In this document: piece after piece, positions 1-46,010 of the stretch
Position numbering within the stretch: position 1 is the first letter of the stretch
Layout of the letters: each line of letters opens with the position of its first letter
Origin: a virus
Length of the DNA: 46,010 nucleotides
Virus record (IMG/VR): IMGVR_UViG_3300005265_000744
Location: 1-46,010 of that record
Direction: 5' to 3' (one strand)
The notes under the pieces: model-generated
The model's input: only the letters and a program-made list of their open reading frames with translations
Told to the model about the DNA's origin: nothing
Databases searched by the model: none
Position numbers and translations under genes: made by a program

Positions 1-104
1 ACAAAAGATAGCAAAAGACAAACTTTCAGACACAAGAAAAATTGAAAGGTTGCAAAAGAACAGGAAACAAACAGGACAGACAACAAAACCAAGAGAACAG
101 GCAA
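1..104. repeat. Left inverted terminal repeat
   Basis: These 104 bases are the exact reverse complement of 45907-46010, and identity stops at base 105. The strand shown is very poor in T and rich in A, with repeated AAAAG and ACAGG-like words. A perfect repeat at both outer edges shows that the window is a whole linear genome, or very nearly so. Terminal repeats of this kind are usual in linear archaeal viruses such as rudiviruses. Whether the ends are protein-bound, hairpin-closed or open cannot be seen. Confidence 0.97.
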
Positions 105-155
105 GACCTAAGCCAAGAAAATATGTCTATAGTTTGAGCTCGTTTTTATCTATGC

Positions 156-1844
156 CTATCCCTTGAATATTCTAACTGTGTTTGTTGTTGGTAATGAACC
201 AACTATTAGTTCTTTCAGCTTATCGCCATCAACATCAGCAACATATATTGCTTCAGGAGTTACTGTTGCTTCATAAGCTTCGATTGCCTGCTTTGTCCAC
301 AAGATCTTGTCTGGGTATTTTACAAGACTTACAAATGGTCTAAGGCGGGATGATTCTACTCTTTGGTAAAACGCTACTATTTCTTTTAGTCCATCCCTAT
401 CTGCATCTATTGCAATTGTTCTAAACAGTGGTGAAAGTGTTACAACTGTGCCTGAGTCAACAACGATATTTGTTAGTAACGTAATTGGATTTGTCTTTAA
501 TACAAGGCTTACACTATCTATAAAAGCTAGTACTAGGTCTTCTGGATTGACTACAGCTACATAGTATGGTGTAGCCTTCGACATTAAGACTGCAAAAGCA
601 TAGAATGGACTTAGTGTACAATAGCCTGAAAGTGGTGTATTCGATTTCACAATCTGTAACGTAGTTGGATCAATAAACATAAATAAACCATCTAATGAAA
701 CAGCAAAGATCTCATCAATGTTATCATCATCAATATCCTTACAAACAGTAAATACACAGTTTGTAGTTGGTAACGATGTTTCATTAATAATTGTACCATC
801 AAGTTTAACTACCATTAGTTTGCTCTCTGATGACATTAAATAATTGACAACAATTTCCCTAATACCATCACCATCAACATCGCAGAAACAAGGTCTTGTT
901 GCATATATTGCAGATGGCAGAGTAATTGTTTTTATTATACCAATTCCTTCCTTAGCGATAACAAGTAGTATGTAATACTCAGTTGCTGATGTATAAACTC
1001 GAACAATAGTCACTATTTCAAACTTGTAATCATTATCGAGATCTCTTGCAAATAAATGTAGAATCTCCATTGATTGTCCTTGCTGAGGTATTGATATCTT
1101 AAATAATTGTTTACCAGCAAGATTAACAATGTCTATATATTGAATTTTATCAGATGCAATCAACTTTATTATGCCGTCCTTAATAATTAGCATTGGATAA
1201 ACTAATCTATTTAATATCTTAAGTTTCTTTTCAAACTGTTTTGAGTAGGCATCTATTACATATAAAGTACCTGTCTCTGCATCAAGTGCGAATATTTCGT
1301 CTCTTCTGTCAGCATCATAATCAACTGCTGTTACATGTGTTACTAGGGTGCCTCCAAGCGTAATATCTGTATAGACTGTTCCTGTGGCGAAATCTCCATC
1401 TGTTCCGAAGTCGTTTGTCATGCCTGGATCTCCATATGGATCAAATGATCCTGATGGTAGTACTATGACTGGAGCAGGTGTTGGTGGCACTAGTAAAACG
1501 CTCAAGATTTCCTGTGCTATTGTTGGGTCAATTCCATAGCTCTTTATAAAGTACTCTAGAATACCCTTTGCAGAGATTTCATATGCCTTTGCCTTAAGTC
1601 TACCAAGTTCTTTCAATAGCTTATTCGCAAATGCTATGTACTTTGCTCGTTCAGGACCAGTAACAGCATACTTGTCTAGTATAGGTCTTATAAGGTCTTG
1701 AACATCAGAGAAAATGTATAAACCAGCTAGACCACGGTCAAGCGCGATATTTCTTACCTGACTAAGCCTACTACTAATTGTATCAGGTACGTATTTTGCT
1801 TTCCACTTCTGATATCTATCAGTACCACTTCTATACAAGGTCAT
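156..1844 (-). CDS. Capsid-domain / beta-propeller fusion protein (minor virion protein)
   Basis: This 562-residue protein has two parts. Residues 1 to about 118 are closely similar to the major capsid protein encoded at 26734-27108; both contain LYR, KW.AK, VPDT, DLIRPILDKY, TGP.RAKYI and FANKLLK. After a Pro/Gly linker (about 120-150), residues 155-562 hold six Asp-rich calcium-type repeats of the form DxDxDxxxE, for example DVDGDGIREI and DVDGDKLKEL. These are typical of FG-GAP/VCBS (integrin-alpha-like) beta-propellers. I infer a minor capsid subunit that co-assembles with the coat, perhaps at the virion ends, and displays a propeller for host or glycan binding. It is the leftmost gene and reads toward the terminal repeat. 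A TATA-like AT-rich stretch lies near 1873-1889. Confidence 0.85.
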   Translation of the reverse strand: MTLYRSGTDRYQKWKAKYVPDTISSRLSQVRNIALDRGLAGLYIFSDVQDLIRPILDKYAVTGPERAKYIAFANKLLKELGRLKAKAYEISAKGILEYFIKSYGIDPTIAQEILSVLLVPPTPAPVIVLPSGSFDPYGDPGMTNDFGTDGDFATGTVYTDITLGGTLVTHVTAVDYDADRRDEIFALDAETGTLYVIDAYSKQFEKKLKILNRLVYPMLIIKDGIIKLIASDKIQYIDIVNLAGKQLFKISIPQQGQSMEILHLFARDLDNDYKFEIVTIVRVYTSATEYYILLVIAKEGIGIIKTITLPSAIYATRPCFCDVDGDGIREIVVNYLMSSESKLMVVKLDGTIINETSLPTTNCVFTVCKDIDDDNIDEIFAVSLDGLFMFIDPTTLQIVKSNTPLSGYCTLSPFYAFAVLMSKATPYYVAVVNPEDLVLAFIDSVSLVLKTNPITLLTNIVVDSGTVVTLSPLFRTIAIDADRDGLKEIVAFYQRVESSRLRPFVSLVKYPDKILWTKQAIEAYEATVTPEAIYVADVDGDKLKELIVGSLPTTNTVRIFKG

Positions 1845-1958
1845 CTATCTCTAGTAAAAAAGCGACAAGATAAGATAAAAATTTATGAATGTACTAGATA
1901 GTAGATAATTTACATAAATGCTATAACAGTCTGGTTTGTTGGAGAGAAGTTTGTATGT

Positions 1959-2306
1959 GTGGCTGAGACTATGGCAAAAATTGACCATGACTATTATGAA
2001 CCTGTGTTAAGATACCATGCTTATCTCATTTGTAAGGTAAGCATCAAGGTCAAGTTAGCTGACCTTGAACTTACAATACCATATTATTATAAAGGAGGAG
2101 TATCAACTGCACCAATGTTAGAGCAAAAGTATAAGAAAGCTAAAGAGAGCTTTGACAAGAAAGTTGAAGAATTCAAAAGTTGTGTTAAAGATATTATAGA
2201 ACTAATCAAGAAATGTAGAGAATTAAACATTGCTGTAGGTTTCAAGCTATTGAGACTTTGTTCCTATGGCCTTAACAGGACTAATACCTTATTCTATTTT
2301 TATTAG
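1959..2306 (+). CDS. Hypothetical protein, 115 residues
   Basis: I do not recognise this protein. It has a beta-rich first half and a Lys/Glu-rich helical segment at about residues 55-90 that could form a coiled coil, with several Cys residues near the C-terminus. The first start is GTG at 1959, with an in-frame ATG at 1971. A GGAGAG-type purine tract at about 1941 and a TATA-like ACATAAATG at about 1912 lie upstream. It diverges from the capsid-propeller gene across a 114-base shared promoter region. The hydrophobic C-terminal tail ends in LFYFY. Confidence 0.6.
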   Translation: MAETMAKIDHDYYEPVLRYHAYLICKVSIKVKLADLELTIPYYYKGGVSTAPMLEQKYKKAKESFDKKVEEFKSCVKDIIELIKKCRELNIAVGFKLLRLCSYGLNRTNTLFYFY

Positions 2307-2396
2307 GTTTGTCCTGTCCTTAGTCTAGTCCACGGTCTGTTTTATCTATATAGTAGCTATGTTGTCAATACACTGAAGGATATTGCTTATAAGCAG

Positions 2397-2412
2397 TTTT
2401 GTATCTACAAAA
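2397..2412. promoter_or_regulatory. Class A palindrome in promoter of the 2422 gene
   Basis: The perfect palindrome TTTTGTA-TC-TACAAAA lies between the TATA box (GCTTATAAG, 2385-2393) and the ATG at 2422. The same element, with arms TTTTGTA or GTTTCTA, precedes genes at 5859, 36115, 40315 and 42818. Its position over the expected transcription start suggests a repressor operator. Confidence 0.75.
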
Positions 2413-2421
2413 CTGATCGCT

Positions 2422-3492
2422 ATGTGTCCCAAATCTGGACGTAAAATCCAGCGTAAGTCGCAGATTGAGCCGAAGTGCAAGATTGAGCTGAAGCGACCGC
2501 TTGAGTACTTGCTGAAAATAAGGCCGAGCGAGTGTGAGTTTAGGGTAGTGCCTGATGAAAACGATAGGTTTAGAGCATATGGCTTTATACTGCTGCTAAC
2601 CAGGTTTGAAGGTGCAGCACGTCCTGTCTATAATATTGCCTCACGTATTGACGACTCGAGGTTCCTGTATGCGCTTAGTCCAAGAGAGAAGAGAAGACTA
2701 GTCGAGATCTACAATGACATGTATGGTCAGTACATGAACTATGAGAAGCTGCAGCGTGATGTTGAGGATTTCATAATGACATGCCTTAGGAAATATGTCT
2801 GGTTGAGATATTTTGCCTGTCTGCCATACACAACTGCTAAGCAGTTGCTCTGTCTAGTGTTCTATCCACCAACGATGCTATACACCACGGAGCATATTGA
2901 TCTGAACTTCACTAACTGGAGAAACTTGTTAATCCCACTGCGAAAAGTACAAGATGGCGAAGTAGTATCAGAGCAAAAGGCAAGAGTTGCAAAGACCTTC
3001 TACACTGAGGCAGTCAAGAGCTACTTCTATGACCCAAGGTTTATCAGCCTGAAGCGATTAGTTGACAGAGCTGCAGCATTCAACAACTCCAAGCTGATGA
3101 AGACACTATTGAACACGCTTGTGAACCGCGAAATCCAATCAGTAATGAAGAGACAGATGAACTACGATGACCTGCCAAGAGAAAAGAAGAGGCAGGTTGT
3201 CCTGAGAGCCTTCAGAGACCTAATGAGGATCTACCTGACAAACACGTATCTCGTGGCATGGTGGTACCTGTGTGAAAAAGGCATTGACAAGGACAAATGC
3301 GTTAGAAATCCAGAGAAAGTCAAGGTGCCATACGAGGCAATTAAGAATCCACTAGCTCTGCTTGACTATGTTGACCCATTCCACATTGTGAGTAAGAGAG
3401 CAAAGGACTACGTTAAGTTGTATGTGCCTGATATTGAGAACATTATGTGGAAACGCGTATTAGCAAAGATAGTGTTGGGAGAAGCAAAGTAA
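2422..3492 (+). CDS. Hypothetical protein, 356 residues
   Basis: I do not recognise this protein. It is mostly alpha-helical and basic, with aromatic and Arg-rich segments (for example around residues 90-150) and several scattered Cys. The open frame extends upstream to TTG 2383, but a TATA box (GCTTATAAG) begins at 2385, so the start must be ATG 2422, which is leaderless or nearly so. A class A operator (2397-2412) ties it to the PolB and 36115 genes, so it may belong to the replication-phase set. It is followed directly by the repeat-rich non-coding tract. Confidence 0.75.
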   Translation: MCPKSGRKIQRKSQIEPKCKIELKRPLEYLLKIRPSECEFRVVPDENDRFRAYGFILLLTRFEGAARPVYNIASRIDDSRFLYALSPREKRRLVEIYNDMYGQYMNYEKLQRDVEDFIMTCLRKYVWLRYFACLPYTTAKQLLCLVFYPPTMLYTTEHIDLNFTNWRNLLIPLRKVQDGEVVSEQKARVAKTFYTEAVKSYFYDPRFISLKRLVDRAAAFNNSKLMKTLLNTLVNREIQSVMKRQMNYDDLPREKKRQVVLRAFRDLMRIYLTNTYLVAWWYLCEKGIDKDKCVRNPEKVKVPYEAIKNPLALLDYVDPFHIVSKRAKDYVKLYVPDIENIMWKRVLAKIVLGEAK

Positions 3493-4290
3493 CTACGCAA
3501 GCACTACTAAGACCTCTATTCAAATGTAAGCACTAACCTAGGCTCTGATATTGTGCAGGCAAGCACTGTGGTACGTTCTTCTCGTATGCAAACACCCTCT
3601 CAACCTCTCTTCAGGTGTCCCAACGGCAAACAGTACCGTTTACTTAACTCTTTTGAGAGCACTCAAGTGTAATCTCGTAACAAGTAAGCACATCTCTGTG
3701 CTCTGGATAATAGCAAGCACTCAGGTATGCTCATATAGACGGTAAGCACTCCTCTATACTCCTAACGCTTGCAAGTACTATACGAATCTCTGTCTGCAAG
3801 CGAGCACTCAGCAAGTACTCTTCAAAGTAGCAAGCACAAGCAAACTCTCTAGAATTGTGCAAACACTTTGACAAACTCTTATAGCAAGTGAACACAGCTT
3901 GTTACTCTAGATTATTGCAATTACTTAAACCAGGTTCCAACACAAATAGTCAAACATGTATTACCAGAAATCTATTTTAAACCTTGTTTTGCTTGGTCCC
4001 TTGAGCACTAAAAGGTGATCTTCTTATAGGCATGATGAAAGTACGTAGGTACCTTCTTAACTTTAGTGTAACATTTTTCAATTTTCTAACAATATTTTAT
4101 TTAAAAGCACTAAGACGTTCTCTCCAGTCTAGCAAGCACGACATGCGTATCCATCTGGGTGCTATCTTGCCCAGCTTGCGGACCTAGACTAAAGTTTTAT
4201 TTGCTTTGAAAACTCATCTACTTAGAGCACATGTATCGGTTCTATTCGCACGCGAGCACTTGAAGTACCTCTTTTAAATTGTAAGAAACT
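3493..4290. repeat. Non-coding tract of degenerate ~30-base repeats
   Basis: About 0.8 kb lacks any convincing gene. From about 3494 to 3900 a degenerate unit recurs roughly every 27-32 bases. It begins GCAAGCACT, GTAAGCACT or GCAAACACT and carries CTCT or CTC about 10-15 bases later. Unit starts lie near 3494, 3526, 3558, 3588, 3656, 3680, 3711, 3740, 3769, 3798, 3828, 3855 and 3882. Scattered further units lie near 4107, 4132, 4224 and 4252. The spacing is close to three helical turns, suggesting a phased array of protein-binding sites such as an origin, packaging or partition region. An ATG frame of 51 codons at 4032-4187 is too weakly supported to call. Confidence 0.7.
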
Positions 4291-4376
4291 TTTACAATAT
4301 CTAACCTTTTTTAACCAAGTATTCTGCGACCTTGAAATCGCTATAATTAGCTAGAAGTCCTAGTCTCTGAGGTGGT

Positions 4377-5090
4377 ATGACTCTTCGTAATATAGTTGAC
4401 CTTAACAAGTTAAAGAGACATGCTGCATCTGGTAGGATGGATGTTGTAGTTGCTACTCTAAGGACTATCGCGTCAATGTATAATAACACTGTGAAGATCT
4501 GTATTCCAAACAATAGACGTGGTTCTGACTTCAGAGAATTTCTAGTCACATCAAGGGCTACCATAGCAGAAGTTGTCGATTTTAGCGATGATTGTAGTCG
4601 CTATATCGCTGATAAGTACATTCTAGAACTAGACTTCTTTAACAGGAAAGTTAGGTATCTTCGCAGAGCTGGATCTAGTTACAGTGTTGTTGATGAGTAC
4701 GATCTCGACGATTTCTTATCTAAAGCGGCAAGTATACAAATACAGCCGAATACATTAACAGAGGAAGACAATATGACACGAAGACACAACACGCAGACAG
4801 AAGAAAAGGCTGAACAGACCATAACCTATGAGGAAGCTGTAAAGAAGATCCTAGATGAAATACTCGATGTTGAATCTATTAAGGCAAAGATCAGGTTTAC
4901 CGAGCCAAGCAAGAATCTTGGTTTTGAACCTTGTATCGTTATCGTAAAGACACAGGAAGGTGAAACTGCAAAGCTATATCTTGAAAAGTGCGTAGACCTG
5001 TTAAGCACAGGCATTGAGGTTGAGCTTAAAGTCCTTAAAATCAAAGCCGATAAGATATTTGAACTAGCAAAGAAGGTTAACCTAGCCTAG
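4377..5090 (+). CDS. Hypothetical protein, 237 residues
   Basis: I do not recognise this protein. It appears to have two domains: residues 1-120 (mixed alpha/beta) and about 150-237 (charged, alpha/beta). A polar, low-complexity linker rich in Thr, Glu and Gln lies at about 122-148. The ATG is preceded by GAGGTGGT and by a TATA-like GCTATAATTA at about 4339-4348, so the transcript has a leader of a few bases at most. It is the first gene after the repeat tract. Confidence 0.7.
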   Translation: MTLRNIVDLNKLKRHAASGRMDVVVATLRTIASMYNNTVKICIPNNRRGSDFREFLVTSRATIAEVVDFSDDCSRYIADKYILELDFFNRKVRYLRRAGSSYSVVDEYDLDDFLSKAASIQIQPNTLTEEDNMTRRHNTQTEEKAEQTITYEEAVKKILDEILDVESIKAKIRFTEPSKNLGFEPCIVIVKTQEGETAKLYLEKCVDLLSTGIEVELKVLKIKADKIFELAKKVNLA

Positions 5091-5138
5091 TTCTATATTT
5101 ATAAAACTCTTTATAACAGGTTTGTCATTCTTATCTTT

Positions 5139-5798
5139 GTGTGCTTCACCCCTACTATAGCTGAATCCCTAAGACCTGTACTTCTACTAACTAGTATTTA
5201 CGTAGCTGCTCTGCTGCTAGCTGACATTATTGCTGTTAAACTCGTTCAGTTCTTCATATTTGTGATACCACTTGGTACATTCCTGTATGCTATTACCTTC
5301 CTGATAACAGACATTGCAGGCGAAGTCTATGGCAAACATGTTGCAAGACAAGTTGTCCTTTCTGGACTCGTAGCTAAGCTACTACACATCTTTGCCTGTG
5401 TAGTAGTATGGTGTACAACTTCGGTCAATCCTGACGTTGCAGTCCACCTAGAAGAGGTGCTGCAGCTCAGTCCATGCATAACAATCGCGTCAGTTATTGC
5501 CTACCTAGCTTCACAGCTATTTGACGTTGAGGTCTTTGAGAAAATCAGGAAAGCAACAGGCGGAAAGCACCTATGGCTCAGGAACAATGCCTCAACAATA
5601 ATGAGTCAAACCATTGATACAGTCTTGTTCTGTATACTTGCTTTCTACCTGCTACCAGTTCTTGTGGCAGGAAAACCAATCATAGGGATTGAAAAGCTAC
5701 CAAACCTGATACTTGCACAGTTAACTGTCAAGTACATCCTAGCACTTGGAGATACAGGATTCTGCTACCTAGGTGTCAAGCTACTTAGGAGAAAATGA
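5139..5798 (+). CDS. Queuosine-precursor transporter family protein (YhhQ/QPTR-like)
   Basis: This 219-residue integral membrane protein has about six hydrophobic segments. Its length matches the YhhQ/COG1738 family of preQ0/preQ1 transporters. Family-like features visible are ADIIAVKL in the first membrane segments, a Tyr/Thr-Phe-Asp-Glu-YGK-AR stretch (about residues 47-70), and RNNAST followed by SQ-x2-D in the fifth segment (about 148-160). The start is GTG 5139, leaderless, 27 bases after a TTTATAA box at about 5110. YhhQ proteins import 7-deazaguanine bases. With the DpdA-like gene at 17958 this suggests salvage of preQ0 or preQ1 for DNA modification. Substrate identity is inferred. Confidence 0.8.
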   Translation: MCFTPTIAESLRPVLLLTSIYVAALLLADIIAVKLVQFFIFVIPLGTFLYAITFLITDIAGEVYGKHVARQVVLSGLVAKLLHIFACVVVWCTTSVNPDVAVHLEEVLQLSPCITIASVIAYLASQLFDVEVFEKIRKATGGKHLWLRNNASTIMSQTIDTVLFCILAFYLLPVLVAGKPIIGIEKLPNLILAQLTVKYILALGDTGFCYLGVKLLRRK

Positions 5799-5831
5799 GA
5801 CGAATCTCGTCAAAGCTAAGCTTAAATTGCA

Positions 5832-5847
5832 GTTTCTAGATACAAAA
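5832..5847. promoter_or_regulatory. Class A palindrome upstream of the 5859 gene
   Basis: GTTTCTA-GA-TACAAAA lies 11 bases before ATG 5859 and just after a CTTAAATT TATA-like box (5821-5828). It combines the two alternative arms seen in the other class A sites. Confidence 0.65.
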
Positions 5848-5858
5848 CAACTAGCCTA

Positions 5859-6185
5859 ATGCCAAAGTCAACGATTTCCATCAGGATCTTTGATTACAGG
5901 TTTGTCAAACTGTATATAGAGACCATGAAGCTTATACGCGAGCTCTTCAGGAATGAGCAATACGTGATCGAGTTTGCTAGAATGGTGGCAGATCTTCTCC
6001 ATGAAGGTGGTCTGGTAGATTCTAAGCAACGCGAGAACATCTTTGTTGAGTTGGTGTGGACTCTATCCAAGATACAGGAAGACTACAGGAATCGAGGCTG
6101 CAGAGTAAGTATAGTAGCCAAAGTATCGGCAGTCCTTGCCAACCTCGTGCTAAATGCGTTCTTAAAGAAGAAACAGCAACAGTAA
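5859..6185 (+). CDS. Hypothetical protein, 108 residues
   Basis: I do not recognise this small, mainly helical protein. It has a basic C-terminus (KKKQQQ). It has its own TATA box and a class A operator, so it is probably co-regulated with the genes at 2422, 36115, 40315 and 42818. No Cys motif or membrane segment is evident. Confidence 0.65.
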   Translation: MPKSTISIRIFDYRFVKLYIETMKLIRELFRNEQYVIEFARMVADLLHEGGLVDSKQRENIFVELVWTLSKIQEDYRNRGCRVSIVAKVSAVLANLVLNAFLKKKQQQ

Positions 6186-6197
6186 GCTAGAAAGTCC

Positions 6198-6452
6198 ATG
6201 TTGTCAATCTTATGCGACCTAGCACACATACTATTAGGGGTATTGACAGGACTCCTAACAGGATACGCAATTAAGAGAAGACGAATCAAAGTCCTAGCTC
6301 TATGCCTAACTATTCATAGCCTGTTCCTAGGTTACGAGGCATGGGAAAGCCTACTGATCGAGAAGACTTGGACTACATTCATGAAAGATTATGTTCTAGA
6401 GTTCCTGACATTTAAACTTGTGTTCATTGCAATTGGACTTCTACTATTTTAG
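6198..6452 (+). CDS. Small membrane protein, 84 residues
   Basis: It has three probable membrane segments: residues about 5-24, 32-48 and 66-84. A basic KRRRIK loop separates the first two. It lies 12 bases downstream of the 108-residue gene and is likely co-transcribed. Its last bases overlap the convergent 6449-6880 gene by 4 bases. No function can be assigned; membrane remodelling or egress is possible. Confidence 0.65.
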   Translation: MLSILCDLAHILLGVLTGLLTGYAIKRRRIKVLALCLTIHSLFLGYEAWESLLIEKTWTTFMKDYVLEFLTFKLVFIAIGLLLF

Positions 6453-6880
6453 ACTAGTACTATAAAACAGCCTAGGCCGTGTTTGTCTTCATGTTTCTTT
6501 ACGATTCGTCCTAGCAGCTTCTTGACTTCATCAAACTCAAACTCAAGTGGCTTTTCCTCAGGACGCATCTTTGCCCTGCCTTTGCACTTGAAGACCTCAA
6601 CGACAAGGATCTGTCTTGTAGTACGCTTTAGCTCCTGTATTGCTTGCAACCACTCTTCCTTCCTGTCTGCATCTACTCTAATTACATAGCACTTGTACTT
6701 CTCGGTTAGGTACTTGCTGTTTCGCCAACATGGTGCACAGCCAAAGTCAATTACTTTCAATCTCCTTAGCTTGCCTCCTAGGTATTCCTCTAGTAGCTTA
6801 ATTCCTGTTGATCTTGGTGACTTGTTTGGACATCTAAAGCAGTAGTACTTCCTGAGTGCGTAAATCCTGTTGAAGACCAT
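6449..6880 (-). CDS. Cys-containing hypothetical protein, possibly methyltransferase-derived
   Basis: This is a 143-residue protein starting at ATG 6880. The frame is open to TTG 6892, but ATG is preferred. It lies 17 bases after the methyltransferase gene at 6898-7419 and is likely in the same operon. An N-terminal YYCFRCP motif and a VIDFGCAPC stretch (about residues 43-51) followed by YVIRVDADR resemble the first strand/loop and second strand of a class I SAM fold. The glycine pattern is poor and the protein is short, so this is weak. It could instead be an unrelated Cys-rich protein. Confidence 0.6.
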   Translation of the reverse strand: MVFNRIYALRKYYCFRCPNKSPRSTGIKLLEEYLGGKLRRLKVIDFGCAPCWRNSKYLTEKYKCYVIRVDADRKEEWLQAIQELKRTTRQILVVEVFKCKGRAKMRPEEKPLEFEFDEVKKLLGRIVKKHEDKHGLGCFIVLV

Positions 6881-6897
6881 GGTTATTACCAATTGGT

Positions 6898-7419
6898 TTA
6901 CTTTCTGATTAGTGCTTGGTATGATCCTGAGCCCTTTGCTGTTTTTATGATCTGACCCATCTTCTTTGCATCTACCACGAACTCAGTATATGTCATCCTG
7001 TAGTTTCCTGTCTTAACCTCGTAGTAGGCAAAGAAGATAAGTGCACTATTCTTTGCAACTCTCTTGATCTCGCTATATGTTCTGTCTTTGTTTGTCACAA
7101 ACATGACAACATTCCAGTATAGGATTACATCTGCCACGTCATCTCTAATTGGCAAGTACTCGGCGACTGCTCTAATCACATCAATTCCTGCTTTATGGAT
7201 CAGCTTTGCGAACTTCTCGTATGGCTCAACCGCTATCTTTCTTCTTGCATCTAGTGTCTTGATCTTGTCGCCATAGCCTGCACCTACATCTATCAATGTG
7301 TCGACATGCTTTGGATAGTTCTTCTTGATGAACTCTGGTACACCTGTTGCTTGCTTGCAGATACCTAGCTTGTAGGACTTTGACTTGTTTGGTGTGTTTT
7401 GTGTTACCACTGTCTTCAT
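6898..7419 (-). CDS. Class I SAM-dependent methyltransferase
   Basis: This 173-residue protein has a clear Rossmann-type methyltransferase core. DVGAGYGDK is the SAM-binding motif I, KIAVEPYEK is motif II with its acidic residue, and AEYLPIRDDVADVILYWNVVMFV is the motif III-IV region. That pattern is typical of type-11-like methyltransferases. The substrate is unknown. The start at ATG 7419 is fixed by a class B promoter with a palindrome exactly 12 bases upstream. The 6449-6880 gene follows it. Rudiviruses also encode small SAM methyltransferases, though I cannot show direct orthology. Confidence 0.8.
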   Translation of the reverse strand: MKTVVTQNTPNKSKSYKLGICKQATGVPEFIKKNYPKHVDTLIDVGAGYGDKIKTLDARRKIAVEPYEKFAKLIHKAGIDVIRAVAEYLPIRDDVADVILYWNVVMFVTNKDRTYSEIKRVAKNSALIFFAYYEVKTGNYRMTYTEFVVDAKKMGQIIKTAKGSGSYQALIRK

Positions 7420-7431
7420 GGCCGAGCTATA

Positions 7432-7467
7432 GTTAGCATGCTAACTTTTAAGCATTACCAAATTTGG
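7432..7467 (-). promoter_or_regulatory. Class B promoter module of the methyltransferase gene
   Basis: On the minus strand this reads CCAAATTTGG (7458-7467), a CTTAAAAG TATA box, then the perfect palindrome GTTAGCATGCTAAC (7432-7445), then 12 bases to the ATG. The same arrangement with the same 12-base spacing occurs before the genes at 20270 and 21431. The palindrome spans the likely transcription start, as expected for an operator. Confidence 0.8.
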
Positions 7468-7549
7468 GATTCAACTCCACATGACCATCCTGACTCCCAA
7501 AAATCCAAATTTAACTTAAATACTAGACTAGCTATAGGAGGATCTAGTC

Positions 7550-7738
7550 ATGAAGCTTGAGCGTGAATTTGTCAGGAAGCCAATCCTAGTCAAGCATAGA
7601 AAGGGTGACAAAGTTTATGAAGAGGCTGTGATCCCACTTACTATTACGGTACCTCGTGATTGGGTTGGAAAGAACGTTAAAATAATAGTCAAGCTAATAC
7701 CACCTGAGCAGAATGTCCAATCCACAGAACCTAGATAG
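7550..7738 (+). CDS. Small basic beta-rich protein, 62 residues
   Basis: It is a paralogue of the 54-residue protein at 20055-20219. Both end in a strand-rich block with the pattern P-x2-(W/L)VGK-x-VKI-x-VK-(L/I)-x-P-x-EQ. The basic N-terminus followed by short strands is reminiscent of small AbrB-like or other swapped-hairpin proteins, but I cannot assign a family. AGGAGGATCT precedes the ATG, one of the few strong Shine-Dalgarno-like sequences in the window. A CTTAAATA TATA-like box lies at about 7514. Confidence 0.7.
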   Translation: MKLEREFVRKPILVKHRKGDKVYEEAVIPLTITVPRDWVGKNVKIIVKLIPPEQNVQSTEPR

Positions 7739-7931
7739 TGCAAGTAAGACTAGACTCATCCTTAAACTTGAGTCTTTAGACTTGGTTCATTGTCCATATG
7801 ACTTGCCTAGTTTACTTGACCTAGCTGTTATCTACTACAATGCTGATTGTTTGCACTGTAAACTAGAGGCTTCTGACCTTATGAGAGTTGTAGCTTATTA
7901 CTGTGAAAGATGTAAGAAGTGTCTCTCCTAA
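7713..7931 (+). CDS. Small Cys-rich protein, 72 residues, probable zinc binder
   Basis: It overlaps the previous gene by 26 bases in another frame, suggesting translational coupling. C-x2-C pairs at about residues 46-49 (CLHC) and 64-70 (CERCKKC), plus an upstream HC, suggest a zinc-binding fold. The protein is otherwise unrecognised. The arrangement recalls small zinc-finger regulators of archaeal viruses. Confidence 0.65.
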   Translation: MSNPQNLDSASKTRLILKLESLDLVHCPYDLPSLLDLAVIYYNADCLHCKLEASDLMRVVAYYCERCKKCLS

Positions 7932-7981
7932 TTCCACATTTGGTAATGTTTAAAACTGTAGACGCAAAACTTAGCATAGCC

Positions 7982-8110
7982 ATGAAGACAAACTCTGTTA
8001 AAAAACATGAACCGAAATTGAAAAAATTGAAAAACAGGCAAAACACTGAAATAGCACTGATTGAGGTCAAACCACAGGAGTCAGAACCAACAATCGAAGA
8101 TGTTGAGTAA
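7982..8110 (+). CDS. Short Lys-rich protein, 42 residues
   Basis: It starts at ATG 7982, about 29 bases after a GTTTAAAAC TATA box (7948-7956) whose upstream part (CCACATTTGGTAATG) resembles the class B promoters. An earlier in-frame start at 7919 lies upstream of this TATA box and is unlikely. The protein is lysine-rich at its N-terminus and acidic at its C-terminus. It has no recognisable family, and its reality rests mainly on the promoter. Confidence 0.45.
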   Translation: MKTNSVKKHEPKLKKLKNRQNTEIALIEVKPQESEPTIEDVE

Positions 8111-8111
8111 T

Positions 8112-8375
8112 ATGGCTCGTCCACTGCCGAAGTACCCAATATACACACTAATCTGCGCATACTGTGGCAGAGAGCTGATCAGGCTGACAGCAGTAGAAGT
8201 CGCAAAGATACTAGACATTAGTCTTGTTAACACGCAAGAAATTATGACACCAAGTGCAATTTACAGGCTAGTCAAGAAACTAAAACTACCTGACTATTGT
8301 CCACACTGTGGCATGAAGCTCATGAAAATACCAGAAATTAATAAAATAAGTGTGACCATAAGAGATAAACACTAA
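8112..8375 (+). CDS. Zinc-ribbon protein, about 87 residues
   Basis: Two C-x2-C knuckles, CAYC near the N-terminus and CPHC near the C-terminus, flank a helical stretch. They probably fold together around one zinc. The intervening EVAKILD...SAIYRLVKKL could be helix-turn-helix-like. The likely start is ATG 8112 (MARPL); ATG 8100, overlapping the end of the previous gene, is an alternative. A regulatory or nucleic-acid-binding role is a guess. Confidence 0.65.
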   Translation: MARPLPKYPIYTLICAYCGRELIRLTAVEVAKILDISLVNTQEIMTPSAIYRLVKKLKLPDYCPHCGMKLMKIPEINKISVTIRDKH

Positions 8376-8402
8376 AACAATTATTATTCAAACACCTTAG
8401 GC

Positions 8403-10007
8403 TTATCTTAGTAGTAGTGAGTCACTTATTATTACGTTACCCCAGACATTCGTGTTTGATGTTCCCGTGTTTTGAACCTTGATGTATGTGTATCTGCCAT
8501 AGATTGTAAATGTCTCTGTCTGTCCAGCAGGTACCCTCTTAATTACTATTTCACCTTCTGAAGTATCTGCTAGTAGGAGGACATCACCATCGCTTGGTGC
8601 AGTGATTCTAAAGCTTCCTCCTTTGATATGTTTTACATCACTTGACAGGTCGATTAGTGTTACTGTTTGTCCGGCAGGTACTGTTGTTGAGACATCTTTG
8701 CTATACTCGTATTCATCTGTAAATGCAAACAGGACAATTATGAACTTGCCAAGCTTACCTATACCTGACGTGCTCAATGTAACCTCGAATGACATTGTTG
8801 GGTGACCAAATACGCCACGCTTTGCAAAGTAGATCTTGAATGGTCTATCACCATATTTATACGTAGTATCTGTCTGCGAATCTGTTACAATTGTTACTCC
8901 TGCTGGGTGAACCTTAATTGAAATTGATAACGGATTAGTTCCATCTCCAGCAATTGCATAGGCAACATACATGTGTGCAGTAGCCCTGATAGCTCCAGAG
9001 AGCATAATATCGATTGTAAATGTTAGGGTCTCGTTGCTAAGCTCAAGCTCGAAAACGTCTTCCCATCCAAACAGGAGGCAAAAGCCCTTGACCTCAGCTA
9101 GGATCTCACACGCGGTTATAACACCAATATAGACTGCTACGTCGACCGACTGTGGGTTATAAACCTCAACTATGATTTCAGTACAGCCATGGTGAGCCTC
9201 CATGAACCAGTGCACAATAAATCGACCCCACTTGTTAGCTGGTAGTCTCAATCGCTTAGGCAACTTGTTTCTCGTAGCTGTTAATAATCCACCAAGTGTA
9301 ACATATGGCAAGACATAGACGTCGTAGTCTCTTGCATATAGGGTTATATATGAGCAGAATGGCATAAAGTATCTTGCTTTGACAGGAACTCTAACATAAA
9401 CTGTACCACCTGCTTTAACAACAATCTTTAGCACGTATGGACTACCAGTACTTTCAGGCTGTGGAAGACCCTCCGTTTGCCACGACACAATCTCGTAGGA
9501 TAAATAGTCACCTTCAACCTTGATGTAACCTAAGTCAAACTCGTCAACAGGAAAATCAGGCTTCTTAACTGTAAAGTCGACAACAGCTAGTAGTCTACCT
9601 CCTGATCTCCTAATCATGTAGTCATACTGATACCCAGCAAGTCTAACAACTGAGATATCCTTTGCAATACCAACCTGATCTTCAGCAACTGCAACTGGTA
9701 GGTTACCCTCTGCTGTTGGATTTGGAATCTTAGAATCTATACTTTGTAAAGTAGATTCTCTAGCAAGTCCAACAGAGTCGGATTTTACATCAATTGGCAA
9801 TTTATCGACAACATCTATCCACCTCTGTTCCTGACTATTATAGATCTGTAGCTGTGCCTTCCTAGGCAATGTTTCTGTGAGCTTGCTAACAATAGAATCA
9901 CGAACATTTGACAGAGTAACATCAAGCCTACTTAAAACTAGCTTAGAATGATGATGCAGCTTGTTGTATAGTGCTATTAATCCACCTAGGACTCGCTTAA
10001 GAGACAT
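8403..10007 (-). CDS. Large beta-rich protein, probable virion or fibre component
   Basis: This 534-residue protein has a helical N-terminus (residues about 1-60) followed by long beta-rich segments. Near the C-terminus two similar VPAGQT motifs (at about 446 and 498) suggest related beta-sandwich domains. No enzyme motif is seen. It is the last gene of a five-gene minus-strand block (8403-13088) with coiled-coil and beta-rich products, so a virion surface or terminal-fibre role is plausible. It has its own TATA-like TTTTATAC at about 10020-10027. I could not match it to a named family. Confidence 0.7.
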   Translation of the reverse strand: MSLKRVLGGLIALYNKLHHHSKLVLSRLDVTLSNVRDSIVSKLTETLPRKAQLQIYNSQEQRWIDVVDKLPIDVKSDSVGLARESTLQSIDSKIPNPTAEGNLPVAVAEDQVGIAKDISVVRLAGYQYDYMIRRSGGRLLAVVDFTVKKPDFPVDEFDLGYIKVEGDYLSYEIVSWQTEGLPQPESTGSPYVLKIVVKAGGTVYVRVPVKARYFMPFCSYITLYARDYDVYVLPYVTLGGLLTATRNKLPKRLRLPANKWGRFIVHWFMEAHHGCTEIIVEVYNPQSVDVAVYIGVITACEILAEVKGFCLLFGWEDVFELELSNETLTFTIDIMLSGAIRATAHMYVAYAIAGDGTNPLSISIKVHPAGVTIVTDSQTDTTYKYGDRPFKIYFAKRGVFGHPTMSFEVTLSTSGIGKLGKFIIVLFAFTDEYEYSKDVSTTVPAGQTVTLIDLSSDVKHIKGGSFRITAPSDGDVLLLADTSEGEIVIKRVPAGQTETFTIYGRYTYIKVQNTGTSNTNVWGNVIISDSLLLR

Positions 10008-10075
10008 CTAGACTCAGTATAAAATCTGAGACAAGTAGGTAAAAAGCTTATGAAATATTGAAAAGCCTAGCTAAA

Positions 10076-10510
10076 CTAGTAAATTAGTGTTGGGTTACTA
10101 ATTAGTTCGTTTATATAATCTCGAATTAACAACATTAATTCAATTATAATGTCAATAATGTGTGTTAAATATGTCATATTTATATACTCCACAGAGGCAA
10201 GACCACTTGGGCTATGCCTAAGCTTTAATAGAGTTTGCCGCATGATAACTTGCTGATTGTCAATAGTAGTTTCGATAAGTCCATCAACCCTTAGTCTAGT
10301 ATTTGTTAAATGTACATAGAACTTACGTACCATAACCTCCTGATTAGCTTTTGTCTCGTACAATGCAACAATATTTATATCAGCCTCAATCGGTAAAAAA
10401 CCTAGGTTTTGAACTAGGGTATTTACGAACAACTCAATGTTACTATTTCCAAGAGATCTAACTTGTTGGATCTTCTCAGCAAGAGTTACAGATGTTGTAG
10501 ATTCTGCCAT
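10076..10510 (-). CDS. Hypothetical protein, 144 residues, probable virion-associated
   Basis: It has a Ser/Thr-rich N-terminus, a strand-rich middle and a long hydrophobic C-terminal helix (about residues 108-138) that could be a membrane or packing helix. It lies between a beta-rich gene and a helical gene in the putative structural block. A half-copy of the class A operator (TCTAGAAAC, 10525-10533 on the plus strand) precedes it. Confidence 0.6.
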   Translation of the reverse strand: MAESTTSVTLAEKIQQVRSLGNSNIELFVNTLVQNLGFLPIEADINIVALYETKANQEVMVRKFYVHLTNTRLRVDGLIETTIDNQQVIMRQTLLKLRHSPSGLASVEYINMTYLTHIIDIIIELMLLIRDYINELISNPTLIY

Positions 10511-10545
10511 TCTAAATAAACAAATCTAGAAACTTGGTTTAAAAA

Positions 10546-11193
10546 TTAGGTTTCATCGATTGAAATAAGATAACCTTCAGGATCATACATGAATGTTATT
10601 GTTCTTGTCTCACCTGTTAACTTGTCTGTTATGGTCATTTTCTTGATGTTCTTGTTTTCATCATATTCAATATCAATCTTAAGTGGGTTTGTCTTGACAT
10701 CAGGATCTTCTAGCAGAGGCATTAATGTCTCCTCAATTGCCTTTCTAGTACCTTCATAGACTTGCTCAGACACTAATATACCTAGTTGCTTAGCTAATAT
10801 TCTTTCTGTTGGGTCAATAGTTACGCCAAGTTGTTGAGCAATTTCACGCAATGGCTCTTCTCTTAAACCAAGTGCAAGCCAATAAATAAACAGAGCATTT
10901 GCCTCTCTCTGAAGTGCCTCATCCCTATAACGCATTTTACAATACCAAATACCTTGTGCAAACCAAACATATGCATGTTCACGAATTAACTCGTCTGGAT
11001 ACTTTGAAATAACAGACTTAACAATTTTGATAAGTTCCTCATGAATAGCCTGATATTGAATAATCTTATCAAGTGCTATTGGCTTAGTCCTCCCTAGATA
11101 AACAGCATAGACCTCAGCATTCATCTTACGATCCCAAAGCTTTGCTCTCTGCTCAGGAGTCCTATACAATACATGCTTACGCCTACGAGCCAT
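10546..11193 (-). CDS. Hypothetical protein, 215 residues
   Basis: The N-terminus is very basic (MARRRKH). The body is helical to about residue 170, followed by a beta-hairpin-rich tail (about 172-215) of the form IEYDENKNIKKMTITDKLTG, ending in acidic residues. It is encoded in the minus-strand structural-type block. The basic start could contact DNA, but no family is recognised. Confidence 0.6.
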   Translation of the reverse strand: MARRRKHVLYRTPEQRAKLWDRKMNAEVYAVYLGRTKPIALDKIIQYQAIHEELIKIVKSVISKYPDELIREHAYVWFAQGIWYCKMRYRDEALQREANALFIYWLALGLREEPLREIAQQLGVTIDPTERILAKQLGILVSEQVYEGTRKAIEETLMPLLEDPDVKTNPLKIDIEYDENKNIKKMTITDKLTGETRTITFMYDPEGYLISIDET

Positions 11194-11216
11194 AGTACCT
11201 AAAGTTAAAACAGCTA

Positions 11217-12017
11217 TCAGAAATATAACTCAACCCATACAACATACTGCGTCTCTGGATCAAGCGTAACAGAATATTCAACATATAGTAGTGGACAACA
11301 ATCACATTCATCCTTTGCTCCCTCTGGACAAGAACTACAACATGTTACATTATAATGTCTACCTGTGTAAAGACATATACCAATAGCTCCATAGGATTCA
11401 GGTGTTGCACCAGTTGCAAAAGTGCCACTTAGCCTAATTGTTTTATTATACACATAACGTCTACTAATACCAACTGTTCTAAACCTTGAGCTTGGAGGTG
11501 AAGTTCCACTTAGAAAAATTAAATCTCCATTGTATATTTGTGAAATTGTATTTGCACAAACATAGGTTCCGTCAATATTGTAAATAGTTTCAAAACATTG
11601 ATATGTTGGTTGGCTTGCACAGGTACCGCCACCACATGCACAAATTTCTACTCTAAATAGCCAAGTTACGAAAAGCCCAAAGTTTTCATCAACAATAGGG
11701 TCAACTAATCCTACTTTACCAACTACTTTACCTTTTTTATCAAAAATCTTTGCATTTAGTTTAATAGACTTTTCAAGTATTAGTTTTACTCGTTCAATGT
11801 CAGTTCTGGTTATGTGTTTGTCTTGCCTTATCAGTTTTATTGCAAGGTCAATGTCTCTCTCTGCTATTGTTAAATATGCTAGCTTAAGAATAGGATTTGC
11901 GTCTACTAAATCTAGTAGTAATTGCAAATCGGACAGAGTTATTGGTTTTACAGCTTTCATCCATAATCTAGCCACTAGCTGCTTAATTAAATTAACTTGT
12001 TGCCCCGATTCCGGCAC
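11217..12017 (-). CDS. Cys-rich beta protein with helical N-terminus, probable virion protein
   Basis: This 266-residue protein has a helical first 95 residues. The beta-rich C-terminal half carries about 16 Cys, including a CACGGGTC cluster and a CCSSC...CDCC cluster. That suggests disulfides or bound metal, and an extracellular virion position in a thermophile. The GTG start at 12017 overlaps the upstream gene by 26 bases; an in-frame ATG at 11960 is a possible alternative. The context is the minus-strand structural block. Confidence 0.6.
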   Translation of the reverse strand: MPESGQQVNLIKQLVARLWMKAVKPITLSDLQLLLDLVDANPILKLAYLTIAERDIDLAIKLIRQDKHITRTDIERVKLILEKSIKLNAKIFDKKGKVVGKVGLVDPIVDENFGLFVTWLFRVEICACGGGTCASQPTYQCFETIYNIDGTYVCANTISQIYNGDLIFLSGTSPPSSRFRTVGISRRYVYNKTIRLSGTFATGATPESYGAIGICLYTGRHYNVTCCSSCPEGAKDECDCCPLLYVEYSVTLDPETQYVVWVELYF

Positions 12018-12561
12018 TATATCCTGTTATTAATGTTTCTCCTCCGCTAATAGGTTTGGGAATCGATACATCGTATCCTGTTATGAGTGAATGGTCGACA
12101 CTAATAGGTTTGGGAATCGATACATCATATCTTGTTATAAGTATGTGTTTTACTATTGGGAACTTTGCAAGCAGTTCTTCGAGTTCTTCTACTCTTGTTT
12201 CTAATTGTTGAATTTGTCGTATTAGAGTTGATTGAAGCTCATCAAAGACTGAAACGATTGTACGCATGGCGTCAACAAGCTCATTGTGATCTCTCGCAAG
12301 GACTATGTCTCCTGAACGGACATATCTCAATGATGCGACTTTTGCTCTCAAGGTTTCAAGGGTTTTTAGTACATTACTCATATCAATGTTATACTGTGTT
12401 TGCAGATATGTAACGATTTCGAGTAGGGTCTCATATGTTAATACACATGCATCATTTACTAGGTTTTTGTCAGATGGCTCTATAATATCAACAAAGTCTC
12501 TAACATAGCGTAGTTTACTAACTATTGTCTTTAGTTTTGATAGTTTTTCCTGGTAGGTCAT
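11992..12561 (-). CDS. Coiled-coil fibre-like protein with C-terminal peptide repeats
   Basis: It has 189 residues. A YVRSGDIVLARDHNELVDA stretch (about residues 79-97) matches a motif common in phage and archaeal-virus fibre or appendage proteins. A heptad coiled coil follows (about 100-135). The tail has an 18-residue tandem repeat built on LITGYDVSIPKPIS (two good copies and a degenerate third). The start ATG overlaps the stop of the 12561-13088 gene by one base (TAATG), indicating translational coupling. An oligomeric virion spike or fibre shaft is the likely role. Confidence 0.7.
   Translation of the reverse strand: MTYQEKLSKLKTIVSKLRYVRDFVDIIEPSDKNLVNDACVLTYETLLEIVTYLQTQYNIDMSNVLKTLETLRAKVASLRYVRSGDIVLARDHNELVDAMRTIVSVFDELQSTLIRQIQQLETRVEELEELLAKFPIVKHILITRYDVSIPKPISVDHSLITGYDVSIPKPISGGETLITGYSAGIGATS
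12030..12145 (-). repeat. 54-base coding tandem repeat
   Basis: A 43-base block at 12047-12089 recurs at 12101-12143, a period of 54 bases, with a partial third unit toward 12030. It encodes the 18-residue repeats at the C-terminus of the fibre-like protein. Such repeats expand and contract easily, and may tune fibre length or receptor binding. Confidence 0.85.
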
Positions 12562-13088
12562 TAAACCTCGATTAGTATTGGTATTGGGTCATAAATATCA
12601 AAGTTGTATTCTCTGCAGATTTGTGGCTCAAACCATCTGAAGTTCAGGTTTTCGTCGATATAGAACATTGTTGCGTGTCCTACTCTCAGCCTTGGAATGT
12701 AGATCCAGACCTTTCCAATTGCGAGATTTAGCCTTTTCCTGTATCTTAGCATGCTCACGAGGCCTTGACAAACGTTTGAGTAGTCATCACAATCAAATAT
12801 TGGGTGTTGATACTTTTTGTCGCCTAGGTACTCACAGCACATCTTCTTTAGCTCTTCGATATCCTCCCTAGTAACGACATGATACCAAGGATCTGCAACG
12901 TAGATTTTACAGTTGTTAACAAGCCATCTCCAAAGACACCTAGGCTTTAGCCTGAATTTCTCAAGGATTATATCGACAAGTTCATCTGCGGACAATACTC
13001 TACGTTCTGCAGTTATAGAAGCTTCAACAGTTAGTTCCTTTATTGCAAGTCTAGGAATCTTATAAAGTCTGTAGATCCTAACTACCAT
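12561..13088 (-). CDS. Papain/transglutaminase-fold-like protein with Cys-His-Glu triad
   Basis: This 175-residue protein has a C-terminal half with FDCDDYS (C100), a long spacer, GHATMFYID (H138) and RWFEPQ (E154). The DCDD...GHA...EPQ pattern is shared by a papain-like family found in phages and in the C-terminal domain of Marasmius agglutinin. The Cys, His and Glu would form the catalytic site. It begins the minus-strand structural block and could process virion proteins or act at the cell envelope during entry or exit. It may instead be a non-enzymatic fold. A GTTTATAC TATA-like box lies just upstream at about 13090-13097. Confidence 0.6.
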   Translation of the reverse strand: MVVRIYRLYKIPRLAIKELTVEASITAERRVLSADELVDIILEKFRLKPRCLWRWLVNNCKIYVADPWYHVVTREDIEELKKMCCEYLGDKKYQHPIFDCDDYSNVCQGLVSMLRYRKRLNLAIGKVWIYIPRLRVGHATMFYIDENLNFRWFEPQICREYNFDIYDPIPILIEV

Positions 13089-13110
13089 ACGTATAAACCA
13101 AGCAAAAACT

Positions 13111-13119
13111 ACTTAAATA
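13111..13119 (+). promoter_or_regulatory. TATA box for the 13.14-kb RNA candidate
   Basis: ACTTAAATA lies in the gap between divergent genes. With normal archaeal spacing it would start transcription at about 13138-13142, exactly where the structured segment begins. The 13279 gene has a separate TATA box (CTTTTATAA, 13244-13252), so this one is not needed for it. Confidence 0.6.
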
Positions 13120-13137
13120 GTTGTCCTAACAATTACA

Positions 13138-13236
13138 CACGAGTGATGAACGTTAGTCACAGGCTGTGGCACGGTCGCCTCGGGTCGCGACCGTGCGCAG
13201 ATCTCAGGTGAAGACTAACCACGCTGCTGATCTCTC
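13138..13236 (+). ncRNA. Structured GC-rich non-coding RNA candidate
   Basis: This segment of about 100 bases is far richer in G+C than its surroundings. A 10-bp perfect hairpin, GCACGGTCGC (13169-13178) with GCGACCGTGC (13187-13196), has loop CTCGGGTC. A short CTG/CAG helix lies below it, then an asymmetric internal loop, then an outer helix GTTAGTC (13152-13158) with GACTAAC (13213-13219). GTGATGA (13143-13149) and CTGA (13227-13230) at the edges match box C and box D of archaeal C/D RNAs, although the GC hairpin inside is unusual for that class. A TATA box is correctly placed upstream and T-rich sequence follows from about 13244. It is not a tRNA, because no T-loop or acceptor stem is seen. 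Confidence 0.6.
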
Positions 13237-13278
13237 AACAATACTTTTATAATTACTTTAGTAATAGTCTATACGAGC

Positions 13279-14970
13279 GTGGTTCACACAGAAACAATTT
13301 CTAAGAAGAAGTCAGGACATAGAGACTCTGGACATGGCTGGATTTATTTAGGCACGGACAAGTATTTTGGGCAGGTTTACATTTATAAGGACTTCTCGAA
13401 ACTTCGTGTAAAACTCTATGACCCAGGTAAGAAAAAACAAGTATTTTTCACTCTTGAGTCAGCTCTTGGATTCATTTATTTGCTCAGGCTGGACCACCTG
13501 TTGATTGAAGCTGCTTATAGCGAGAAGTTCAAGAAGGATCCATTTCTAGCAGAGTTCATCATCAAGCTAATTGCCATGTACAAGCAGCTCCGCAGAAAAG
13601 TACGTAGGCTAAGAGGAATTGCAGATGTCAAAGAAATACTACAGATTAGGGATAGTAGCTTGCAAGTCCTGTATAACCAAGTCCTGCCACTTGTAAAGAA
13701 GCGTGTTGGCAAGCTGCCAAAACTACGTCCTCTCTACAGCAGGAAAAACCCTCTTAAGAATCAATACTGGAAACGAGTCCAGAGAAGCATCAGGATCATA
13801 ATAGACTCACGCTACCACAAGAAAGACGCATGGCAAGTCTACCTACGCTGCCTGGACATCATCGAGAAGCTGAAAGAGAAAGGCTACATCATTGTAAGGT
13901 CGATTGACCCATATAAGTTCCTCAGCATTAGAACTAGAGAGATCCCAATTGATGCAGAATTCGCGATAACGAAAGGAAACCTAAACATTCTATTTAACAA
14001 GCTTATAGAGACGATAATAAGAGCACGAATACAGCAAGACCCATACCTGCTGACAAAGTTCACTGAATTTGTGGAGAAGCATTATCCATTACTATTTAGA
14101 AAAGTTCAGAAATTATATGAAAAGAGGAGAAAGCAAAAGAAGAGGAATTACGATCCATTTGACTTCTACCTATACCTACTGAACGTAATTTGGAAAAAGA
14201 GACCTGACATCTTAGAGGCATTTGCAAAGTATTACGTGAAAGAGCTGAAGGTTATTGAAGGTGATTTGATCGAGAAGGCTATCAACGACTATAAGAAACG
14301 TAAGATACTAGTTGTAGTTGAGTGTGAGCTAAAGCGTTCAGCATTCTTAACATCTGAGGATGCAATTATAAGAGGCATTACTGAAAGGTTAGTAAATACT
14401 GACTTGGAGATTAACAAAGCTGGATTAAAACTAAAGCTTGTTGGTGCATTTATAGGTGTTAAAGTAAGTTCAGAAAAAGCAATTGACGTTGATGTTACCG
14501 AGTATGTGTACGATCTTGGAAAGTTTATGACCGAGAGAGGGCTGCAAAAAGTTATTGCTAAAATTGTTAGGAGGGTTGCAGAGAGCAACATTCCAATTAA
14601 CTCAGAATGGTATGTAACATTTGTCTATGCACCTGAAAATGTTGCTGATGAATTTCTAAAGGATAGAGAGAAACTTAGAAAAGCGATTGAGAGATGGACA
14701 ATATTCAAGTCAATTGCAGAGTTTAGATATGTGGGTGGATGGAATCTAGTAGATATTAGAAGATACCTTGTAATAAGATATTCAATACCAAGACCCATTG
14801 CATTTACGCAAGTGACAATGTTTGTGAAGAGAACAAGAGTCAGAGTTCTAATTTATATTCCAAAGAGAGGACAACTAGAGATTGAGACAAGTCTAGTTAA
14901 TCCAAATAGAATCAGAATAATATCTTATAAACCACCAAAGACTATACTACAGGCTATTCACCACAAATAA
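13279..14970 (+). CDS. Large basic hypothetical protein, 563 residues
   Basis: I do not recognise this protein. It is strongly basic and mostly helical at about residues 45-330, with Arg/Lys-rich stretches such as KQLRRKVRRLRG (about 98-109). A mixed alpha/beta region follows (about 335-563). The N-terminus contains a possible small beta domain (WIYLGTDKYFGQVYIYKDF). It starts at GTG 13279, leaderless after a TATA box at 13244-13252. Its charge suggests nucleic-acid binding. No nuclease, polymerase or terminal-protein motif could be identified. Its end overlaps the convergent gene at 14954 by 17 bases. Confidence 0.75.
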   Translation: MVHTETISKKKSGHRDSGHGWIYLGTDKYFGQVYIYKDFSKLRVKLYDPGKKKQVFFTLESALGFIYLLRLDHLLIEAAYSEKFKKDPFLAEFIIKLIAMYKQLRRKVRRLRGIADVKEILQIRDSSLQVLYNQVLPLVKKRVGKLPKLRPLYSRKNPLKNQYWKRVQRSIRIIIDSRYHKKDAWQVYLRCLDIIEKLKEKGYIIVRSIDPYKFLSIRTREIPIDAEFAITKGNLNILFNKLIETIIRARIQQDPYLLTKFTEFVEKHYPLLFRKVQKLYEKRRKQKKRNYDPFDFYLYLLNVIWKKRPDILEAFAKYYVKELKVIEGDLIEKAINDYKKRKILVVVECELKRSAFLTSEDAIIRGITERLVNTDLEINKAGLKLKLVGAFIGVKVSSEKAIDVDVTEYVYDLGKFMTERGLQKVIAKIVRRVAESNIPINSEWYVTFVYAPENVADEFLKDREKLRKAIERWTIFKSIAEFRYVGGWNLVDIRRYLVIRYSIPRPIAFTQVTMFVKRTRVRVLIYIPKRGQLEIETSLVNPNRIRIISYKPPKTILQAIHHK

Positions 14971-15430
14971 TTCTAAATAAATTGCCAACAACAACAGCTC
15001 GCTCAACTACAAGTCTCTGATACTTTTCTTGCTTAGTTCTACATCTCTTAATGAGATACTTTAGAATTAGTCTTTCTCTCTCTATCAATTCTCTTAGTAT
15101 TTGAGGTTTGTAAATTATATCATGAATAGGTAAGGTAACAATTGCTATTTTATCAGCAGGTTTTTCCGTCGAATTTTCATAAAGCAGAAATGATAGCTCA
15201 AGTTCAGCTCTCGCTAGTAAATATAGCAAGGTTAAGTAGCCTACAATACTGTCAGTTTTAAGGCTTTGCTCTAGTTGTCGCATTTCAGGTTTTGAATTGT
15301 TATCTAATTGTATTAACTTGTCAAAAATTATTCTTAGTAAGAACAAGCTCTTTTCATAAAGTGTTCTTATAGGTGTTATAATATGGAAACGAGGAAATAA
15401 GCCGTCCCTATAGATTACTTGAATTTTCAT
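14954..15430 (-). CDS. Hypothetical protein, 158 residues
   Basis: I do not recognise this protein. It is mainly helical, with Leu-rich segments at about residues 60-85 and 110-135. Its 3' end overlaps the 563-residue gene on the other strand by 17 bases. It lies downstream of the minus-strand gene at 15464-15754. Confidence 0.6.
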   Translation of the reverse strand: MKIQVIYRDGLFPRFHIITPIRTLYEKSLFLLRIIFDKLIQLDNNSKPEMRQLEQSLKTDSIVGYLTLLYLLARAELELSFLLYENSTEKPADKIAIVTLPIHDIIYKPQILRELIERERLILKYLIKRCRTKQEKYQRLVVERAVVVGNLFRIICGE

Positions 15431-15463
15431 CAGTTTACCTAGGCTGTAAGCACTATTTAACAG

Positions 15464-15754
15464 TTATGGTGATTTAGATGACTCAAGTGTGATAACATAA
15501 ATTTTGTCTTCGCACCTAATCTGACCTTTCTTGACTGGGATAATCAGGAAATAGTCACAGTCACGGAACGACTTTGGAATATATACATTTAGCTGTGCAT
15601 GCTCAACCTCATATTCACGGCCTTTGACCTTTGTCTTGACCTTGTAGGTCTTTATGTTTTTGGCAGGAATAAGAAGAGCCTGTGTAAATCCTGAATTTAT
15701 AAAAGCCTTGATCTTCCTACGACTATCTGTCTTCCTAGACACAGGTATGACCAT
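15464..15754 (-). CDS. Hypothetical beta-rich protein, 96 residues
   Basis: It starts at ATG 15754, because the TATA-like TTAAATAT (minus strand, 15775-15782) lies inside the longer open frame. The basic, strand-rich small protein carries KVKTKVKGREYEVEHAQLNVYIPKSF, faintly like the small strand-rich proteins at 7550 and 20055. Function is unknown. It shares a short divergent promoter region with the methyltransferase at 15791. Confidence 0.55.
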   Translation of the reverse strand: MVIPVSRKTDSRRKIKAFINSGFTQALLIPAKNIKTYKVKTKVKGREYEVEHAQLNVYIPKSFRDCDYFLIIPVKKGQIRCEDKIYVITLESSKSP

Positions 15755-15790
15755 GTGCAAGACTTTAAATAGATATTTAATGCTAGACAA

Positions 15791-16366
15791 ATGATGGAAT
15801 TTACATATCAACAACTAAAACAAATTTTATATGAAGAGTCAAAGAAACATGGATGGGGTCTGATTTTAATTGCTAGACAACAGTTAAATAGAATTATTCT
15901 TGAAAAAGCAAGAGGTAAGAAGATTTTTAAACTACTGGATATAGGCTGTCATAATCGCCTGCTTGAGAAGACCGTTGAAGAGTGGCTTAGAGAAGTTAAG
16001 GTAAAGTTATATGGAATTGGATTAGATATTGTTGTTTATAAGGTAAAGCCTGAAGTTATTGCATCAGGTGATTTACTACCGTTTAGGTATGGCTCATTTG
16101 ACTTCATAACGATTATTGAGACGCTTGAACATATTCCTGACTATGTATGTTGTTTAAAACAGTGTTTCAGAATCTTGAAACAGAGTGGTGGAATATTCAT
16201 ACAAAGCGTGAGTTGTCTCAGTCCACATAGCTATTCAGGAGATCCAACACATTTACACGTTCTACATCCTGATACACTTGAGAGACTAATGCAATATATT
16301 GGATATAGAGTAGTTGAGAAGGGATTTATCAACAGGACATTCTACCTGTACGCTGAGCGACCATAA
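15791..16366 (+). CDS. Class I SAM-dependent methyltransferase
   Basis: This 191-residue protein has LLDIGCHNR as motif I (weakly glycine-rich), GIGLDIV as motif II, SGDLLPFRYGSFDFITIIETLEHI as motif III-IV and FRILKQSGGIFIQS as motif V. That order fits type-11/23-like methyltransferases. The later HLHVLHPDTLERLM segment is common in methyltransferases associated with sugar or surface modification. It is followed by a sulfotransferase-like gene, so it may belong to a glycan-decoration set. The substrate is unknown. Confidence 0.8.
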   Translation: MMEFTYQQLKQILYEESKKHGWGLILIARQQLNRIILEKARGKKIFKLLDIGCHNRLLEKTVEEWLREVKVKLYGIGLDIVVYKVKPEVIASGDLLPFRYGSFDFITIIETLEHIPDYVCCLKQCFRILKQSGGIFIQSVSCLSPHSYSGDPTHLHVLHPDTLERLMQYIGYRVVEKGFINRTFYLYAERP

Positions 16367-16410
16367 CAATCAGTAAGATTTTTGCAATTGTCGATTTTTT
16401 AGTAACAGAG

Positions 16411-17307
16411 ATGAAGTCTGCAATAAAGCTAATAATTAATGGTTATTACAGGACTGGCACCACTATACTAGCTAGGATTATCAAGCTTTCAAATCCTGAA
16501 ATCATAGTTCTTCACGAGCCAACCTCAGTCATTCTCTGTCATGAGCTTAGGAAATGGCGACGTGGTACGCCACATCCACTGCATGGCTTTGACGTGTATG
16601 AGGACTATTTCGAACTTGGTGAAGATTTCATTAGTGAGCTCTGTAAGGTCTGGAGAGAATACAGCTTCATAAGAGAGCCACACATGGTGATAAAAATTGT
16701 TGATTTCATTAACAACTACTGTTTGAGGACCGGTAGACAAACTGTGTTAAAGCTTAACCAAGCTTTTCTCTGCTTATCTACGCTTGCTGAGAAGTTCAAC
16801 ACTATTGTAATTCATATTTATAGGGATCCTGCCGAAACCCTCTATGACCAAGTCTTTCCAGAGTGGCAGAATGACCTGCATGCTGTCGAGGAGGCTCTGC
16901 TAAGAGGAAATGAAAAGTATCTACACATTATTGGCTTTTGGCTAGATCCGCTTTACGAGGAGCTTAGCAGGACAGTACCTGTAAAAGAGGTGGCAGCATG
17001 TGGTAAAGTTTACCGTTTCCTAATAGTGTACCTGACACTAAACACTATTGCTGTCAAACTGTGTGAACAAACTGATAAATGCGTGGTTGTTAGGTTTGAG
17101 GACATTGTAGATAAGCCACATCTCTTCAAGAAGCTTATCGAAAGCAGAACCGATCTAAAAATCAGAGATGATCACTTACAAATCTTGAAGAGGTCTAAAG
17201 CCATAAAAGCTCCTGATTTCTTACGAAAGGCAGTCAAAGAAGCTATGCAGTTCCTAGAACTGCGTGAACCTGATATACCACCTCTAGAAGAAATTGTAAA
17301 TAGGTGA
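16411..17307 (+). CDS. Sulfotransferase-like P-loop protein
   Basis: This 298-residue protein starts with INGYYRTGTTILARII (about residues 9-24), the PAPS-binding 5'-phosphosulfate loop of sulfotransferases (G-x2-RTGTT). VIHIYRDPAETLYDQ (about 133-147) fits the 3'-phosphate-binding motif, except that the usual Ser is not obvious. A helical C-terminus follows. Sulfotransferases move sulfate from PAPS to sugars or proteins. A virus could use this to modify its own glycoproteins or host surface glycans. It lies next to a methyltransferase and shares the genome with two glycosyltransferases. Another P-loop kinase-like role is possible but less likely. Confidence 0.7.
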   Translation: MKSAIKLIINGYYRTGTTILARIIKLSNPEIIVLHEPTSVILCHELRKWRRGTPHPLHGFDVYEDYFELGEDFISELCKVWREYSFIREPHMVIKIVDFINNYCLRTGRQTVLKLNQAFLCLSTLAEKFNTIVIHIYRDPAETLYDQVFPEWQNDLHAVEEALLRGNEKYLHIIGFWLDPLYEELSRTVPVKEVAACGKVYRFLIVYLTLNTIAVKLCEQTDKCVVVRFEDIVDKPHLFKKLIESRTDLKIRDDHLQILKRSKAIKAPDFLRKAVKEAMQFLELREPDIPPLEEIVNR

Positions 17308-17311
17308 CAAC

Positions 17312-17500
17312 ATGGACACCACAATAATAGTACAGATAATAGCATTTGGATTCTCTCTAAATTCGGCACTTCTACTTTGGCTAGTCAAGAAAGTACTTGA
17401 GAACTCGCGTGATATAGCTGAAATCAAGGCTCTTATGAAAATTATTGTGCACAAGGTACTAAATGTTGAATTAAATTGTAACTCTAACAGGAGACAATGA
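17312..17500 (+). CDS. Small single-span membrane protein, 62 residues
   Basis: It has an N-terminal hydrophobic segment (about residues 5-27) and a charged, helical C-terminal half. It starts 4 bases after the sulfotransferase-like gene, and its stop overlaps the next start (ATGA). The layout (one N-terminal membrane helix plus a cytoplasmic helix) is the same general type as the rudivirus pyramid protein, but the sequence is too short to claim homology. Confidence 0.6.
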   Translation: MDTTIIVQIIAFGFSLNSALLLWLVKKVLENSRDIAEIKALMKIIVHKVLNVELNCNSNRRQ

Positions 17501-17670
17501 GATGCAAGATTATTAAGAGACTATATTCAATTCAGAAACCTGAATCTCGATCCCTCAATTCTAGGTTCTTCGAAGTTTCGAGTAGGTGGTGTCCTGTAAG
17601 ACAGGACGTAGTAGTTATAGATAATGATGTTGAGATCATTGACAATGAGGTGGTTTACATCGGTTGTTGA
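17497..17670 (+). CDS. Short protein, 57 residues, coupled to the 17312 gene
   Basis: An open frame starts at the ATG that overlaps the stop of the 62-residue gene (ATGA) and ends at TGA 17668-17670. The product is basic at the N-terminus (MRCKIIKRLYSIQ) and acidic later (VVIDNDVEIIDNEVVYI). It overlaps the next gene by 26 bases. The tight coupling on both sides supports a real gene, but no family is known. Confidence 0.5.
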   Translation: MRCKIIKRLYSIQKPESRSLNSRFFEVSSRWCPVRQDVVVIDNDVEIIDNEVVYIGC

Positions 17671-17875
17671 TTGTGATGGAGATCAAATAGTAACTGTCAG
17701 GTGTGAGGACATCTGTTCTGAACAATGCAGGAAGTATGCAACCAAAAAGACAAACATGATGATTCAACATGACCCTAAGCTCAAGGCTCTTTACAACATG
17801 ATTTGGTATGGATTTTATGACGAATGTTTCAATCTTTGCATGGTAAAATGTCAGGAACAATACAGTAAAGGCTGA
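17645..17875 (+). CDS. Small Cys-rich protein, 76 residues
   Basis: It most likely starts at ATG 17645 (MRWFTSVVDCDGD), with an alternative at 17624. Seven Cys occur in spaced pairs (C-x9-C-x3-C-x3-C pattern early, then C-x3-C-x3-C late), suggesting metal binding or disulfides. It overlaps the previous gene and is the last of a four-gene chain beginning at 16411. Confidence 0.55.
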   Translation: MRWFTSVVDCDGDQIVTVRCEDICSEQCRKYATKKTNMMIQHDPKLKALYNMIWYGFYDECFNLCMVKCQEQYSKG

Positions 17876-17930
17876 AGTAAAACTAAATCTAATCCCAAAT
17901 TTGAGAGATGTACATTTTTAGCCACCATTT

Positions 17931-17955
17931 TACTACACCTAGCTGAGGTGTAGTA
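17931..17955. promoter_or_regulatory. Class C palindrome upstream of the DpdA-like gene
   Basis: Arms TACTACACCT and AGGTGTAGTA flank a 5-base centre, and the element ends 2 bases before ATG 17958. An almost identical copy lies at 36925-36949 before the primase gene, and a looser copy at 45778-45805. A CCCAAATTTG element at about 17893 is also shared with class B promoters. Confidence 0.75.
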
Positions 17956-17957
17956 GA

Positions 17958-19103
17958 ATGCCAAGCGTCTGGTATGATCCCAAGAGGCGAAGATGGGTTA
18001 TTCGCCTATCCAGAAACAAAACACGAACACTTGGACTATGGTCAGGTTTCAAAGAAGCACACTCATTTATTGCAAGCCGGATTACAGGCAAATTTAAATT
18101 CTTCTTCGTTATATCATCTGCCGATGTCCTAAACATAGCCAAGGCATTCATACATCTAAAACAAGTAGTACCAGATCTCACAAGGAAGATAGGTCTCCTG
18201 TTCTCGTTTGCAAACTTTGCAAAGATTAATGATCGAGGTAGGGTAATTGGCTATGACAGAGAGACTCTAGAGGCAATGAAGATGCTTAAGGAACATGGAT
18301 TTGAGATCATGGTAGATTCAGGTGCTTTCCACGTTTTAGCACGTAAGATTCCTGTTGAGAAGTTCCTGAGCTACATAGACGACTACATCAGATTTGTCAA
18401 TGAGCACCTTGACCTAATTGATTGGTTTGTAACAGCGGATATACCATGTGATGCACGTCCTGCAAAAGAAATCCAAGAAATGCCAAACAGATGGAAAATC
18501 GAGCAAACCGTCAAGAATACAATCTACATCATTGACAGGTGTCAGGATCCCAGGAAGTTAATCGCTGTGGTACAGGGCTATAATGTACACGAGTATGTCT
18601 ACTGCTGTGATCTACTTAGACAACACGGGATTATTACTGCTAGGACAGGCGTTGGTAGTCTCTGTATCAGGAAGTATGACGGCTCTGAGGTATTAATTGT
18701 TGCTGACATACTCGATAACGTTAAGAAAAACTTGCCACAATGGGTCAAACTCCACGCATTTGGACTCAACGTCAAATTCCTACAACACAAGGAAATAGCA
18801 GAGAAGCTCTATTCAAGCGACTCCGCAGCATGGTCTTTCTCATATACAAGATTTGGCAGAGTAACCCTCGTTAGTCAGGACGGAGACTTTGTCGAACTCG
18901 ACTTAAACCTACACAAGTACCTGTACCGCGCAGTCAAGTTACTTGAGATGGTTGGCTACGACAGGAAAGAGGTTGAGACACTTAAGCAGCTTGCATACCA
19001 TGCTGGACTTAGATCTGAGCGGGTTCTCCGTGACCGCATCCTGATCTACAAGCTGCTAATACTAACTTATCTAAGTAAGTTAAGTCAACTTGGTCTACTC
19101 TAG
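17958..19103 (+). CDS. DpdA-like tRNA-guanine-transglycosylase-fold enzyme (putative DNA 7-deazaguanine transglycosylase)
   Basis: This 381-residue protein has a TGT-type barrel. VDSGAF (119-124) matches the TGT S-DSGGF motif with its catalytic Asp, VVQG (204-207) the substrate-binding IVQG, and GVGSLC (231-236) the GLAVGE loop. LHAFGLN (265-271) and SSDSAAW (286-292, D288) fit the nucleophile region of phage DpdA proteins. DpdA enzymes swap guanine in DNA for preQ0 or a related base. Residues 1-45 (WYDPKRRRWVIRLSRN and then LGLWSGFKEA) resemble an AP2 or integrase-arm DNA-binding domain, which would favour DNA over tRNA as substrate. The YhhQ-like transporter at 5139 could supply the base. 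The gene is controlled by a class C palindrome. Confidence 0.82.
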   Translation: MPSVWYDPKRRRWVIRLSRNKTRTLGLWSGFKEAHSFIASRITGKFKFFFVISSADVLNIAKAFIHLKQVVPDLTRKIGLLFSFANFAKINDRGRVIGYDRETLEAMKMLKEHGFEIMVDSGAFHVLARKIPVEKFLSYIDDYIRFVNEHLDLIDWFVTADIPCDARPAKEIQEMPNRWKIEQTVKNTIYIIDRCQDPRKLIAVVQGYNVHEYVYCCDLLRQHGIITARTGVGSLCIRKYDGSEVLIVADILDNVKKNLPQWVKLHAFGLNVKFLQHKEIAEKLYSSDSAAWSFSYTRFGRVTLVSQDGDFVELDLNLHKYLYRAVKLLEMVGYDRKEVETLKQLAYHAGLRSERVLRDRILIYKLLILTYLSKLSQLGLL

Positions 19104-19138
19104 TTAAACAGCTTAACGGACGTAGTAAAGCTTAAATA

Positions 19139-19152
19139 TTCCCACGTAGGAA
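19139..19152. promoter_or_regulatory. Class F near-palindrome upstream of the 19165 gene
   Basis: TTCCCACGTAGGAA follows directly after a CTTAAATAT TATA box (19131-19139) and lies 12 bases before the ATG. A similar TTCCAACGTAGGGA precedes the gene at 20055. The central ACGT with TTCC/GGAA arms suggests an operator. Confidence 0.6.
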
Positions 19153-19164
19153 AACAACACAGCC

Positions 19165-20031
19165 ATGAAAGCAGTGGTACATGCAAAGACCTCAAAGACA
19201 ACAAGAAAGGTTTGGATCAAGGTTGTAATTCACATTAACGGTCTTGAGGCAAACCTAATCGAGATAAGAGGTAATGCAACGTACTACTTGAGGAAGCTCT
19301 TCAAGGCAATCAACATGGGCTATGACAAGAAGGAGAAGTCATGGCATAAAGCATTCCTACCTATTAGAGCAGCATTGGACCTTGTAGCATTGCTAATGAA
19401 GGCAGGTTTTGAAGTCAGAGAGGTTTGCGAGAAGCTCAACATTATCTCATACTACATGGAGTATGAGGGAGACATTGGAGAGCTAGAAAAGTTTGCTGAG
19501 AATGTTGCAGCAAAAATTGAAGAGATCAAGAATAGCAGAAAGTCCAGGTCAATATTGACAAGCGATGTTGTCGAGGTCCTAGGAGAGTTCAGGACGGAGG
19601 TACCACTACCAAAGAGAACACGTATGTTGCTATGGCTGCTTGAGCAGCTCAATGAGGACCTAGGCAAGCTAGATGTTGGAATCTTTGCAAAAGGTGGTAC
19701 AGATGGCAGGTTCGTATGGCTAGCAGAGATGCTAATTGTGAGGTACCTGTACAGGCTCCTGAAGATCTATCCAGAATTTGATGCTGTATTGCACGAGGCA
19801 TATCTAGGAATCTACCTCTTAAAGAAGAGCAGGTTTGGCGAGAACAAGTACTACACTAGATGGTACATAATGTTTAAGAGACCATACTACTGGTTTAACA
19901 CAACGATCATCATAACAAAGGATAAGAAAGTTTATGACGCAGCCGTGATAGAAGGCAAAAAGTATCTAAATGCATCAGCAATATTCGAGCTCAAAAACAT
20001 GTGGATTAAGCCTAATAGCAAAATACGTTAA
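19165..20031 (+). CDS. Hypothetical protein, 288 residues
   Basis: I do not recognise the whole protein. Residues about 30-65 (LIEIRGNATYYLRKLFKAI, then GYDKKEKSWHKA) resemble a small module in which a flexible Thr/Tyr-x-Leu helix is followed by a G-[FY]-x-D-x3-K-x-W hairpin, seen in some nucleic-acid-binding proteins. The rest is helical with an aromatic C-terminal region. It is leaderless after TATA 19131-19139 and has a class F operator. Confidence 0.65.
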   Translation: MKAVVHAKTSKTTRKVWIKVVIHINGLEANLIEIRGNATYYLRKLFKAINMGYDKKEKSWHKAFLPIRAALDLVALLMKAGFEVREVCEKLNIISYYMEYEGDIGELEKFAENVAAKIEEIKNSRKSRSILTSDVVEVLGEFRTEVPLPKRTRMLLWLLEQLNEDLGKLDVGIFAKGGTDGRFVWLAEMLIVRYLYRLLKIYPEFDAVLHEAYLGIYLLKKSRFGENKYYTRWYIMFKRPYYWFNTTIIITKDKKVYDAAVIEGKKYLNASAIFELKNMWIKPNSKIR

Positions 20032-20032
20032 A

Positions 20033-20046
20033 TTCCAACGTAGGGA
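20033..20046. promoter_or_regulatory. Class F near-palindrome upstream of the 20055 gene
   Basis: TTCCAACGTAGGGA starts 2 bases after the upstream stop codon and ends 8 bases before ATG 20055. It matches 11 of 14 positions of the site at 19139. No clear TATA box stands between the two genes, so it may act on readthrough transcription. Confidence 0.45.
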
Positions 20047-20054
20047 TTTGAGTT

Positions 20055-20219
20055 ATGACATTGAGAAAGCCTGAGAGAACCTATATAGCAGAGGTCAAGG
20101 GACGACTAAAGAATGGTAAATACCTTGAGGGATATGTAACACTTCATATCAGCTTGCCTGCTGACCTAGTTGGTAAACGAGTTAAAATTCATGTTAAAAT
20201 TGAGCCACTTGAACAGTAA
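20055..20219 (+). CDS. Small strand-rich protein, 54 residues, paralogue of the 7550 product
   Basis: An open frame runs from ATG 20055 to TAA 20217-20219. The product contains HISLPADLVGKRVKIHVKIE, which aligns with TITVPRDWVGKNVKIIVKLI of the 62-residue protein at 7550. Conservation between two distant copies supports both as real genes. The fold may be AbrB-like or another small beta dimer, but this is not established. Confidence 0.65.
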   Translation: MTLRKPERTYIAEVKGRLKNGKYLEGYVTLHISLPADLVGKRVKIHVKIEPLEQ

Positions 20220-20221
20220 TC

Positions 20222-20257
20222 CCAAATTTGGTAATACTTAAAAGCTAGCATGCTAAC
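20222..20257 (+). promoter_or_regulatory. Class B promoter module of the 20270 gene
   Basis: CCAAATTTGG (20222-20231), TAATACTTAAAAG as BRE/TATA, then GCTAGCATGCTAAC (20244-20257), then 12 bases to ATG 20270. It differs from the 7432 palindrome at one base. Confidence 0.8.
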
Positions 20258-20269
20258 ATTATCACAGCC

Positions 20270-20947
20270 ATGAGAATGGAGAGACCACTAGTGCCAAAGA
20301 CGGCTATTGCAAAGATCAGGAGAACACTTACAAAGCGTCTACCACAGGAAGTTGCAGAAAAGACAGTTGTACTAATCCAGAAAGCATTAGAGCAGTTTAT
20401 TACGCTACATAACGACTACTACGCTCCTGATTATCAGTACTATAAGATTAGACTATTTGATGTTGTAAGGTTAACTCCATCTCAAACATTGGCAATGTTA
20501 GCTATCCTGAGACATGAAGCAGAGTATCCTGCAGAGAGAGCAATACCTCCATCTGAAAAAGTCTTTGAGAACTTCTGGATACCAATTGCATACATATTTG
20601 TTGGACTAGCAGAAGATCTAGAGACAAAGGAAAAGACAGTCGTTACAAGGTATAAGCTTTGGAATTTTGCAAAGAGACTAGAGTGTAAAGGAACAGAGAA
20701 TATGCCTGATGTATTTGAAGAGCAGGAAAATGCTGACTTCATGAAGAGGCAATGGGCTGTTTTTAATACAGCCGTGAAGATCGAGCTGTACTTTTGGTGG
20801 AGCGACTATGCAAAACTACCAAAGAGTCTATACACATTTGGAAAGCTAGTTGATGATTATGGAGTACTGCTAATCATAACTGAAGATGAAATTATTGCCT
20901 TCATGTTACTATTCAAAGCTTTTGAATTAGGAGATCAACAACAATAA
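20270..20947 (+). CDS. Hypothetical protein, 225 residues
   Basis: I do not recognise this protein. It is helical and rich in aromatic residues, with no Cys pairs, membrane segments or enzyme motifs. The class B promoter groups it with the methyltransferase at 6898 and the zinc-ribbon protein at 21431. It converges with 20956-21333. Confidence 0.65.
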   Translation: MRMERPLVPKTAIAKIRRTLTKRLPQEVAEKTVVLIQKALEQFITLHNDYYAPDYQYYKIRLFDVVRLTPSQTLAMLAILRHEAEYPAERAIPPSEKVFENFWIPIAYIFVGLAEDLETKEKTVVTRYKLWNFAKRLECKGTENMPDVFEEQENADFMKRQWAVFNTAVKIELYFWWSDYAKLPKSLYTFGKLVDDYGVLLIITEDEIIAFMLLFKAFELGDQQQ

Positions 20948-20955
20948 GCCAACAA

Positions 20956-21333
20956 CTACTTGACTTTTATAAGTAGTCCAACTCTGTGCAAATACTCTTT
21001 GAATAGGTTTCTACACTCTTTTGGTAGTAGACCTAGAACATGCTTTAGTGCCATTGCAAATTCAAAATTCAGTAGATATCCATCTTCGTCAACAAAAGTA
21101 AAGTCGACCATCACAGGTAGAGCGGGACCACCTCTAAGTATCAACAATTCTCGTAGCTTAGTCTTATGCAAATTACTAATTGTTGGTCTTATTTCCTCTA
21201 GAAATTCGAGCAATCCTTGAATCAGAGCAGTGATGCATGGCCTTTTTGTTTCTTGACAAAGCTCTATCGCTACCTCGATATCACGTTTGACCTGTAGTAA
21301 TTCCTGTTTGAGTCCCGCTAAACTGTTTGCCAT
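20956..21333 (-). CDS. Hypothetical protein, 125 residues
   Basis: I do not recognise this protein. Its N-terminal 50 residues form a likely coiled coil or helical hairpin (LKQELLQVKRDIEVAIELCQ). A strand pair (VMVDFTFVDEDGYLLNFEFA) and a further helix follow. It starts at ATG 21333, divergent from the class B promoter at 21381. Confidence 0.6.
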   Translation of the reverse strand: MANSLAGLKQELLQVKRDIEVAIELCQETKRPCITALIQGLLEFLEEIRPTISNLHKTKLRELLILRGGPALPVMVDFTFVDEDGYLLNFEFAMALKHVLGLLPKECRNLFKEYLHRVGLLIKVK

Positions 21334-21380
21334 GCTAATGAGTATTACTACCTGCCATGTATATAGGTAGCTGGCCTAAT

Positions 21381-21418
21381 CCCAAATATGGGTAAAGCTT
21401 AAAAGTTAGCACGCTAAC
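21381..21418 (+). promoter_or_regulatory. Class B promoter module of the 21431 gene
   Basis: CCCAAATATGGG (21381-21392), TAAAGCTTAAAAG as BRE/TATA, then GTTAGCACGCTAAC (21405-21418), then 12 bases to ATG 21431. The upstream box here is itself a near-perfect inverted repeat. Confidence 0.8.
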
Positions 21419-21430
21419 CTACTCCTGGAC

Positions 21431-22336
21431 ATGAACGCGAGAAAGGTCTACACCTACGAGATCACAGATCTAATCCCAAGACTAACCGAGAAAACAGTCA
21501 GGAAAGGAAGGAACAAGTACAGATACAAATCACTAGTAGTCGAAGTCTATGGCAGTAAACTGCCTGATGACCTAAAGGTGCTACTATCTGGAGTAGGCAA
21601 GAAGAACGGTACAAAGGTTAGAGTCAAGGCAAAGCTAGTGATCGAGGTTGAGGTTGATGTAGAGAAGTTTGCTACAGAGAAAGAGTTTGAGAGAAAGGTT
21701 TGGGTTGTGGAGTCAGGAATCTATCGCGGTTACATAAACTACCTGAAGGCTGACATGGACCACTATGAAGTGATTGAGATTGTTGTAAGACCTGATAACA
21801 CAATCAAATTCAGGAAGATCTACAGTGATTATGGTCCAGGAGCTCTTGACAGGATTAGAGAGAAGTTTGGTGATATACCACACCTATTTGCACTACCGCT
21901 ATTTAGAGCATTAGGAGAGATTAGCGAGTACCTACACAGGATAATTGAGGATGAGAAGAGGTGTCCTGTATGCGGCTCTAAGCTGTTAGCTCTAGCAAAG
22001 AAGGGTCGATACAGCGATGACTACACAAAGATTAACATGTGGCATACAGGCTACTCGAGAGATATACATGAGATAAACAAGTACAAGTGTGTCGTCTGTG
22101 ACACAGAATATCTAGTTGAGTATGAGACATGGGATGCGAGATCTGTCCTGAACTGGAGAATTGCTGTTGTAAAAGATGGAAAGACCTACGAGGCCGCGAA
22201 ATATGGCATTACTGATGATGATAGTCTATACAGCTACTACCGTGGTATAGCAAAGCTTGCACAAGCACTTGGCATCCTAAAGATTGTGACATCTGACCCA
22301 TTTGAAGCACTAAACAATCTAATGCCACTTTCATAA
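21431..22336 (+). CDS. Zinc-ribbon-containing hypothetical protein, 301 residues
   Basis: Two knuckles, CPVCGS (about residues 178-183) and CVVCDTEY (about 219-226), form a likely zinc ribbon. The N-terminal 120 residues are strand-rich and basic, and the C-terminus is helical. No nuclease or polymerase motif is visible. Class B promoter control suggests a regulatory or early role. Confidence 0.65.
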   Translation: MNARKVYTYEITDLIPRLTEKTVRKGRNKYRYKSLVVEVYGSKLPDDLKVLLSGVGKKNGTKVRVKAKLVIEVEVDVEKFATEKEFERKVWVVESGIYRGYINYLKADMDHYEVIEIVVRPDNTIKFRKIYSDYGPGALDRIREKFGDIPHLFALPLFRALGEISEYLHRIIEDEKRCPVCGSKLLALAKKGRYSDDYTKINMWHTGYSRDIHEINKYKCVVCDTEYLVEYETWDARSVLNWRIAVVKDGKTYEAAKYGITDDDSLYSYYRGIAKLAQALGILKIVTSDPFEALNNLMPLS

Positions 22337-22378
22337 GGCCGTTAACCTTTTTACTTTAGAATTAAACTTTCTTACAGC

Positions 22379-22552
22379 ATGAATGTAAAGCAGATTATAG
22401 ACGAAATTAAAAAGAAATTAGATGAACTTGCAAGTCTAATCGAGCAGAGAGACAGAGAGTCAGATTTCTCAAAGCGCATGGAAATCGAGGACAAGATTAT
22501 CCGTATCTACCTAGAAATCAATAGAAAGCTCGCAGACCTAATATCTAGCTAG
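22379..22552 (+). CDS. Short coiled-coil protein, 57 residues
   Basis: An open frame runs from ATG 22379 to TAG 22550-22552 and encodes a single heptad-patterned helix (IIDEIKKKLDELASLIEQ, later IIRIYLEINRKLADLI). The next gene starts 2 bases later, so it probably leads a structural operon. TTAACCTTTTTACTTTAG upstream may hold the TATA box. Confidence 0.6.
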   Translation: MNVKQIIDEIKKKLDELASLIEQRDRESDFSKRMEIEDKIIRIYLEINRKLADLISS

Positions 22553-22554
22553 TA

Positions 22555-23703
22555 ATGGCATACACATTTAATCCATTTGAGGACAATGAGCTTGTTTGGT
22601 GGAAAAAGAAGCTCTATCAAAAGCAGGATTGGCTAGTTCTCTGGGATAGATTCTTTCAAATTGACGAACTTCTGTTCAAAGACATCTCACTGACAACAGC
22701 AATCTCACATATTCTAGCTATTAAGGTTAAGTGGGATTTTGGAATTGAAGTTGAGATTCCATTTAGTGTTGCACCACCTCCTGAAATGCCTGAGTGGCTT
22801 AAGCAGACGAGGTACCCAACCTACCAGAAGGCAGTATATGGAAAGTCGACCTATGGGACAAGTTATTATGATCCTGAACAATGGCGTGAGGCTGTTAAAA
22901 AGCTGTTCTTCTATGCTATTACACAGGGCTATAGGTACACGACAGGCACGAACGAGTACAAAGGCTTTGGCAAAGGTGAAATTATTCGTGAAGGAATTAG
23001 CTTTGATAAGCTAAGCAGAGTTTCCATGCTTGTCTATGTGATTACTGAGGCTCCGTTCTGTGGCTTTGTAATACCTGGATTAACAAAAATTGCACCTTGT
23101 TATAAAAAGGAAGGTACATGGGTCACAAAAATCGGGGTCACAACTCCTGAAGGATATGCCTTCGAGACCGAGGTCTCATACATTTGGGAAATTAGCCATG
23201 GTCATATTTGTGGGATTTCTGCCTGTGGCATATCAAGAGCAGTTGGTTATAGAGGTATTAAGCCAAAGCCAATAGTGCCTATCGAGGCTGCAGATTGGAT
23301 CTTCAAAGACGTGAGATTCCAGCATGCTAGGTTCATTGCAAACTTGACAGCAATGAAACTGCCTAGAGCACCAACACTCCAGAAGACAACATGGACTGAG
23401 GAATATGCAAGATGGACTACACTAGTCAAGCTATGTGAACGTAGGCTCAGAGCATACCTAGAGAAGAGAGGTATTGACCCAATGCAGATAAATGCATATC
23501 TTGACTTTCTCAGAGAGCTGCTATTTGGCAGAGTCAAGAAGCATAGACCTGGAAAGAGAGGTTTCGTCTACCTGTATGAGGAGAAGTTCCTGAACTATCT
23601 AATTGGGAAGTACGTGCGAATGGGCTTGAATGAGAAGATCCTCAGAGAGATAATCGACTTGTTCATTGATGTTGCTAGGCACGTGTGGCAACAAAGGCTT
23701 TAA
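22555..23703 (+). CDS. Hypothetical protein, 382 residues, probable virion-associated
   Basis: I do not recognise this protein. It is rich in Trp, Tyr and Phe in the first half, with a mixed beta middle (about residues 150-240) and a helical C-terminus. It starts 2 bases after the coiled-coil gene and leads the plus-strand region that later contains the coat and appendage-like genes. No catalytic motif was found. Confidence 0.65.
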   Translation: MAYTFNPFEDNELVWWKKKLYQKQDWLVLWDRFFQIDELLFKDISLTTAISHILAIKVKWDFGIEVEIPFSVAPPPEMPEWLKQTRYPTYQKAVYGKSTYGTSYYDPEQWREAVKKLFFYAITQGYRYTTGTNEYKGFGKGEIIREGISFDKLSRVSMLVYVITEAPFCGFVIPGLTKIAPCYKKEGTWVTKIGVTTPEGYAFETEVSYIWEISHGHICGISACGISRAVGYRGIKPKPIVPIEAADWIFKDVRFQHARFIANLTAMKLPRAPTLQKTTWTEEYARWTTLVKLCERRLRAYLEKRGIDPMQINAYLDFLRELLFGRVKKHRPGKRGFVYLYEEKFLNYLIGKYVRMGLNEKILREIIDLFIDVARHVWQQRL

Positions 23704-23730
23704 CACCTTATACTAACAAAACAATAGTGA

Positions 23731-24000
23731 ATGAGCAACGTTGTTGAGAGAGCTGAGGAGTACAAAGGTTGGCAGTATATCCCTTTTGATAAGCTAAGAG
23801 AGCTTGAAGAACAGGAATTCGAAGTTGATTGTGACGGTGAAAAAGTCAGGTTAAAACCTCTGAAGGTTTGGACAACAGCTACAGCAGGGTCTTTTGGCAG
23901 TGTTATAGCAGTTTTCAAATGTCCTAACGGCAAGAAAGTTACGAAATGCCTTGGCTATACTTATCGACCGTTGACGGAGTTCTTTCCATTTGTTTGGTAG
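23731..24000 (+). CDS. Hypothetical protein, 89 residues
   Basis: A small mixed alpha/beta protein with four Cys (VDCDGE, FKCPNGKKVTKC). It sits between two putative structural genes in the same direction. There is no known family. Confidence 0.55.
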   Translation: MSNVVERAEEYKGWQYIPFDKLRELEEQEFEVDCDGEKVRLKPLKVWTTATAGSFGSVIAVFKCPNGKKVTKCLGYTYRPLTEFFPFVW

Positions 24001-24049
24001 GGTCTACGCTTGACTTTTTATACTTGTTGAAGATTTTTCTTGAGGGTCT

Positions 24050-24478
24050 ATGGCTGAAAGATTAGCAGTTCAAGTATTTGAGCTATGGAAACCTGAATTT
24101 GGAGAGATCATACCACCTCAATGGTTTTGGAAAGTTGTTGACGCGTTAGGCTATTTGTATCTGTGGCTTCTAAACTTTAGAGAGGACGTCATGTCCGTAC
24201 TAAACCTAATAGCTCCTGCCACGGAAATCAAAACAATTGAGAAGACAGTTGGTACAACACCTGAGCCACTTTATACTGATGAGCTGACTTGTCATAGAAT
24301 TATAATTCAATCACCACCTGATAACATATACTGCATCTACGTTGGTGATGCTAACGTACAAGCACTTGTCCTAAGACCAAGCGAGAGGCTGACGTTACAA
24401 GTCAGGTCACCAAGCAAGGTCTATGTTAGGTCCGAAGCACAAGCTAGAGTGATAGCCTTGTTTGAAGTAGTTAAGTAG
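24050..24478 (+). CDS. Hypothetical structural-type protein, 142 residues
   Basis: It has a helical, Trp-rich N-terminal third and a small beta domain (about residues 75-142) of the kind used in virion decoration proteins. Its leader GAGGGTCT directly before ATG is shared with the major capsid gene at 26734, suggesting similar strong late expression. The TATA box is CTTTTTATAC at about 24014-24023. Confidence 0.6.
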   Translation: MAERLAVQVFELWKPEFGEIIPPQWFWKVVDALGYLYLWLLNFREDVMSVLNLIAPATEIKTIEKTVGTTPEPLYTDELTCHRIIIQSPPDNIYCIYVGDANVQALVLRPSERLTLQVRSPSKVYVRSEAQARVIALFEVVK

Positions 24479-24483
24479 CAAGT

Positions 24484-25560
24484 ATGCCACACATTAGATT
24501 ACCTGCAATATACTATTTCTATCCAATGTGGCATTTTGTCTCATTCACAAAAGTTGCGAGAAACTATATCGCTGGGCTTCGTCAATATATCAAGGTCTAT
24601 GAAATTGATGAATTAACTTTCTATACATTCAATTTTGAAGCTGGACTACCTGCTATTGTACATCCCTGGTTTTTCGTGGCTGAAAAAAGACCTGAGAGAA
24701 TACTGCAGATCAAGGCAAGAGTCAAGGCATTGATAGGAGTTGATGTTGCTGATACAGACAGGCTTAGCAAGAAGGCTGTTCATCTTGCAAATTTGACCGA
24801 TGCTATGATCGTGCCTAGTACATACTGCAAAGAGGTCTATGAGAAGTCAGGAGTTAAGGTACCAGTCTACGTCGTGCCACATGCTCTTGACCCAATCTAT
24901 TACAGTGGGAAGCTCAAGCCACTTGACCCACAGCTCAGGAAAATCTATGAGCTAAAGCAGAAACGAGGCTACATCTATGTCTTGTACTTTCTGATTCACT
25001 CTGGAATTCGAAAAGGTGCACCTGAAGTCTACGCAGTCATGAGAGAGATACTCCGCATGTTTCCAAATGTTAAACTAGTTGTAAAGCTTGGTGGATTAAC
25101 AGGAATTCATGCAAAGCTCCTGACACAGCTAACAGACCTCTACATTGCAAAGCACTTAAGCGAGCATGACGTTGTTGCACTATACGACATGTGTGACATA
25201 TACTTACTTTTTAGTAGAGGTGGTGGTTTCGAGCTAAACGGACTTGAAGCACTAGCACGTGGACTAGTAGTAATAGCAGGCTGCAGAGGCTCTTGGACAG
25301 ACTATCTACCAGAGTTCTGCCTCATAAGGAAGGTCCATCCAGCACCATGCTTCCTAAATGTTGATCCTGTTAAACACATTCACATTGGCATGGGCTACAG
25401 AGTCGATATCGAAGAGGCAATAGACAAGGTTAAGGACGTTATCGAAAACCTTGACGATTACAAGGCAAGAGTTCGTGAGCATTGGGAGAAGATCAAAGAC
25501 AAATATACTATTAGCAGTGTTGGAAAACAATTCTACGAGGTCATAAGACGCTTTCTCTAG
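24484..25560 (+). CDS. Glycosyltransferase, GT4 type (GT-B fold)
   Basis: This 358-residue protein shows GT-B features: MIVPSTYCKEVYEKSGV and VPHALDP (about residues 110-137), then the donor domain. That domain ends with SEHDVVALYDMCDIYLLFSRGGGFELNGLEALARGLVVIAG (about 218-260), the E-x7-E nucleotide-sugar motif of GT4 enzymes. It lies 5 bases after a structural-type gene. A second GT4 enzyme is at 27267. Virion glycosylation or host surface modification is likely; donor and acceptor are unknown. Rudiviruses also carry several glycosyltransferases. Confidence 0.88.
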   Translation: MPHIRLPAIYYFYPMWHFVSFTKVARNYIAGLRQYIKVYEIDELTFYTFNFEAGLPAIVHPWFFVAEKRPERILQIKARVKALIGVDVADTDRLSKKAVHLANLTDAMIVPSTYCKEVYEKSGVKVPVYVVPHALDPIYYSGKLKPLDPQLRKIYELKQKRGYIYVLYFLIHSGIRKGAPEVYAVMREILRMFPNVKLVVKLGGLTGIHAKLLTQLTDLYIAKHLSEHDVVALYDMCDIYLLFSRGGGFELNGLEALARGLVVIAGCRGSWTDYLPEFCLIRKVHPAPCFLNVDPVKHIHIGMGYRVDIEEAIDKVKDVIENLDDYKARVREHWEKIKDKYTISSVGKQFYEVIRRFL

Positions 25561-25587
25561 CATTTAAGAATTTTTAGCTGCTCAACA

Positions 25588-25902
25588 ATGCTTAATTTAG
25601 AACTACCAACAGTGCTGAATAAAATCTTGAACAAGTATGGCGACTACATACAAGACAGCAGGACAAGGCTCACACTATTAGCTGAACTGAGATCAATACA
25701 CATTTTAGTCCTTGAAGGACAAATGACACTAGATGAGGCCGAGAAAGCTGTCAGAGAGCTGCTAGACATTTTACTGCCTGAAGGCACACCTGAAGATGTA
25801 AAGAATGGAATTGTGGAAGAGTACATGAAGCTTCTGAGATATCACTTTAGAACAAGAGTTGTAACAAGGCAGAGAAGGGCTGGAACAGGTTTTTCACTTT
25901 AA
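25588..25902 (+). CDS. Helical hypothetical protein, 104 residues
   Basis: The protein is almost entirely alpha-helical, with an amphipathic pattern (LDEAEKAVRELLDILL) and an Arg-rich C-terminus (RTRVVTRQRRAGTG). A TATA-like CATTTAAG lies at 25561. Its last 9 bases overlap the convergent gene at 25894. Function is unknown. Confidence 0.6.
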   Translation: MLNLELPTVLNKILNKYGDYIQDSRTRLTLLAELRSIHILVLEGQMTLDEAEKAVRELLDILLPEGTPEDVKNGIVEEYMKLLRYHFRTRVVTRQRRAGTGFSL

Positions 25903-26109
25903 GAGCACTTCAACTACTTGTGTCATAACATCAAAACATTTTTCCTTAGACACCTTCTTTTCCTCACATTTCTTCACGAGAGCAGCAAATACTCCAAGTG
26001 CTAGCTGAATACAATCTGCCTCACGTTCAATATCAAGTTTAGTACATGCTTCTTGAAACTTTTGATAGATCTTTTTGTCAACCCATGCACGAGCCTCAGG
26101 CATGTGCAT
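25894..26109 (-). CDS. Small helical protein, 71 residues, possible ribbon-helix-helix
   Basis: ARAWVDKKIYQKFQEACTKL, followed by a second helix (DCIQLALGVFAALVKKC), fits the strand-helix-helix order of small ribbon-helix-helix regulators, though the match is weak. It starts at ATG 26109 or ATG 26103. It follows the 26116-26586 gene by 6 bases, probably in one operon. Confidence 0.5.
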   Translation of the reverse strand: MHMPEARAWVDKKIYQKFQEACTKLDIEREADCIQLALGVFAALVKKCEEKKVSKEKCFDVMTQVVEVLLK

Positions 26110-26115
26110 TCACCA

Positions 26116-26586
26116 CTACTGTGTAGATTTGTTCTCTTCCCGTTCTTGTGCTTGACTTTGCTGCTCTTGCTCTCTCTTAATTGCTTCAATGTCTGGGTAG
26201 TAAACATTATCAACACTTATTACAAGGACAGGCAGCATCTTGTTATTGTATTTCTGACTAATGCTAAACTCGATTAAGCAGCCTGTTTGACGTTGAATCT
26301 TTCTGAAAATGCCTTCGGCAAGTCGTCCAATTTGCTTGAAGGCAGTGTCAATTTTGTCAAAAATAATTTGTCTTAACCTACTTTCATCTAGCTTGAGAAT
26401 CTCTTCCTTCTCAGGAACTATAGGAAGTCCTGCTTTCACTTCAATTGGTGCAGAATAGGCTTGTTCAAGGTCTGATTTTGTCTCCTCGAAGATTGTCACT
26501 GTCTTATTCGAAGTTGTTCTCTCTTGCTCACGTCCTGACTGACTGGAGTGTGCGACTTCATCGTTCACCCTCTTGCTCATTTTCAT
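26116..26586 (-). CDS. Hypothetical protein, 156 residues
   Basis: The N-terminus is polar and disordered. A central helical and strand segment spans about residues 65-130, and the C-terminus is very Gln/Glu-rich. TTTTTAAAG (minus strand, about 26609) serves as the TATA box for a leaderless start at 26586. It is divergent from the capsid gene. Confidence 0.6.
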   Translation of the reverse strand: MKMSKRVNDEVAHSSQSGREQERTTSNKTVTIFEETKSDLEQAYSAPIEVKAGLPIVPEKEEILKLDESRLRQIIFDKIDTAFKQIGRLAEGIFRKIQRQTGCLIEFSISQKYNNKMLPVLVISVDNVYYPDIEAIKREQEQQSQAQEREENKSTQ

Positions 26587-26733
26587 TTAAAAAAGCTTCA
26601 AGGGCTTTAAAAAGGCTGACTTTTTTGAAAGCTTCGCAATTTCATATAACCCCTTATACTCCTACGTAATACTACCTATACTAGATTTTCTAAGATTTAA
26701 GCAAAGTCTCGTTGTGAGCTTTATCGAGGGTCT

Positions 26734-27108
26734 ATGCCACTGTATAGAACAGGTGTAGATAGATTCAAGAAGTGGAGTGCAAAGTTCGTACCTGACACAG
26801 TAGCTGCGAGATTCACACAGGTAAAGGATGTTGCAATGGACAGAGGTCAGGCTGGACTACTGAAGTTTGCTGATGCACAGGACCTAATTAGACCAATACT
26901 AGACAAGTATGGCATCACAGGTCCAGACAGAGCAAAGTACATCGGTTTCGCAAACAAGCTACTGAAGCACGTAGCAAGACATGGAGGTGCTGCAATGAGC
27001 GTAATTGCTGCAGGCCTAAAGGCATACTACGTCCAGGCATATAAGGCAGACCCAGCAATACTAGACGAGATTATCAACGTTATCGCAGGTATCGTCCTAG
27101 CATACTAA
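26734..27108 (+). CDS. Major capsid protein, rudivirus (SIRV)-type
   Basis: This 124-residue, nearly all-helical protein aligns by eye with SIRV-type rod-virus coat proteins as I recall them. Both have KW-x-AKF near the N-terminus, YGITGP-x-RA-x-Y in the middle and AGLKAYYV-x-AY-x-A-x-P-x2-LD at the C-terminus. In that family the protein forms a helical bundle that wraps A-form DNA in a rod-shaped virion. A second copy of the domain forms the N-terminus of the 156-1844 protein. The leader has CGAGGGTCT before ATG and a TTTAAG TATA-like box at about 26695. A long T-rich terminator follows, which fits a highly expressed single gene. Confidence 0.9.
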   Translation: MPLYRTGVDRFKKWSAKFVPDTVAARFTQVKDVAMDRGQAGLLKFADAQDLIRPILDKYGITGPDRAKYIGFANKLLKHVARHGGAAMSVIAAGLKAYYVQAYKADPAILDEIINVIAGIVLAY

Positions 27109-27150
27109 GCAACCTAAAAACTAATTTCTAACCCAAACTCGAATCGAAAA

Positions 27151-27200
27151 CCCTCTCTTTCCTTTCTCTTCCTTTTTCCTCTTTTTCTAATTCCTTTTCA
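27151..27200 (+). terminator. T/pyrimidine-rich terminator after the capsid gene
   Basis: About 50 bases are almost pure pyrimidine, with several T runs of 3-5 (CCTTTCTCTTCC, then CCTCTTTTTC). Archaeal RNA polymerase terminates at such T runs without a hairpin. No other gene in the window is followed by so long a tract, matching the need for a strong stop after the coat protein gene. Confidence 0.75.
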
Positions 27201-27266
27201 TGCTCTATCTAATCTGTTCAAACTTGCTAGATTTCTATATAACCATATTATCTTAGCCTAGTCTTG

Positions 27267-28310
27267 ATGCGCTTATTGATCTACACTTCTAAAGCAACTA
27301 GTTTGTCTGAAGTTGGTCGTCAGATCGGTAAAGTAGCAGAGCAGATGGGCTATTCGGTTACTCTTCACAGGCATGCTCTCTTCGTGTTTGATTGGAGGAG
27401 ATATTGTGATGCAGCAATTTTCATCTTTCCATATAACCCACACATAATGGGTTCCTACATGTTACAATACTACGAGGCAAAGAAAGTTGGTGTTAAGGTT
27501 CTGTGGTATGGCACAATCGAGGGCAAAATCAACAAGGTTCTGATACCAGAATGGGTTAGACGTGAGATTGAATGTGTAGCTTGTTCGAACTATGTTAGAA
27601 AGAAGCTTGAAGAGGCTGGAATCAAGGTTGTAGACGTCGTTCTTCACGGTTATCCAGAATGGGAGCTTGAACAAGCATGCTCACTTGCTCCAAAGCTGCG
27701 TGATAAGTTAAAGCAGGAATTTGGCGATAAAGTATTCTTTGCTGTTGTAGCTGATGATAATCCTAGAAAAGCACTTGACAAGATTATTGAAGCAGTTAAA
27801 ATACTGAGTGAAAAGAGAGACGACTTTGTTGTCTTGTTCCTGTCAAAGAATAGTGTTCTAAGGAAGATAGCAGGAGTACCAAACACTGCATTTGTTGGTG
27901 AATTTGGCACTAGGTCACACTATGAAATACTTGCATTTTACAGAGCATGCGACTACTTACTATTTCCATCATATAGTGAAGGTTTTGGACTACCAGTCCT
28001 TGAGGCAAATGCAGTGGGTGTGCCTGCAGTAATCAATAAGTTACCAGTATTCGAAGAGTTTGCAGACCTTGAGCATAACATTGTGATTTCTCCATCTGAA
28101 ATGAGATATGTTGATTTAAATGATGGAATACTCTATGAATTTTTCATATATGATGCGAGAGAGTTGGCAGATGCATTGGACTATGCTATTGATATTAGGA
28201 AGAATTATCCGTCACAGTACGTTGACATGTCTATCAAGGTTTGTAAAAAGGTCAAGGATCTCACAAGCACTAACCAGTACACTAAGTTGCTATCTCTGTT
28301 GGCTAAGTGA
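27267..28310 (+). CDS. Glycosyltransferase, GT4 type
   Basis: This 347-residue protein starts at ATG 27267, about 30 bases after TATA (CTATATAA, 27234-27241). The N-terminal Rossmann half begins MRLLIYTSKATSLSEVGRQIG. The donor half has VFFAVVADDNPRKALDKIIEAV (about 152-173) and the signature SYSEGFGLPVLEANAVGVPAVI (about 235-256) with the E-x7-E pair. It follows the coat gene. With the GT4 at 24484 it probably acts on coat or surface glycans. The donor sugar is unknown. Confidence 0.9.
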   Translation: MRLLIYTSKATSLSEVGRQIGKVAEQMGYSVTLHRHALFVFDWRRYCDAAIFIFPYNPHIMGSYMLQYYEAKKVGVKVLWYGTIEGKINKVLIPEWVRREIECVACSNYVRKKLEEAGIKVVDVVLHGYPEWELEQACSLAPKLRDKLKQEFGDKVFFAVVADDNPRKALDKIIEAVKILSEKRDDFVVLFLSKNSVLRKIAGVPNTAFVGEFGTRSHYEILAFYRACDYLLFPSYSEGFGLPVLEANAVGVPAVINKLPVFEEFADLEHNIVISPSEMRYVDLNDGILYEFFIYDARELADALDYAIDIRKNYPSQYVDMSIKVCKKVKDLTSTNQYTKLLSLLAK

Positions 28311-28347
28311 TATCTATTTAAAAATGATGAAAACTGAGCAACCAAGC

Positions 28348-28620
28348 ATGTCAACACAGATTGACATTGCTAGGACACAGATTCAGAGTCCACAAATTGT
28401 CAATTCACAGGTACAGCAAACTCCTGAACAGCAGCTTGCACAAGAAATCCAGGGTATCTTAGCAGAAATGTTTAGAATTAGCAACGAGCTTGCAATAGAG
28501 CTTGCGACAAGTGATTGTGACTATGCTAAGTCTGGAAAATGTCCAATCGCAAATGCTGCAAGAGAACTTGTTAAGCAGCTAAAGAGACTTGCAGAGATCC
28601 ACAAACGAACAAAAACTTAA
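28348..28620 (+). CDS. Helical hypothetical protein, 90 residues
   Basis: The start ATG 28348 is 30 bases after the TATA box (CTATTTAAAA, 28315-28324). The longer open frame beginning at 28120 runs through the glycosyltransferase gene and is not credible. The N-terminus is Gln-rich. Helices follow, with two Cys (DCDYAKSGKC). Unknown, in the structural region. Confidence 0.6.
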   Translation: MSTQIDIARTQIQSPQIVNSQVQQTPEQQLAQEIQGILAEMFRISNELAIELATSDCDYAKSGKCPIANAARELVKQLKRLAEIHKRTKT

Positions 28621-28644
28621 ACTCATTACTCGTAAGAGATGTGA

Positions 28645-29040
28645 ATGAGTCCTGACAAACTAATTTTCAAACCAGATTCAAAACCATTTAGAAAACCCAC
28701 TGCTAAACCTAGTGGAGAGCCTAGAATTCCTGCTGAAGAGATCGATAGTATTGTTGACTTTGCCGCTAAGGTAACAGACATTGAGCAGATTGCTACTCCA
28801 ATTAGGATCATTTGGAGGGACATCGAGATCAGAATTCTTGAAGTAACTCCTATTCCATTTCCAAACCAAAAAGGCAGACAGTACGTCGTAACGGTTCAAT
28901 TCAAGCATAGGGATCACTTAACTAAGCCATTTCCTATTGTCTGTGAGGACATTGTTGACTTTATTAAGAAGCTGAGAGCTGAGATCTACAGGTTTAAATC
29001 GATAAAGTTCTTGCTACCTGACACAACAAGGCACCTCTAG
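28645..29040 (+). CDS. Hypothetical protein, 131 residues
   Basis: It has a Pro/Lys-rich flexible N-terminus (about residues 1-30) and an alpha/beta body (VTVQFKHRDHLTKPFPIVCEDIVDFIKKL). A CTTAAAC TATA-like box at about 28616 fits a leaderless start. Unknown. Confidence 0.6.
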   Translation: MSPDKLIFKPDSKPFRKPTAKPSGEPRIPAEEIDSIVDFAAKVTDIEQIATPIRIIWRDIEIRILEVTPIPFPNQKGRQYVVTVQFKHRDHLTKPFPIVCEDIVDFIKKLRAEIYRFKSIKFLLPDTTRHL

Positions 29041-29097
29041 TTTAACCTCTGAGCAAAGCCTTTTTTATTTCAACTTTTCTATAGTTATTGAGTATCC

Positions 29098-32000
29098 TTG
29101 ACTGTCGAGCAGATACAATTAACAAGAGAGGAACTTGAGAACTTAGCACGTCTTATTTGTCTAGCTTTTAGGCTCAACGATACTACCGGATTTATTACAT
29201 ATGTTGAAACACCCGAACAGAAAACACTTCGTATAATCTACATTGAGAAGCTAGAAGACCTTCCACAATACATTGATTTGGAGAGGCTTGCACACGAGTT
29301 GCCTGAGCCTGTTCATGGCATTGCAGATCCATTTGGTCAGCTCATACAGACAATTTCTAACTTGTTTAAGTCCTGGTTTGATTGGCTGTGGAACCAGATA
29401 AATGAGCATGTAGTAAAGCCGTTCACAACATTCTTTGAAAACATACTGTCAGGACTAAGTACAATAATTAATGTTTCAGGAACATTCCTACAAAACTTAG
29501 TAGCTGTAATCAACGAGTATATTGTAAGGCCAATTGGCAGCATCATACAGAATGTTATAGATGGGATTAGGCAGTTATGGAATCAGCTCGATAAGCTAGG
29601 TACAACAATAGTAGACTACTTTACAAAGACATTACCTTACTTACTTAGTTCACTTGGTGCTCAGATACTCAATGCGCTAAATGCTATTTGGGTTAACATT
29701 AGAGATGCTTTAAGCTGGTTAGCAAATCAGTTAAGTAGCCTCATATTAAGTGTTGCGACGAGTGTTAGAACCCTATTCAACTATGTTGTTGATTTCTTTA
29801 CGAAAACACTGCCAAACTTCTTTGCCAACATAGTTAATCAGATTTGGAGAGGAATTCAGTGGCTACACAGGCAGATAACAGTAGCATTTAACAATTTATT
29901 GAAATACTTATCAGATACATTTGGGAGTCTAGCAGAGTTTATTACAAAGACATTGCCAAACATGGTTGCACAGATTGGTCAACAGTTAATAAAGACTCTA
30001 CAAGGTATGTGGAATAGTATAGTAAATACGGTAACACAGCTTGGTCAGAGGCTTTGGAGTGGTATTCAACTTGTATGGAATACTTTAGTTCAGATTGGTC
30101 AGCAAGTTGCTCAGACTATTACAAATGCGTTTTCAACTGTTGCTAATGCGATAAAGGTGTTTGCAAACTATCTGAGTGGATTTGTTAATGCGATTCTAAA
30201 GTTCCCTGAATGGTTCCCAAAGTGGTTCTATGAAAATATTGCGAAGCCAATTTCAGATGCGCTAAGTGGTCTTGCAAAGTGGCTATGGGATCACATGCCT
30301 GCCGCTATAAGAGAGGCATTCATAAAGATTAGAGAGTTCTTTGAGAGGGCTTGGGACTTCTTAACTAAGACCTTACCAGAGTTCTTCAGTAAACTATATG
30401 AGGGTCTTGTCGACTTTGCTAAGAATCCAGCAAAGTGGTTTGCTGAGTATGTTATGAAGCCAATGTGGAATGCAATTGTTAGCCTTGGTCCAGAGATTGT
30501 GAAAACTATAGGAGACTTTGGCAAGGTTGTGCTTGAGGGTCTAAAGCAGTATGCTGAAATGTTGAAAAATGTTGCAAAGAGTGTTGTTGAGTTTCTTGCT
30601 AACTTAGTTTTGTCTATCGGCAATGTATTTAAGGCCTTGTTTGATCCATTCTTAACACCACTAAGACAAGCATTCACTACGCTAACATCAACACTCAGTA
30701 GGAAGGTACGCGAAATTGCTGAGAAGAGGTTTACTATGGGTGGTGAGCTATCGGTATTCATTCCAGTTGCAGTAACATTGCTTGAGAACATTTTCATCCC
30801 ATTTGCAATTGGCTTTGCACTTCAAATGGCTGCAAACATGATGCCAAAGGTTAGGTTAAGGATTCAGCCATTTGGAGTTGGAGCAGGTGTTGAGATCAAC
30901 CTGAGCAAAGCAATTGAAAAACTTGGTAAGTTCTTCAGTGACATAAGCAGAGAGATTGCACAAGGCTATGTAATTGGTTTTGGCATGGCGTTTGGAGAGG
31001 CATTGCTAGAAGGTGTAAGACACTATGTCAACATGCAGCTAAGAAATGTTGTTCCAATTGAAATACCAACATTAACAGAGGGTAAGCACCTGCTAGAGAG
31101 GGCATATGCAATAGATGCTAAGTTCAATGAAGTACTTAAGAAGTATCGTGAATGGCTTGCAATGAGAGGATTTGCAGACTATATAATTGATCTTATTGCA
31201 AGAAAGCCTGAAGAATATGCAATTTATGTAACAGATAGGTTTGGTCAACAGAGGTTAGTACCACTTGCATACATCTACGAGATTCCAACAGTAAGCGAGC
31301 TATGTAGGATGATGGTTCACGACATCTTTGGTAGTCTAGAGGACTTTGAGAAGTTAATGCGTGCACGCGGTATATGTCCTGACATTGCCAAGCTGTTCTA
31401 TTTCCTACACTTCAAGTATCCAAGTCCTGAGAAGCTGTGGGAATTTGTATGTAGGTGTATTGCAGGCGAGACATGGTTTATACCAACAGACGAAATGATG
31501 GCCGAAGCCAAGTCTGAGGCCGAGAAGGTTGGTGCGTTCGTTCCTATTGCTCCTGCTAAGCTAGGAGAGGCAATATCCAAGCCTGAAGTTGCAAAGCTGG
31601 TATTCAGAGCATTTAGCACTTACATGAAGTGGCATGACTATGCAAAGTTTGCATGGGTTAGAGACTTCACAAGCGATAACTGGTTGATAATTGACGTACT
31701 AGCGGACATTCCAGGAAAGATTGACTTAAGGTGGATGTCGAGGTGGGGTATCTTTGAGGCATGGGCTGCATGGGGTATCACGACAACTGATAGAATTGAG
31801 GACATTATCAAGAAGGCATTGAATAAGCCTGCTGAGCCGGTTTACGAGAGACTTGCAAAGATGCTTGAGCAGCCTGCTATTGAGATGGACGTGAGGCAGT
31901 ACTGTAGACTACTACAAGCAGACAGGCTGCACCCACTTTGGGTACCATTTGTGGCGGTAGCCGAGACAATCAATGCACTGACTGAGGAGAGAACACTGCT

Positions 32001-33375
32001 AAGGACCGGATTCTGGAACTTGTTCAAGGAAGGACTATTCGACATTAGTGCAATGAACAAGTTGTTTGCTGGATTCTTCACTGTCAAGTTCAAGGTTGCA
32101 TACTTCGATCCAGTGAACTACAAGTGGGTTGACGCAGACTTCAACATACCTGTCATGTTCTTGCCTGCTGAGGCAAAGCTAATCGAGATCAGAGCTACGA
32201 TGGACAGGGCTGTCGACCTATGGAGAGACCTGATGAGAGAAGTCTTTAGCGGTATCAGACATGCAGTATGGACACCTGATGAGGCAATGAACATCCTAAA
32301 GTACTTCGTTAAGAAGGAGGGTAAACTGCCATTTACATATAAGCTTGAGAAGTCTCTAAGTGAATGGTTCAAAGAAGCCATCAGGAAGATTTCAGGTAAG
32401 GAAGTTGAGCTACCAGTTGACACAGACTGGGTTAACCTCTACATGTTCATCTTCAGGACAGCATATGAAGTTGAGAAGGTCTTAAGACTAAGATACTGGT
32501 TGGTCAGAATCGTAGCATGGGCTATCTACAGGCTTGCTTACGGCTACGTAACAAAAGAGGATATTGAAAAGCTTGTTAAGATAGTTCAGGAGAAGGCTAA
32601 GCTGACACAGTACGAGGCAGATGCAATTAGAGAGATCGCAGACTTACTAGTTGGCATTGCGAGACGTGAGTATATTCCAACTCCAATGATGATGGCAAGC
32701 ATTGTTGAGGTAGTGCCTGAGGCAAAGAAGCTTGTTGATGAGGTCCTAAGGAAGAGAGGTGTACCACCTGAGTGGATCCCAATTTGGAAAAAGTACATTG
32801 AGATTCGTCCATTAGTGAACGAGCTGACTAGGTGGAGGACAAGACTTGAAACAGTATTCAGCTATGGTGCACTCAGCTACAAGAAGTTTGAGAACTTGAT
32901 CTCGATACTGAGAAACTACGGTTGGACTAACGAAGAGCTAAATGTTGAAACGAATATTGCACTGCTGTATAGGTGGCAGAGGATCTTCGCTCAGATTATA
33001 CCAAGTCCAATTGGCTTGACAGGATACTATAGATATGTGCAGGATGCGATGCAGTTCCTGACTAAGAAGCTAGATGCAATACTAGAGCTTGATGTTCTTA
33101 AGCACTTCATGAGACCTGAAGAAGCAAGAAGACTAATTGATACAATCAAGAACTTCTACATCAAGCTTGCAATTAACAGGAGTGTCTACCCAGATGTGAG
33201 AGGCTACATCAATGACCTGATTAGAGCATACGAGTATGGTATAATTGATGATGCAACGTTGATGAGAGAGCTTGAAACACTTAAGCAGTATGGCATAAAT
33301 GATGAGAACATCAAGTTGATTATAAAGAGAGCAAAGTTGAGAAGAGCAATTCGTCAGGCAAGATATGCACGCTAG
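29098..33375 (+). CDS. Very large amphipathic-helical virion protein, 1425 residues
   Basis: This is the largest gene. Residues 1-85 form a small domain. About 85-540 is a long run of amphipathic, Trp-rich helices with a recurring F-x-TKTLP motif near residues 172, 232, 281 and 420. About 553-590 is a hydrophobic stretch (FIPVAVTLLENIFIPFAIGFAL). The rest is helical with a conserved-looking, charged C-terminal domain. The start TTG 29098 is about 30 bases after a TTTTTTATT box. Rod-shaped archaeal viruses carry one very large structural protein at the virion ends, and this is the positional candidate. The helical repeats also recall tape-measure or membrane-penetrating proteins. Confidence 0.75.
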   Translation: MTVEQIQLTREELENLARLICLAFRLNDTTGFITYVETPEQKTLRIIYIEKLEDLPQYIDLERLAHELPEPVHGIADPFGQLIQTISNLFKSWFDWLWNQINEHVVKPFTTFFENILSGLSTIINVSGTFLQNLVAVINEYIVRPIGSIIQNVIDGIRQLWNQLDKLGTTIVDYFTKTLPYLLSSLGAQILNALNAIWVNIRDALSWLANQLSSLILSVATSVRTLFNYVVDFFTKTLPNFFANIVNQIWRGIQWLHRQITVAFNNLLKYLSDTFGSLAEFITKTLPNMVAQIGQQLIKTLQGMWNSIVNTVTQLGQRLWSGIQLVWNTLVQIGQQVAQTITNAFSTVANAIKVFANYLSGFVNAILKFPEWFPKWFYENIAKPISDALSGLAKWLWDHMPAAIREAFIKIREFFERAWDFLTKTLPEFFSKLYEGLVDFAKNPAKWFAEYVMKPMWNAIVSLGPEIVKTIGDFGKVVLEGLKQYAEMLKNVAKSVVEFLANLVLSIGNVFKALFDPFLTPLRQAFTTLTSTLSRKVREIAEKRFTMGGELSVFIPVAVTLLENIFIPFAIGFALQMAANMMPKVRLRIQPFGVGAGVEINLSKAIEKLGKFFSDISREIAQGYVIGFGMAFGEALLEGVRHYVNMQLRNVVPIEIPTLTEGKHLLERAYAIDAKFNEVLKKYREWLAMRGFADYIIDLIARKPEEYAIYVTDRFGQQRLVPLAYIYEIPTVSELCRMMVHDIFGSLEDFEKLMRARGICPDIAKLFYFLHFKYPSPEKLWEFVCRCIAGETWFIPTDEMMAEAKSEAEKVGAFVPIAPAKLGEAISKPEVAKLVFRAFSTYMKWHDYAKFAWVRDFTSDNWLIIDVLADIPGKIDLRWMSRWGIFEAWAAWGITTTDRIEDIIKKALNKPAEPVYERLAKMLEQPAIEMDVRQYCRLLQADRLHPLWVPFVAVAETINALTEERTLLRTGFWNLFKEGLFDISAMNKLFAGFFTVKFKVAYFDPVNYKWVDADFNIPVMFLPAEAKLIEIRATMDRAVDLWRDLMREVFSGIRHAVWTPDEAMNILKYFVKKEGKLPFTYKLEKSLSEWFKEAIRKISGKEVELPVDTDWVNLYMFIFRTAYEVEKVLRLRYWLVRIVAWAIYRLAYGYVTKEDIEKLVKIVQEKAKLTQYEADAIREIADLLVGIARREYIPTPMMMASIVEVVPEAKKLVDEVLRKRGVPPEWIPIWKKYIEIRPLVNELTRWRTRLETVFSYGALSYKKFENLISILRNYGWTNEELNVETNIALLYRWQRIFAQIIPSPIGLTGYYRYVQDAMQFLTKKLDAILELDVLKHFMRPEEARRLIDTIKNFYIKLAINRSVYPDVRGYINDLIRAYEYGIIDDATLMRELETLKQYGINDENIKLIIKRAKLRRAIRQARYAR

Positions 33376-33520
33376 TGTTAACAATCTTGTAGAACTTCTC
33401 TGTTAAACAATCAGCTATTTTTAACAAAGCCGAAACAAGTTCAAGATACCAACAAGCAACTAAAAATCCAATGAATATAGTGATAATAAGTAGTAGTATC
33501 AAATCCACAACATTGTACAT
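33320..33520 (-). CDS. Small membrane protein, 66 residues
   Basis: One or two hydrophobic segments at the N-terminus (VDLILLLIITIFIGFLVACWYLELV) are followed by an amphipathic helix. ATG 33520 overlaps the upstream TGA (TGATG), so it is coupled to the 33520-34014 regulator. Its end overlaps the 1425-residue gene on the opposite strand by 56 bases. A role in membrane change or egress is possible but unproven. Confidence 0.55.
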   Translation of the reverse strand: MYNVVDLILLLIITIFIGFLVACWYLELVSALLKIADCLTEKFYKIVNTSVHILPDELLFSTLLSL

Positions 33521-34014
33521 CACTCAGTTTCTGTTCCCTCCTCCTCTTCCTCAAATAGGAACTTCACAATTATCTCGCTTATGATCATTTTTGCAGTCTC
33601 ATTAATCTCGATAAGTGCATTCTTGCCCTTACTAGATTTATAGTCTTTTGCAACTTTCATTAGCAGATCAAGATACTCGTTTTCACCACCAAAGACTCTT
33701 TCTTTCAATTCCTCTATCCTCTCTTTTAGCAGAGAAAACTTCTCGTCTGAGGGATCAAGTATAAACTCACTGACAGATCTCACAAACTTGTAGATATACC
33801 ATGAGCACTTGTCTAGACGTGGTAACTGCTTTTTCTCCTTAGGCCTCCTGATTGTTGTCTCTAGTAACTCAATTGCACGGAGTATTGTTCGCCAATACGA
33901 CCTTTCTCCTAGCTTCTTCGTCAATTTCTCGATCCTATCACGTAGCTCTACTGGTACCTTGATGTTGGTTAGCTTGACCTTCTCCGAGCTTGTGGTCCTT
34001 GTTGTCTTGCTCAT
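33520..34014 (-). CDS. Ribbon-helix-helix-type regulator, about 164 residues
   Basis: The region about residues 10-45 (LTNIKVPVELRDRIEKLTKKLG, then RTILRAIELLETTI) shows the strand-helix-helix order of MetJ/Arc regulators. A charged helical C-terminal domain with an acidic tail follows. It starts at ATG 34014; an upstream GTG (34032) is in frame. The class D palindrome lies across the promoter next to the start, suggesting autoregulation, and the same palindrome occurs at 45697. The membrane protein gene follows by TGATG coupling. Confidence 0.7.
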   Translation of the reverse strand: MSKTTRTTSSEKVKLTNIKVPVELRDRIEKLTKKLGERSYWRTILRAIELLETTIRRPKEKKQLPRLDKCSWYIYKFVRSVSEFILDPSDEKFSLLKERIEELKERVFGGENEYLDLLMKVAKDYKSSKGKNALIEINETAKMIISEIIVKFLFEEEEEGTETE

Positions 34015-34033
34015 GTGTCTACCTGTGGACACA
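34014..34033. promoter_or_regulatory. Class D palindrome at the regulator promoter
   Basis: TGTGTC and GACACA arms are separated by 8 bases. The site overlaps the start of the regulator gene, just downstream of the TTAAAG TATA-like box at about 34050-34056 that also serves the divergent helicase gene. A second copy with the same arms and spacing lies at 45697-45716. Confidence 0.75.
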
Positions 34034-34077
34034 TAGTTGGATACAAGCTTTAAGCTTTACTTTCTTAAACCAGCAAG

Positions 34078-36012
34078 TTGGATAATATAACTGAGCACAG
34101 CGTGGTTAGGCTACAAATAGAGCTACAAGAAGTCAGGAAGTATCTACGTGAATTTGCCGAGAGATATAGAAGAGAGGTCCTAGCTTATAGACGATTTGCA
34201 ACTTACTTGACATGGCAGGACCTATTTACATCACTTGATTTCAAGAGACCCTCAATCGTAATTATTGAGTCTGGTAATGGTACAGGTAAAACGCAGAGTG
34301 CTTGTGATCTTGTAGCAATACTATCATCTGTAGAGTTCTTTGACAGAATCTACATACTTGAGCATACACATAGTGCCTGTGCCAACGTTGAGAATAAGCT
34401 TGCAGCACAGGGAATCAGAGTTATTCATTACTATGGACTTGAGTCAGGATGTAAAAACCGAAAACTGCTACAGAAAGCAAATAGACTCTGTGGCGTACCC
34501 AGCCTAGCTTGTAAGGTTTGTCCATACTTCAAGGAAAAGCACAAGGCAGCATACAAAATTGTAGAGGAAATTGTCACAGGAAAACTCTCAACAATGGCAC
34601 TTGCGGCAGAACACTCTGTTTGCTACTTGCCACTGCTCAAAGCATTTATCTTCAATCCAAGCATGGACGATAAGCTAAGGGTTCGTCCAATTATCGTAGT
34701 TCCGTACCAAGTCTTCGCAACCACAGTTGCTATTACTAGATTTACTAAGTATAGAGAGAGGCAGGCAAAAGAGCGCAGAGTCCTGATGATACTTGACGAA
34801 AGTGATGAGATGTTCTACTCGGGATTCAAGGTTGAGATACCAGACATAGAGCCAACAGACGAGGACAAAGACTTGCTTAAAATGTTTAGTCCAAAGACTA
34901 GACCACTTGACAAGATACTAACAATATTCGAGCAGGCAAAACAAATCTGTGAGAAGATTGTTGAAAACCGTGGCAGAGTAGATGATATGCTTGTAAAGAA
35001 GTACTACATGCTTCGTGAAGAGTTTGAGCCATTGCTAAGATCATTTGATAGGAGACGTAAGCAAATCATTAACTATGTCGTGGCAAACAAGATTAGAACA
35101 AATATCTTCATGATTGTTGATACATTAACACGATTCTTCAGCTTAATGCGACCTGACTACTCACTAAAGACATGTGAGTACCAGAATGGAATGTATGTAA
35201 TTACTGATTATGACTTTATGATTAGGTTTATGCTAGATCCAAACTATCCATACAAGAGCTTTTGGAAAATACTGCTCTCAGCTACATTCCCAACTGAAGA
35301 AATTGTAAAATCAATCTTTATTGCTCCTAGGACAAAGAAGAACATTTTGTCTGTACGTAGAAAGTTCAAGACTTATATTAACGTGTTTATAACTGCTTAT
35401 GAGATCTTTCCACTTGACATGGAGCATGTGAACCGAAACTACCTGATTGGACGTGTGTTAGATAGGATACTTGCATGCTTGTTTGATGTTGTTTACACGT
35501 ATCATTTCTATTTCAAGGAAAATGTCAATGCAATACTAATGTTCACTGGTAATAAGACACAGTTCAATGTGATTAGAAGTATCTTAAAGAAAAAGGTTAG
35601 CATATTGTATGAGGAAAAGGACTTCCTTAGAACGATGATTAAAATAGATAATGAGGTTATGGAGTTTGCAATTTCGTACTGTGGTAGTACTAAGGCAAGG
35701 TCACTTGATTTTGATCATGCAAACATTTCAATTGTACTTGCTCCGCTGCTCAGGCCACCTAGATGGGGTTACTACTGGGATATCATTGATTTTCAGAGGT
35801 CCGTAGCTGAGATTGTTCAGGCTGCAATGCGTATTGTCAGGAGTCCATGTCCACCAAAGCCTAAATTGATTGTCCTGGATTGTAGGCTACTAAAGCCATT
35901 TTACTACCGTCTATATCCCAGGTGGTTTAAGTTCTTGATTGACCATGCTTTCATTAAAACTCTTCCAAATCCAAATAGTCCATTTAATAGACGTAGACGT
36001 GTTGCTGCCTAG
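34078..36012 (+). CDS. SF2 helicase of the XPD/DinG Fe-S type
   Basis: This 644-residue protein has Walker A GNGTGKT (66-72) and a four-Cys set at C125, C138, C145 and C148 (ending in CKVCPYF), placed as in XPD/DinG 4Fe-4S domains. RPIIVVPYQVF follows (about 203-213), then Walker B LDESDE (239-244). LLSATFP is motif III-like (about 400) and QAAMRIVRSP is motif VI (about 581). XPD-type enzymes unwind DNA 5' to 3'. TTG 34078 is leaderless, with the TATA box near 34050. It begins the replication block with the 36115 gene, the primase, NrdD and PolB. The Fe-S cluster again suits an anaerobic host. Confidence 0.85.
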   Translation: MDNITEHSVVRLQIELQEVRKYLREFAERYRREVLAYRRFATYLTWQDLFTSLDFKRPSIVIIESGNGTGKTQSACDLVAILSSVEFFDRIYILEHTHSACANVENKLAAQGIRVIHYYGLESGCKNRKLLQKANRLCGVPSLACKVCPYFKEKHKAAYKIVEEIVTGKLSTMALAAEHSVCYLPLLKAFIFNPSMDDKLRVRPIIVVPYQVFATTVAITRFTKYRERQAKERRVLMILDESDEMFYSGFKVEIPDIEPTDEDKDLLKMFSPKTRPLDKILTIFEQAKQICEKIVENRGRVDDMLVKKYYMLREEFEPLLRSFDRRRKQIINYVVANKIRTNIFMIVDTLTRFFSLMRPDYSLKTCEYQNGMYVITDYDFMIRFMLDPNYPYKSFWKILLSATFPTEEIVKSIFIAPRTKKNILSVRRKFKTYINVFITAYEIFPLDMEHVNRNYLIGRVLDRILACLFDVVYTYHFYFKENVNAILMFTGNKTQFNVIRSILKKKVSILYEEKDFLRTMIKIDNEVMEFAISYCGSTKARSLDFDHANISIVLAPLLRPPRWGYYWDIIDFQRSVAEIVQAAMRIVRSPCPPKPKLIVLDCRLLKPFYYRLYPRWFKFLIDHAFIKTLPNPNSPFNRRRRVAA

Positions 36013-36099
36013 TACCAGTTAACAAATTTTGTCTATTAGTTTTATAACTCCTGAATTATCTTTGAAGAAAATAACGCTTATAAGAAAGGTAGCATAGCG

Positions 36100-36115
36100 T
36101 TTTGTAGATACAAAA
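36100..36115. promoter_or_regulatory. Class A palindrome overlapping the 36115 start
   Basis: The perfect palindrome TTTTGTA-GA-TACAAAA has as its last base the A of the ATG. The TATA box is GCTTATAAG (36076-36084), identical to that of the 2422 gene. Confidence 0.8.
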
Positions 36116-36903
36116 TGGCGTACGTCCTACCTAGCTATGTAAAGCCAAGATCAAAGATCCTGTCATGGCTAATAGCAATGGCATTACATGAGGGTGACAA
36201 CACTGAGTACATACTGGACAATGCAATAACGAGGATAACAATACGTGAGAATGTTGAGTATGCTAAGGCAGTCAGGAAGACGGCACTAGATGCGATTGCG
36301 AAAGAGGTGGTTATGAGGTACAAGGTAACAATCGAGGACTCTGCATTTATGCTTGTGCCGCTTGAGTACTTTGTAAAGAACGTTGTTGAGAGGACGATTA
36401 AGGGTACTCAGATGAATCCAGAGCTTGCGAAATTGAATGGAGAGTTCTGCATGCATGATAGTAGTGCACTTGACCTGATTCAGACAATTGTTTCAGGAAT
36501 TGACAGAGATGCATTGCCACAAATTGCAGTGCCAATGCAGTGGTTAGTCTATGTGCCAAGGCAGAAGATGCTCACGAGAATGTGCTTTGTCAGGACAATC
36601 AGGGGTAACGTAGTCGTAAGACCATTTACACCAAGAAACCTGCTACTTGAGGTTGATGGAGAGATCGAGATTGAGAGTCCTGAGACAATGTCGCTAGAGA
36701 AGTTCAAGCGTGCCATTCTAATCAAGGAAAAAGTCAATGACGAGTGGCGAAGGCTAGTAGCTGAAACAGCCCTAGAGGAAGCATTCGAAGAGATCAGTGT
36801 TGGTCCAACAGCAAAGCCAATCACAGAGCAGATCAGAGAGACAAAGACAGAGGGTAAGATTCAGACAGGTCAAGGCACAACACAGGTAGAGGTAGAGGAG
36901 TAG
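36115..36903 (+). CDS. Hypothetical replication-block protein, 262 residues
   Basis: I do not recognise this protein. It has a mixed alpha/beta body and a flexible, Thr/Glu/Gln-rich acidic tail (about residues 225-262, ending VEVEE). An acidic disordered tail after a globular body is a common layout of single-strand-binding proteins, and its place between helicase and primase fits such a role. No OB-fold motif can be shown. The TATA box and class A operator are identical in form to those of the 2422 gene. Confidence 0.7.
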   Translation: MAYVLPSYVKPRSKILSWLIAMALHEGDNTEYILDNAITRITIRENVEYAKAVRKTALDAIAKEVVMRYKVTIEDSAFMLVPLEYFVKNVVERTIKGTQMNPELAKLNGEFCMHDSSALDLIQTIVSGIDRDALPQIAVPMQWLVYVPRQKMLTRMCFVRTIRGNVVVRPFTPRNLLLEVDGEIEIESPETMSLEKFKRAILIKEKVNDEWRRLVAETALEEAFEEISVGPTAKPITEQIRETKTEGKIQTGQGTTQVEVEE

Positions 36904-36924
36904 GTGACTCAAACCATTCCATCT

Positions 36925-36949
36925 TACTACACCTAGCTCAAGTGTAGTA
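36925..36949. promoter_or_regulatory. Class C palindrome upstream of the primase gene
   Basis: Arms TACTACACCT and AAGTGTAGTA flank a short centre. The element shares 23 of 25 bases with the one at 17931-17955 and lies 23 bases before ATG 36973. It links primase and the DpdA-like enzyme in one regulatory group. Confidence 0.75.
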
Positions 36950-36972
36950 GATTCCTCTTTGGGATTCCAAAT

Positions 36973-38379
36973 ATGTCCTCTTCTCTTAAGCTTCTTGAAT
37001 CTCTCCTAGACCCAAATAGGTACATTCTCTTTCTAAAGACAATTCATAAGCTGAGGGACAAAGTTCCTGAGGTTGAGGATTGGTTAGCATTCTTCAACAA
37101 CGACGTTATCGAGTTTGAAAGAACATTTGAACAGATTGCACGTAGTTTACTTGCTAGAAAGCAGGAGGTCCTCTATCCACCACAAGTAATTCCAATTCCC
37201 TGCTATCCATTCACAAAGAGGCCGATGATACAATGGCTAGAACTTCAAGCAAGAGAGCCGACTGATGAGCCTGTGATTGACATTAGGTACTACTGTGCTA
37301 GGTTGGGCAACTTGATTAATGTTGCATTCCTGACAAAGAGGTTTATCGTAATTGATGTCGACACTAAGAACGAGGAGTTGAGACGGATTGCAGATGTTGA
37401 GACTAGGCGTGGACTGCACATCATCAGATTCCTAGACAAATATCAGGCAGTAAAGATTAAGCTAATACTAAGGCTAGGAGATAGGACCTACAAGGAGGAA
37501 GGATTCAAGGTTGTGCTCTACTCAGGAGTTGAGAAAACTCGTCCTGATGAAACACCTGTTGCCGATATCAGATCTGGTCCGTTCTTCTACGTCATGTATC
37601 CTGTACAAACACGATACTTGGTATTCGAACAGACACCACAGGGACGTAAAGTGACAGTAAAGGCATATAAGCTAATTTCAAATGTTGCATACAACGCATT
37701 CAAGTCAGCAGACCTTGAGCCGATTAGAGCTAGTCTAAATGAAATCGAGCAGCTTATCCAAAAGGTCGTAGAAATAATGCTACCTAATGTTAAGATCGAG
37801 AGGATCGAGCTTGAGCCATATGAAAACGTCCCTTTTCAAGAATTGAACCTAAGTGAGGGTACAGGAGTACCAAAGCGCGAGTCCAAGTACAATCAAAACC
37901 CTAGGTCTTTACCTGGACTCCTAACATTTGAGCAGTTCAAGGCAATTATTGAGAGGCACAAGGAAATAGCTCCTGTCTGTCTATATAAATGCTTGTTTGA
38001 GTCATTGCCACGAGGTGTTAAGTTTTTCCACGGTCAATTTCTGAGAGCAATACTACCGTACTTTGTCAAGCTTGATGAAGAGGAATTGAAAAAGGTGATC
38101 GAGGATTGGTGTATCAGGAATGCAGACAAGAAGTCAGATTGGACACGGGTAAAGTACTATTGGCTATATTTTACAGGAAAACTAAATATTGATGGAAAAG
38201 TGTACAGAGTTGCTTCACATCTAATACCAAATTCTGACTCATTTACAACATTTGAACAGTTGGGTTACTGTGAACGATGTATTTTAAAGAGTCAGTGTCT
38301 TGGAAAAAATCCAAGAGAGAGGTTTAAACTTATTCTACACCATGTTGAACAGATAATTATTAGAGAGTTAGGACTTTAG
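36973..38379 (+). CDS. Archaeo-eukaryotic-type primase/PrimPol with Cys-rich C-terminal domain
   Basis: This 468-residue protein has the PrimPol core. KRP-x4-W (82-88) is followed by FIVIDVD (124-130) with the metal-binding D128/D130, TRRGLHI (144-150) with H149, and ADIRSG (197-202) with D198. The C-terminal half (about 310-468) has a helical domain and Cys at CLYKC, DWC and CERC-x4-QC. It resembles PriCT domains and possibly the 4Fe-4S domain of the large primase subunit. It would make primers, or DNA, for the PolB at 40315. The class C palindrome lies upstream. Confidence 0.85.
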   Translation: MSSSLKLLESLLDPNRYILFLKTIHKLRDKVPEVEDWLAFFNNDVIEFERTFEQIARSLLARKQEVLYPPQVIPIPCYPFTKRPMIQWLELQAREPTDEPVIDIRYYCARLGNLINVAFLTKRFIVIDVDTKNEELRRIADVETRRGLHIIRFLDKYQAVKIKLILRLGDRTYKEEGFKVVLYSGVEKTRPDETPVADIRSGPFFYVMYPVQTRYLVFEQTPQGRKVTVKAYKLISNVAYNAFKSADLEPIRASLNEIEQLIQKVVEIMLPNVKIERIELEPYENVPFQELNLSEGTGVPKRESKYNQNPRSLPGLLTFEQFKAIIERHKEIAPVCLYKCLFESLPRGVKFFHGQFLRAILPYFVKLDEEELKKVIEDWCIRNADKKSDWTRVKYYWLYFTGKLNIDGKVYRVASHLIPNSDSFTTFEQLGYCERCILKSQCLGKNPRERFKLILHHVEQIIIRELGL

Positions 38380-38392
38380 CAAAGCCTAATTT

Positions 38393-40243
38393 TCATAAGA
38401 GTGAAATCATGTCGGTCCTCGACGCAAACTCTGCTCGTCTACCTGCGTTCCAGTTCCTAACAGGTCTATAGTATCCTACGATCCTTGACCACTGCTCAAC
38501 CTTGTTGCTTCCACACTTTGGACATGTCCAAAATAGCTCCGTGGCTCTATAGCCACAGTTGAGGCAGATTGTCTGTGTTGGTGTGTAGCTAATGTAGACT
38601 ACATCTACACTTTCCAGTATATCTAGCATTAGCTTCTTGACGTTCTCTGGTTCTACAGGCCTGTGGACAAATATGTGCTTCATGACACCTCCAGTGAACA
38701 GCTTCTGGATCTTGCCTTCGATCGTAATCTGTGTAGATAGCCTATACGTTGTGTATGGTGGTGTGATCTGTGACGTGTAGAAGACCTCTTCAGTTCCTGT
38801 AAATGGATCCTTTGCTCTTGGTATGAAGTCTCGAAACTCAGGATAGCGCTCATAGTCAAGTAGTGCAAGCCTGTAGCTAGATGACTCTGATGGTGCCTGC
38901 TCTAGGTTATATAGGACTCCATCCTCAAACTCAAGTTCGTCAAGCAGCTTATTGATGAACTCGAAAGTCTTTCTATACACGATGATGATCTCTCTTGCTC
39001 TTTCAATTCCACTTGGTGTAATCTCTCGGTACCAGAGCTTTGGATCGTTTAGGATTATGGCAACGTACTCTGCTAGTCCTGTAACAGCAATTGTGTTGTA
39101 GTAGTACTTGAATGGATTATATGGGTCAATGTACTCGCGCGTCAGTGGGTAGAATCCTCTCAGATGTAGGAACCTGTACCTTGACCTCAGTATGTTCAGG
39201 ACTCTTGCAGCCTCTAGAATTAGGTCTGGTAAATAATCAAAGACGAACTTCTCAGCATCACCACGCTTCAATCCCTCAAGAGCAAGCCGAGGCAGATTGA
39301 TCGTAACATAGTTAATACTGCCTGCGCTTGGTGGGAGAGCCCATATGCCACGGCTCATGTGTAGGTACTCCATGACTTTTCTAGTATTAGCAGTCAATCT
39401 GCAGCAAAAACTGAAGATTCCTGTTCTGTCCGTAATCAGCGAGTTTAGGAAGTAGAATGAGCCTCTCTCAGCCACAACTTTCCAGAATAGTTGGTCTAGC
39501 TCTGGATCCTCCTCTAAAATCTTCAGGAACCTTCGTGTGACAATTACTGTTGGTATTGGAAATGTGAATGGTCTGCCATATGCATCACCTTCTAGTAGGA
39601 CCTCACATAGTGCCTTTAGGATTAGCTTTGCTTCATCAATGTAGTCTCCTAGCTTGCCAACGACTCGGCCTTCTACATAGGCTGGAGCCTCATACATAGA
39701 TTCGACACCAATTGCAATAATGATGTTGCTAAATGGCGACTGGTAGCCTAGCTTAACTGTGTAGTTCAGGTTGTAGATGAATCTCTGGATGTTCTGCTTG
39801 ATTGTCTTGTAGTCTAGCTTGTCCTTAGCCACGAATGGTGCTAGGTACAGATCAATTGCATGTAGGCCTACAGCTCCTGTTCTCTCCTGTGACATCATCA
39901 TAATGAAGTTAGCTAGCTGATCAACTGCGCTGTCTAGATGCTTTGGTGGCTTGGATATTACAGCAGGTGTGATCAACCCTTTCTGCAGCACTCTAGCTGT
40001 ATCGACACCACAGCAGTATGGCTTCCACCATGCACCATCATTCAACTTGTTTATGTGAAACCAGCCCTCGACATGTAACCTGCGTGCTGTCTCTGGTAAC
40101 TGCTCAAGTACTTCCTCGACAGTTAGCTTAGCAAATGCATAGCCGACGAAGTGGCTGACGCTGTAGTTGGTGTTTGCGTTTTCTTGTATGTCCCATGACC
40201 TTTTTAGAAGATATTCTCGCTCAATCTCGCTTATTTTTGGCAT
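38393..40243 (-). CDS. nrdD: Anaerobic (class III) ribonucleoside-triphosphate reductase
   Basis: This 616-residue protein shows NENANTNYSVS-like sequence near the N-terminus (ENANTNYSVS), YCCGVD and FCCRLTANTRKV with the candidate active-site Cys, and GSINYVTINLPR. The zinc site is CLNC...CPKC (C560, C563, C574, C577). The glycyl-radical segment is RIVGYYRPVRNWNAGRR (G590). It makes dNTPs from NTPs without oxygen. The N-terminal ATP-cone of most cellular NrdD is missing, so dATP feedback should be lost. No NrdG activase gene is seen, so the host enzyme is probably used. The TATA-like CTTATATAC (40255-40263) lies in the gap shared with the divergent PolB gene. Confidence 0.93.
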   Translation of the reverse strand: MPKISEIEREYLLKRSWDIQENANTNYSVSHFVGYAFAKLTVEEVLEQLPETARRLHVEGWFHINKLNDGAWWKPYCCGVDTARVLQKGLITPAVISKPPKHLDSAVDQLANFIMMMSQERTGAVGLHAIDLYLAPFVAKDKLDYKTIKQNIQRFIYNLNYTVKLGYQSPFSNIIIAIGVESMYEAPAYVEGRVVGKLGDYIDEAKLILKALCEVLLEGDAYGRPFTFPIPTVIVTRRFLKILEEDPELDQLFWKVVAERGSFYFLNSLITDRTGIFSFCCRLTANTRKVMEYLHMSRGIWALPPSAGSINYVTINLPRLALEGLKRGDAEKFVFDYLPDLILEAARVLNILRSRYRFLHLRGFYPLTREYIDPYNPFKYYYNTIAVTGLAEYVAIILNDPKLWYREITPSGIERAREIIIVYRKTFEFINKLLDELEFEDGVLYNLEQAPSESSSYRLALLDYERYPEFRDFIPRAKDPFTGTEEVFYTSQITPPYTTYRLSTQITIEGKIQKLFTGGVMKHIFVHRPVEPENVKKLMLDILESVDVVYISYTPTQTICLNCGYRATELFWTCPKCGSNKVEQWSRIVGYYRPVRNWNAGRRAEFASRTDMISLL

Positions 40244-40293
40244 GCTTGTTACAGAGTATATAAGTAGGAAAGGCTAATTTAGGTTAACACTCG

Positions 40294-40309
40294 TTTTATA
40301 GATAGAAAC
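40294..40309. promoter_or_regulatory. Class A palindrome upstream of PolB
   Basis: TTTTATA-GA-TAGAAAC lies 5 bases before ATG 40315. Its right arm is the exact complement of the GTTTCTA arm seen at 5832 and 42795. Confidence 0.65.
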
Positions 40310-40314
40310 TAGGC

Positions 40315-42735
40315 ATGATTGTAGATGCAAAAATTGACTACAGAGCAAAGAGACTAATACTGATCCAGGACCAAGGACTACCAGACACACTTCCTGCTAA
40401 GCGACCATACTTCTACGCAATAGTGCCAAACTGCTACAAGGGACTGTTTCTAAAACTAGTTGAGACACTACAGGACAAATACGCAGTTGAAGTTGAAGAG
40501 GACAATAAGACACCAATTGTTTACACAGGGACGAAATATGAGCCAAGCAACAACTTCACAGTATTCAGGATAATTGCAGTTAGTCCAACTCAGATTCCGA
40601 AGATATCTCAAGCAATAATGAAGCTGTACAAGAAGCTGAACATTAGGAAGGCAGCAGACAATGTACGATATATCGTCAGAAACGTAGTCGACTACAATAT
40701 CAGATTCTTTGACTCGATCCCAGCTCACTATGGCTTTGATACTCGTGTTATTCATAAGATCAGGCAGCTCAAGATGCTGCTGCTAGACGTAGAGGTAATT
40801 GAGAGTGAGCCCAAGCTAGTATCATGCTATATCTACACACCATTCGAAGAATTCAGGAAGGATGACGTGATCTCACTCAAGTTACCAGAGCAACTAGACG
40901 AGCTGCAGAAACTAATTAATAGATATAGTATTATCACAGGATTTAACCTACTAGGTTTCGACATTCCATGGCTCAAGAGAGCAGGAATCAGAATCGACCT
41001 CACGACAAAATGTGTATTTGATATTGCATTAATCTTAAACACGTATGGTGCTGGATTTCAAGTAGGTTCTGCACGTAGTCTACTAGATGTTGCACTAGTC
41101 ATGAAAAATGAGGTAGGAATATCCGACGAAGAAATCGAGCTAAAGCGAAAGGGTAGGAAAATACTAAAGTCACAGAATTGGGATGAGATCGTAAAATACA
41201 ATATTAATGACATTGGTTTAACTGTTAAGATTGAGGATCCATTCTTTGCTTTTGCTGCTTGTACATCTGCTATCACGCAGATTCCACTGTCTGAAATACA
41301 GGTGCTTAGCAGTGGCATGGTTGCTGAATATTTCTTACTAACATTCTGTGAGAGGAATGGATTTGTACCTGAGTATAGACCTACTGAAGTTGAATTGAAA
41401 GGTGAAAGAGTTTGGATAATTGGAGAAAAGAGAACATTCAAGAATGTTCTACAGGTCGACGTCAAGACAATGTATCCAGCATTCGTAAGTTATTTCAAGA
41501 TTGACCCAACACTTGTTACAGAGATTGGTCAGAAAATATCAAAGTTTGACAGAAAGAATGGACTTGGAATTGTATATTCTGCAGTTCAGCTATTTATACA
41601 ATATAGAAAGTATACTAAGCAACTTGCGAAGCAAGATAAGAAGTTCAAGTTTATGGATCATGCAGTAAAAACCATTCTAAATGCTCTTGCCTATGGAGTA
41701 CAAGGTAAGAAATCCGGTTCAGCAATAATGGGTAATCCATACTGTCCTGCTACAATCTTCTATGGAACTAGGGAGGCTCAGTTCAAAACTATTGATTATC
41801 TTTCAACAATTGGCATGTCATACAAAGAAGATCTTTTATTCAAAGTTATATATAGTGACACAGACAGTTTCTTTATAGCTTTTAATAGAAAACCTACTGA
41901 AGATGAAATCAAGGATGTTGTAAATAAGATCAATGAATTCTTGAAACAGTATGGACTTGAGGTCGATATTGAGGATGTTTGGGATGAGATGTATATCTAT
42001 AGCAAGAAGAATTATATATTGAAGAAGGGTGAAAAGATTGTTATAAAGGGTTCAGCATTAAAGATGCTTGCAAAGTCAAGGTTGCCGTCATGTATTGATA
42101 TTATTGAATTACTCAGATTACCAAGTCGTGAGGACAAGATCAAGTATATTCAAGAGCAGATTATGAACTGTGAAATTCACGAGTTATTCATAAGGACACA
42201 CATGCAGATTTGGAGAACTATTGCAAAGGATATCCAGTCTGTTAAACGTGATAAGAAGGGTCAGTCAAAGTATATCAAAGTTCTAACGCCATGGTCTGAA
42301 AAACCAACAGTTTATCTAAAGAAGTTGACTGCATCTCAGAAGCATAGTGTGAATAATGCTTGTTTGATTAAGCTTCTTATTGATGGTAACGGTATATTTG
42401 AGCTTGAGAATTATACTGCTTTTGATATTGTTGAGACCTTTGTACTAAAGACTGATGATATTGGCTTGAAAGCACTGCCATACGAGCTTCTAATATTTGA
42501 TGAAAAACTGTATGGAGTTACACTACATGATGCTAAATATGTGATTGTTGATGGAAGCGAAATTAAGGAAATTCCGGCTGCTTACTCTCCAGACATGGTC
42601 AAGTCTAGACGTCCTGAGATTGTACAAGTCAAGGCTAAGATACAGCTCAAGAAGTTGGATATTGATGAGGATACGCTTAGGCAGGCAGTCTTGAGGTACA
42701 CAATTAAGAAGCTTGAAGAATATGAGCTAATCTAG
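40315..42735 (+). CDS. polB: Family B DNA polymerase with 3'-5' exonuclease
   Basis: This 806-residue protein is complete. Exo I is LLDVEV (D158, E160), Exo II GFNLLGFD (209-216) and Exo III YNIND (295-299). Pol A is DVKTMYP (382-388), Pol B K452-x3-N456-x3-YG461 and Pol C YSDTDS (513-518), with a downstream KKNYILKKGEK (about 560-570). The first 150 residues match the N-terminal domain of cellular archaeal PolB. Only about 70 residues separate motifs A and B, leaving no room for the TPR1 insertion of protein-primed polymerases. It is therefore likely RNA/DNA-primed, consistent with the primase at 36973, despite the inverted terminal repeats. Confidence 0.95.
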   Translation: MIVDAKIDYRAKRLILIQDQGLPDTLPAKRPYFYAIVPNCYKGLFLKLVETLQDKYAVEVEEDNKTPIVYTGTKYEPSNNFTVFRIIAVSPTQIPKISQAIMKLYKKLNIRKAADNVRYIVRNVVDYNIRFFDSIPAHYGFDTRVIHKIRQLKMLLLDVEVIESEPKLVSCYIYTPFEEFRKDDVISLKLPEQLDELQKLINRYSIITGFNLLGFDIPWLKRAGIRIDLTTKCVFDIALILNTYGAGFQVGSARSLLDVALVMKNEVGISDEEIELKRKGRKILKSQNWDEIVKYNINDIGLTVKIEDPFFAFAACTSAITQIPLSEIQVLSSGMVAEYFLLTFCERNGFVPEYRPTEVELKGERVWIIGEKRTFKNVLQVDVKTMYPAFVSYFKIDPTLVTEIGQKISKFDRKNGLGIVYSAVQLFIQYRKYTKQLAKQDKKFKFMDHAVKTILNALAYGVQGKKSGSAIMGNPYCPATIFYGTREAQFKTIDYLSTIGMSYKEDLLFKVIYSDTDSFFIAFNRKPTEDEIKDVVNKINEFLKQYGLEVDIEDVWDEMYIYSKKNYILKKGEKIVIKGSALKMLAKSRLPSCIDIIELLRLPSREDKIKYIQEQIMNCEIHELFIRTHMQIWRTIAKDIQSVKRDKKGQSKYIKVLTPWSEKPTVYLKKLTASQKHSVNNACLIKLLIDGNGIFELENYTAFDIVETFVLKTDDIGLKALPYELLIFDEKLYGVTLHDAKYVIVDGSEIKEIPAAYSPDMVKSRRPEIVQVKAKIQLKKLDIDEDTLRQAVLRYTIKKLEEYELI

Positions 42736-42794
42736 AATTCGCCACGTCTCAATATTTGAACTAATGCCTTGTTTATAGGTAGTAATGCTTATAT

Positions 42795-42810
42795 GTTTCT
42801 ATCTACAAAA
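42795..42810. promoter_or_regulatory. Class A palindrome upstream of the 42818 gene
   Basis: GTTTCTA-TC-TACAAAA follows a GCTTATATG TATA box (42787-42795) and ends 7 bases before ATG 42818. Confidence 0.7.
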
Positions 42811-42817
42811 CAGCTTG

Positions 42818-43207
42818 ATGAGTAAAGCAGCAGAAATCAATCCTGACTTTGTTGTTGAACAGACAATTTCGAGTATTAGGTTTCAGAGAGGTTACGCAGT
42901 AATACGCTACAATGACTTGCGTGCTAGGCTTCCTGTCAAGAGAATACAGCTCCTACAACTTAACGAAGTTAGAAACAAACTTGCTAGAAGGTTGAGACAG
43001 CTTGGGTTCAAGTATGCGATTGTTATGAGCACGGTAAATTCAAGAGTTAAGCATTGTAATTATCACACAAAGATCTACCTGTTCTACAGCCTCGATCATG
43101 AGCTTGCACGTGCTCTACTTGAGCGAAGAAGCTGTCGTGCAGTCTACGAGATTACTGAAACTGACTTCGTGCTATTAGACAAGACAAAGATCTGCACGTT
43201 GAACTAG
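42818..43207 (+). CDS. Hypothetical basic protein, 129 residues
   Basis: It starts at ATG 42818, because the upstream in-frame ATG at 42785 precedes the TATA box. The protein is basic in its middle (LARRLRQLGFKYA), with alternating strands and helices and a few Cys. A class A operator places it in the PolB group, so an accessory replication or DNA-binding role is possible. No family is recognised. Confidence 0.65.
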   Translation: MSKAAEINPDFVVEQTISSIRFQRGYAVIRYNDLRARLPVKRIQLLQLNEVRNKLARRLRQLGFKYAIVMSTVNSRVKHCNYHTKIYLFYSLDHELARALLERRSCRAVYEITETDFVLLDKTKICTLN

Positions 43208-43213
43208 GTCGTT

Positions 43214-43393
43214 ATGATGGACTTTGCGCTAATTACAACAAAGGCAATGTTAATACTAGGAGCATTTGGAATAGGTATGGGCTTTGGTGCAGCACTAGTA
43301 ACACGTAATGTTGACAAGAGAGACTTCAAGAGGACGGCAGCAATGACAGGGTTCTTGCTATTAATACTAATTTTTATGAATATGCTAGTTTAG
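43214..43393 (+). CDS. Small two-span membrane protein, 59 residues
   Basis: An open frame runs from ATG 43214 to TAG 43391-43393. Two hydrophobic segments (about residues 4-27, glycine-rich, and 43-59) are joined by a charged loop (TRNVDKRDFKR). It follows the previous gene by 6 bases. Its stop overlaps the convergent gene at 43390 by 4 bases. Function is unknown. Confidence 0.6.
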   Translation: MMDFALITTKAMLILGAFGIGMGFGAALVTRNVDKRDFKRTAAMTGFLLLILIFMNMLV

Positions 43394-43719
43394 CTCAACT
43401 TAAGTTCTCTTTCTAAAGCCCAAAGTAGCATTTCTGCTCCTATTTTTGTTAGGACAATTTTTCCTCTCTTCATCTCAACTATTTCACTTGGTGGTACATG
43501 AACTTCGACAAAATCCTTTACAACCTGCATAATTATTGGATTGTAAGTTTTCTTTACCTTGAGCTTCTCACTGATCTCACTTATCCTGATTGAGATGATA
43601 TTGCCTTTTGTACTTACCACTAGCTCTTTAACTATTTCGTATAGTACCTTCAGCACTTTTGTTTGTCTAAATGGTGGTTTGAACTCTTCCAGTTTCTTGT
43701 AGACTTCAGGCCTAAACAT
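43390..43719 (-). CDS. Winged-helix-like DNA-binding protein, 109 residues
   Basis: The helical N-terminus is followed by ISIRISEISEKLKVKKTYNPIIMQVVKDF, which fits a helix-turn-helix. A strand pair (VEMKRGKIVLTKIGAEMLLWAL) then resembles a wing plus a last helix. It is probably a transcription regulator. It follows the 43722-43949 membrane-protein gene by 2 bases. Confidence 0.6.
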   Translation of the reverse strand: MFRPEVYKKLEEFKPPFRQTKVLKVLYEIVKELVVSTKGNIISIRISEISEKLKVKKTYNPIIMQVVKDFVEVHVPPSEIVEMKRGKIVLTKIGAEMLLWALERELKLS

Positions 43720-43721
43720 AC

Positions 43722-43949
43722 TTAAGTAATTGTTCTTGTGAGCGTTAATAAGATTGCAAATACAATCTGAACTAGAAAACCAATACCGAGTGCAATAGCA
43801 GTGATTACTGCAACCTGGATTAGTGTATGTCGTGAATAAAGTTTGAACTTGTTAAAAATATATTGAATTAGCGCATAAACACCAAAGATGATTCCCGCAG
43901 CAATTAGAAAAGTTAGAAAGAGAAAAGCAAGAACAAAGAGAAGAGACAT
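43722..43949 (-). CDS. Small membrane protein, 75 residues
   Basis: Two long hydrophobic segments (about residues 2-25 and 44-70) are separated by a short basic loop (NKFKLYSRHT). It shares an operon with the winged-helix-like gene. No family. Confidence 0.6.
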   Translation of the reverse strand: MSLLFVLAFLFLTFLIAAGIIFGVYALIQYIFNKFKLYSRHTLIQVAVITAIALGIGFLVQIVFAILLTLTRTIT

Positions 43950-43980
43950 TTGAAATCGGAATTTGGAGTTAGTTCGAGTC

Positions 43981-44175
43981 TTATGTACTTAGCTCCCTTG
44001 AGATCTCGTCTAGTTTGTCCGGATGCTTCTCCTTGAAGTGCTTGTAGATATTGCTTAGTGTCTTTAGTGGATTATCTGCCTGCTCAATCTCTTCACCACA
44101 TAGCTTGCACTTCATTCCCTCCATGTACTTCTCTCTTAGTACCTTAGCCTTCTTTGACCAGGGCATGTGCACCAT
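43981..44175 (-). CDS. C2H2-type zinc-finger protein, 64 residues
   Basis: CKLCGEEI, then about 20 residues later HFKEKH, gives a classical C-x2-C...H-x4-H finger with a lysine-rich N-terminus. The start ATG 44175 is preceded by GAGGGATT and by TTTAAAAC as TATA box (about 44210). Small C2H2 fingers of this kind are common transcription factors in archaeal viruses. Confidence 0.7.
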   Translation of the reverse strand: MVHMPWSKKAKVLREKYMEGMKCKLCGEEIEQADNPLKTLSNIYKHFKEKHPDKLDEISRELST

Positions 44176-44193
44176 GCCTAATCCCTCGCGCAA

Positions 44194-44437
44194 CTGCTAC
44201 TACAACATGTTTTAAATTTGTTACGCTTAGTAAAACAGTTCACTAAGGCTTAATGTTTTAAAGCTTGCAAGAGAACAAAACTGAGCTTTGTAACAGAACT
44301 GTTCGAGGAATTGAAAGAGGTCGTAGACGAAGTCAAAAGTGCTAGTACCTTGAATTATTCAAGAGACTGACTGCACTAAATAGAGCAAGAAGAATTGAAT
44401 GAAACTGCCTAAGAGAGCTGATTTTGTGCAGATTGGT
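44194..44437. other. Non-coding gap with TATA-like boxes and a class E palindrome
   Basis: It holds the promoter of the zinc-finger gene, a plus-strand GTTTTAAAG TATA-like box (44255-44263) and the class E palindrome at 44349-44363. A short frame after the TATA box (44281-44370) codes for about 29 residues but lacks ATG, GTG or TTG, so it is not called. The segment 44341-44367 is repeated exactly at 45841-45867. Confidence 0.6.
44349..44363. promoter_or_regulatory. Class E palindrome, copy 1
   Basis: CTTGAATTATTCAAG has 6-bp arms around a 3-base centre. Other copies lie at 45117, 45849 and, with a changed centre, 45885. Confidence 0.7.
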
Positions 44438-44668
44438 TTAACGGCCGAGTGCTATTAGACCTGCCTTCATTTGCTTGTTGAGTCGCTCTTTCATTATTAG
44501 TTCTTGTATTGCGAACCTGATCAGCTCAGACCTGTTAGCAAATCTGCCTTGTTTCACTAGTTGGTCCATCTCTTCAAGCATGTACTTTGGCACGTAGAAC
44601 GTGACTATTACTAGATTACTGTTCGGGTTTGCATCTCTATTTAGAGCAGTGTTACGTTTCTTTGCCAT
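44438..44668 (-). CDS. Ribbon-helix-helix (CopG-type) regulator, 76 residues
   Basis: NLVIVTFYVPKYMLEEMDQLVKQGRFANRSELIRFAIQEL shows the whole ribbon-helix-helix: a strand, helix 1, a turn with FANRSELIR, and helix 2. It is leaderless after CTTATATAC (44695-44703). It is a strong candidate to bind one of the palindrome classes nearby. Rudiviruses encode similar regulators such as SvtR. Confidence 0.88.
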   Translation of the reverse strand: MAKKRNTALNRDANPNSNLVIVTFYVPKYMLEEMDQLVKQGRFANRSELIRFAIQELIMKERLNKQMKAGLIALGR

Positions 44669-44826
44669 AGTCTGTTAGTTGCCATGTTGTCACCTGTATA
44701 TAAGCTATACCACCGTGGTCAAATAGCCGAACAACACAAGTTAATAAGATGACAATGACGGTTTAGAATCTTAACAAAATTAGTAAAGTTTTTAGCTTGT
44801 CTATGCGTTGTTATAGCTAGACTACT

Positions 44827-45081
44827 ATGACACTGCGTGTCTACCATTACATACCTGAGCTATGTAGAAACCAGAACTTAAGAGAGTACATTGCAAAGAT
44901 TAGAAGACTTACAGTTATTGAGAGGTCTCTTGCATGTAGGGAGATCAGATTTAGGAATGGCAAGATTGAGCTAATCGAGTGTGCTCCTGTTGAGTGTGAT
45001 AAATATGATCTAAACATGATCCTAAGGTACTACCATGACTACACATGGCTAGTTGACGAGATAACAGGTCACAAACAATAA
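44827..45081 (+). CDS. Hypothetical protein, 84 residues
   Basis: A small mixed helical/strand protein with four Cys and many aromatic residues. It is preceded by AT-rich sequence with a possible TATA box (GTTTTTAG, about 44788). The class E palindrome at 45117 lies just after it. Function is unknown. Confidence 0.6.
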   Translation: MTLRVYHYIPELCRNQNLREYIAKIRRLTVIERSLACREIRFRNGKIELIECAPVECDKYDLNMILRYYHDYTWLVDEITGHKQ

Positions 45082-45116
45082 AATAGTCTAGTCTCTCATT
45101 AGCTTTCTCATAGTTT

Positions 45117-45131
45117 CTTGAATTATTCAAG
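45117..45131. promoter_or_regulatory. Class E palindrome, copy 2
   Basis: CTTGAATTATTCAAG is identical to copy 1. It lies in the gap between two converging genes (45081 and 45161), an odd place for a promoter operator. Confidence 0.65.
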
Positions 45132-45160
45132 ACGGCTACTCCACAATCTCATTCTACTCA

Positions 45161-45352
45161 TCAATCTCTTCCTGTCGTAATAATATGCAAGATGTAGAAG
45201 ACTGTGTAGAAGATTGTCGCAGTAACCGTAGCTGCTACTGCATTATCTAGTGCTGTCTTATCGACAGGTAGTGCATTGCAGAATATTCTTAGAAAAGCAA
45301 AAACAATCATTAGTGTCCAGAGCAGAAACAGTAAAATCTTAAGTGTTTTCAT
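45161..45352 (-). CDS. Small membrane protein, 63 residues
   Basis: It starts at ATG 45352, 4 bases after the stop of the preceding gene. Two hydrophobic segments (about residues 3-22 and 38-58) make it a likely membrane protein. Function is unknown. Confidence 0.6.
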   Translation of the reverse strand: MKTLKILLFLLWTLMIVFAFLRIFCNALPVDKTALDNAVAATVTATIFYTVFYILHIITTGRD

Positions 45353-45356
45353 AGTG

Positions 45357-45647
45357 CTAGAACGTTGTCTCTGTTCTTTCGAATAATTCTTTGAGCGTTG
45401 GCTCATGTACCTCTACTAGTAGAACTAGTTCTCTACAGTTGATCTTTGAATCAAGTTTTAGATAGTGCTGCTTTTGTTCATACTTCTCAACTCTAACAAT
45501 ATGAATGTTGTTGTTCTCATCTACACAGACTACAGGTACTTTAAACTCAGCTAATTTTGCTAACAGCTCATGTACTAGGTCTATTGTCCTGACTTTGTAA
45601 CGTGATCCTAGCCTTACTCCAAAGGGTATCCTTACCTTCAACTCCAT
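45357..45647 (-). CDS. Hypothetical protein, 96 residues
   Basis: It starts at ATG 45647, about 30 bases after the TATA box CTTAATAT (minus strand, 45674-45681). The longer frame to 45704 would include this TATA box. The protein is strand-rich (VPVVCVDENNNIHIVRVEKYEQ). A class D palindrome (45697-45716) lies just upstream of the TATA box, linking it to the regulator at 33520. Confidence 0.65.
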   Translation of the reverse strand: MELKVRIPFGVRLGSRYKVRTIDLVHELLAKLAEFKVPVVCVDENNNIHIVRVEKYEQKQHYLKLDSKINCRELVLLVEVHEPTLKELFERTETTF

Positions 45648-45696
45648 GTCTATAACAGGTTCTGTATTGATATTAAGACTATCGCTGAGAATGGAT

Positions 45697-45716
45697 TGTG
45701 TCAACCGTTGGACACA
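45697..45716. promoter_or_regulatory. Class D palindrome upstream of the 45647 gene
   Basis: TGTGTC and GACACA arms lie 8 bases apart, as at 34014, and most of the spacer (ACC..TG) is also shared. It lies directly upstream of the TATA box, where an activator or BRE-blocking repressor would bind. Confidence 0.7.
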
Positions 45717-45777
45717 GGACTCACGCAGACCGCATAGCTAGAATAGAAAGGTAGTCTGTGTCCAAGTCCAATCCATG

Positions 45778-45805
45778 CTACTACATCTATAGCAATGTGT
45801 AGTAG
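45778..45805. promoter_or_regulatory. Class C-like inverted repeat near the right end
   Basis: CTACTACA and TGTAGTAG arms flank a 12-base centre that differs from the sites at 17931 and 36925. There is no gene directly downstream. Confidence 0.5.
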
Positions 45806-45848
45806 GTTGATCCAGCATTCTGCATCTCAAGCAGAATTGTGCTAGTAC

Positions 45849-45863
45849 CTTGAATTATTCAAG
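45849..45863. promoter_or_regulatory. Class E palindrome, copy 3
   Basis: CTTGAATTATTCAAG lies within a 27-base segment (45841-45867) identical to 44341-44367. Confidence 0.7.
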
Positions 45864-45884
45864 AGACCTCGATCCCACTAGTTC

Positions 45885-45899
45885 CTTGAAGAATTCAAG
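45885..45899. promoter_or_regulatory. Class E palindrome, copy 4
   Basis: CTTGAAGAATTCAAG keeps both arms but changes the 3-base centre. It is 36 bases from copy 3 and 7 bases from the terminal repeat. Confidence 0.65.
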
Positions 45900-45906
45900 T
45901 TGGGGT

Positions 45907-46010
45907 TTGCCTGTTCTCTTGGTTTTGTTGTCTGTCCTGTTTGTTTCCTGTTCTTTTGCAACCTTTCAATTTTTCTTGTGTCTGAAAGTTTGTCTTTTGC
46001 TATCTTTTGT
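45907..46010. repeat. Right inverted terminal repeat
   Basis: This is the exact reverse complement of bases 1-104. On this strand it is T-rich and A-poor. No gene lies inside it. Confidence 0.97.

Follow-up and report, generated by a model that had tools for sequence, protein, structure and literature searches.

A capsid protein paralogue joined to a predicted calcium-loop beta-propeller in an archaeal virus related to the Rudiviridae

In the genome analysed here (the window, that is, the whole virus record of 46,010 bases), which belongs to a rod-shaped virus whose hosts are heat-loving archaea, the last gene towards the left inverted terminal repeat encodes a protein of 562 amino acids in which a second, diverged copy of the major capsid protein (MCP) is followed by a beta-propeller. 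The gene occupies positions 156-1844 on the minus strand as an open reading frame without internal stop, and was delimited by this frame, by identity to the MCP, by Pfam matches and by predicted fold. Its product can be divided into a coat-protein domain of the SIRV2 MCP type (residues 1-117; 1494-1844, minus strand), a linker with a proline-rich start, PPTPAP (residues 118-157; 1374-1493, minus strand), which was delimited from the sequence and from a pLDDT of ~30-38 at residues 121-157, and the propeller (residues 158-562; 159-1373, minus strand). On balance, we read this protein as a probable minor coat subunit, which would assemble together with the MCP and present its propeller to the host surface.

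The two halves of the fusion protein

A preliminary description of this DNA had taken the first ~118 residues of the protein for a diverged second capsid copy, and this has been borne out. Residues 2-116 are 56% identical over 115 aa (E 2e-47) to the MCP of the same virus, a protein of 124 aa (26734-27108, plus strand) recognised by Sulf_coat_C (89.6 bits) and by identity to rudivirus MCPs, and the N-terminal part of the fusion itself matches Pfam Sulf_coat_C (PF12193) with 55.3 bits, where 25.2 is the cut-off. Structure prediction, which had been proposed as the check on a capsid-like fold, also returned the coat fold. The AlphaFold2 model of this domain, built with an alignment of coat relatives in which true MCPs were included, is all-helical, with pLDDT mostly of 80-97 over residues 41-120. 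Among known structures it fits the SIRV2 coat protein 3j9x best (VIA Z of 13.5, with an rmsd of 2.9 over 103 residues). The fusion keeps 37 of the 43 columns conserved among 18 MCPs, rudiviruses included, and of the six positions lost, all but one fall within the C-terminal helical segment or at its end, adjoining the junction. Its first 40 residues contain eight K/R, the same number as in the MCP, and the conserved K/R are kept; judged from the sequence, the presumed DNA-wrapping arm has lost none of its basic residues, the corresponding N-terminal region being the one that wraps DNA in SIRV2 (PMC5517147). These data support the N-terminal domain as a real coat paralogue with a coat fold.

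At the nucleotide level the coat part of the gene and the MCP gene share 62% identity, with dN of 0.37 and dS of 1.98, the latter near saturation, giving a dN/dS of ~0.18, and this supports purifying selection on the coat half. In the MCP tree the fusion pairs with the MCP of its own virus (support 85/82), on a branch of 0.69 vs 0.088 for that MCP. The simplest history would be a duplication within this lineage, after which the copy diverged quickly though under constraint.

The C-terminal part matches FG-GAP_3 (PF13517; 39.2 vs a cut-off of 26.9) and Beta-prop_CGLA (PF25292, the lambda-carrageenase propeller family; 39.9 vs a cut-off of 26.8). A motif search located six exact DxDxDxxxE motifs, at residues 175, 268, 322, 370, 480 and 537, a count that in 20,000 shuffles of the fusion protein had a mean of 0.012 and was never >2. 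These Ca-type loops are, in protein order and all on the minus strand, DYDADRRDE (1296-1322), DLDNDYKFE (1017-1043), DVDGDGIRE (855-881), DIDDDNIDE (711-737), DADRDGLKE (381-407) and DVDGDKLKE (210-236). The earlier view of this half as a six-repeat propeller holds for the loops, six of which are intact, but six is the number of loops and not that of blades; the spacings between motifs (93, 54, 48, 110 and 57), together with the ~29 strands predicted in the model of this half, suggest seven to eight blades. Viral relatives of the propeller half were found neither in phage records nor in viral-contig scans nor among the relatives examined, so it was modelled without an alignment and the model is poor: all-beta, of low confidence, with pLDDT mostly of 24-77, although it matches propellers at Z ~12 over ~130 residues. 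Profile matches and motifs support the assignment of this part as a Ca-loop beta-propeller, for which calcium binding is predicted.

The nearest relatives of the propeller are Thermoproteota proteins of ~510-540 residues, with ~20-34% identity and DxDxDG loops. Four of these matches (L047, L049, L050 and L054) were inspected as possible further coat fusions and rejected, since they are anchored host proteins consisting of an N-terminal hydrophobic segment, a propeller, an S/T-rich linker and a C-terminal hydrophobic anchor. The DxDxDG-loop propeller is thus common to these FG-GAP surface proteins and to the fusion, which has a coat domain where the host proteins have their hydrophobic N-segment, S/T-rich linker and C-terminal membrane anchor. 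This membrane-anchored architecture of the host relatives indicates that the propeller domain was probably derived from a host surface protein. The fusion contains no N-terminal hydrophobic stretch (the best 19-residue mean there is -0.12), and should therefore remain in the cytoplasm, where virions are assembled; nor does it contain any membrane-length segment.

The likeness to host membrane-anchored FG-GAP proteins could also be explained if the propeller interfered with host propeller proteins, in superinfection exclusion or cell-cell adhesion, with the coat domain serving only to multimerise it. This mimicry is a doubtful explanation, taking into account that hydrophobic and membrane-length segments are missing from the fusion and that the coat arm and fold have been kept. 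Still less credit can be given to a recent non-functional recombination product or an assembly artefact, to which the single metagenomic genome and the position beside the terminal repeat might point. The frame of 562 codons is intact, the coat part has diverged from the MCP gene under constraint, and all six Ca loops are preserved, and on these grounds an assembly artefact was rejected.

The virus and its relatives

The inverted terminal repeats of the genome are of 111 nt (1-111 and 45900-46010), with arms that are 97% complementary, so the linear genome looks complete. Features of the Rudiviridae are present in this linear dsDNA with terminal repeats, in the SIRV2-type MCP and in structural genes like ORF1070 and ORF488. 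The ORF1070-like gene (29098-33375, plus strand) encodes a giant protein of 1425 aa, a putative terminal-fibre protein (hhalign probability 99.4, E 2e-21 against the rudivirus ORF1070 family). However, the MCP falls outside those of rudiviruses, with which it has 34-41% identity and which form a separate clade on a branch of 1.44 in the MCP tree, and the virus has its own DNA polymerase. It is a member of a Tokiviricetes group related to, yet distinct from, the Rudiviridae.

The polymerase (40315-42735) belongs to family B, is Pol II-like by NCBIfam, and fits the general family-B model and not the protein-primed one. Known viruses with SIRV2-type MCPs have been reported to be without pPolB, whereas a family of adnavirus contigs, as yet unnamed, was described there as encoding a protein-primed polymerase of its own (PMC9246712); the virus described here may be akin to that polymerase-bearing family. 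The genome also encodes an anaerobic ribonucleotide reductase (38393-40243), two glycosyltransferases and a DpdA-like protein (17958-19103), the last of which hints that a rod-shaped archaeal virus may modify its DNA with 7-deazapurines.

Two sets of repeated elements were observed in the window. Direct repeats of 33 nt, 91% identical, lie at 17925-17957 and 36919-36951, just upstream of the genes at 17958 and 36973; they contain a near-palindrome (CTACTACACCT to AGGTGTAGTAG) and are possible regulatory sites. A conserved element of ~54-56 nt, at 7416-7471, 20218-20273 and 21382-21435, immediately precedes three genes that differ in orientation and is possibly a shared promoter or operator.

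A scan of genome contigs gave a sole match, a relative in a Fervidicoccus MAG (L006) with 61% MCP identity; further relatives come from other Thermoproteota genomes and from IMG/VR contigs, and weak MCP-like matches are present in G259, G493, G531 and G540. According to the preliminary description, no coat-propeller fusion was known in rod-shaped archaeal viruses, and none has come to light since. No report of a rudivirus capsid-propeller was found in the literature, a search that covers open-licence papers only; no propeller fusion was found in 50,697 phage records; and viral-contig scans with the fusion alone, the MCP alone, a three-row MCP alignment and a propeller alignment returned no relatives. 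Among the relatives examined the MCP-propeller version is found in this genome only, although most of the relative contigs are fragments, which makes its absence there weak evidence.

A proposed role at the virion surface

It is proposed that a duplicated MCP gene, in which the basic N-terminal arm and the fold of the coat protein were preserved, would have gained through a proline-rich linker a C-terminal Ca2+-loop propeller of the type carried by host Thermoproteota surface proteins. The fusion would be made in small amounts and would be built together with the MCP onto the linear dsDNA, being placed sparsely or, more likely, at both virion ends. Facing outward, the propeller would serve as an adhesin, stabilised by Ca2+, that attaches to the host surface and complements the ORF1070-like fibre protein. 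In this proposal, assembly with the MCP, a low copy number, display to the outside, placement at the ends and binding of a receptor are inferred.

Low expression is compatible with the codon usage of the gene, which is missing the bias of the MCP gene: the score of the fusion N-part is -0.15 vs +0.32 for the MCP, the MCP being scored partly on itself, and GC3 is 0.30 vs 0.42. As an estimate, two propellers of ~45-50 Angstrom per dimer could not fit along the whole rod. In SIRV2, 14.7 dimers are packed with tight contacts in each 42-Angstrom turn (PMC5517147), and the geometry of such packing, with propellers of that size, suggests that the fusion must be sparse. The SIRV2 virion is bipolar (PMC5517147) and touches host filaments with its ends, each of which has three fibres (PMC7911016). 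This contact through fibre-bearing ends makes an end position for the fusion an attractive possibility.

The closest analogue would be the coat readthrough protein of benyviruses. In this group, one or a few coat-readthrough proteins, a minor component at one end of the rod, mediate vector transmission (PMC7827187). Both this protein (BNYVV P75) and the luteovirus CP-RTD resemble the fusion in having a coat subunit with a large C-terminal domain. Nevertheless, the plant RNA viruses obtain theirs from the same coat gene by means of a leaky stop codon, whereas the fusion is encoded by a separate, duplicated gene of an archaeal dsDNA virus, its coat fold is unrelated, and its added domain is a beta-propeller. 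Among archaeal viruses, the MCPs of SIRV2 and SSRV1 (3j9x and 6wq0) share the PF12193 family, the fold and the basic arm with the N-terminal 117 residues of the fusion, but have no propeller. The role proposed for the fusion matches that of the SIRV2 fibre protein ORF1070, which takes part in host recognition at the rod ends (PMC7911016) and is unrelated in sequence.

Two features of the virus itself weigh against a minor coat subunit. The five conserved positions lost in the C-terminal segment could weaken lattice contacts, and the ORF1070-like protein that the virus encodes besides the fusion may already supply host recognition. Moreover, where rudiviruses have a second MCP paralogue, it is reported to stay out of the virions (PMC10848311). 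This precedent, the location of the gene in the terminal region and the same C-terminal losses would agree with a paralogue acting outside the virion, be it a soluble decoy, intracellular or released, an assembly regulator or a partner that titrates the MCP. A second coat-related gene per genome is indeed known from SSRV1, which encodes gp10, the second MCP of this rudivirus, and from the dual MCPs of Chiyouvirus and Ahmunviridae. However, gp10 is a small coat-only protein of 108 aa, shorter and without the N-terminal arm, whereas in the fusion the arm is complete and the coat fold preserved, and we regard a non-virion function as an unlikely alternative.

A further proposal places the protein in the virion with a different partner: as a genome-end cap or assembly initiator, its coat domain would sit on the terminal DNA and its propeller would contact the ORF1070-like or ORF488-like proteins and not the host. 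Other coat-like minor proteins in the same genome and the location of the benyvirus coat fusions at one virion end (PMC7827187) would fit such a function. Yet a core part of assembly should be conserved, and the propeller version is absent from the relatives examined; in addition, the closest relatives of the propeller are host surface proteins, which makes this proposal improbable.

Other coat-like proteins in the virus group

The reading of the fusion as a minor coat subunit, with the coat domain as an anchor, is favoured by further coat-like minor proteins in this virus group, found when a profile of 18 MCPs was searched against all the ORFs of the fetched loci. Inside a cluster of fibre- or adhesin-like genes of the window, a protein of 215 aa (10546-11193, minus strand) appears from profile and model to carry at its N-terminus another domain of MCP fold, highly diverged, which is followed by a beta domain predicted at the C-terminus. 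It matches the MCP profile with hmmsearch E 2.6e-8 and with a profile-profile hhalign probability of 96.7, and the top VIA match of its single-sequence model is the SSRV1 MCP 6wq0 (Z 9.5, rmsd 2.4 over 87), the next-best match being unrelated, at 7.1. Since a Z of 9.5 is below the conclusive level for helical bundles, it was combined with the sequence profile; the coat match came from VIA-align, Foldseek alone giving no significant match for this model. Homologues of the protein are present in L060/G167 and L095.

A second candidate in the window, of 382 aa (22555-23703, plus strand), is homologous to SIRV2 ORF488, and its C-terminal region is possibly MCP-like, as judged by profile comparisons. 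The profile of its family retrieves SIRV2 ORF488 at E 3.7e-6 and has a probability of 96.5 against the rudivirus homologues. The MCP-like region is the weakest case among these proteins, with a probability of 92 when L064 is in the alignment and of 66 without it. Compared directly, rudivirus ORF488 proteins and the MCP showed no link (probability 0.2), so any connection between them goes solely through the intermediate 382-aa family.

MCP paralogues with C-terminal tails are encoded in L100 (6612-7196, minus strand; 195 codons, E 9e-22) and L090 (5042-5551, minus strand; 170 codons, E 2e-15), stand-alone coat frames having ~119-148 codons in the loci examined. Each of them is divergently oriented, back to back, from an MCP gene on the opposite strand, and their tails are rich in acidic or small residues. 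In L095, a coat-like protein of 263 aa carries an add-on domain homologous to a stand-alone family of ~122 aa present in L037, L091, L092, L095, L096, L098 and L099 (E 1.6e-10 to 0.005; best members 1.6e-10 to 1e-5). Coat domains with exchangeable additions are therefore seen more than once in the group, and the propeller version once.

This pattern suggests that these viruses turn spare coat subunits into sockets that display host-contact domains. It is conceivable, and here put forward tentatively, that uncultivated relatives of rudiviruses use modular minor proteins of coat fold to build or decorate their virions, as lattice sockets of MCP fold with exchangeable domains (in the present virus a propeller, elsewhere other beta domains), and that ORF488-type proteins are possibly in part coat-derived. 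Little is known about the way in which rod-shaped archaeal viruses form their ends and switch host specificity, and a coat-fold socket with exchangeable binding domains would, if true, offer a simple and testable account of how new hosts are reached. It could also explain the extra MCP genes in some genomes, and would provide a natural thermostable rod displaying a large folded domain.

Tandem pairs of MCP genes were seen in L037 (4584-5341), L061 (15045-15789), L063, L068 and L092-L094; in the tree, the two copies in L037, L061, L063 and L068 fall into distinct clades, which makes this tandem duplication an old one. Several other large proteins were noted in the relatives. An ORF of 660 aa that adjoins the MCP gene in L006 (1888-3870) looks by eye like a fusion of a glycosyltransferase with a DNA adenine methylase-like domain. 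A protein of 1100 aa in L058 (9479-12781), which is likely to occupy a fibre position, is composed over its last third of short (H/F)SD repeats, present in dozens, and proteins of 737 and 582 aa in L036 (16256-18469) and L037 (19587-21335), respectively, are made of repeated DxxxxxDWISK-like units and are possibly fibres.

Follow-up and report, generated by a model that had tools for sequence, protein, structure and literature searches.

We think it rather probable that the virus represented by the window (the whole 46,010-nucleotide stretch analysed, IMG/VR record IMGVR_UViG_3300005265_000744) carries a two-part 7-deazaguanine salvage-and-insert module, which imports the base and inserts it into the viral DNA. 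The basis of this reading is the family identity of a transporter and of a DpdA-type enzyme, the catalytic residues of the latter, a near-complete genome without synthesis genes for the base, and the recurrent pairing of the two families; from these we infer that the base is delivered across the membrane, which base it is, that DNA is the substrate and that the modified DNA is protected. The features discussed are listed in Table 1.

Table 1. Features of the window, with the evidence for each
Feature	Position	Strand	Evidence
Left inverted terminal repeat	1-111	none	97% complementary to 45900-46010
Second protein with a capsid domain (rudivirus-type MCP), fused with an FG-GAP/beta-propeller	156-1844	-	PF12193, E=9.7e-15
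Predicted transporter of queuosine precursors (preQ0/preQ1), COG1738/YhhQ type; 219 aa, starting with GTG	5139-5798	+	profiles, hydropathy
Shared promoter box TCCCAAATTTG upstream of dpdA	17893-17903	+	8 matches vs 1.0 expected
Dyad, 15-bp arms, 5-nt loop (candidate RNA hairpin or operator)	17926-17960	+	MFE -21.9 kcal/mol, z -4.5
Predicted DpdA-type base-exchange enzyme, 381 aa	17958-19103	+	PF23859, alignments, trees, AlphaFold model, Foldseek
N-terminal extension of the enzyme, about 45 aa; weak AP2-like (DNA-binding) match	17958-18092	+	alignments
Cren7-like chromatin protein	23731-24000	+	PF11520, 28.5 bits, cut-off 25
Canonical rod-virus major capsid protein, 124 aa	26734-27108	+	PF12193, E=2.5e-25
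Right inverted terminal repeat	45900-46010	none	pairs with 1-111

Both reading frames of the module lie where the initial annotation had placed them. It had described the 381-residue product as a TGT-fold, DpdA-like protein with four motifs, and all of these are present in the reading frame: VDSGAF at residues 119-124, VVQG at 204-207, GVGS at 231-234 and SSDS at 286-289. The protein matches the Pfam DpdA family PF23859 at 37.6 bits (curated cut-off 27; E=1.7e-9), and the TGT family PF01702 has no match in it or elsewhere in the genome. Conserved residues comprise D120, D161, Q206-G207, G233-S234, H266 and D288; the catalytic aspartates D120 and D288, in the DSG and SxDS motifs, align with DSGGF and MFDC of E. 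coli TGT, and H266 aligns with His196 of the 9g DpdA, the histidine of its VHGFG motif. ArcTGT too has a histidine at this position, so the residue is not exclusive to DpdA. In hhalign comparisons, the window protein matched the DpdA group of Thermococcus, haloarchaeal plasmids, vir519 and mycobacteriophages with a probability of 99.7 and the group of 9g, CAjan and gut phages with 98.4, versus 1.3 for TGT and ArcTGT combined. The best PDB match of the AlphaFold model in Foldseek was the DNA preQ0 insertase DpdA (7ui4; E 3.1e-7), which stood ahead of all TGTs with a moderate TM of about 0.4, suggesting the fold of this insertase. The score against the bacterial DpdA equivalog NF041059 was 20 bits (cut-off 200); the proven CAjan DpdA also falls below this cut-off, at 16.9 bits.

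The nearest relatives of the enzyme, at 28-32% identity, belong to Thermococcus elements, haloarchaeal plasmids and the Methanofastidiosa phage vir519, and its closest group includes the mycobacteriophage singletons on which PF23859 is centred (ZoeJ, 500 bits). These singletons are suspected of functional change, and the window enzyme might likewise be a diverged singleton whose preQ0 insertion has been lost or altered, and which would handle another base or serve in a repair-like DNA exchange or binding role. We consider this unlikely. In its favour, the 2019 study that raised the possibility of functional divergence detected no modification in the DNA of Orion, a DpdA-only mycobacteriophage (PMC6884629). 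Orion's host, however, lacks preQ0 synthesis, whereas archaea make the precursor for archaeosine. Furthermore, the catalytic positions are all kept in the window protein, and the genome encodes a precursor transporter, for which a protein that inserts nothing would have no use.

It is distinctly improbable, in our judgement, that the enzyme acts on tRNA or another RNA, with the transporter raising preQ0 for an archaeosine-type modification of host tRNA. The enzyme shares its superfamily and its base-exchange residues with TGT, and its VVQG motif is nearer to the IIQG of TGT than to the FHG of the 9g and CAjan DpdAs. In free trees, the window protein grouped with DpdA singletons (support 100/98 and 97/90), and AU tests rejected neither a grouping with TGTs (p=0.456) nor one with rudivirus proteins (p=0.161). 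The case for DpdA is built not on the tree but on profiles, residues and domain content, which favour it over the ArcTGT assignment that the initial annotation had set as the alternative. The profile fit is better to DpdA than to TGT; the C-terminal zinc site of TGT is missing, since no cysteine occurs beyond residue 236; and the tRNA-binding domains C1, C2 and PUA, all detected in the Thermococcus ArcTGT, have no match in the window protein. An ArcTGT identity was rejected on these grounds, although the tree tests did not reject it. In addition, the DpdA of 9g failed to rescue an E. coli tgt mutant (PMC6884629). Taken together, the sequence evidence supports a DpdA-type rather than an ArcTGT-type protein.

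The second component had been annotated as a YhhQ/QPTR-like transporter, and this assignment is borne out by the TIGR00697 equivalog (148.4 bits, cut-off 50.95; E=2.2e-43), the Pfam family Vut_1, PF02592 (153.8 bits; E=5.6e-45), by six hydrophobic segments in the hydropathy profile and by 37% identity to the YhhQ of HCTV-1. Thus both proteins exceed the cut-offs of the DpdA and COG1738 models against which the initial annotation had proposed to compare them; matches above chance for the ORF pair also include PHROG 1279 (E=4.6e-13). In E. coli, YhhQ is required for preQ0 transport, although the COG1738 family is not homogeneous, and with varying substrates its members may also move other purines (PMC5372724). 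From its family membership, the viral transporter is likely to carry a queuosine precursor, preQ0 or preQ1.

In several viruses, DpdA adjoins the YhhQ gene or lies a few genes off (phiFN37, Roos, MS1 and the IMG/VR records L013, L015/L016, L021 and G130), and a weak Vut_1 gene is present in the cluster of CAjan, a phage in which insertion depends on DpdA (PMC6884629). Vut_1 was found in 4 of 10 DpdA records versus 1 of 50 random viral records (Fisher p=0.002; p=0.047 with related phages collapsed), and the lone control record carries a DpdA gene about 50 bp from its transporter. The transporter was not found in five DpdA records searched (vir519, a T. nautili plasmid, two haloarchaeal plasmids and L012) or in any of 40 rudivirus-like records, and no close relative of the window virus was found with both genes. 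Scans of viral contigs with single proteins (DpdA, the transporter, PolB and ORF 22555) returned nothing, and an alignment of six was too diverse. A coincidental transporter, supplying another purine or a vitamin for nucleotides independently of DpdA, would suit the 12 kb that separate the two genes, the heterogeneity of COG1738 (PMC5372724) and the nucleotide metabolism evident from NrdD, the anaerobic ribonucleotide reductase at 38393-40243, yet it is very unlikely, as the annotated transporter phages examined all have the transporter beside DpdA or in a preQ0 cluster, three unannotated faecal scaffolds being the cases in which a transporter was seen without DpdA.

The genome itself is linear, and its 111-nt inverted terminal repeats indicate that it is near complete. 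The families FolE, QueD, QueE, QueC, QueF and ArcS have no match among the approximately 48 ORFs scanned; since terminal repeats are present at both ends, the lack of preQ0-synthesis genes, which the initial annotation had reported, is probably not an artefact of a fragment. The canonical capsid protein is of the Sulfolobus type and shares 35-38% identity with those of SIRV1, SBRV1 and SRV, which together with the terminal repeats fits Tokiviricetes within Adnaviria; the second capsid-domain protein also matches FG-GAP and beta-propeller families and is 31.7% identical to the SSRV1 capsid protein. The Cren7-like gene, for which NCBIfam gave no call, is a pointer to a crenarchaeal host. Rudivirus-type capsid genes and the Cren7 gene together suggest a rudivirus-like, rod-shaped virus of a hyperthermophilic crenarchaeon, in agreement with the thermophilic rod-shaped archaeal virus first envisaged. 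In relatives, the DNA within the virion is in the A-form, as the initial annotation thought it may be here. GGCC occurs at 0.49 times its expected frequency, a depletion that may reflect site avoidance rather than chemical protection; GATC shows no avoidance.

The region around the dpdA start has features of its own. The dyad spans a Shine-Dalgarno-like AGGTG and the ATG of dpdA, and no other hairpin of its size occurs in the 46 kb; we regard it as a candidate RNA hairpin or operator. The number of promoter-box matches was reached in 0 of 100 shuffles, and the box also lies upstream of genes starting at 7419 (minus strand), 20270 and 21431. An RNA switch upstream of the genes was rejected, as Rfam gave no match. 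The N-terminal extension is missing from most Thermococcus relatives, which begin at the core; its sole Pfam match is AP2 (E=0.02, below the cut-off), AlphaFold confidence is low over it and the PDB offered no support, so that a putative AP2 DNA-binding domain is a lead.

In the salvage-and-insert reading that we prefer, the transporter would be made during infection and placed in the host membrane, where it would import a 7-deazaguanine as the free base, preQ0 being the likeliest and preQ1 a possibility, supplementing any made by the archaeal host for archaeosine. Using the base-exchange chemistry of TGT, the DpdA-type enzyme would then put this base in place of guanine at positions in the viral DNA, with Asp288 as the nucleophile and Asp120 as the acid/base, and the modified DNA would escape cutting by host restriction enzymes. 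With a transporter present and synthesis genes absent, salvage is the likely source of the base, as had been proposed at the outset. Several observations run counter to the module: the 12-kb gap, the centring of PF23859 on mycobacteriophage singletons, the finding of no modification in the DpdA-only phage Orion, the sub-cut-off NF041059 score, the AU tests, the want of a close relative with both genes and the GGCC depletion.

If this reading is correct, 7-deazaguanine masking of DNA extends to rod-shaped viruses of hyperthermophilic crenarchaea, the virus brings its own base importer in place of biosynthesis genes, and the long-annotated, unexplained 'queuine tRNA-ribosyltransferase' of the model rudiviruses gains a concrete role in DNA modification. 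A broader proposal is offered tentatively, as we hold it rather doubtful: rod-shaped archaeal viruses might package 7-deazaguanine-modified DNA, DpdA-type genes having entered at least twice (in the rudivirus/STSV and the window lineages), and the window virus might also import the base and aim or time its enzyme through the DNA-binding-like N-terminal domain and the dyad. In that case, a hyperthermophilic virus that packs its DNA in the A-form would contain modified guanines drawn in part from the environment.

Precedents for viral DpdA with YhhQ exist (PMC8651126). The phages phiFN37 (Fusobacterium) and Roos (Faecalibacterium) and the four IMG/VR records (L013, L015/L016, L021 and G130) also combine a DpdA-type gene with a COG1738 transporter, and no preQ0-synthesis gene was seen in the stretches read; unlike the window virus, they are bacterial tailed phages with the genes close together, and in the tree their DpdAs belong to the opposite half, that of 9g and CAjan. 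The preQ0/G+ clusters of 9g, CAjan, MS1 and PSTCR7 share the DpdA superfamily and, except in 9g, a YhhQ-type gene, but make the base with their own synthesis genes; DNA modification has been demonstrated for CAjan and 9g (PMC6884629). Among archaeal viruses, HCTV-1 and HCTV-16 (Druskaviridae) have YhhQ and HRTV-29 has DpdA alone, but these viruses are tailed, and the HCTVs have full synthesis and no recognised DpdA; gene 64 of HCTV-1 (DUF6610), considered as a hidden DpdA, received no hhalign support. In the related halovirus HVTV-1, dPreQ1 has been measured (PMC6884629, PMC8651126). The Thermococcus-element, haloarchaeal-plasmid and vir519 DpdAs, though nearest to the window enzyme, came without a transporter in the five records searched.

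The initial annotation also proposed that the window would extend the system to rod-shaped archaeal viruses; as a first extension this is not supported, because a DpdA-like gene, though diverged, is already present in rudiviruses (in 13 of 14 records with a length of 27 kb or more). SIRV1-11, SBRV1 and SRV encode a TGT-superfamily gene, to which a 2019 study had drawn attention in Ligamenvirales (PMC6884629), and its profile is closer to the 9g/CAjan group (98.5) than to TGT (23.6). This SIRV1 ORF306 family of rudiviruses and STSV is likewise DpdA-like, but it forms a separate deep lineage with no PF23859 match and no YhhQ, its frequent neighbour being an unrelated APC-type permease. We do not claim this permease as a universal partner, as it adjoins the TGT-like gene in SIRV1-11 and SRV, lies apart in SBRV1 and occurs without that gene in SSRV1 and ARV2. 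Thus, phage DpdA-YhhQ pairs and a diverged DpdA-like gene in rudiviruses are already known, and what the window adds is a YhhQ gene among rod-shaped viruses, another DpdA lineage in these viruses and a unique dyad that spans the start of dpdA.

The YhhQ-like transporter and the TGT-fold, DpdA-like protein noted in the initial annotation were both confirmed as ORFs, with no preQ0 synthesis gene among the ORFs scanned; their interpretation as a system for salvage and DNA modification was partly supported. The 381-aa protein matches the Pfam DpdA family at 37.6 bits (cut-off 27), its PHROGs matches are phage 'queuine tRNA-ribosyltransferase' families, and profile search found no TGT-family match across the whole window genome. 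In profile comparisons, with a single sequence on the window side, it reached 99.7% probability to the DpdA group of Thermococcus, haloarchaeal plasmids, a Methanofastidiosa phage and mycobacteriophages, and 98.4% against the 9g/CAjan/gut-phage DpdAs; for E. coli TGT together with archaeal TGTs the figure was 1.3%.

Two free trees placed the window enzyme basal to the first of these groups (support 100/98 and 97/90) and set TGT and ArcTGT apart (100/99); however, the AU test rejected neither a grouping with TGT (p=0.456) nor one with rudivirus proteins (p=0.161), and thus the tree alone is no proof of DpdA identity. The residues are clearer on this question. DSGAF, D161, VVQG, GVGS, LHAFG and SSDS align with catalytic and base-binding positions, and H266 corresponds in the alignment to His196 of phage 9g DpdA. 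No cysteine follows residue 236, and therefore the TGT zinc site is missing; the C1, C2 and PUA domains, present in Thermococcus ArcTGT, are absent. AlphaFold modelled a core of about residues 45-293 with block pLDDT of 61-94 and gave poor models at either end. Searched against the PDB, this core has 7ui4, 'DNA preQ0 insertase DpdA', as its best match (E=3.1e-7); many TGTs rank next, and TM-scores are moderate.

The 219-aa transporter scored 148.4 bits against TIGR00697 (queuosine precursor transporter; curated cut-off 50.95), likewise exceeded the curated cut-off of Pfam Vut_1, and contains six hydrophobic segments. In E. coli, preQ0 uptake requires YhhQ (PMC5372724). FolE, QueD, QueE, QueC, QueF and ArcS were all unmatched among the window ORFs scanned with profiles; the virus thus seems not to synthesise preQ0.

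The two genes lie 12 kb apart in this genome; outside it, DpdA and YhhQ travel together. Vut_1 occurred in 4/10 IMG/VR records found through DpdA, always within about 1.5 kb of DpdA, and in one of 50 control viral records that a neutral 14-mer had retrieved; in that one, DpdA is about 50 bp away (Fisher p=0.002; p=0.047 with related phages collapsed). In Fusobacterium phage phiFN37, one gene separates DpdA from the following YhhQ; in Faecalibacterium phage Roos, a DpdA-like ORF directly precedes YhhQ; and Streptococcus MS1 has the order QueC-QueD-QueE-FolE-YhhQ-DpdA. YhhQ-type genes also lie within clusters of Providencia PSTCR7 and CAjan, and within preQ0 clusters of Vibrio 2.275.O and HCTV-1/16; no DpdA was seen in three unannotated faecal scaffolds. 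The transporter-linked state changes at least six times on the DpdA tree, and the pairing has therefore been gained or lost repeatedly. One phage contig (L013:5997-7902) carries two tandem DpdA paralogues and then a YhhQ gene.

Given these gene identities and residues, the absent synthesis genes and the recurrent pairing, the most likely explanation is import plus DpdA insertion leading to restriction resistance. The viral transporter would supply infected cells with extra preQ0-type base, DpdA would exchange guanine in viral DNA for it, and the modified DNA would resist restriction, by analogy with CAjan, for which such resistance from DpdA-type modification was shown (PMC6884629). This reading calls for one main caution: the Pfam DpdA family is centred on mycobacteriophage singletons, and among DpdA-only phages modification was not detectable in Orion and amounted to just about 50 dADG per million in Salmonella phage 7-11 (PMC6884629). 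Orion's host lacks preQ0; archaea produce preQ0 for archaeosine, and the viral transporter would add to this host supply.

A dyad covers the dpdA start (Table), folding at -21.9 kcal/mol (z -4.5); it is the only long, near-perfect hairpin of such size in the genome and sits exactly on the start codon. Upstream of it, dpdA has a TAATCCCAAATTTG box that also occurs in the promoters at 7419 (-), 20270 and 21431; the box core has eight matches against one expected. Because a TTAGCATGCTAA-like palindrome takes the place of the dyad in these three promoters, the dyad is as likely to be an operator as an RNA hairpin.

Table. Coordinates of features in the window
Feature	Position	Strand	Remarks
YhhQ/COG1738 transporter	5139-5798	+	219 aa
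dpdA	17958-19103	+	381 aa
Dyad	17926-17960		15-bp arms, 5-nt loop; spans AGGTG and ATG of dpdA
Three near-identical promoters	7416-7471, 20218-20273, 21382-21435		TAATCCCAAATTTG box, TTAAAAG, TTAGCATGCTAA palindrome; possible virus-specific regulon
Rudivirus-type capsid domain fused to FG-GAP/beta-propeller	156-1844	-	one 562-aa protein; second capsid domain besides the canonical capsid gene
Canonical capsid gene	26734-27108		124 aa
Cren7-like chromatin protein gene	23731-24000	+	28.5 bits, cut-off 25; in a putatively rod-shaped virus
Two small methyltransferases, weak sulfotransferase-like protein	6898-7419, 15791-16366, 16411-17307	-, +, +
Glycosyltransferases	24484, 27264

The 46,010-bp record ends in 111-nt inverted repeats (97% complementary) and is therefore probably a near-complete linear genome. 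Its capsid protein shares 35-38% identity with those of rudiviruses, which also have counterparts of two of its glycosyltransferases and of a 1425-aa protein; a distant family-B DNA polymerase, NrdD and the Cren7-like protein are encoded as well. These features naturally suggest a rod-shaped virus whose host is a hyperthermophilic, anaerobic crenarchaeon, with shape, host and temperature all predicted from sequence. GGCC stands at 0.49 of expectation across positions 1-46010, and GATC is not depleted. The methyltransferases, sulfotransferase-like protein and glycosyltransferases possibly decorate the virion surface.

A group of viral DpdAs without synthesis genes had already been described, the presence of YhhQ in phages had been noted, and a 2019 study flagged 12 Ligamenvirales (PMC6884629); YhhQ of HCTV-1/16 and DpdA of HRTV-29 have also been described (PMC8651126). 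In HCTV-1, which has no recognised DpdA, gene 64 (DUF6610) adjoins FolE in the preQ0 cluster (L007:9229-10392) and may be the inserting enzyme that this virus seems to lack, although profile comparison gave no support for such a role. The rudivirus 'queuine tRNA-ribosyltransferase' family, present in 35 phage-collection records and 13/14 rudivirus-like records of 27 kb or more in IMG/VR, is likewise DpdA-like by profile (98.5 to the 9g/CAjan group vs 23.6 to TGT), a likeness that, to our knowledge, has never been used to reassign it. In SIRV1-11 and SRV this gene adjoins a conserved APC-type permease (L001:3033-5161, L180:2941-5062), perhaps a salvage arrangement of the same kind that relies on a different transporter; the pairing is broken in SBRV1, SSRV1 and ARV2. 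The proposed extension of 7-deazaguanine modification to a rod-shaped virus was partly anticipated by the 2019 list and the rudivirus gene. Whereas YhhQ was found in 0/40 rudivirus-like records, the window virus encodes its own putative importer together with a different DpdA lineage, and this combination in a predicted rod-shaped virus is what distinguishes it from known systems.

Follow-up and report, generated by a model that had tools for sequence, protein, structure and literature searches.

In the window, which is an entire IMG/VR virus record of 46,010 bases, the two flanks of a GC-rich hairpin were complementary to a single site lying over the start codon of the gene to their right. 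The hairpin spans positions 13152-13219, and the structure continues past 13252, where the original prediction had ended it, with the hairpin flanks pairing to positions 13276-13289. This gene (13279-14970, plus strand; GTG start codon 13279-13281) encodes a 563-aa basic protein of no recognised family. The placement of its start codon within a helix formed with upstream sequence was beyond chance, as judged from shuffles, Markov genomes, and a comparison among 46 genes. The reading that we tentatively prefer, at a confidence somewhat short of even, is that the element may be a structured RNA hiding the start codon of the 563-aa gene. Plus-strand transcription, masking in the cell, and any trigger are parts of this reading that we infer.

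The hairpin was found as predicted. Both the 10-bp GC stem (13169-13178/13187-13196), closed by an 8-nt loop (13179-13186), and the 7-bp helix at the base (GTTAGTC 13152-13158/GACTAAC 13213-13219) were exact, and together with small bulges in the middle they form one 68-nt hairpin. Its folding energy was -31.9 kcal/mol on the plus strand (z -3.5) and -31.2 kcal/mol on the minus strand (z -4.5); with both strands folding comparably, energy gave no indication of the strand. The 50-nt window with the highest GC content in the genome was 13159-13208 (0.70 vs. 0.60 for the next best), and the two 80-nt windows of lowest MFE, with both strands searched, fell at the hairpin locus. The proposal of a GC-rich structured RNA was supported: no other part of the window has as strong a fold or as high a GC content, and the pairing extends non-randomly onto the start codon.

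Several known identities were rejected for the element. A Rfam 15 covariance-model search gave 0 matches up to E = 10, and H/ACA, tRNA, and tmRNA identities were set aside for lack of a match. For an H/ACA sRNA, GACTAAC is followed by CACGCTG with no ACA box, and the apical loop CTCGGGTC is without the GA pairs of a k-turn. The 16-base pattern GTGATGAACGTTAGTC matched four unrelated IMG/VR contigs, not above chance expectation, and the 10-bp hairpin pattern matched two contigs whose GC-rich sequence was dissimilar to the viral locus. A replication origin at ~13 kb was also rejected: the cumulative GC skew has its minimum there, but skew at fourfold sites tracks only gene orientation, with no strand switch at 13.1 kb.

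The pairing of the flanks forms two further helices. The 5′ strand of helix J1, GTGATGAAC (13143-13151, plus strand), pairs with 13282-13289 through 8 bp with A13146 bulged, and the 3′ flank strand of helix J2, CACGCT (13220-13225, plus strand), pairs with 13276-13281 through 6 bp that include the GTG start codon. The site opposite these strands, AGCGTGGTTCACAC (13276-13289, plus strand), is continuous. In the predicted fold of 13140-13295 the three helices meet with zero unpaired junction bases, and the start-codon pairs have a probability of 0.98. At 80 C the outer helix is predicted to be partly lost with the start codon still paired.

These junction helices were noticed post hoc, on inspection of the fold, and local and genome-wide nulls were used as an offset. 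The 14 flank pairs were reached in 0 of 3000 dinucleotide flank shuffles under a strict junction (null maximum 10), in 0 of 1000 shuffles under a loose junction (maximum 11), and at no hairpin of 40 Markov genomes (maximum 13). Among the 46 genes, no other had an upstream inverted repeat of at least 8 bp over its start codon. With the hairpin removed, the arm GTGATGAACCACGCT stands against the reverse complement GTGTGAACCACGCT (z -3.2; 10 of 2000 shuffles as good). Total folding energy was unexceptional under partial shuffling; 292 of 1000 sequences with the 5′ flank alone shuffled and 407 of 1000 with the downstream part alone shuffled were as stable. These non-significant partial-shuffle energy tests, the post hoc search, and the failure to find relatives would suit a chance origin, in which a GC-rich palindrome of unrelated source (e.g., a relic insertion) came to lie between divergent genes with accidental complementarity in its flanks. 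Such a coincidence is very unlikely, given that the flank complementarity exceeds all shuffles and that the GC content and fold rank top in the window.

The main rival to RNA masking acts at the DNA level, and is possible if somewhat unlikely. In it, the locus would be a hairpin-bearing inverted repeat, GTG(A)TGAACCACGCT...AGCGTGGTTCACAC, on both sides of the promoter at 13245. Its arms would be paired regulator sites, one of them interrupted by a palindromic hairpin, and the repeat could act as an operator, a looping site, or a cruciform. Consistent with this, both strands fold equally well, including the junction region, where the minus-strand fold of -51.6 kcal/mol was as good as that of the plus strand. 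The motif also coincides with the predicted start of transcription. Besides this site, AGCGTGGTT was found only at 34099, close to a further divergent promoter, and in inverted form within the element. Palindromic promoter modules are clearly used by this virus (7416-7471, 20218-20273, and 21382-21435). However, the clear operators of the virus are short continuous palindromes, and here a 68-bp hairpin would split one site exactly at the junction, which would be tolerable for an RNA junction but not for a protein site. The hairpin also contains asymmetric bulges and plus-strand G-U pairs, which fit a DNA element poorly.

The promoter modules form a repeated set of ~55 bp, with a further copy at 7930-7990, in which a TATA-like box is followed by the palindrome GTTAGCAYGCTAAC. 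They sit just upstream of the genes at 6898-7419 (minus strand), 20270, and 21431, and are likely the operators of one viral regulator. The palindrome TACTACACCTAGCTgAGGTGTAGTA, repeated at 17925-17957 and 36919-36951 and more weakly at 7807-7839, lies directly before or near start codons and forms another operator-like family.

The divergent genes on either side of the element, 12561-13088 (minus strand) and 13279-14970 (plus strand), were present as open reading frames, as had been described. Neither had a detectable relative in IMG/VR or in up to 398 Thermoproteota genomes, and no relative of the 563-aa gene was found in phage records either. For the 563-aa protein, AlphaFold run on the single sequence gave a model too poor for use (pLDDT 43).

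Two TATA-like boxes were located around the hairpin. The TATA box that the original prediction had placed upstream was present at 13112-13119 (CTTAAATA; reverse TATTTAAG), while its proposed role in driving a rightward RNA from ~13140 did not stand. A promoter model trained on the upstream regions of the virus's own genes scored the forward orientation above the reverse in 50% of bootstraps. The leftward orientation favored by an initial promoter model was likewise discarded as not robust under the retrained model and bootstraps. Read rightward, this box would give an RNA start near 13143-13145; it is also the sole candidate promoter for the leftward gene 12561-13088. The second box, CTTTTATA (13245-13252, plus strand), belongs to gene 13279 and outscores the box at 13112. 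It ranked in the top 0.3% of genome positions, and the distance from the motif end to the start codon was 26 nt (genome median 24), an arrangement that suits a leaderless mRNA of gene 13279. The helix edges at 13143 and 13276 are close to where the two TATA boxes would predict transcription to begin.

In the masking reading, the GC-rich hairpin would bring GUGAUGAAC and CACGCU, the flanks on its two sides, next to each other, and these would pair with AGCGUGGUUCACAC at 13276-13289, so that the GUG would be held inside a helix of a perfect three-way junction. This would most likely occur in cis, within a long-leader mRNA starting near 13143. Translation might be enabled by another RNA state, by a bound protein, or by a switch to the 13245 promoter; as this promoter would give a structure-free leaderless mRNA, the choice of promoter could define an off and an on state. 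Against masking, gene 13279 has its own, better TATA box at 13245-13252, past most of the structure; the minus strand folds equally well, so that a DNA-level feature also fits; and the 13112 TATA box gives no preferred orientation.

The same pairing could alternatively be made in trans by an RNA of ~100 nt that would start at 13143, end at the U-rich stretch 13245-13250, and grip the 5′ end of the leaderless mRNA. A small antisense RNA of this kind, transcribed from the 13112 TATA box to about 13245 and acting on the leaderless mRNA of gene 13279, with an AAA-ATPase mRNA at 34098 as a further possible target, is unlikely. The paired site 13276-13289 does coincide with the mRNA 5′ end predicted from the 13245 promoter, the U-rich stretch is present, and CAGCGTGGTTAG at 34098-34109 (plus strand), close to the start of the AAA-ATPase gene 34078-36012, is perfectly complementary to 13215-13226 over 12 nt. 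However, the 13112 TATA box is without preferred orientation, and cis pairing is simpler. Matches of at least 12 nt somewhere in the genome were found for 234 of 300 random windows of equal size, so the complement at 34098 counts for little alone and is a possible but weak candidate for a second target of the RNA.

The suggestion that the element is a C/D-type guide RNA was upheld for its short motifs and failed for most other features. Exact matches were present to the box C consensus RUGAUGA (GTGATGA, 13143-13149) and to the box D consensus CUGA (CTGA, 13227-13230, plus strand), and a possible C′ box with one mismatch (GTGAAGA, 13208-13214, plus strand) lies 12 nt before box D. A C/C′/D set with C′ exactly 12 nt from D occurred once in the genome against 0.03 expected. 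The class is expected to carry internal C′ and D′ boxes with guides of 10-12 nt; the D′ box was degenerate only, as CTGT (14 nt after C) or CAGA/CTCA. Archaeal C/D RNAs are usually 50-70 nt and have a terminal stem beside boxes C and D that forms the k-turn for L7Ae (PMC7994747). The span from the start of box C to the end of box D is 88 nt in the virus, and in place of a k-turn terminal stem, 13140-13142 and 13231-13233 could share no more than a G-U or 2-bp match. The “guide” strands are paired to one another over 7 bp. No consistent 16S/23S target was found among 15 Thermoproteales rRNA sequences (best matches mostly 5-10 pairs), no guide target in a sample of ~30 tRNA loci, and no host-borne C/D homologue with the same guide in the genome_contigs collection.

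Box C lies in helix J1, so its letters are better accounted for as part of the three-way junction. Highly improbable is a viral sRNA of the box C/D class whose single guide, CUAACCACGCUG, lying between C′ and D, would direct methylation at viral mRNA start codons or simply pair there. In its favor are the exact C and D boxes with a near-C′ in a single unexpected set, the complement of the full 12-nt guide at 34098, and the nucleotide opposite guide position 5, which is the G of GTG at both 13279 and 34102. Against it stand the missing terminal stem and clear D′, the excess length, the self-paired guide, the occupied box C, and the lack of a consistent rRNA target and of a tRNA or Rfam match in the searches above. 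A combined version, to which only a low probability is given, is that a small RNA of a rod-shaped archaeal virus uses the hairpin as a scaffold for two short strands, which would grip the 5′ end and start codon of a leaderless mRNA (13279, possibly 34102); its C/D-like boxes would let host L7Ae switch it between k-turn and clamp forms.

The gene content of the window suggests a Ligamenvirales-like virus with a Thermoproteales host, on the basis of capsid, polymerase, and reductase matches. Inverted terminal repeats of 111 nt with 97% identity were present at both window ends, so the record is taken as a near-complete linear genome. A rudivirus-type major capsid protein (PF12193) was encoded at 26734-27108, with 41% identity to that of Acidianus rod-shaped virus 3. 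The virus also encodes a family B DNA polymerase and an anaerobic ribonucleotide reductase, the latter 66-72% identical to sequences from Thermoproteota/Thermoproteales MAGs. The gene content suggests a replication gene set larger than is known for typical rudiviruses.

Additional capsid-related genes were observed. The gene at 156-1844 (minus strand), which adjoins the left terminal repeat, carries a second rudivirus-type capsid copy fused to an FG-GAP/beta-propeller-like C-terminal region, an unusual capsid fusion. The nearest capsid relative (56% identity) was on L059, a 7760-base contig in a Thermoproteota genome bin, and this contig is a fragment of an undescribed viral relative within a cellular genome bin. 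A 215-aa protein at 10546-11193 (minus strand) weakly resembled the L059 capsid region (24%, E 3e-4) and is a possible third capsid paralogue. The related MCP-bearing contigs L008-L035 and L059-L066 had no C/C′/D set, and a quick look at their GC peaks gave no evident counterpart of the element. The gene at 17958-19103 (plus strand) encodes a DpdA/queuine tRNA-ribosyltransferase-like protein, possibly serving DNA 7-deazaguanine modification in an archaeal virus.

Many mRNAs of such archaea are leaderless, and little is settled about RNA control of their translation. If the masking reading is true, the locus would offer a specific example open to experiment, in which a viral RNA covers the start codon of a leaderless gene together with its very 5′ end; no description of regulatory RNAs of this virus group was found in the literature searched. 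The locus also gives a caution, in that box C/D-like letters can arise as by-products of other helices.

Compared with the archaeal box C/D sRNAs, the viral element shares exact C and D boxes and a near-C′ 12 nt from D. It differs in its larger size, its internal GC hairpin, the lack of a k-turn terminal stem or D′, the use of its boxes in other helices, and the lack of an rRNA target in the search. A virus-encoded C/D RNA, v-snoRNA1, is known from EBV, a eukaryotic virus (PMC2718842); it would be the analogue if the C/D reading were right, but the defining C/D features fail in the present element. Trans-acting archaeal sRNAs whose pairing covers both a ribosome-binding site and a start codon were first reported for Methanosarcina mazei (reviewed in PMC3432209). 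Masking of the start codon by RNA pairing would be common to both, whereas in the virus the partner sequence directly precedes its target on the same strand, so that cis action would be possible. Start-codon-masking mRNA leaders are translational cis-regulatory RNAs, and synthetic riboswitches have been made in haloarchaea (PMC8241225). As in these leaders, a leader helix in the virus would occlude the start codon and an alternative fold or transcript would free it. In contrast to them, the viral element uses the flanks of a rigid hairpin in a perfect three-way junction, is without a recognised ligand domain or Rfam family, belongs to a hyperthermophilic virus, and has a second promoter between the structure and the gene.
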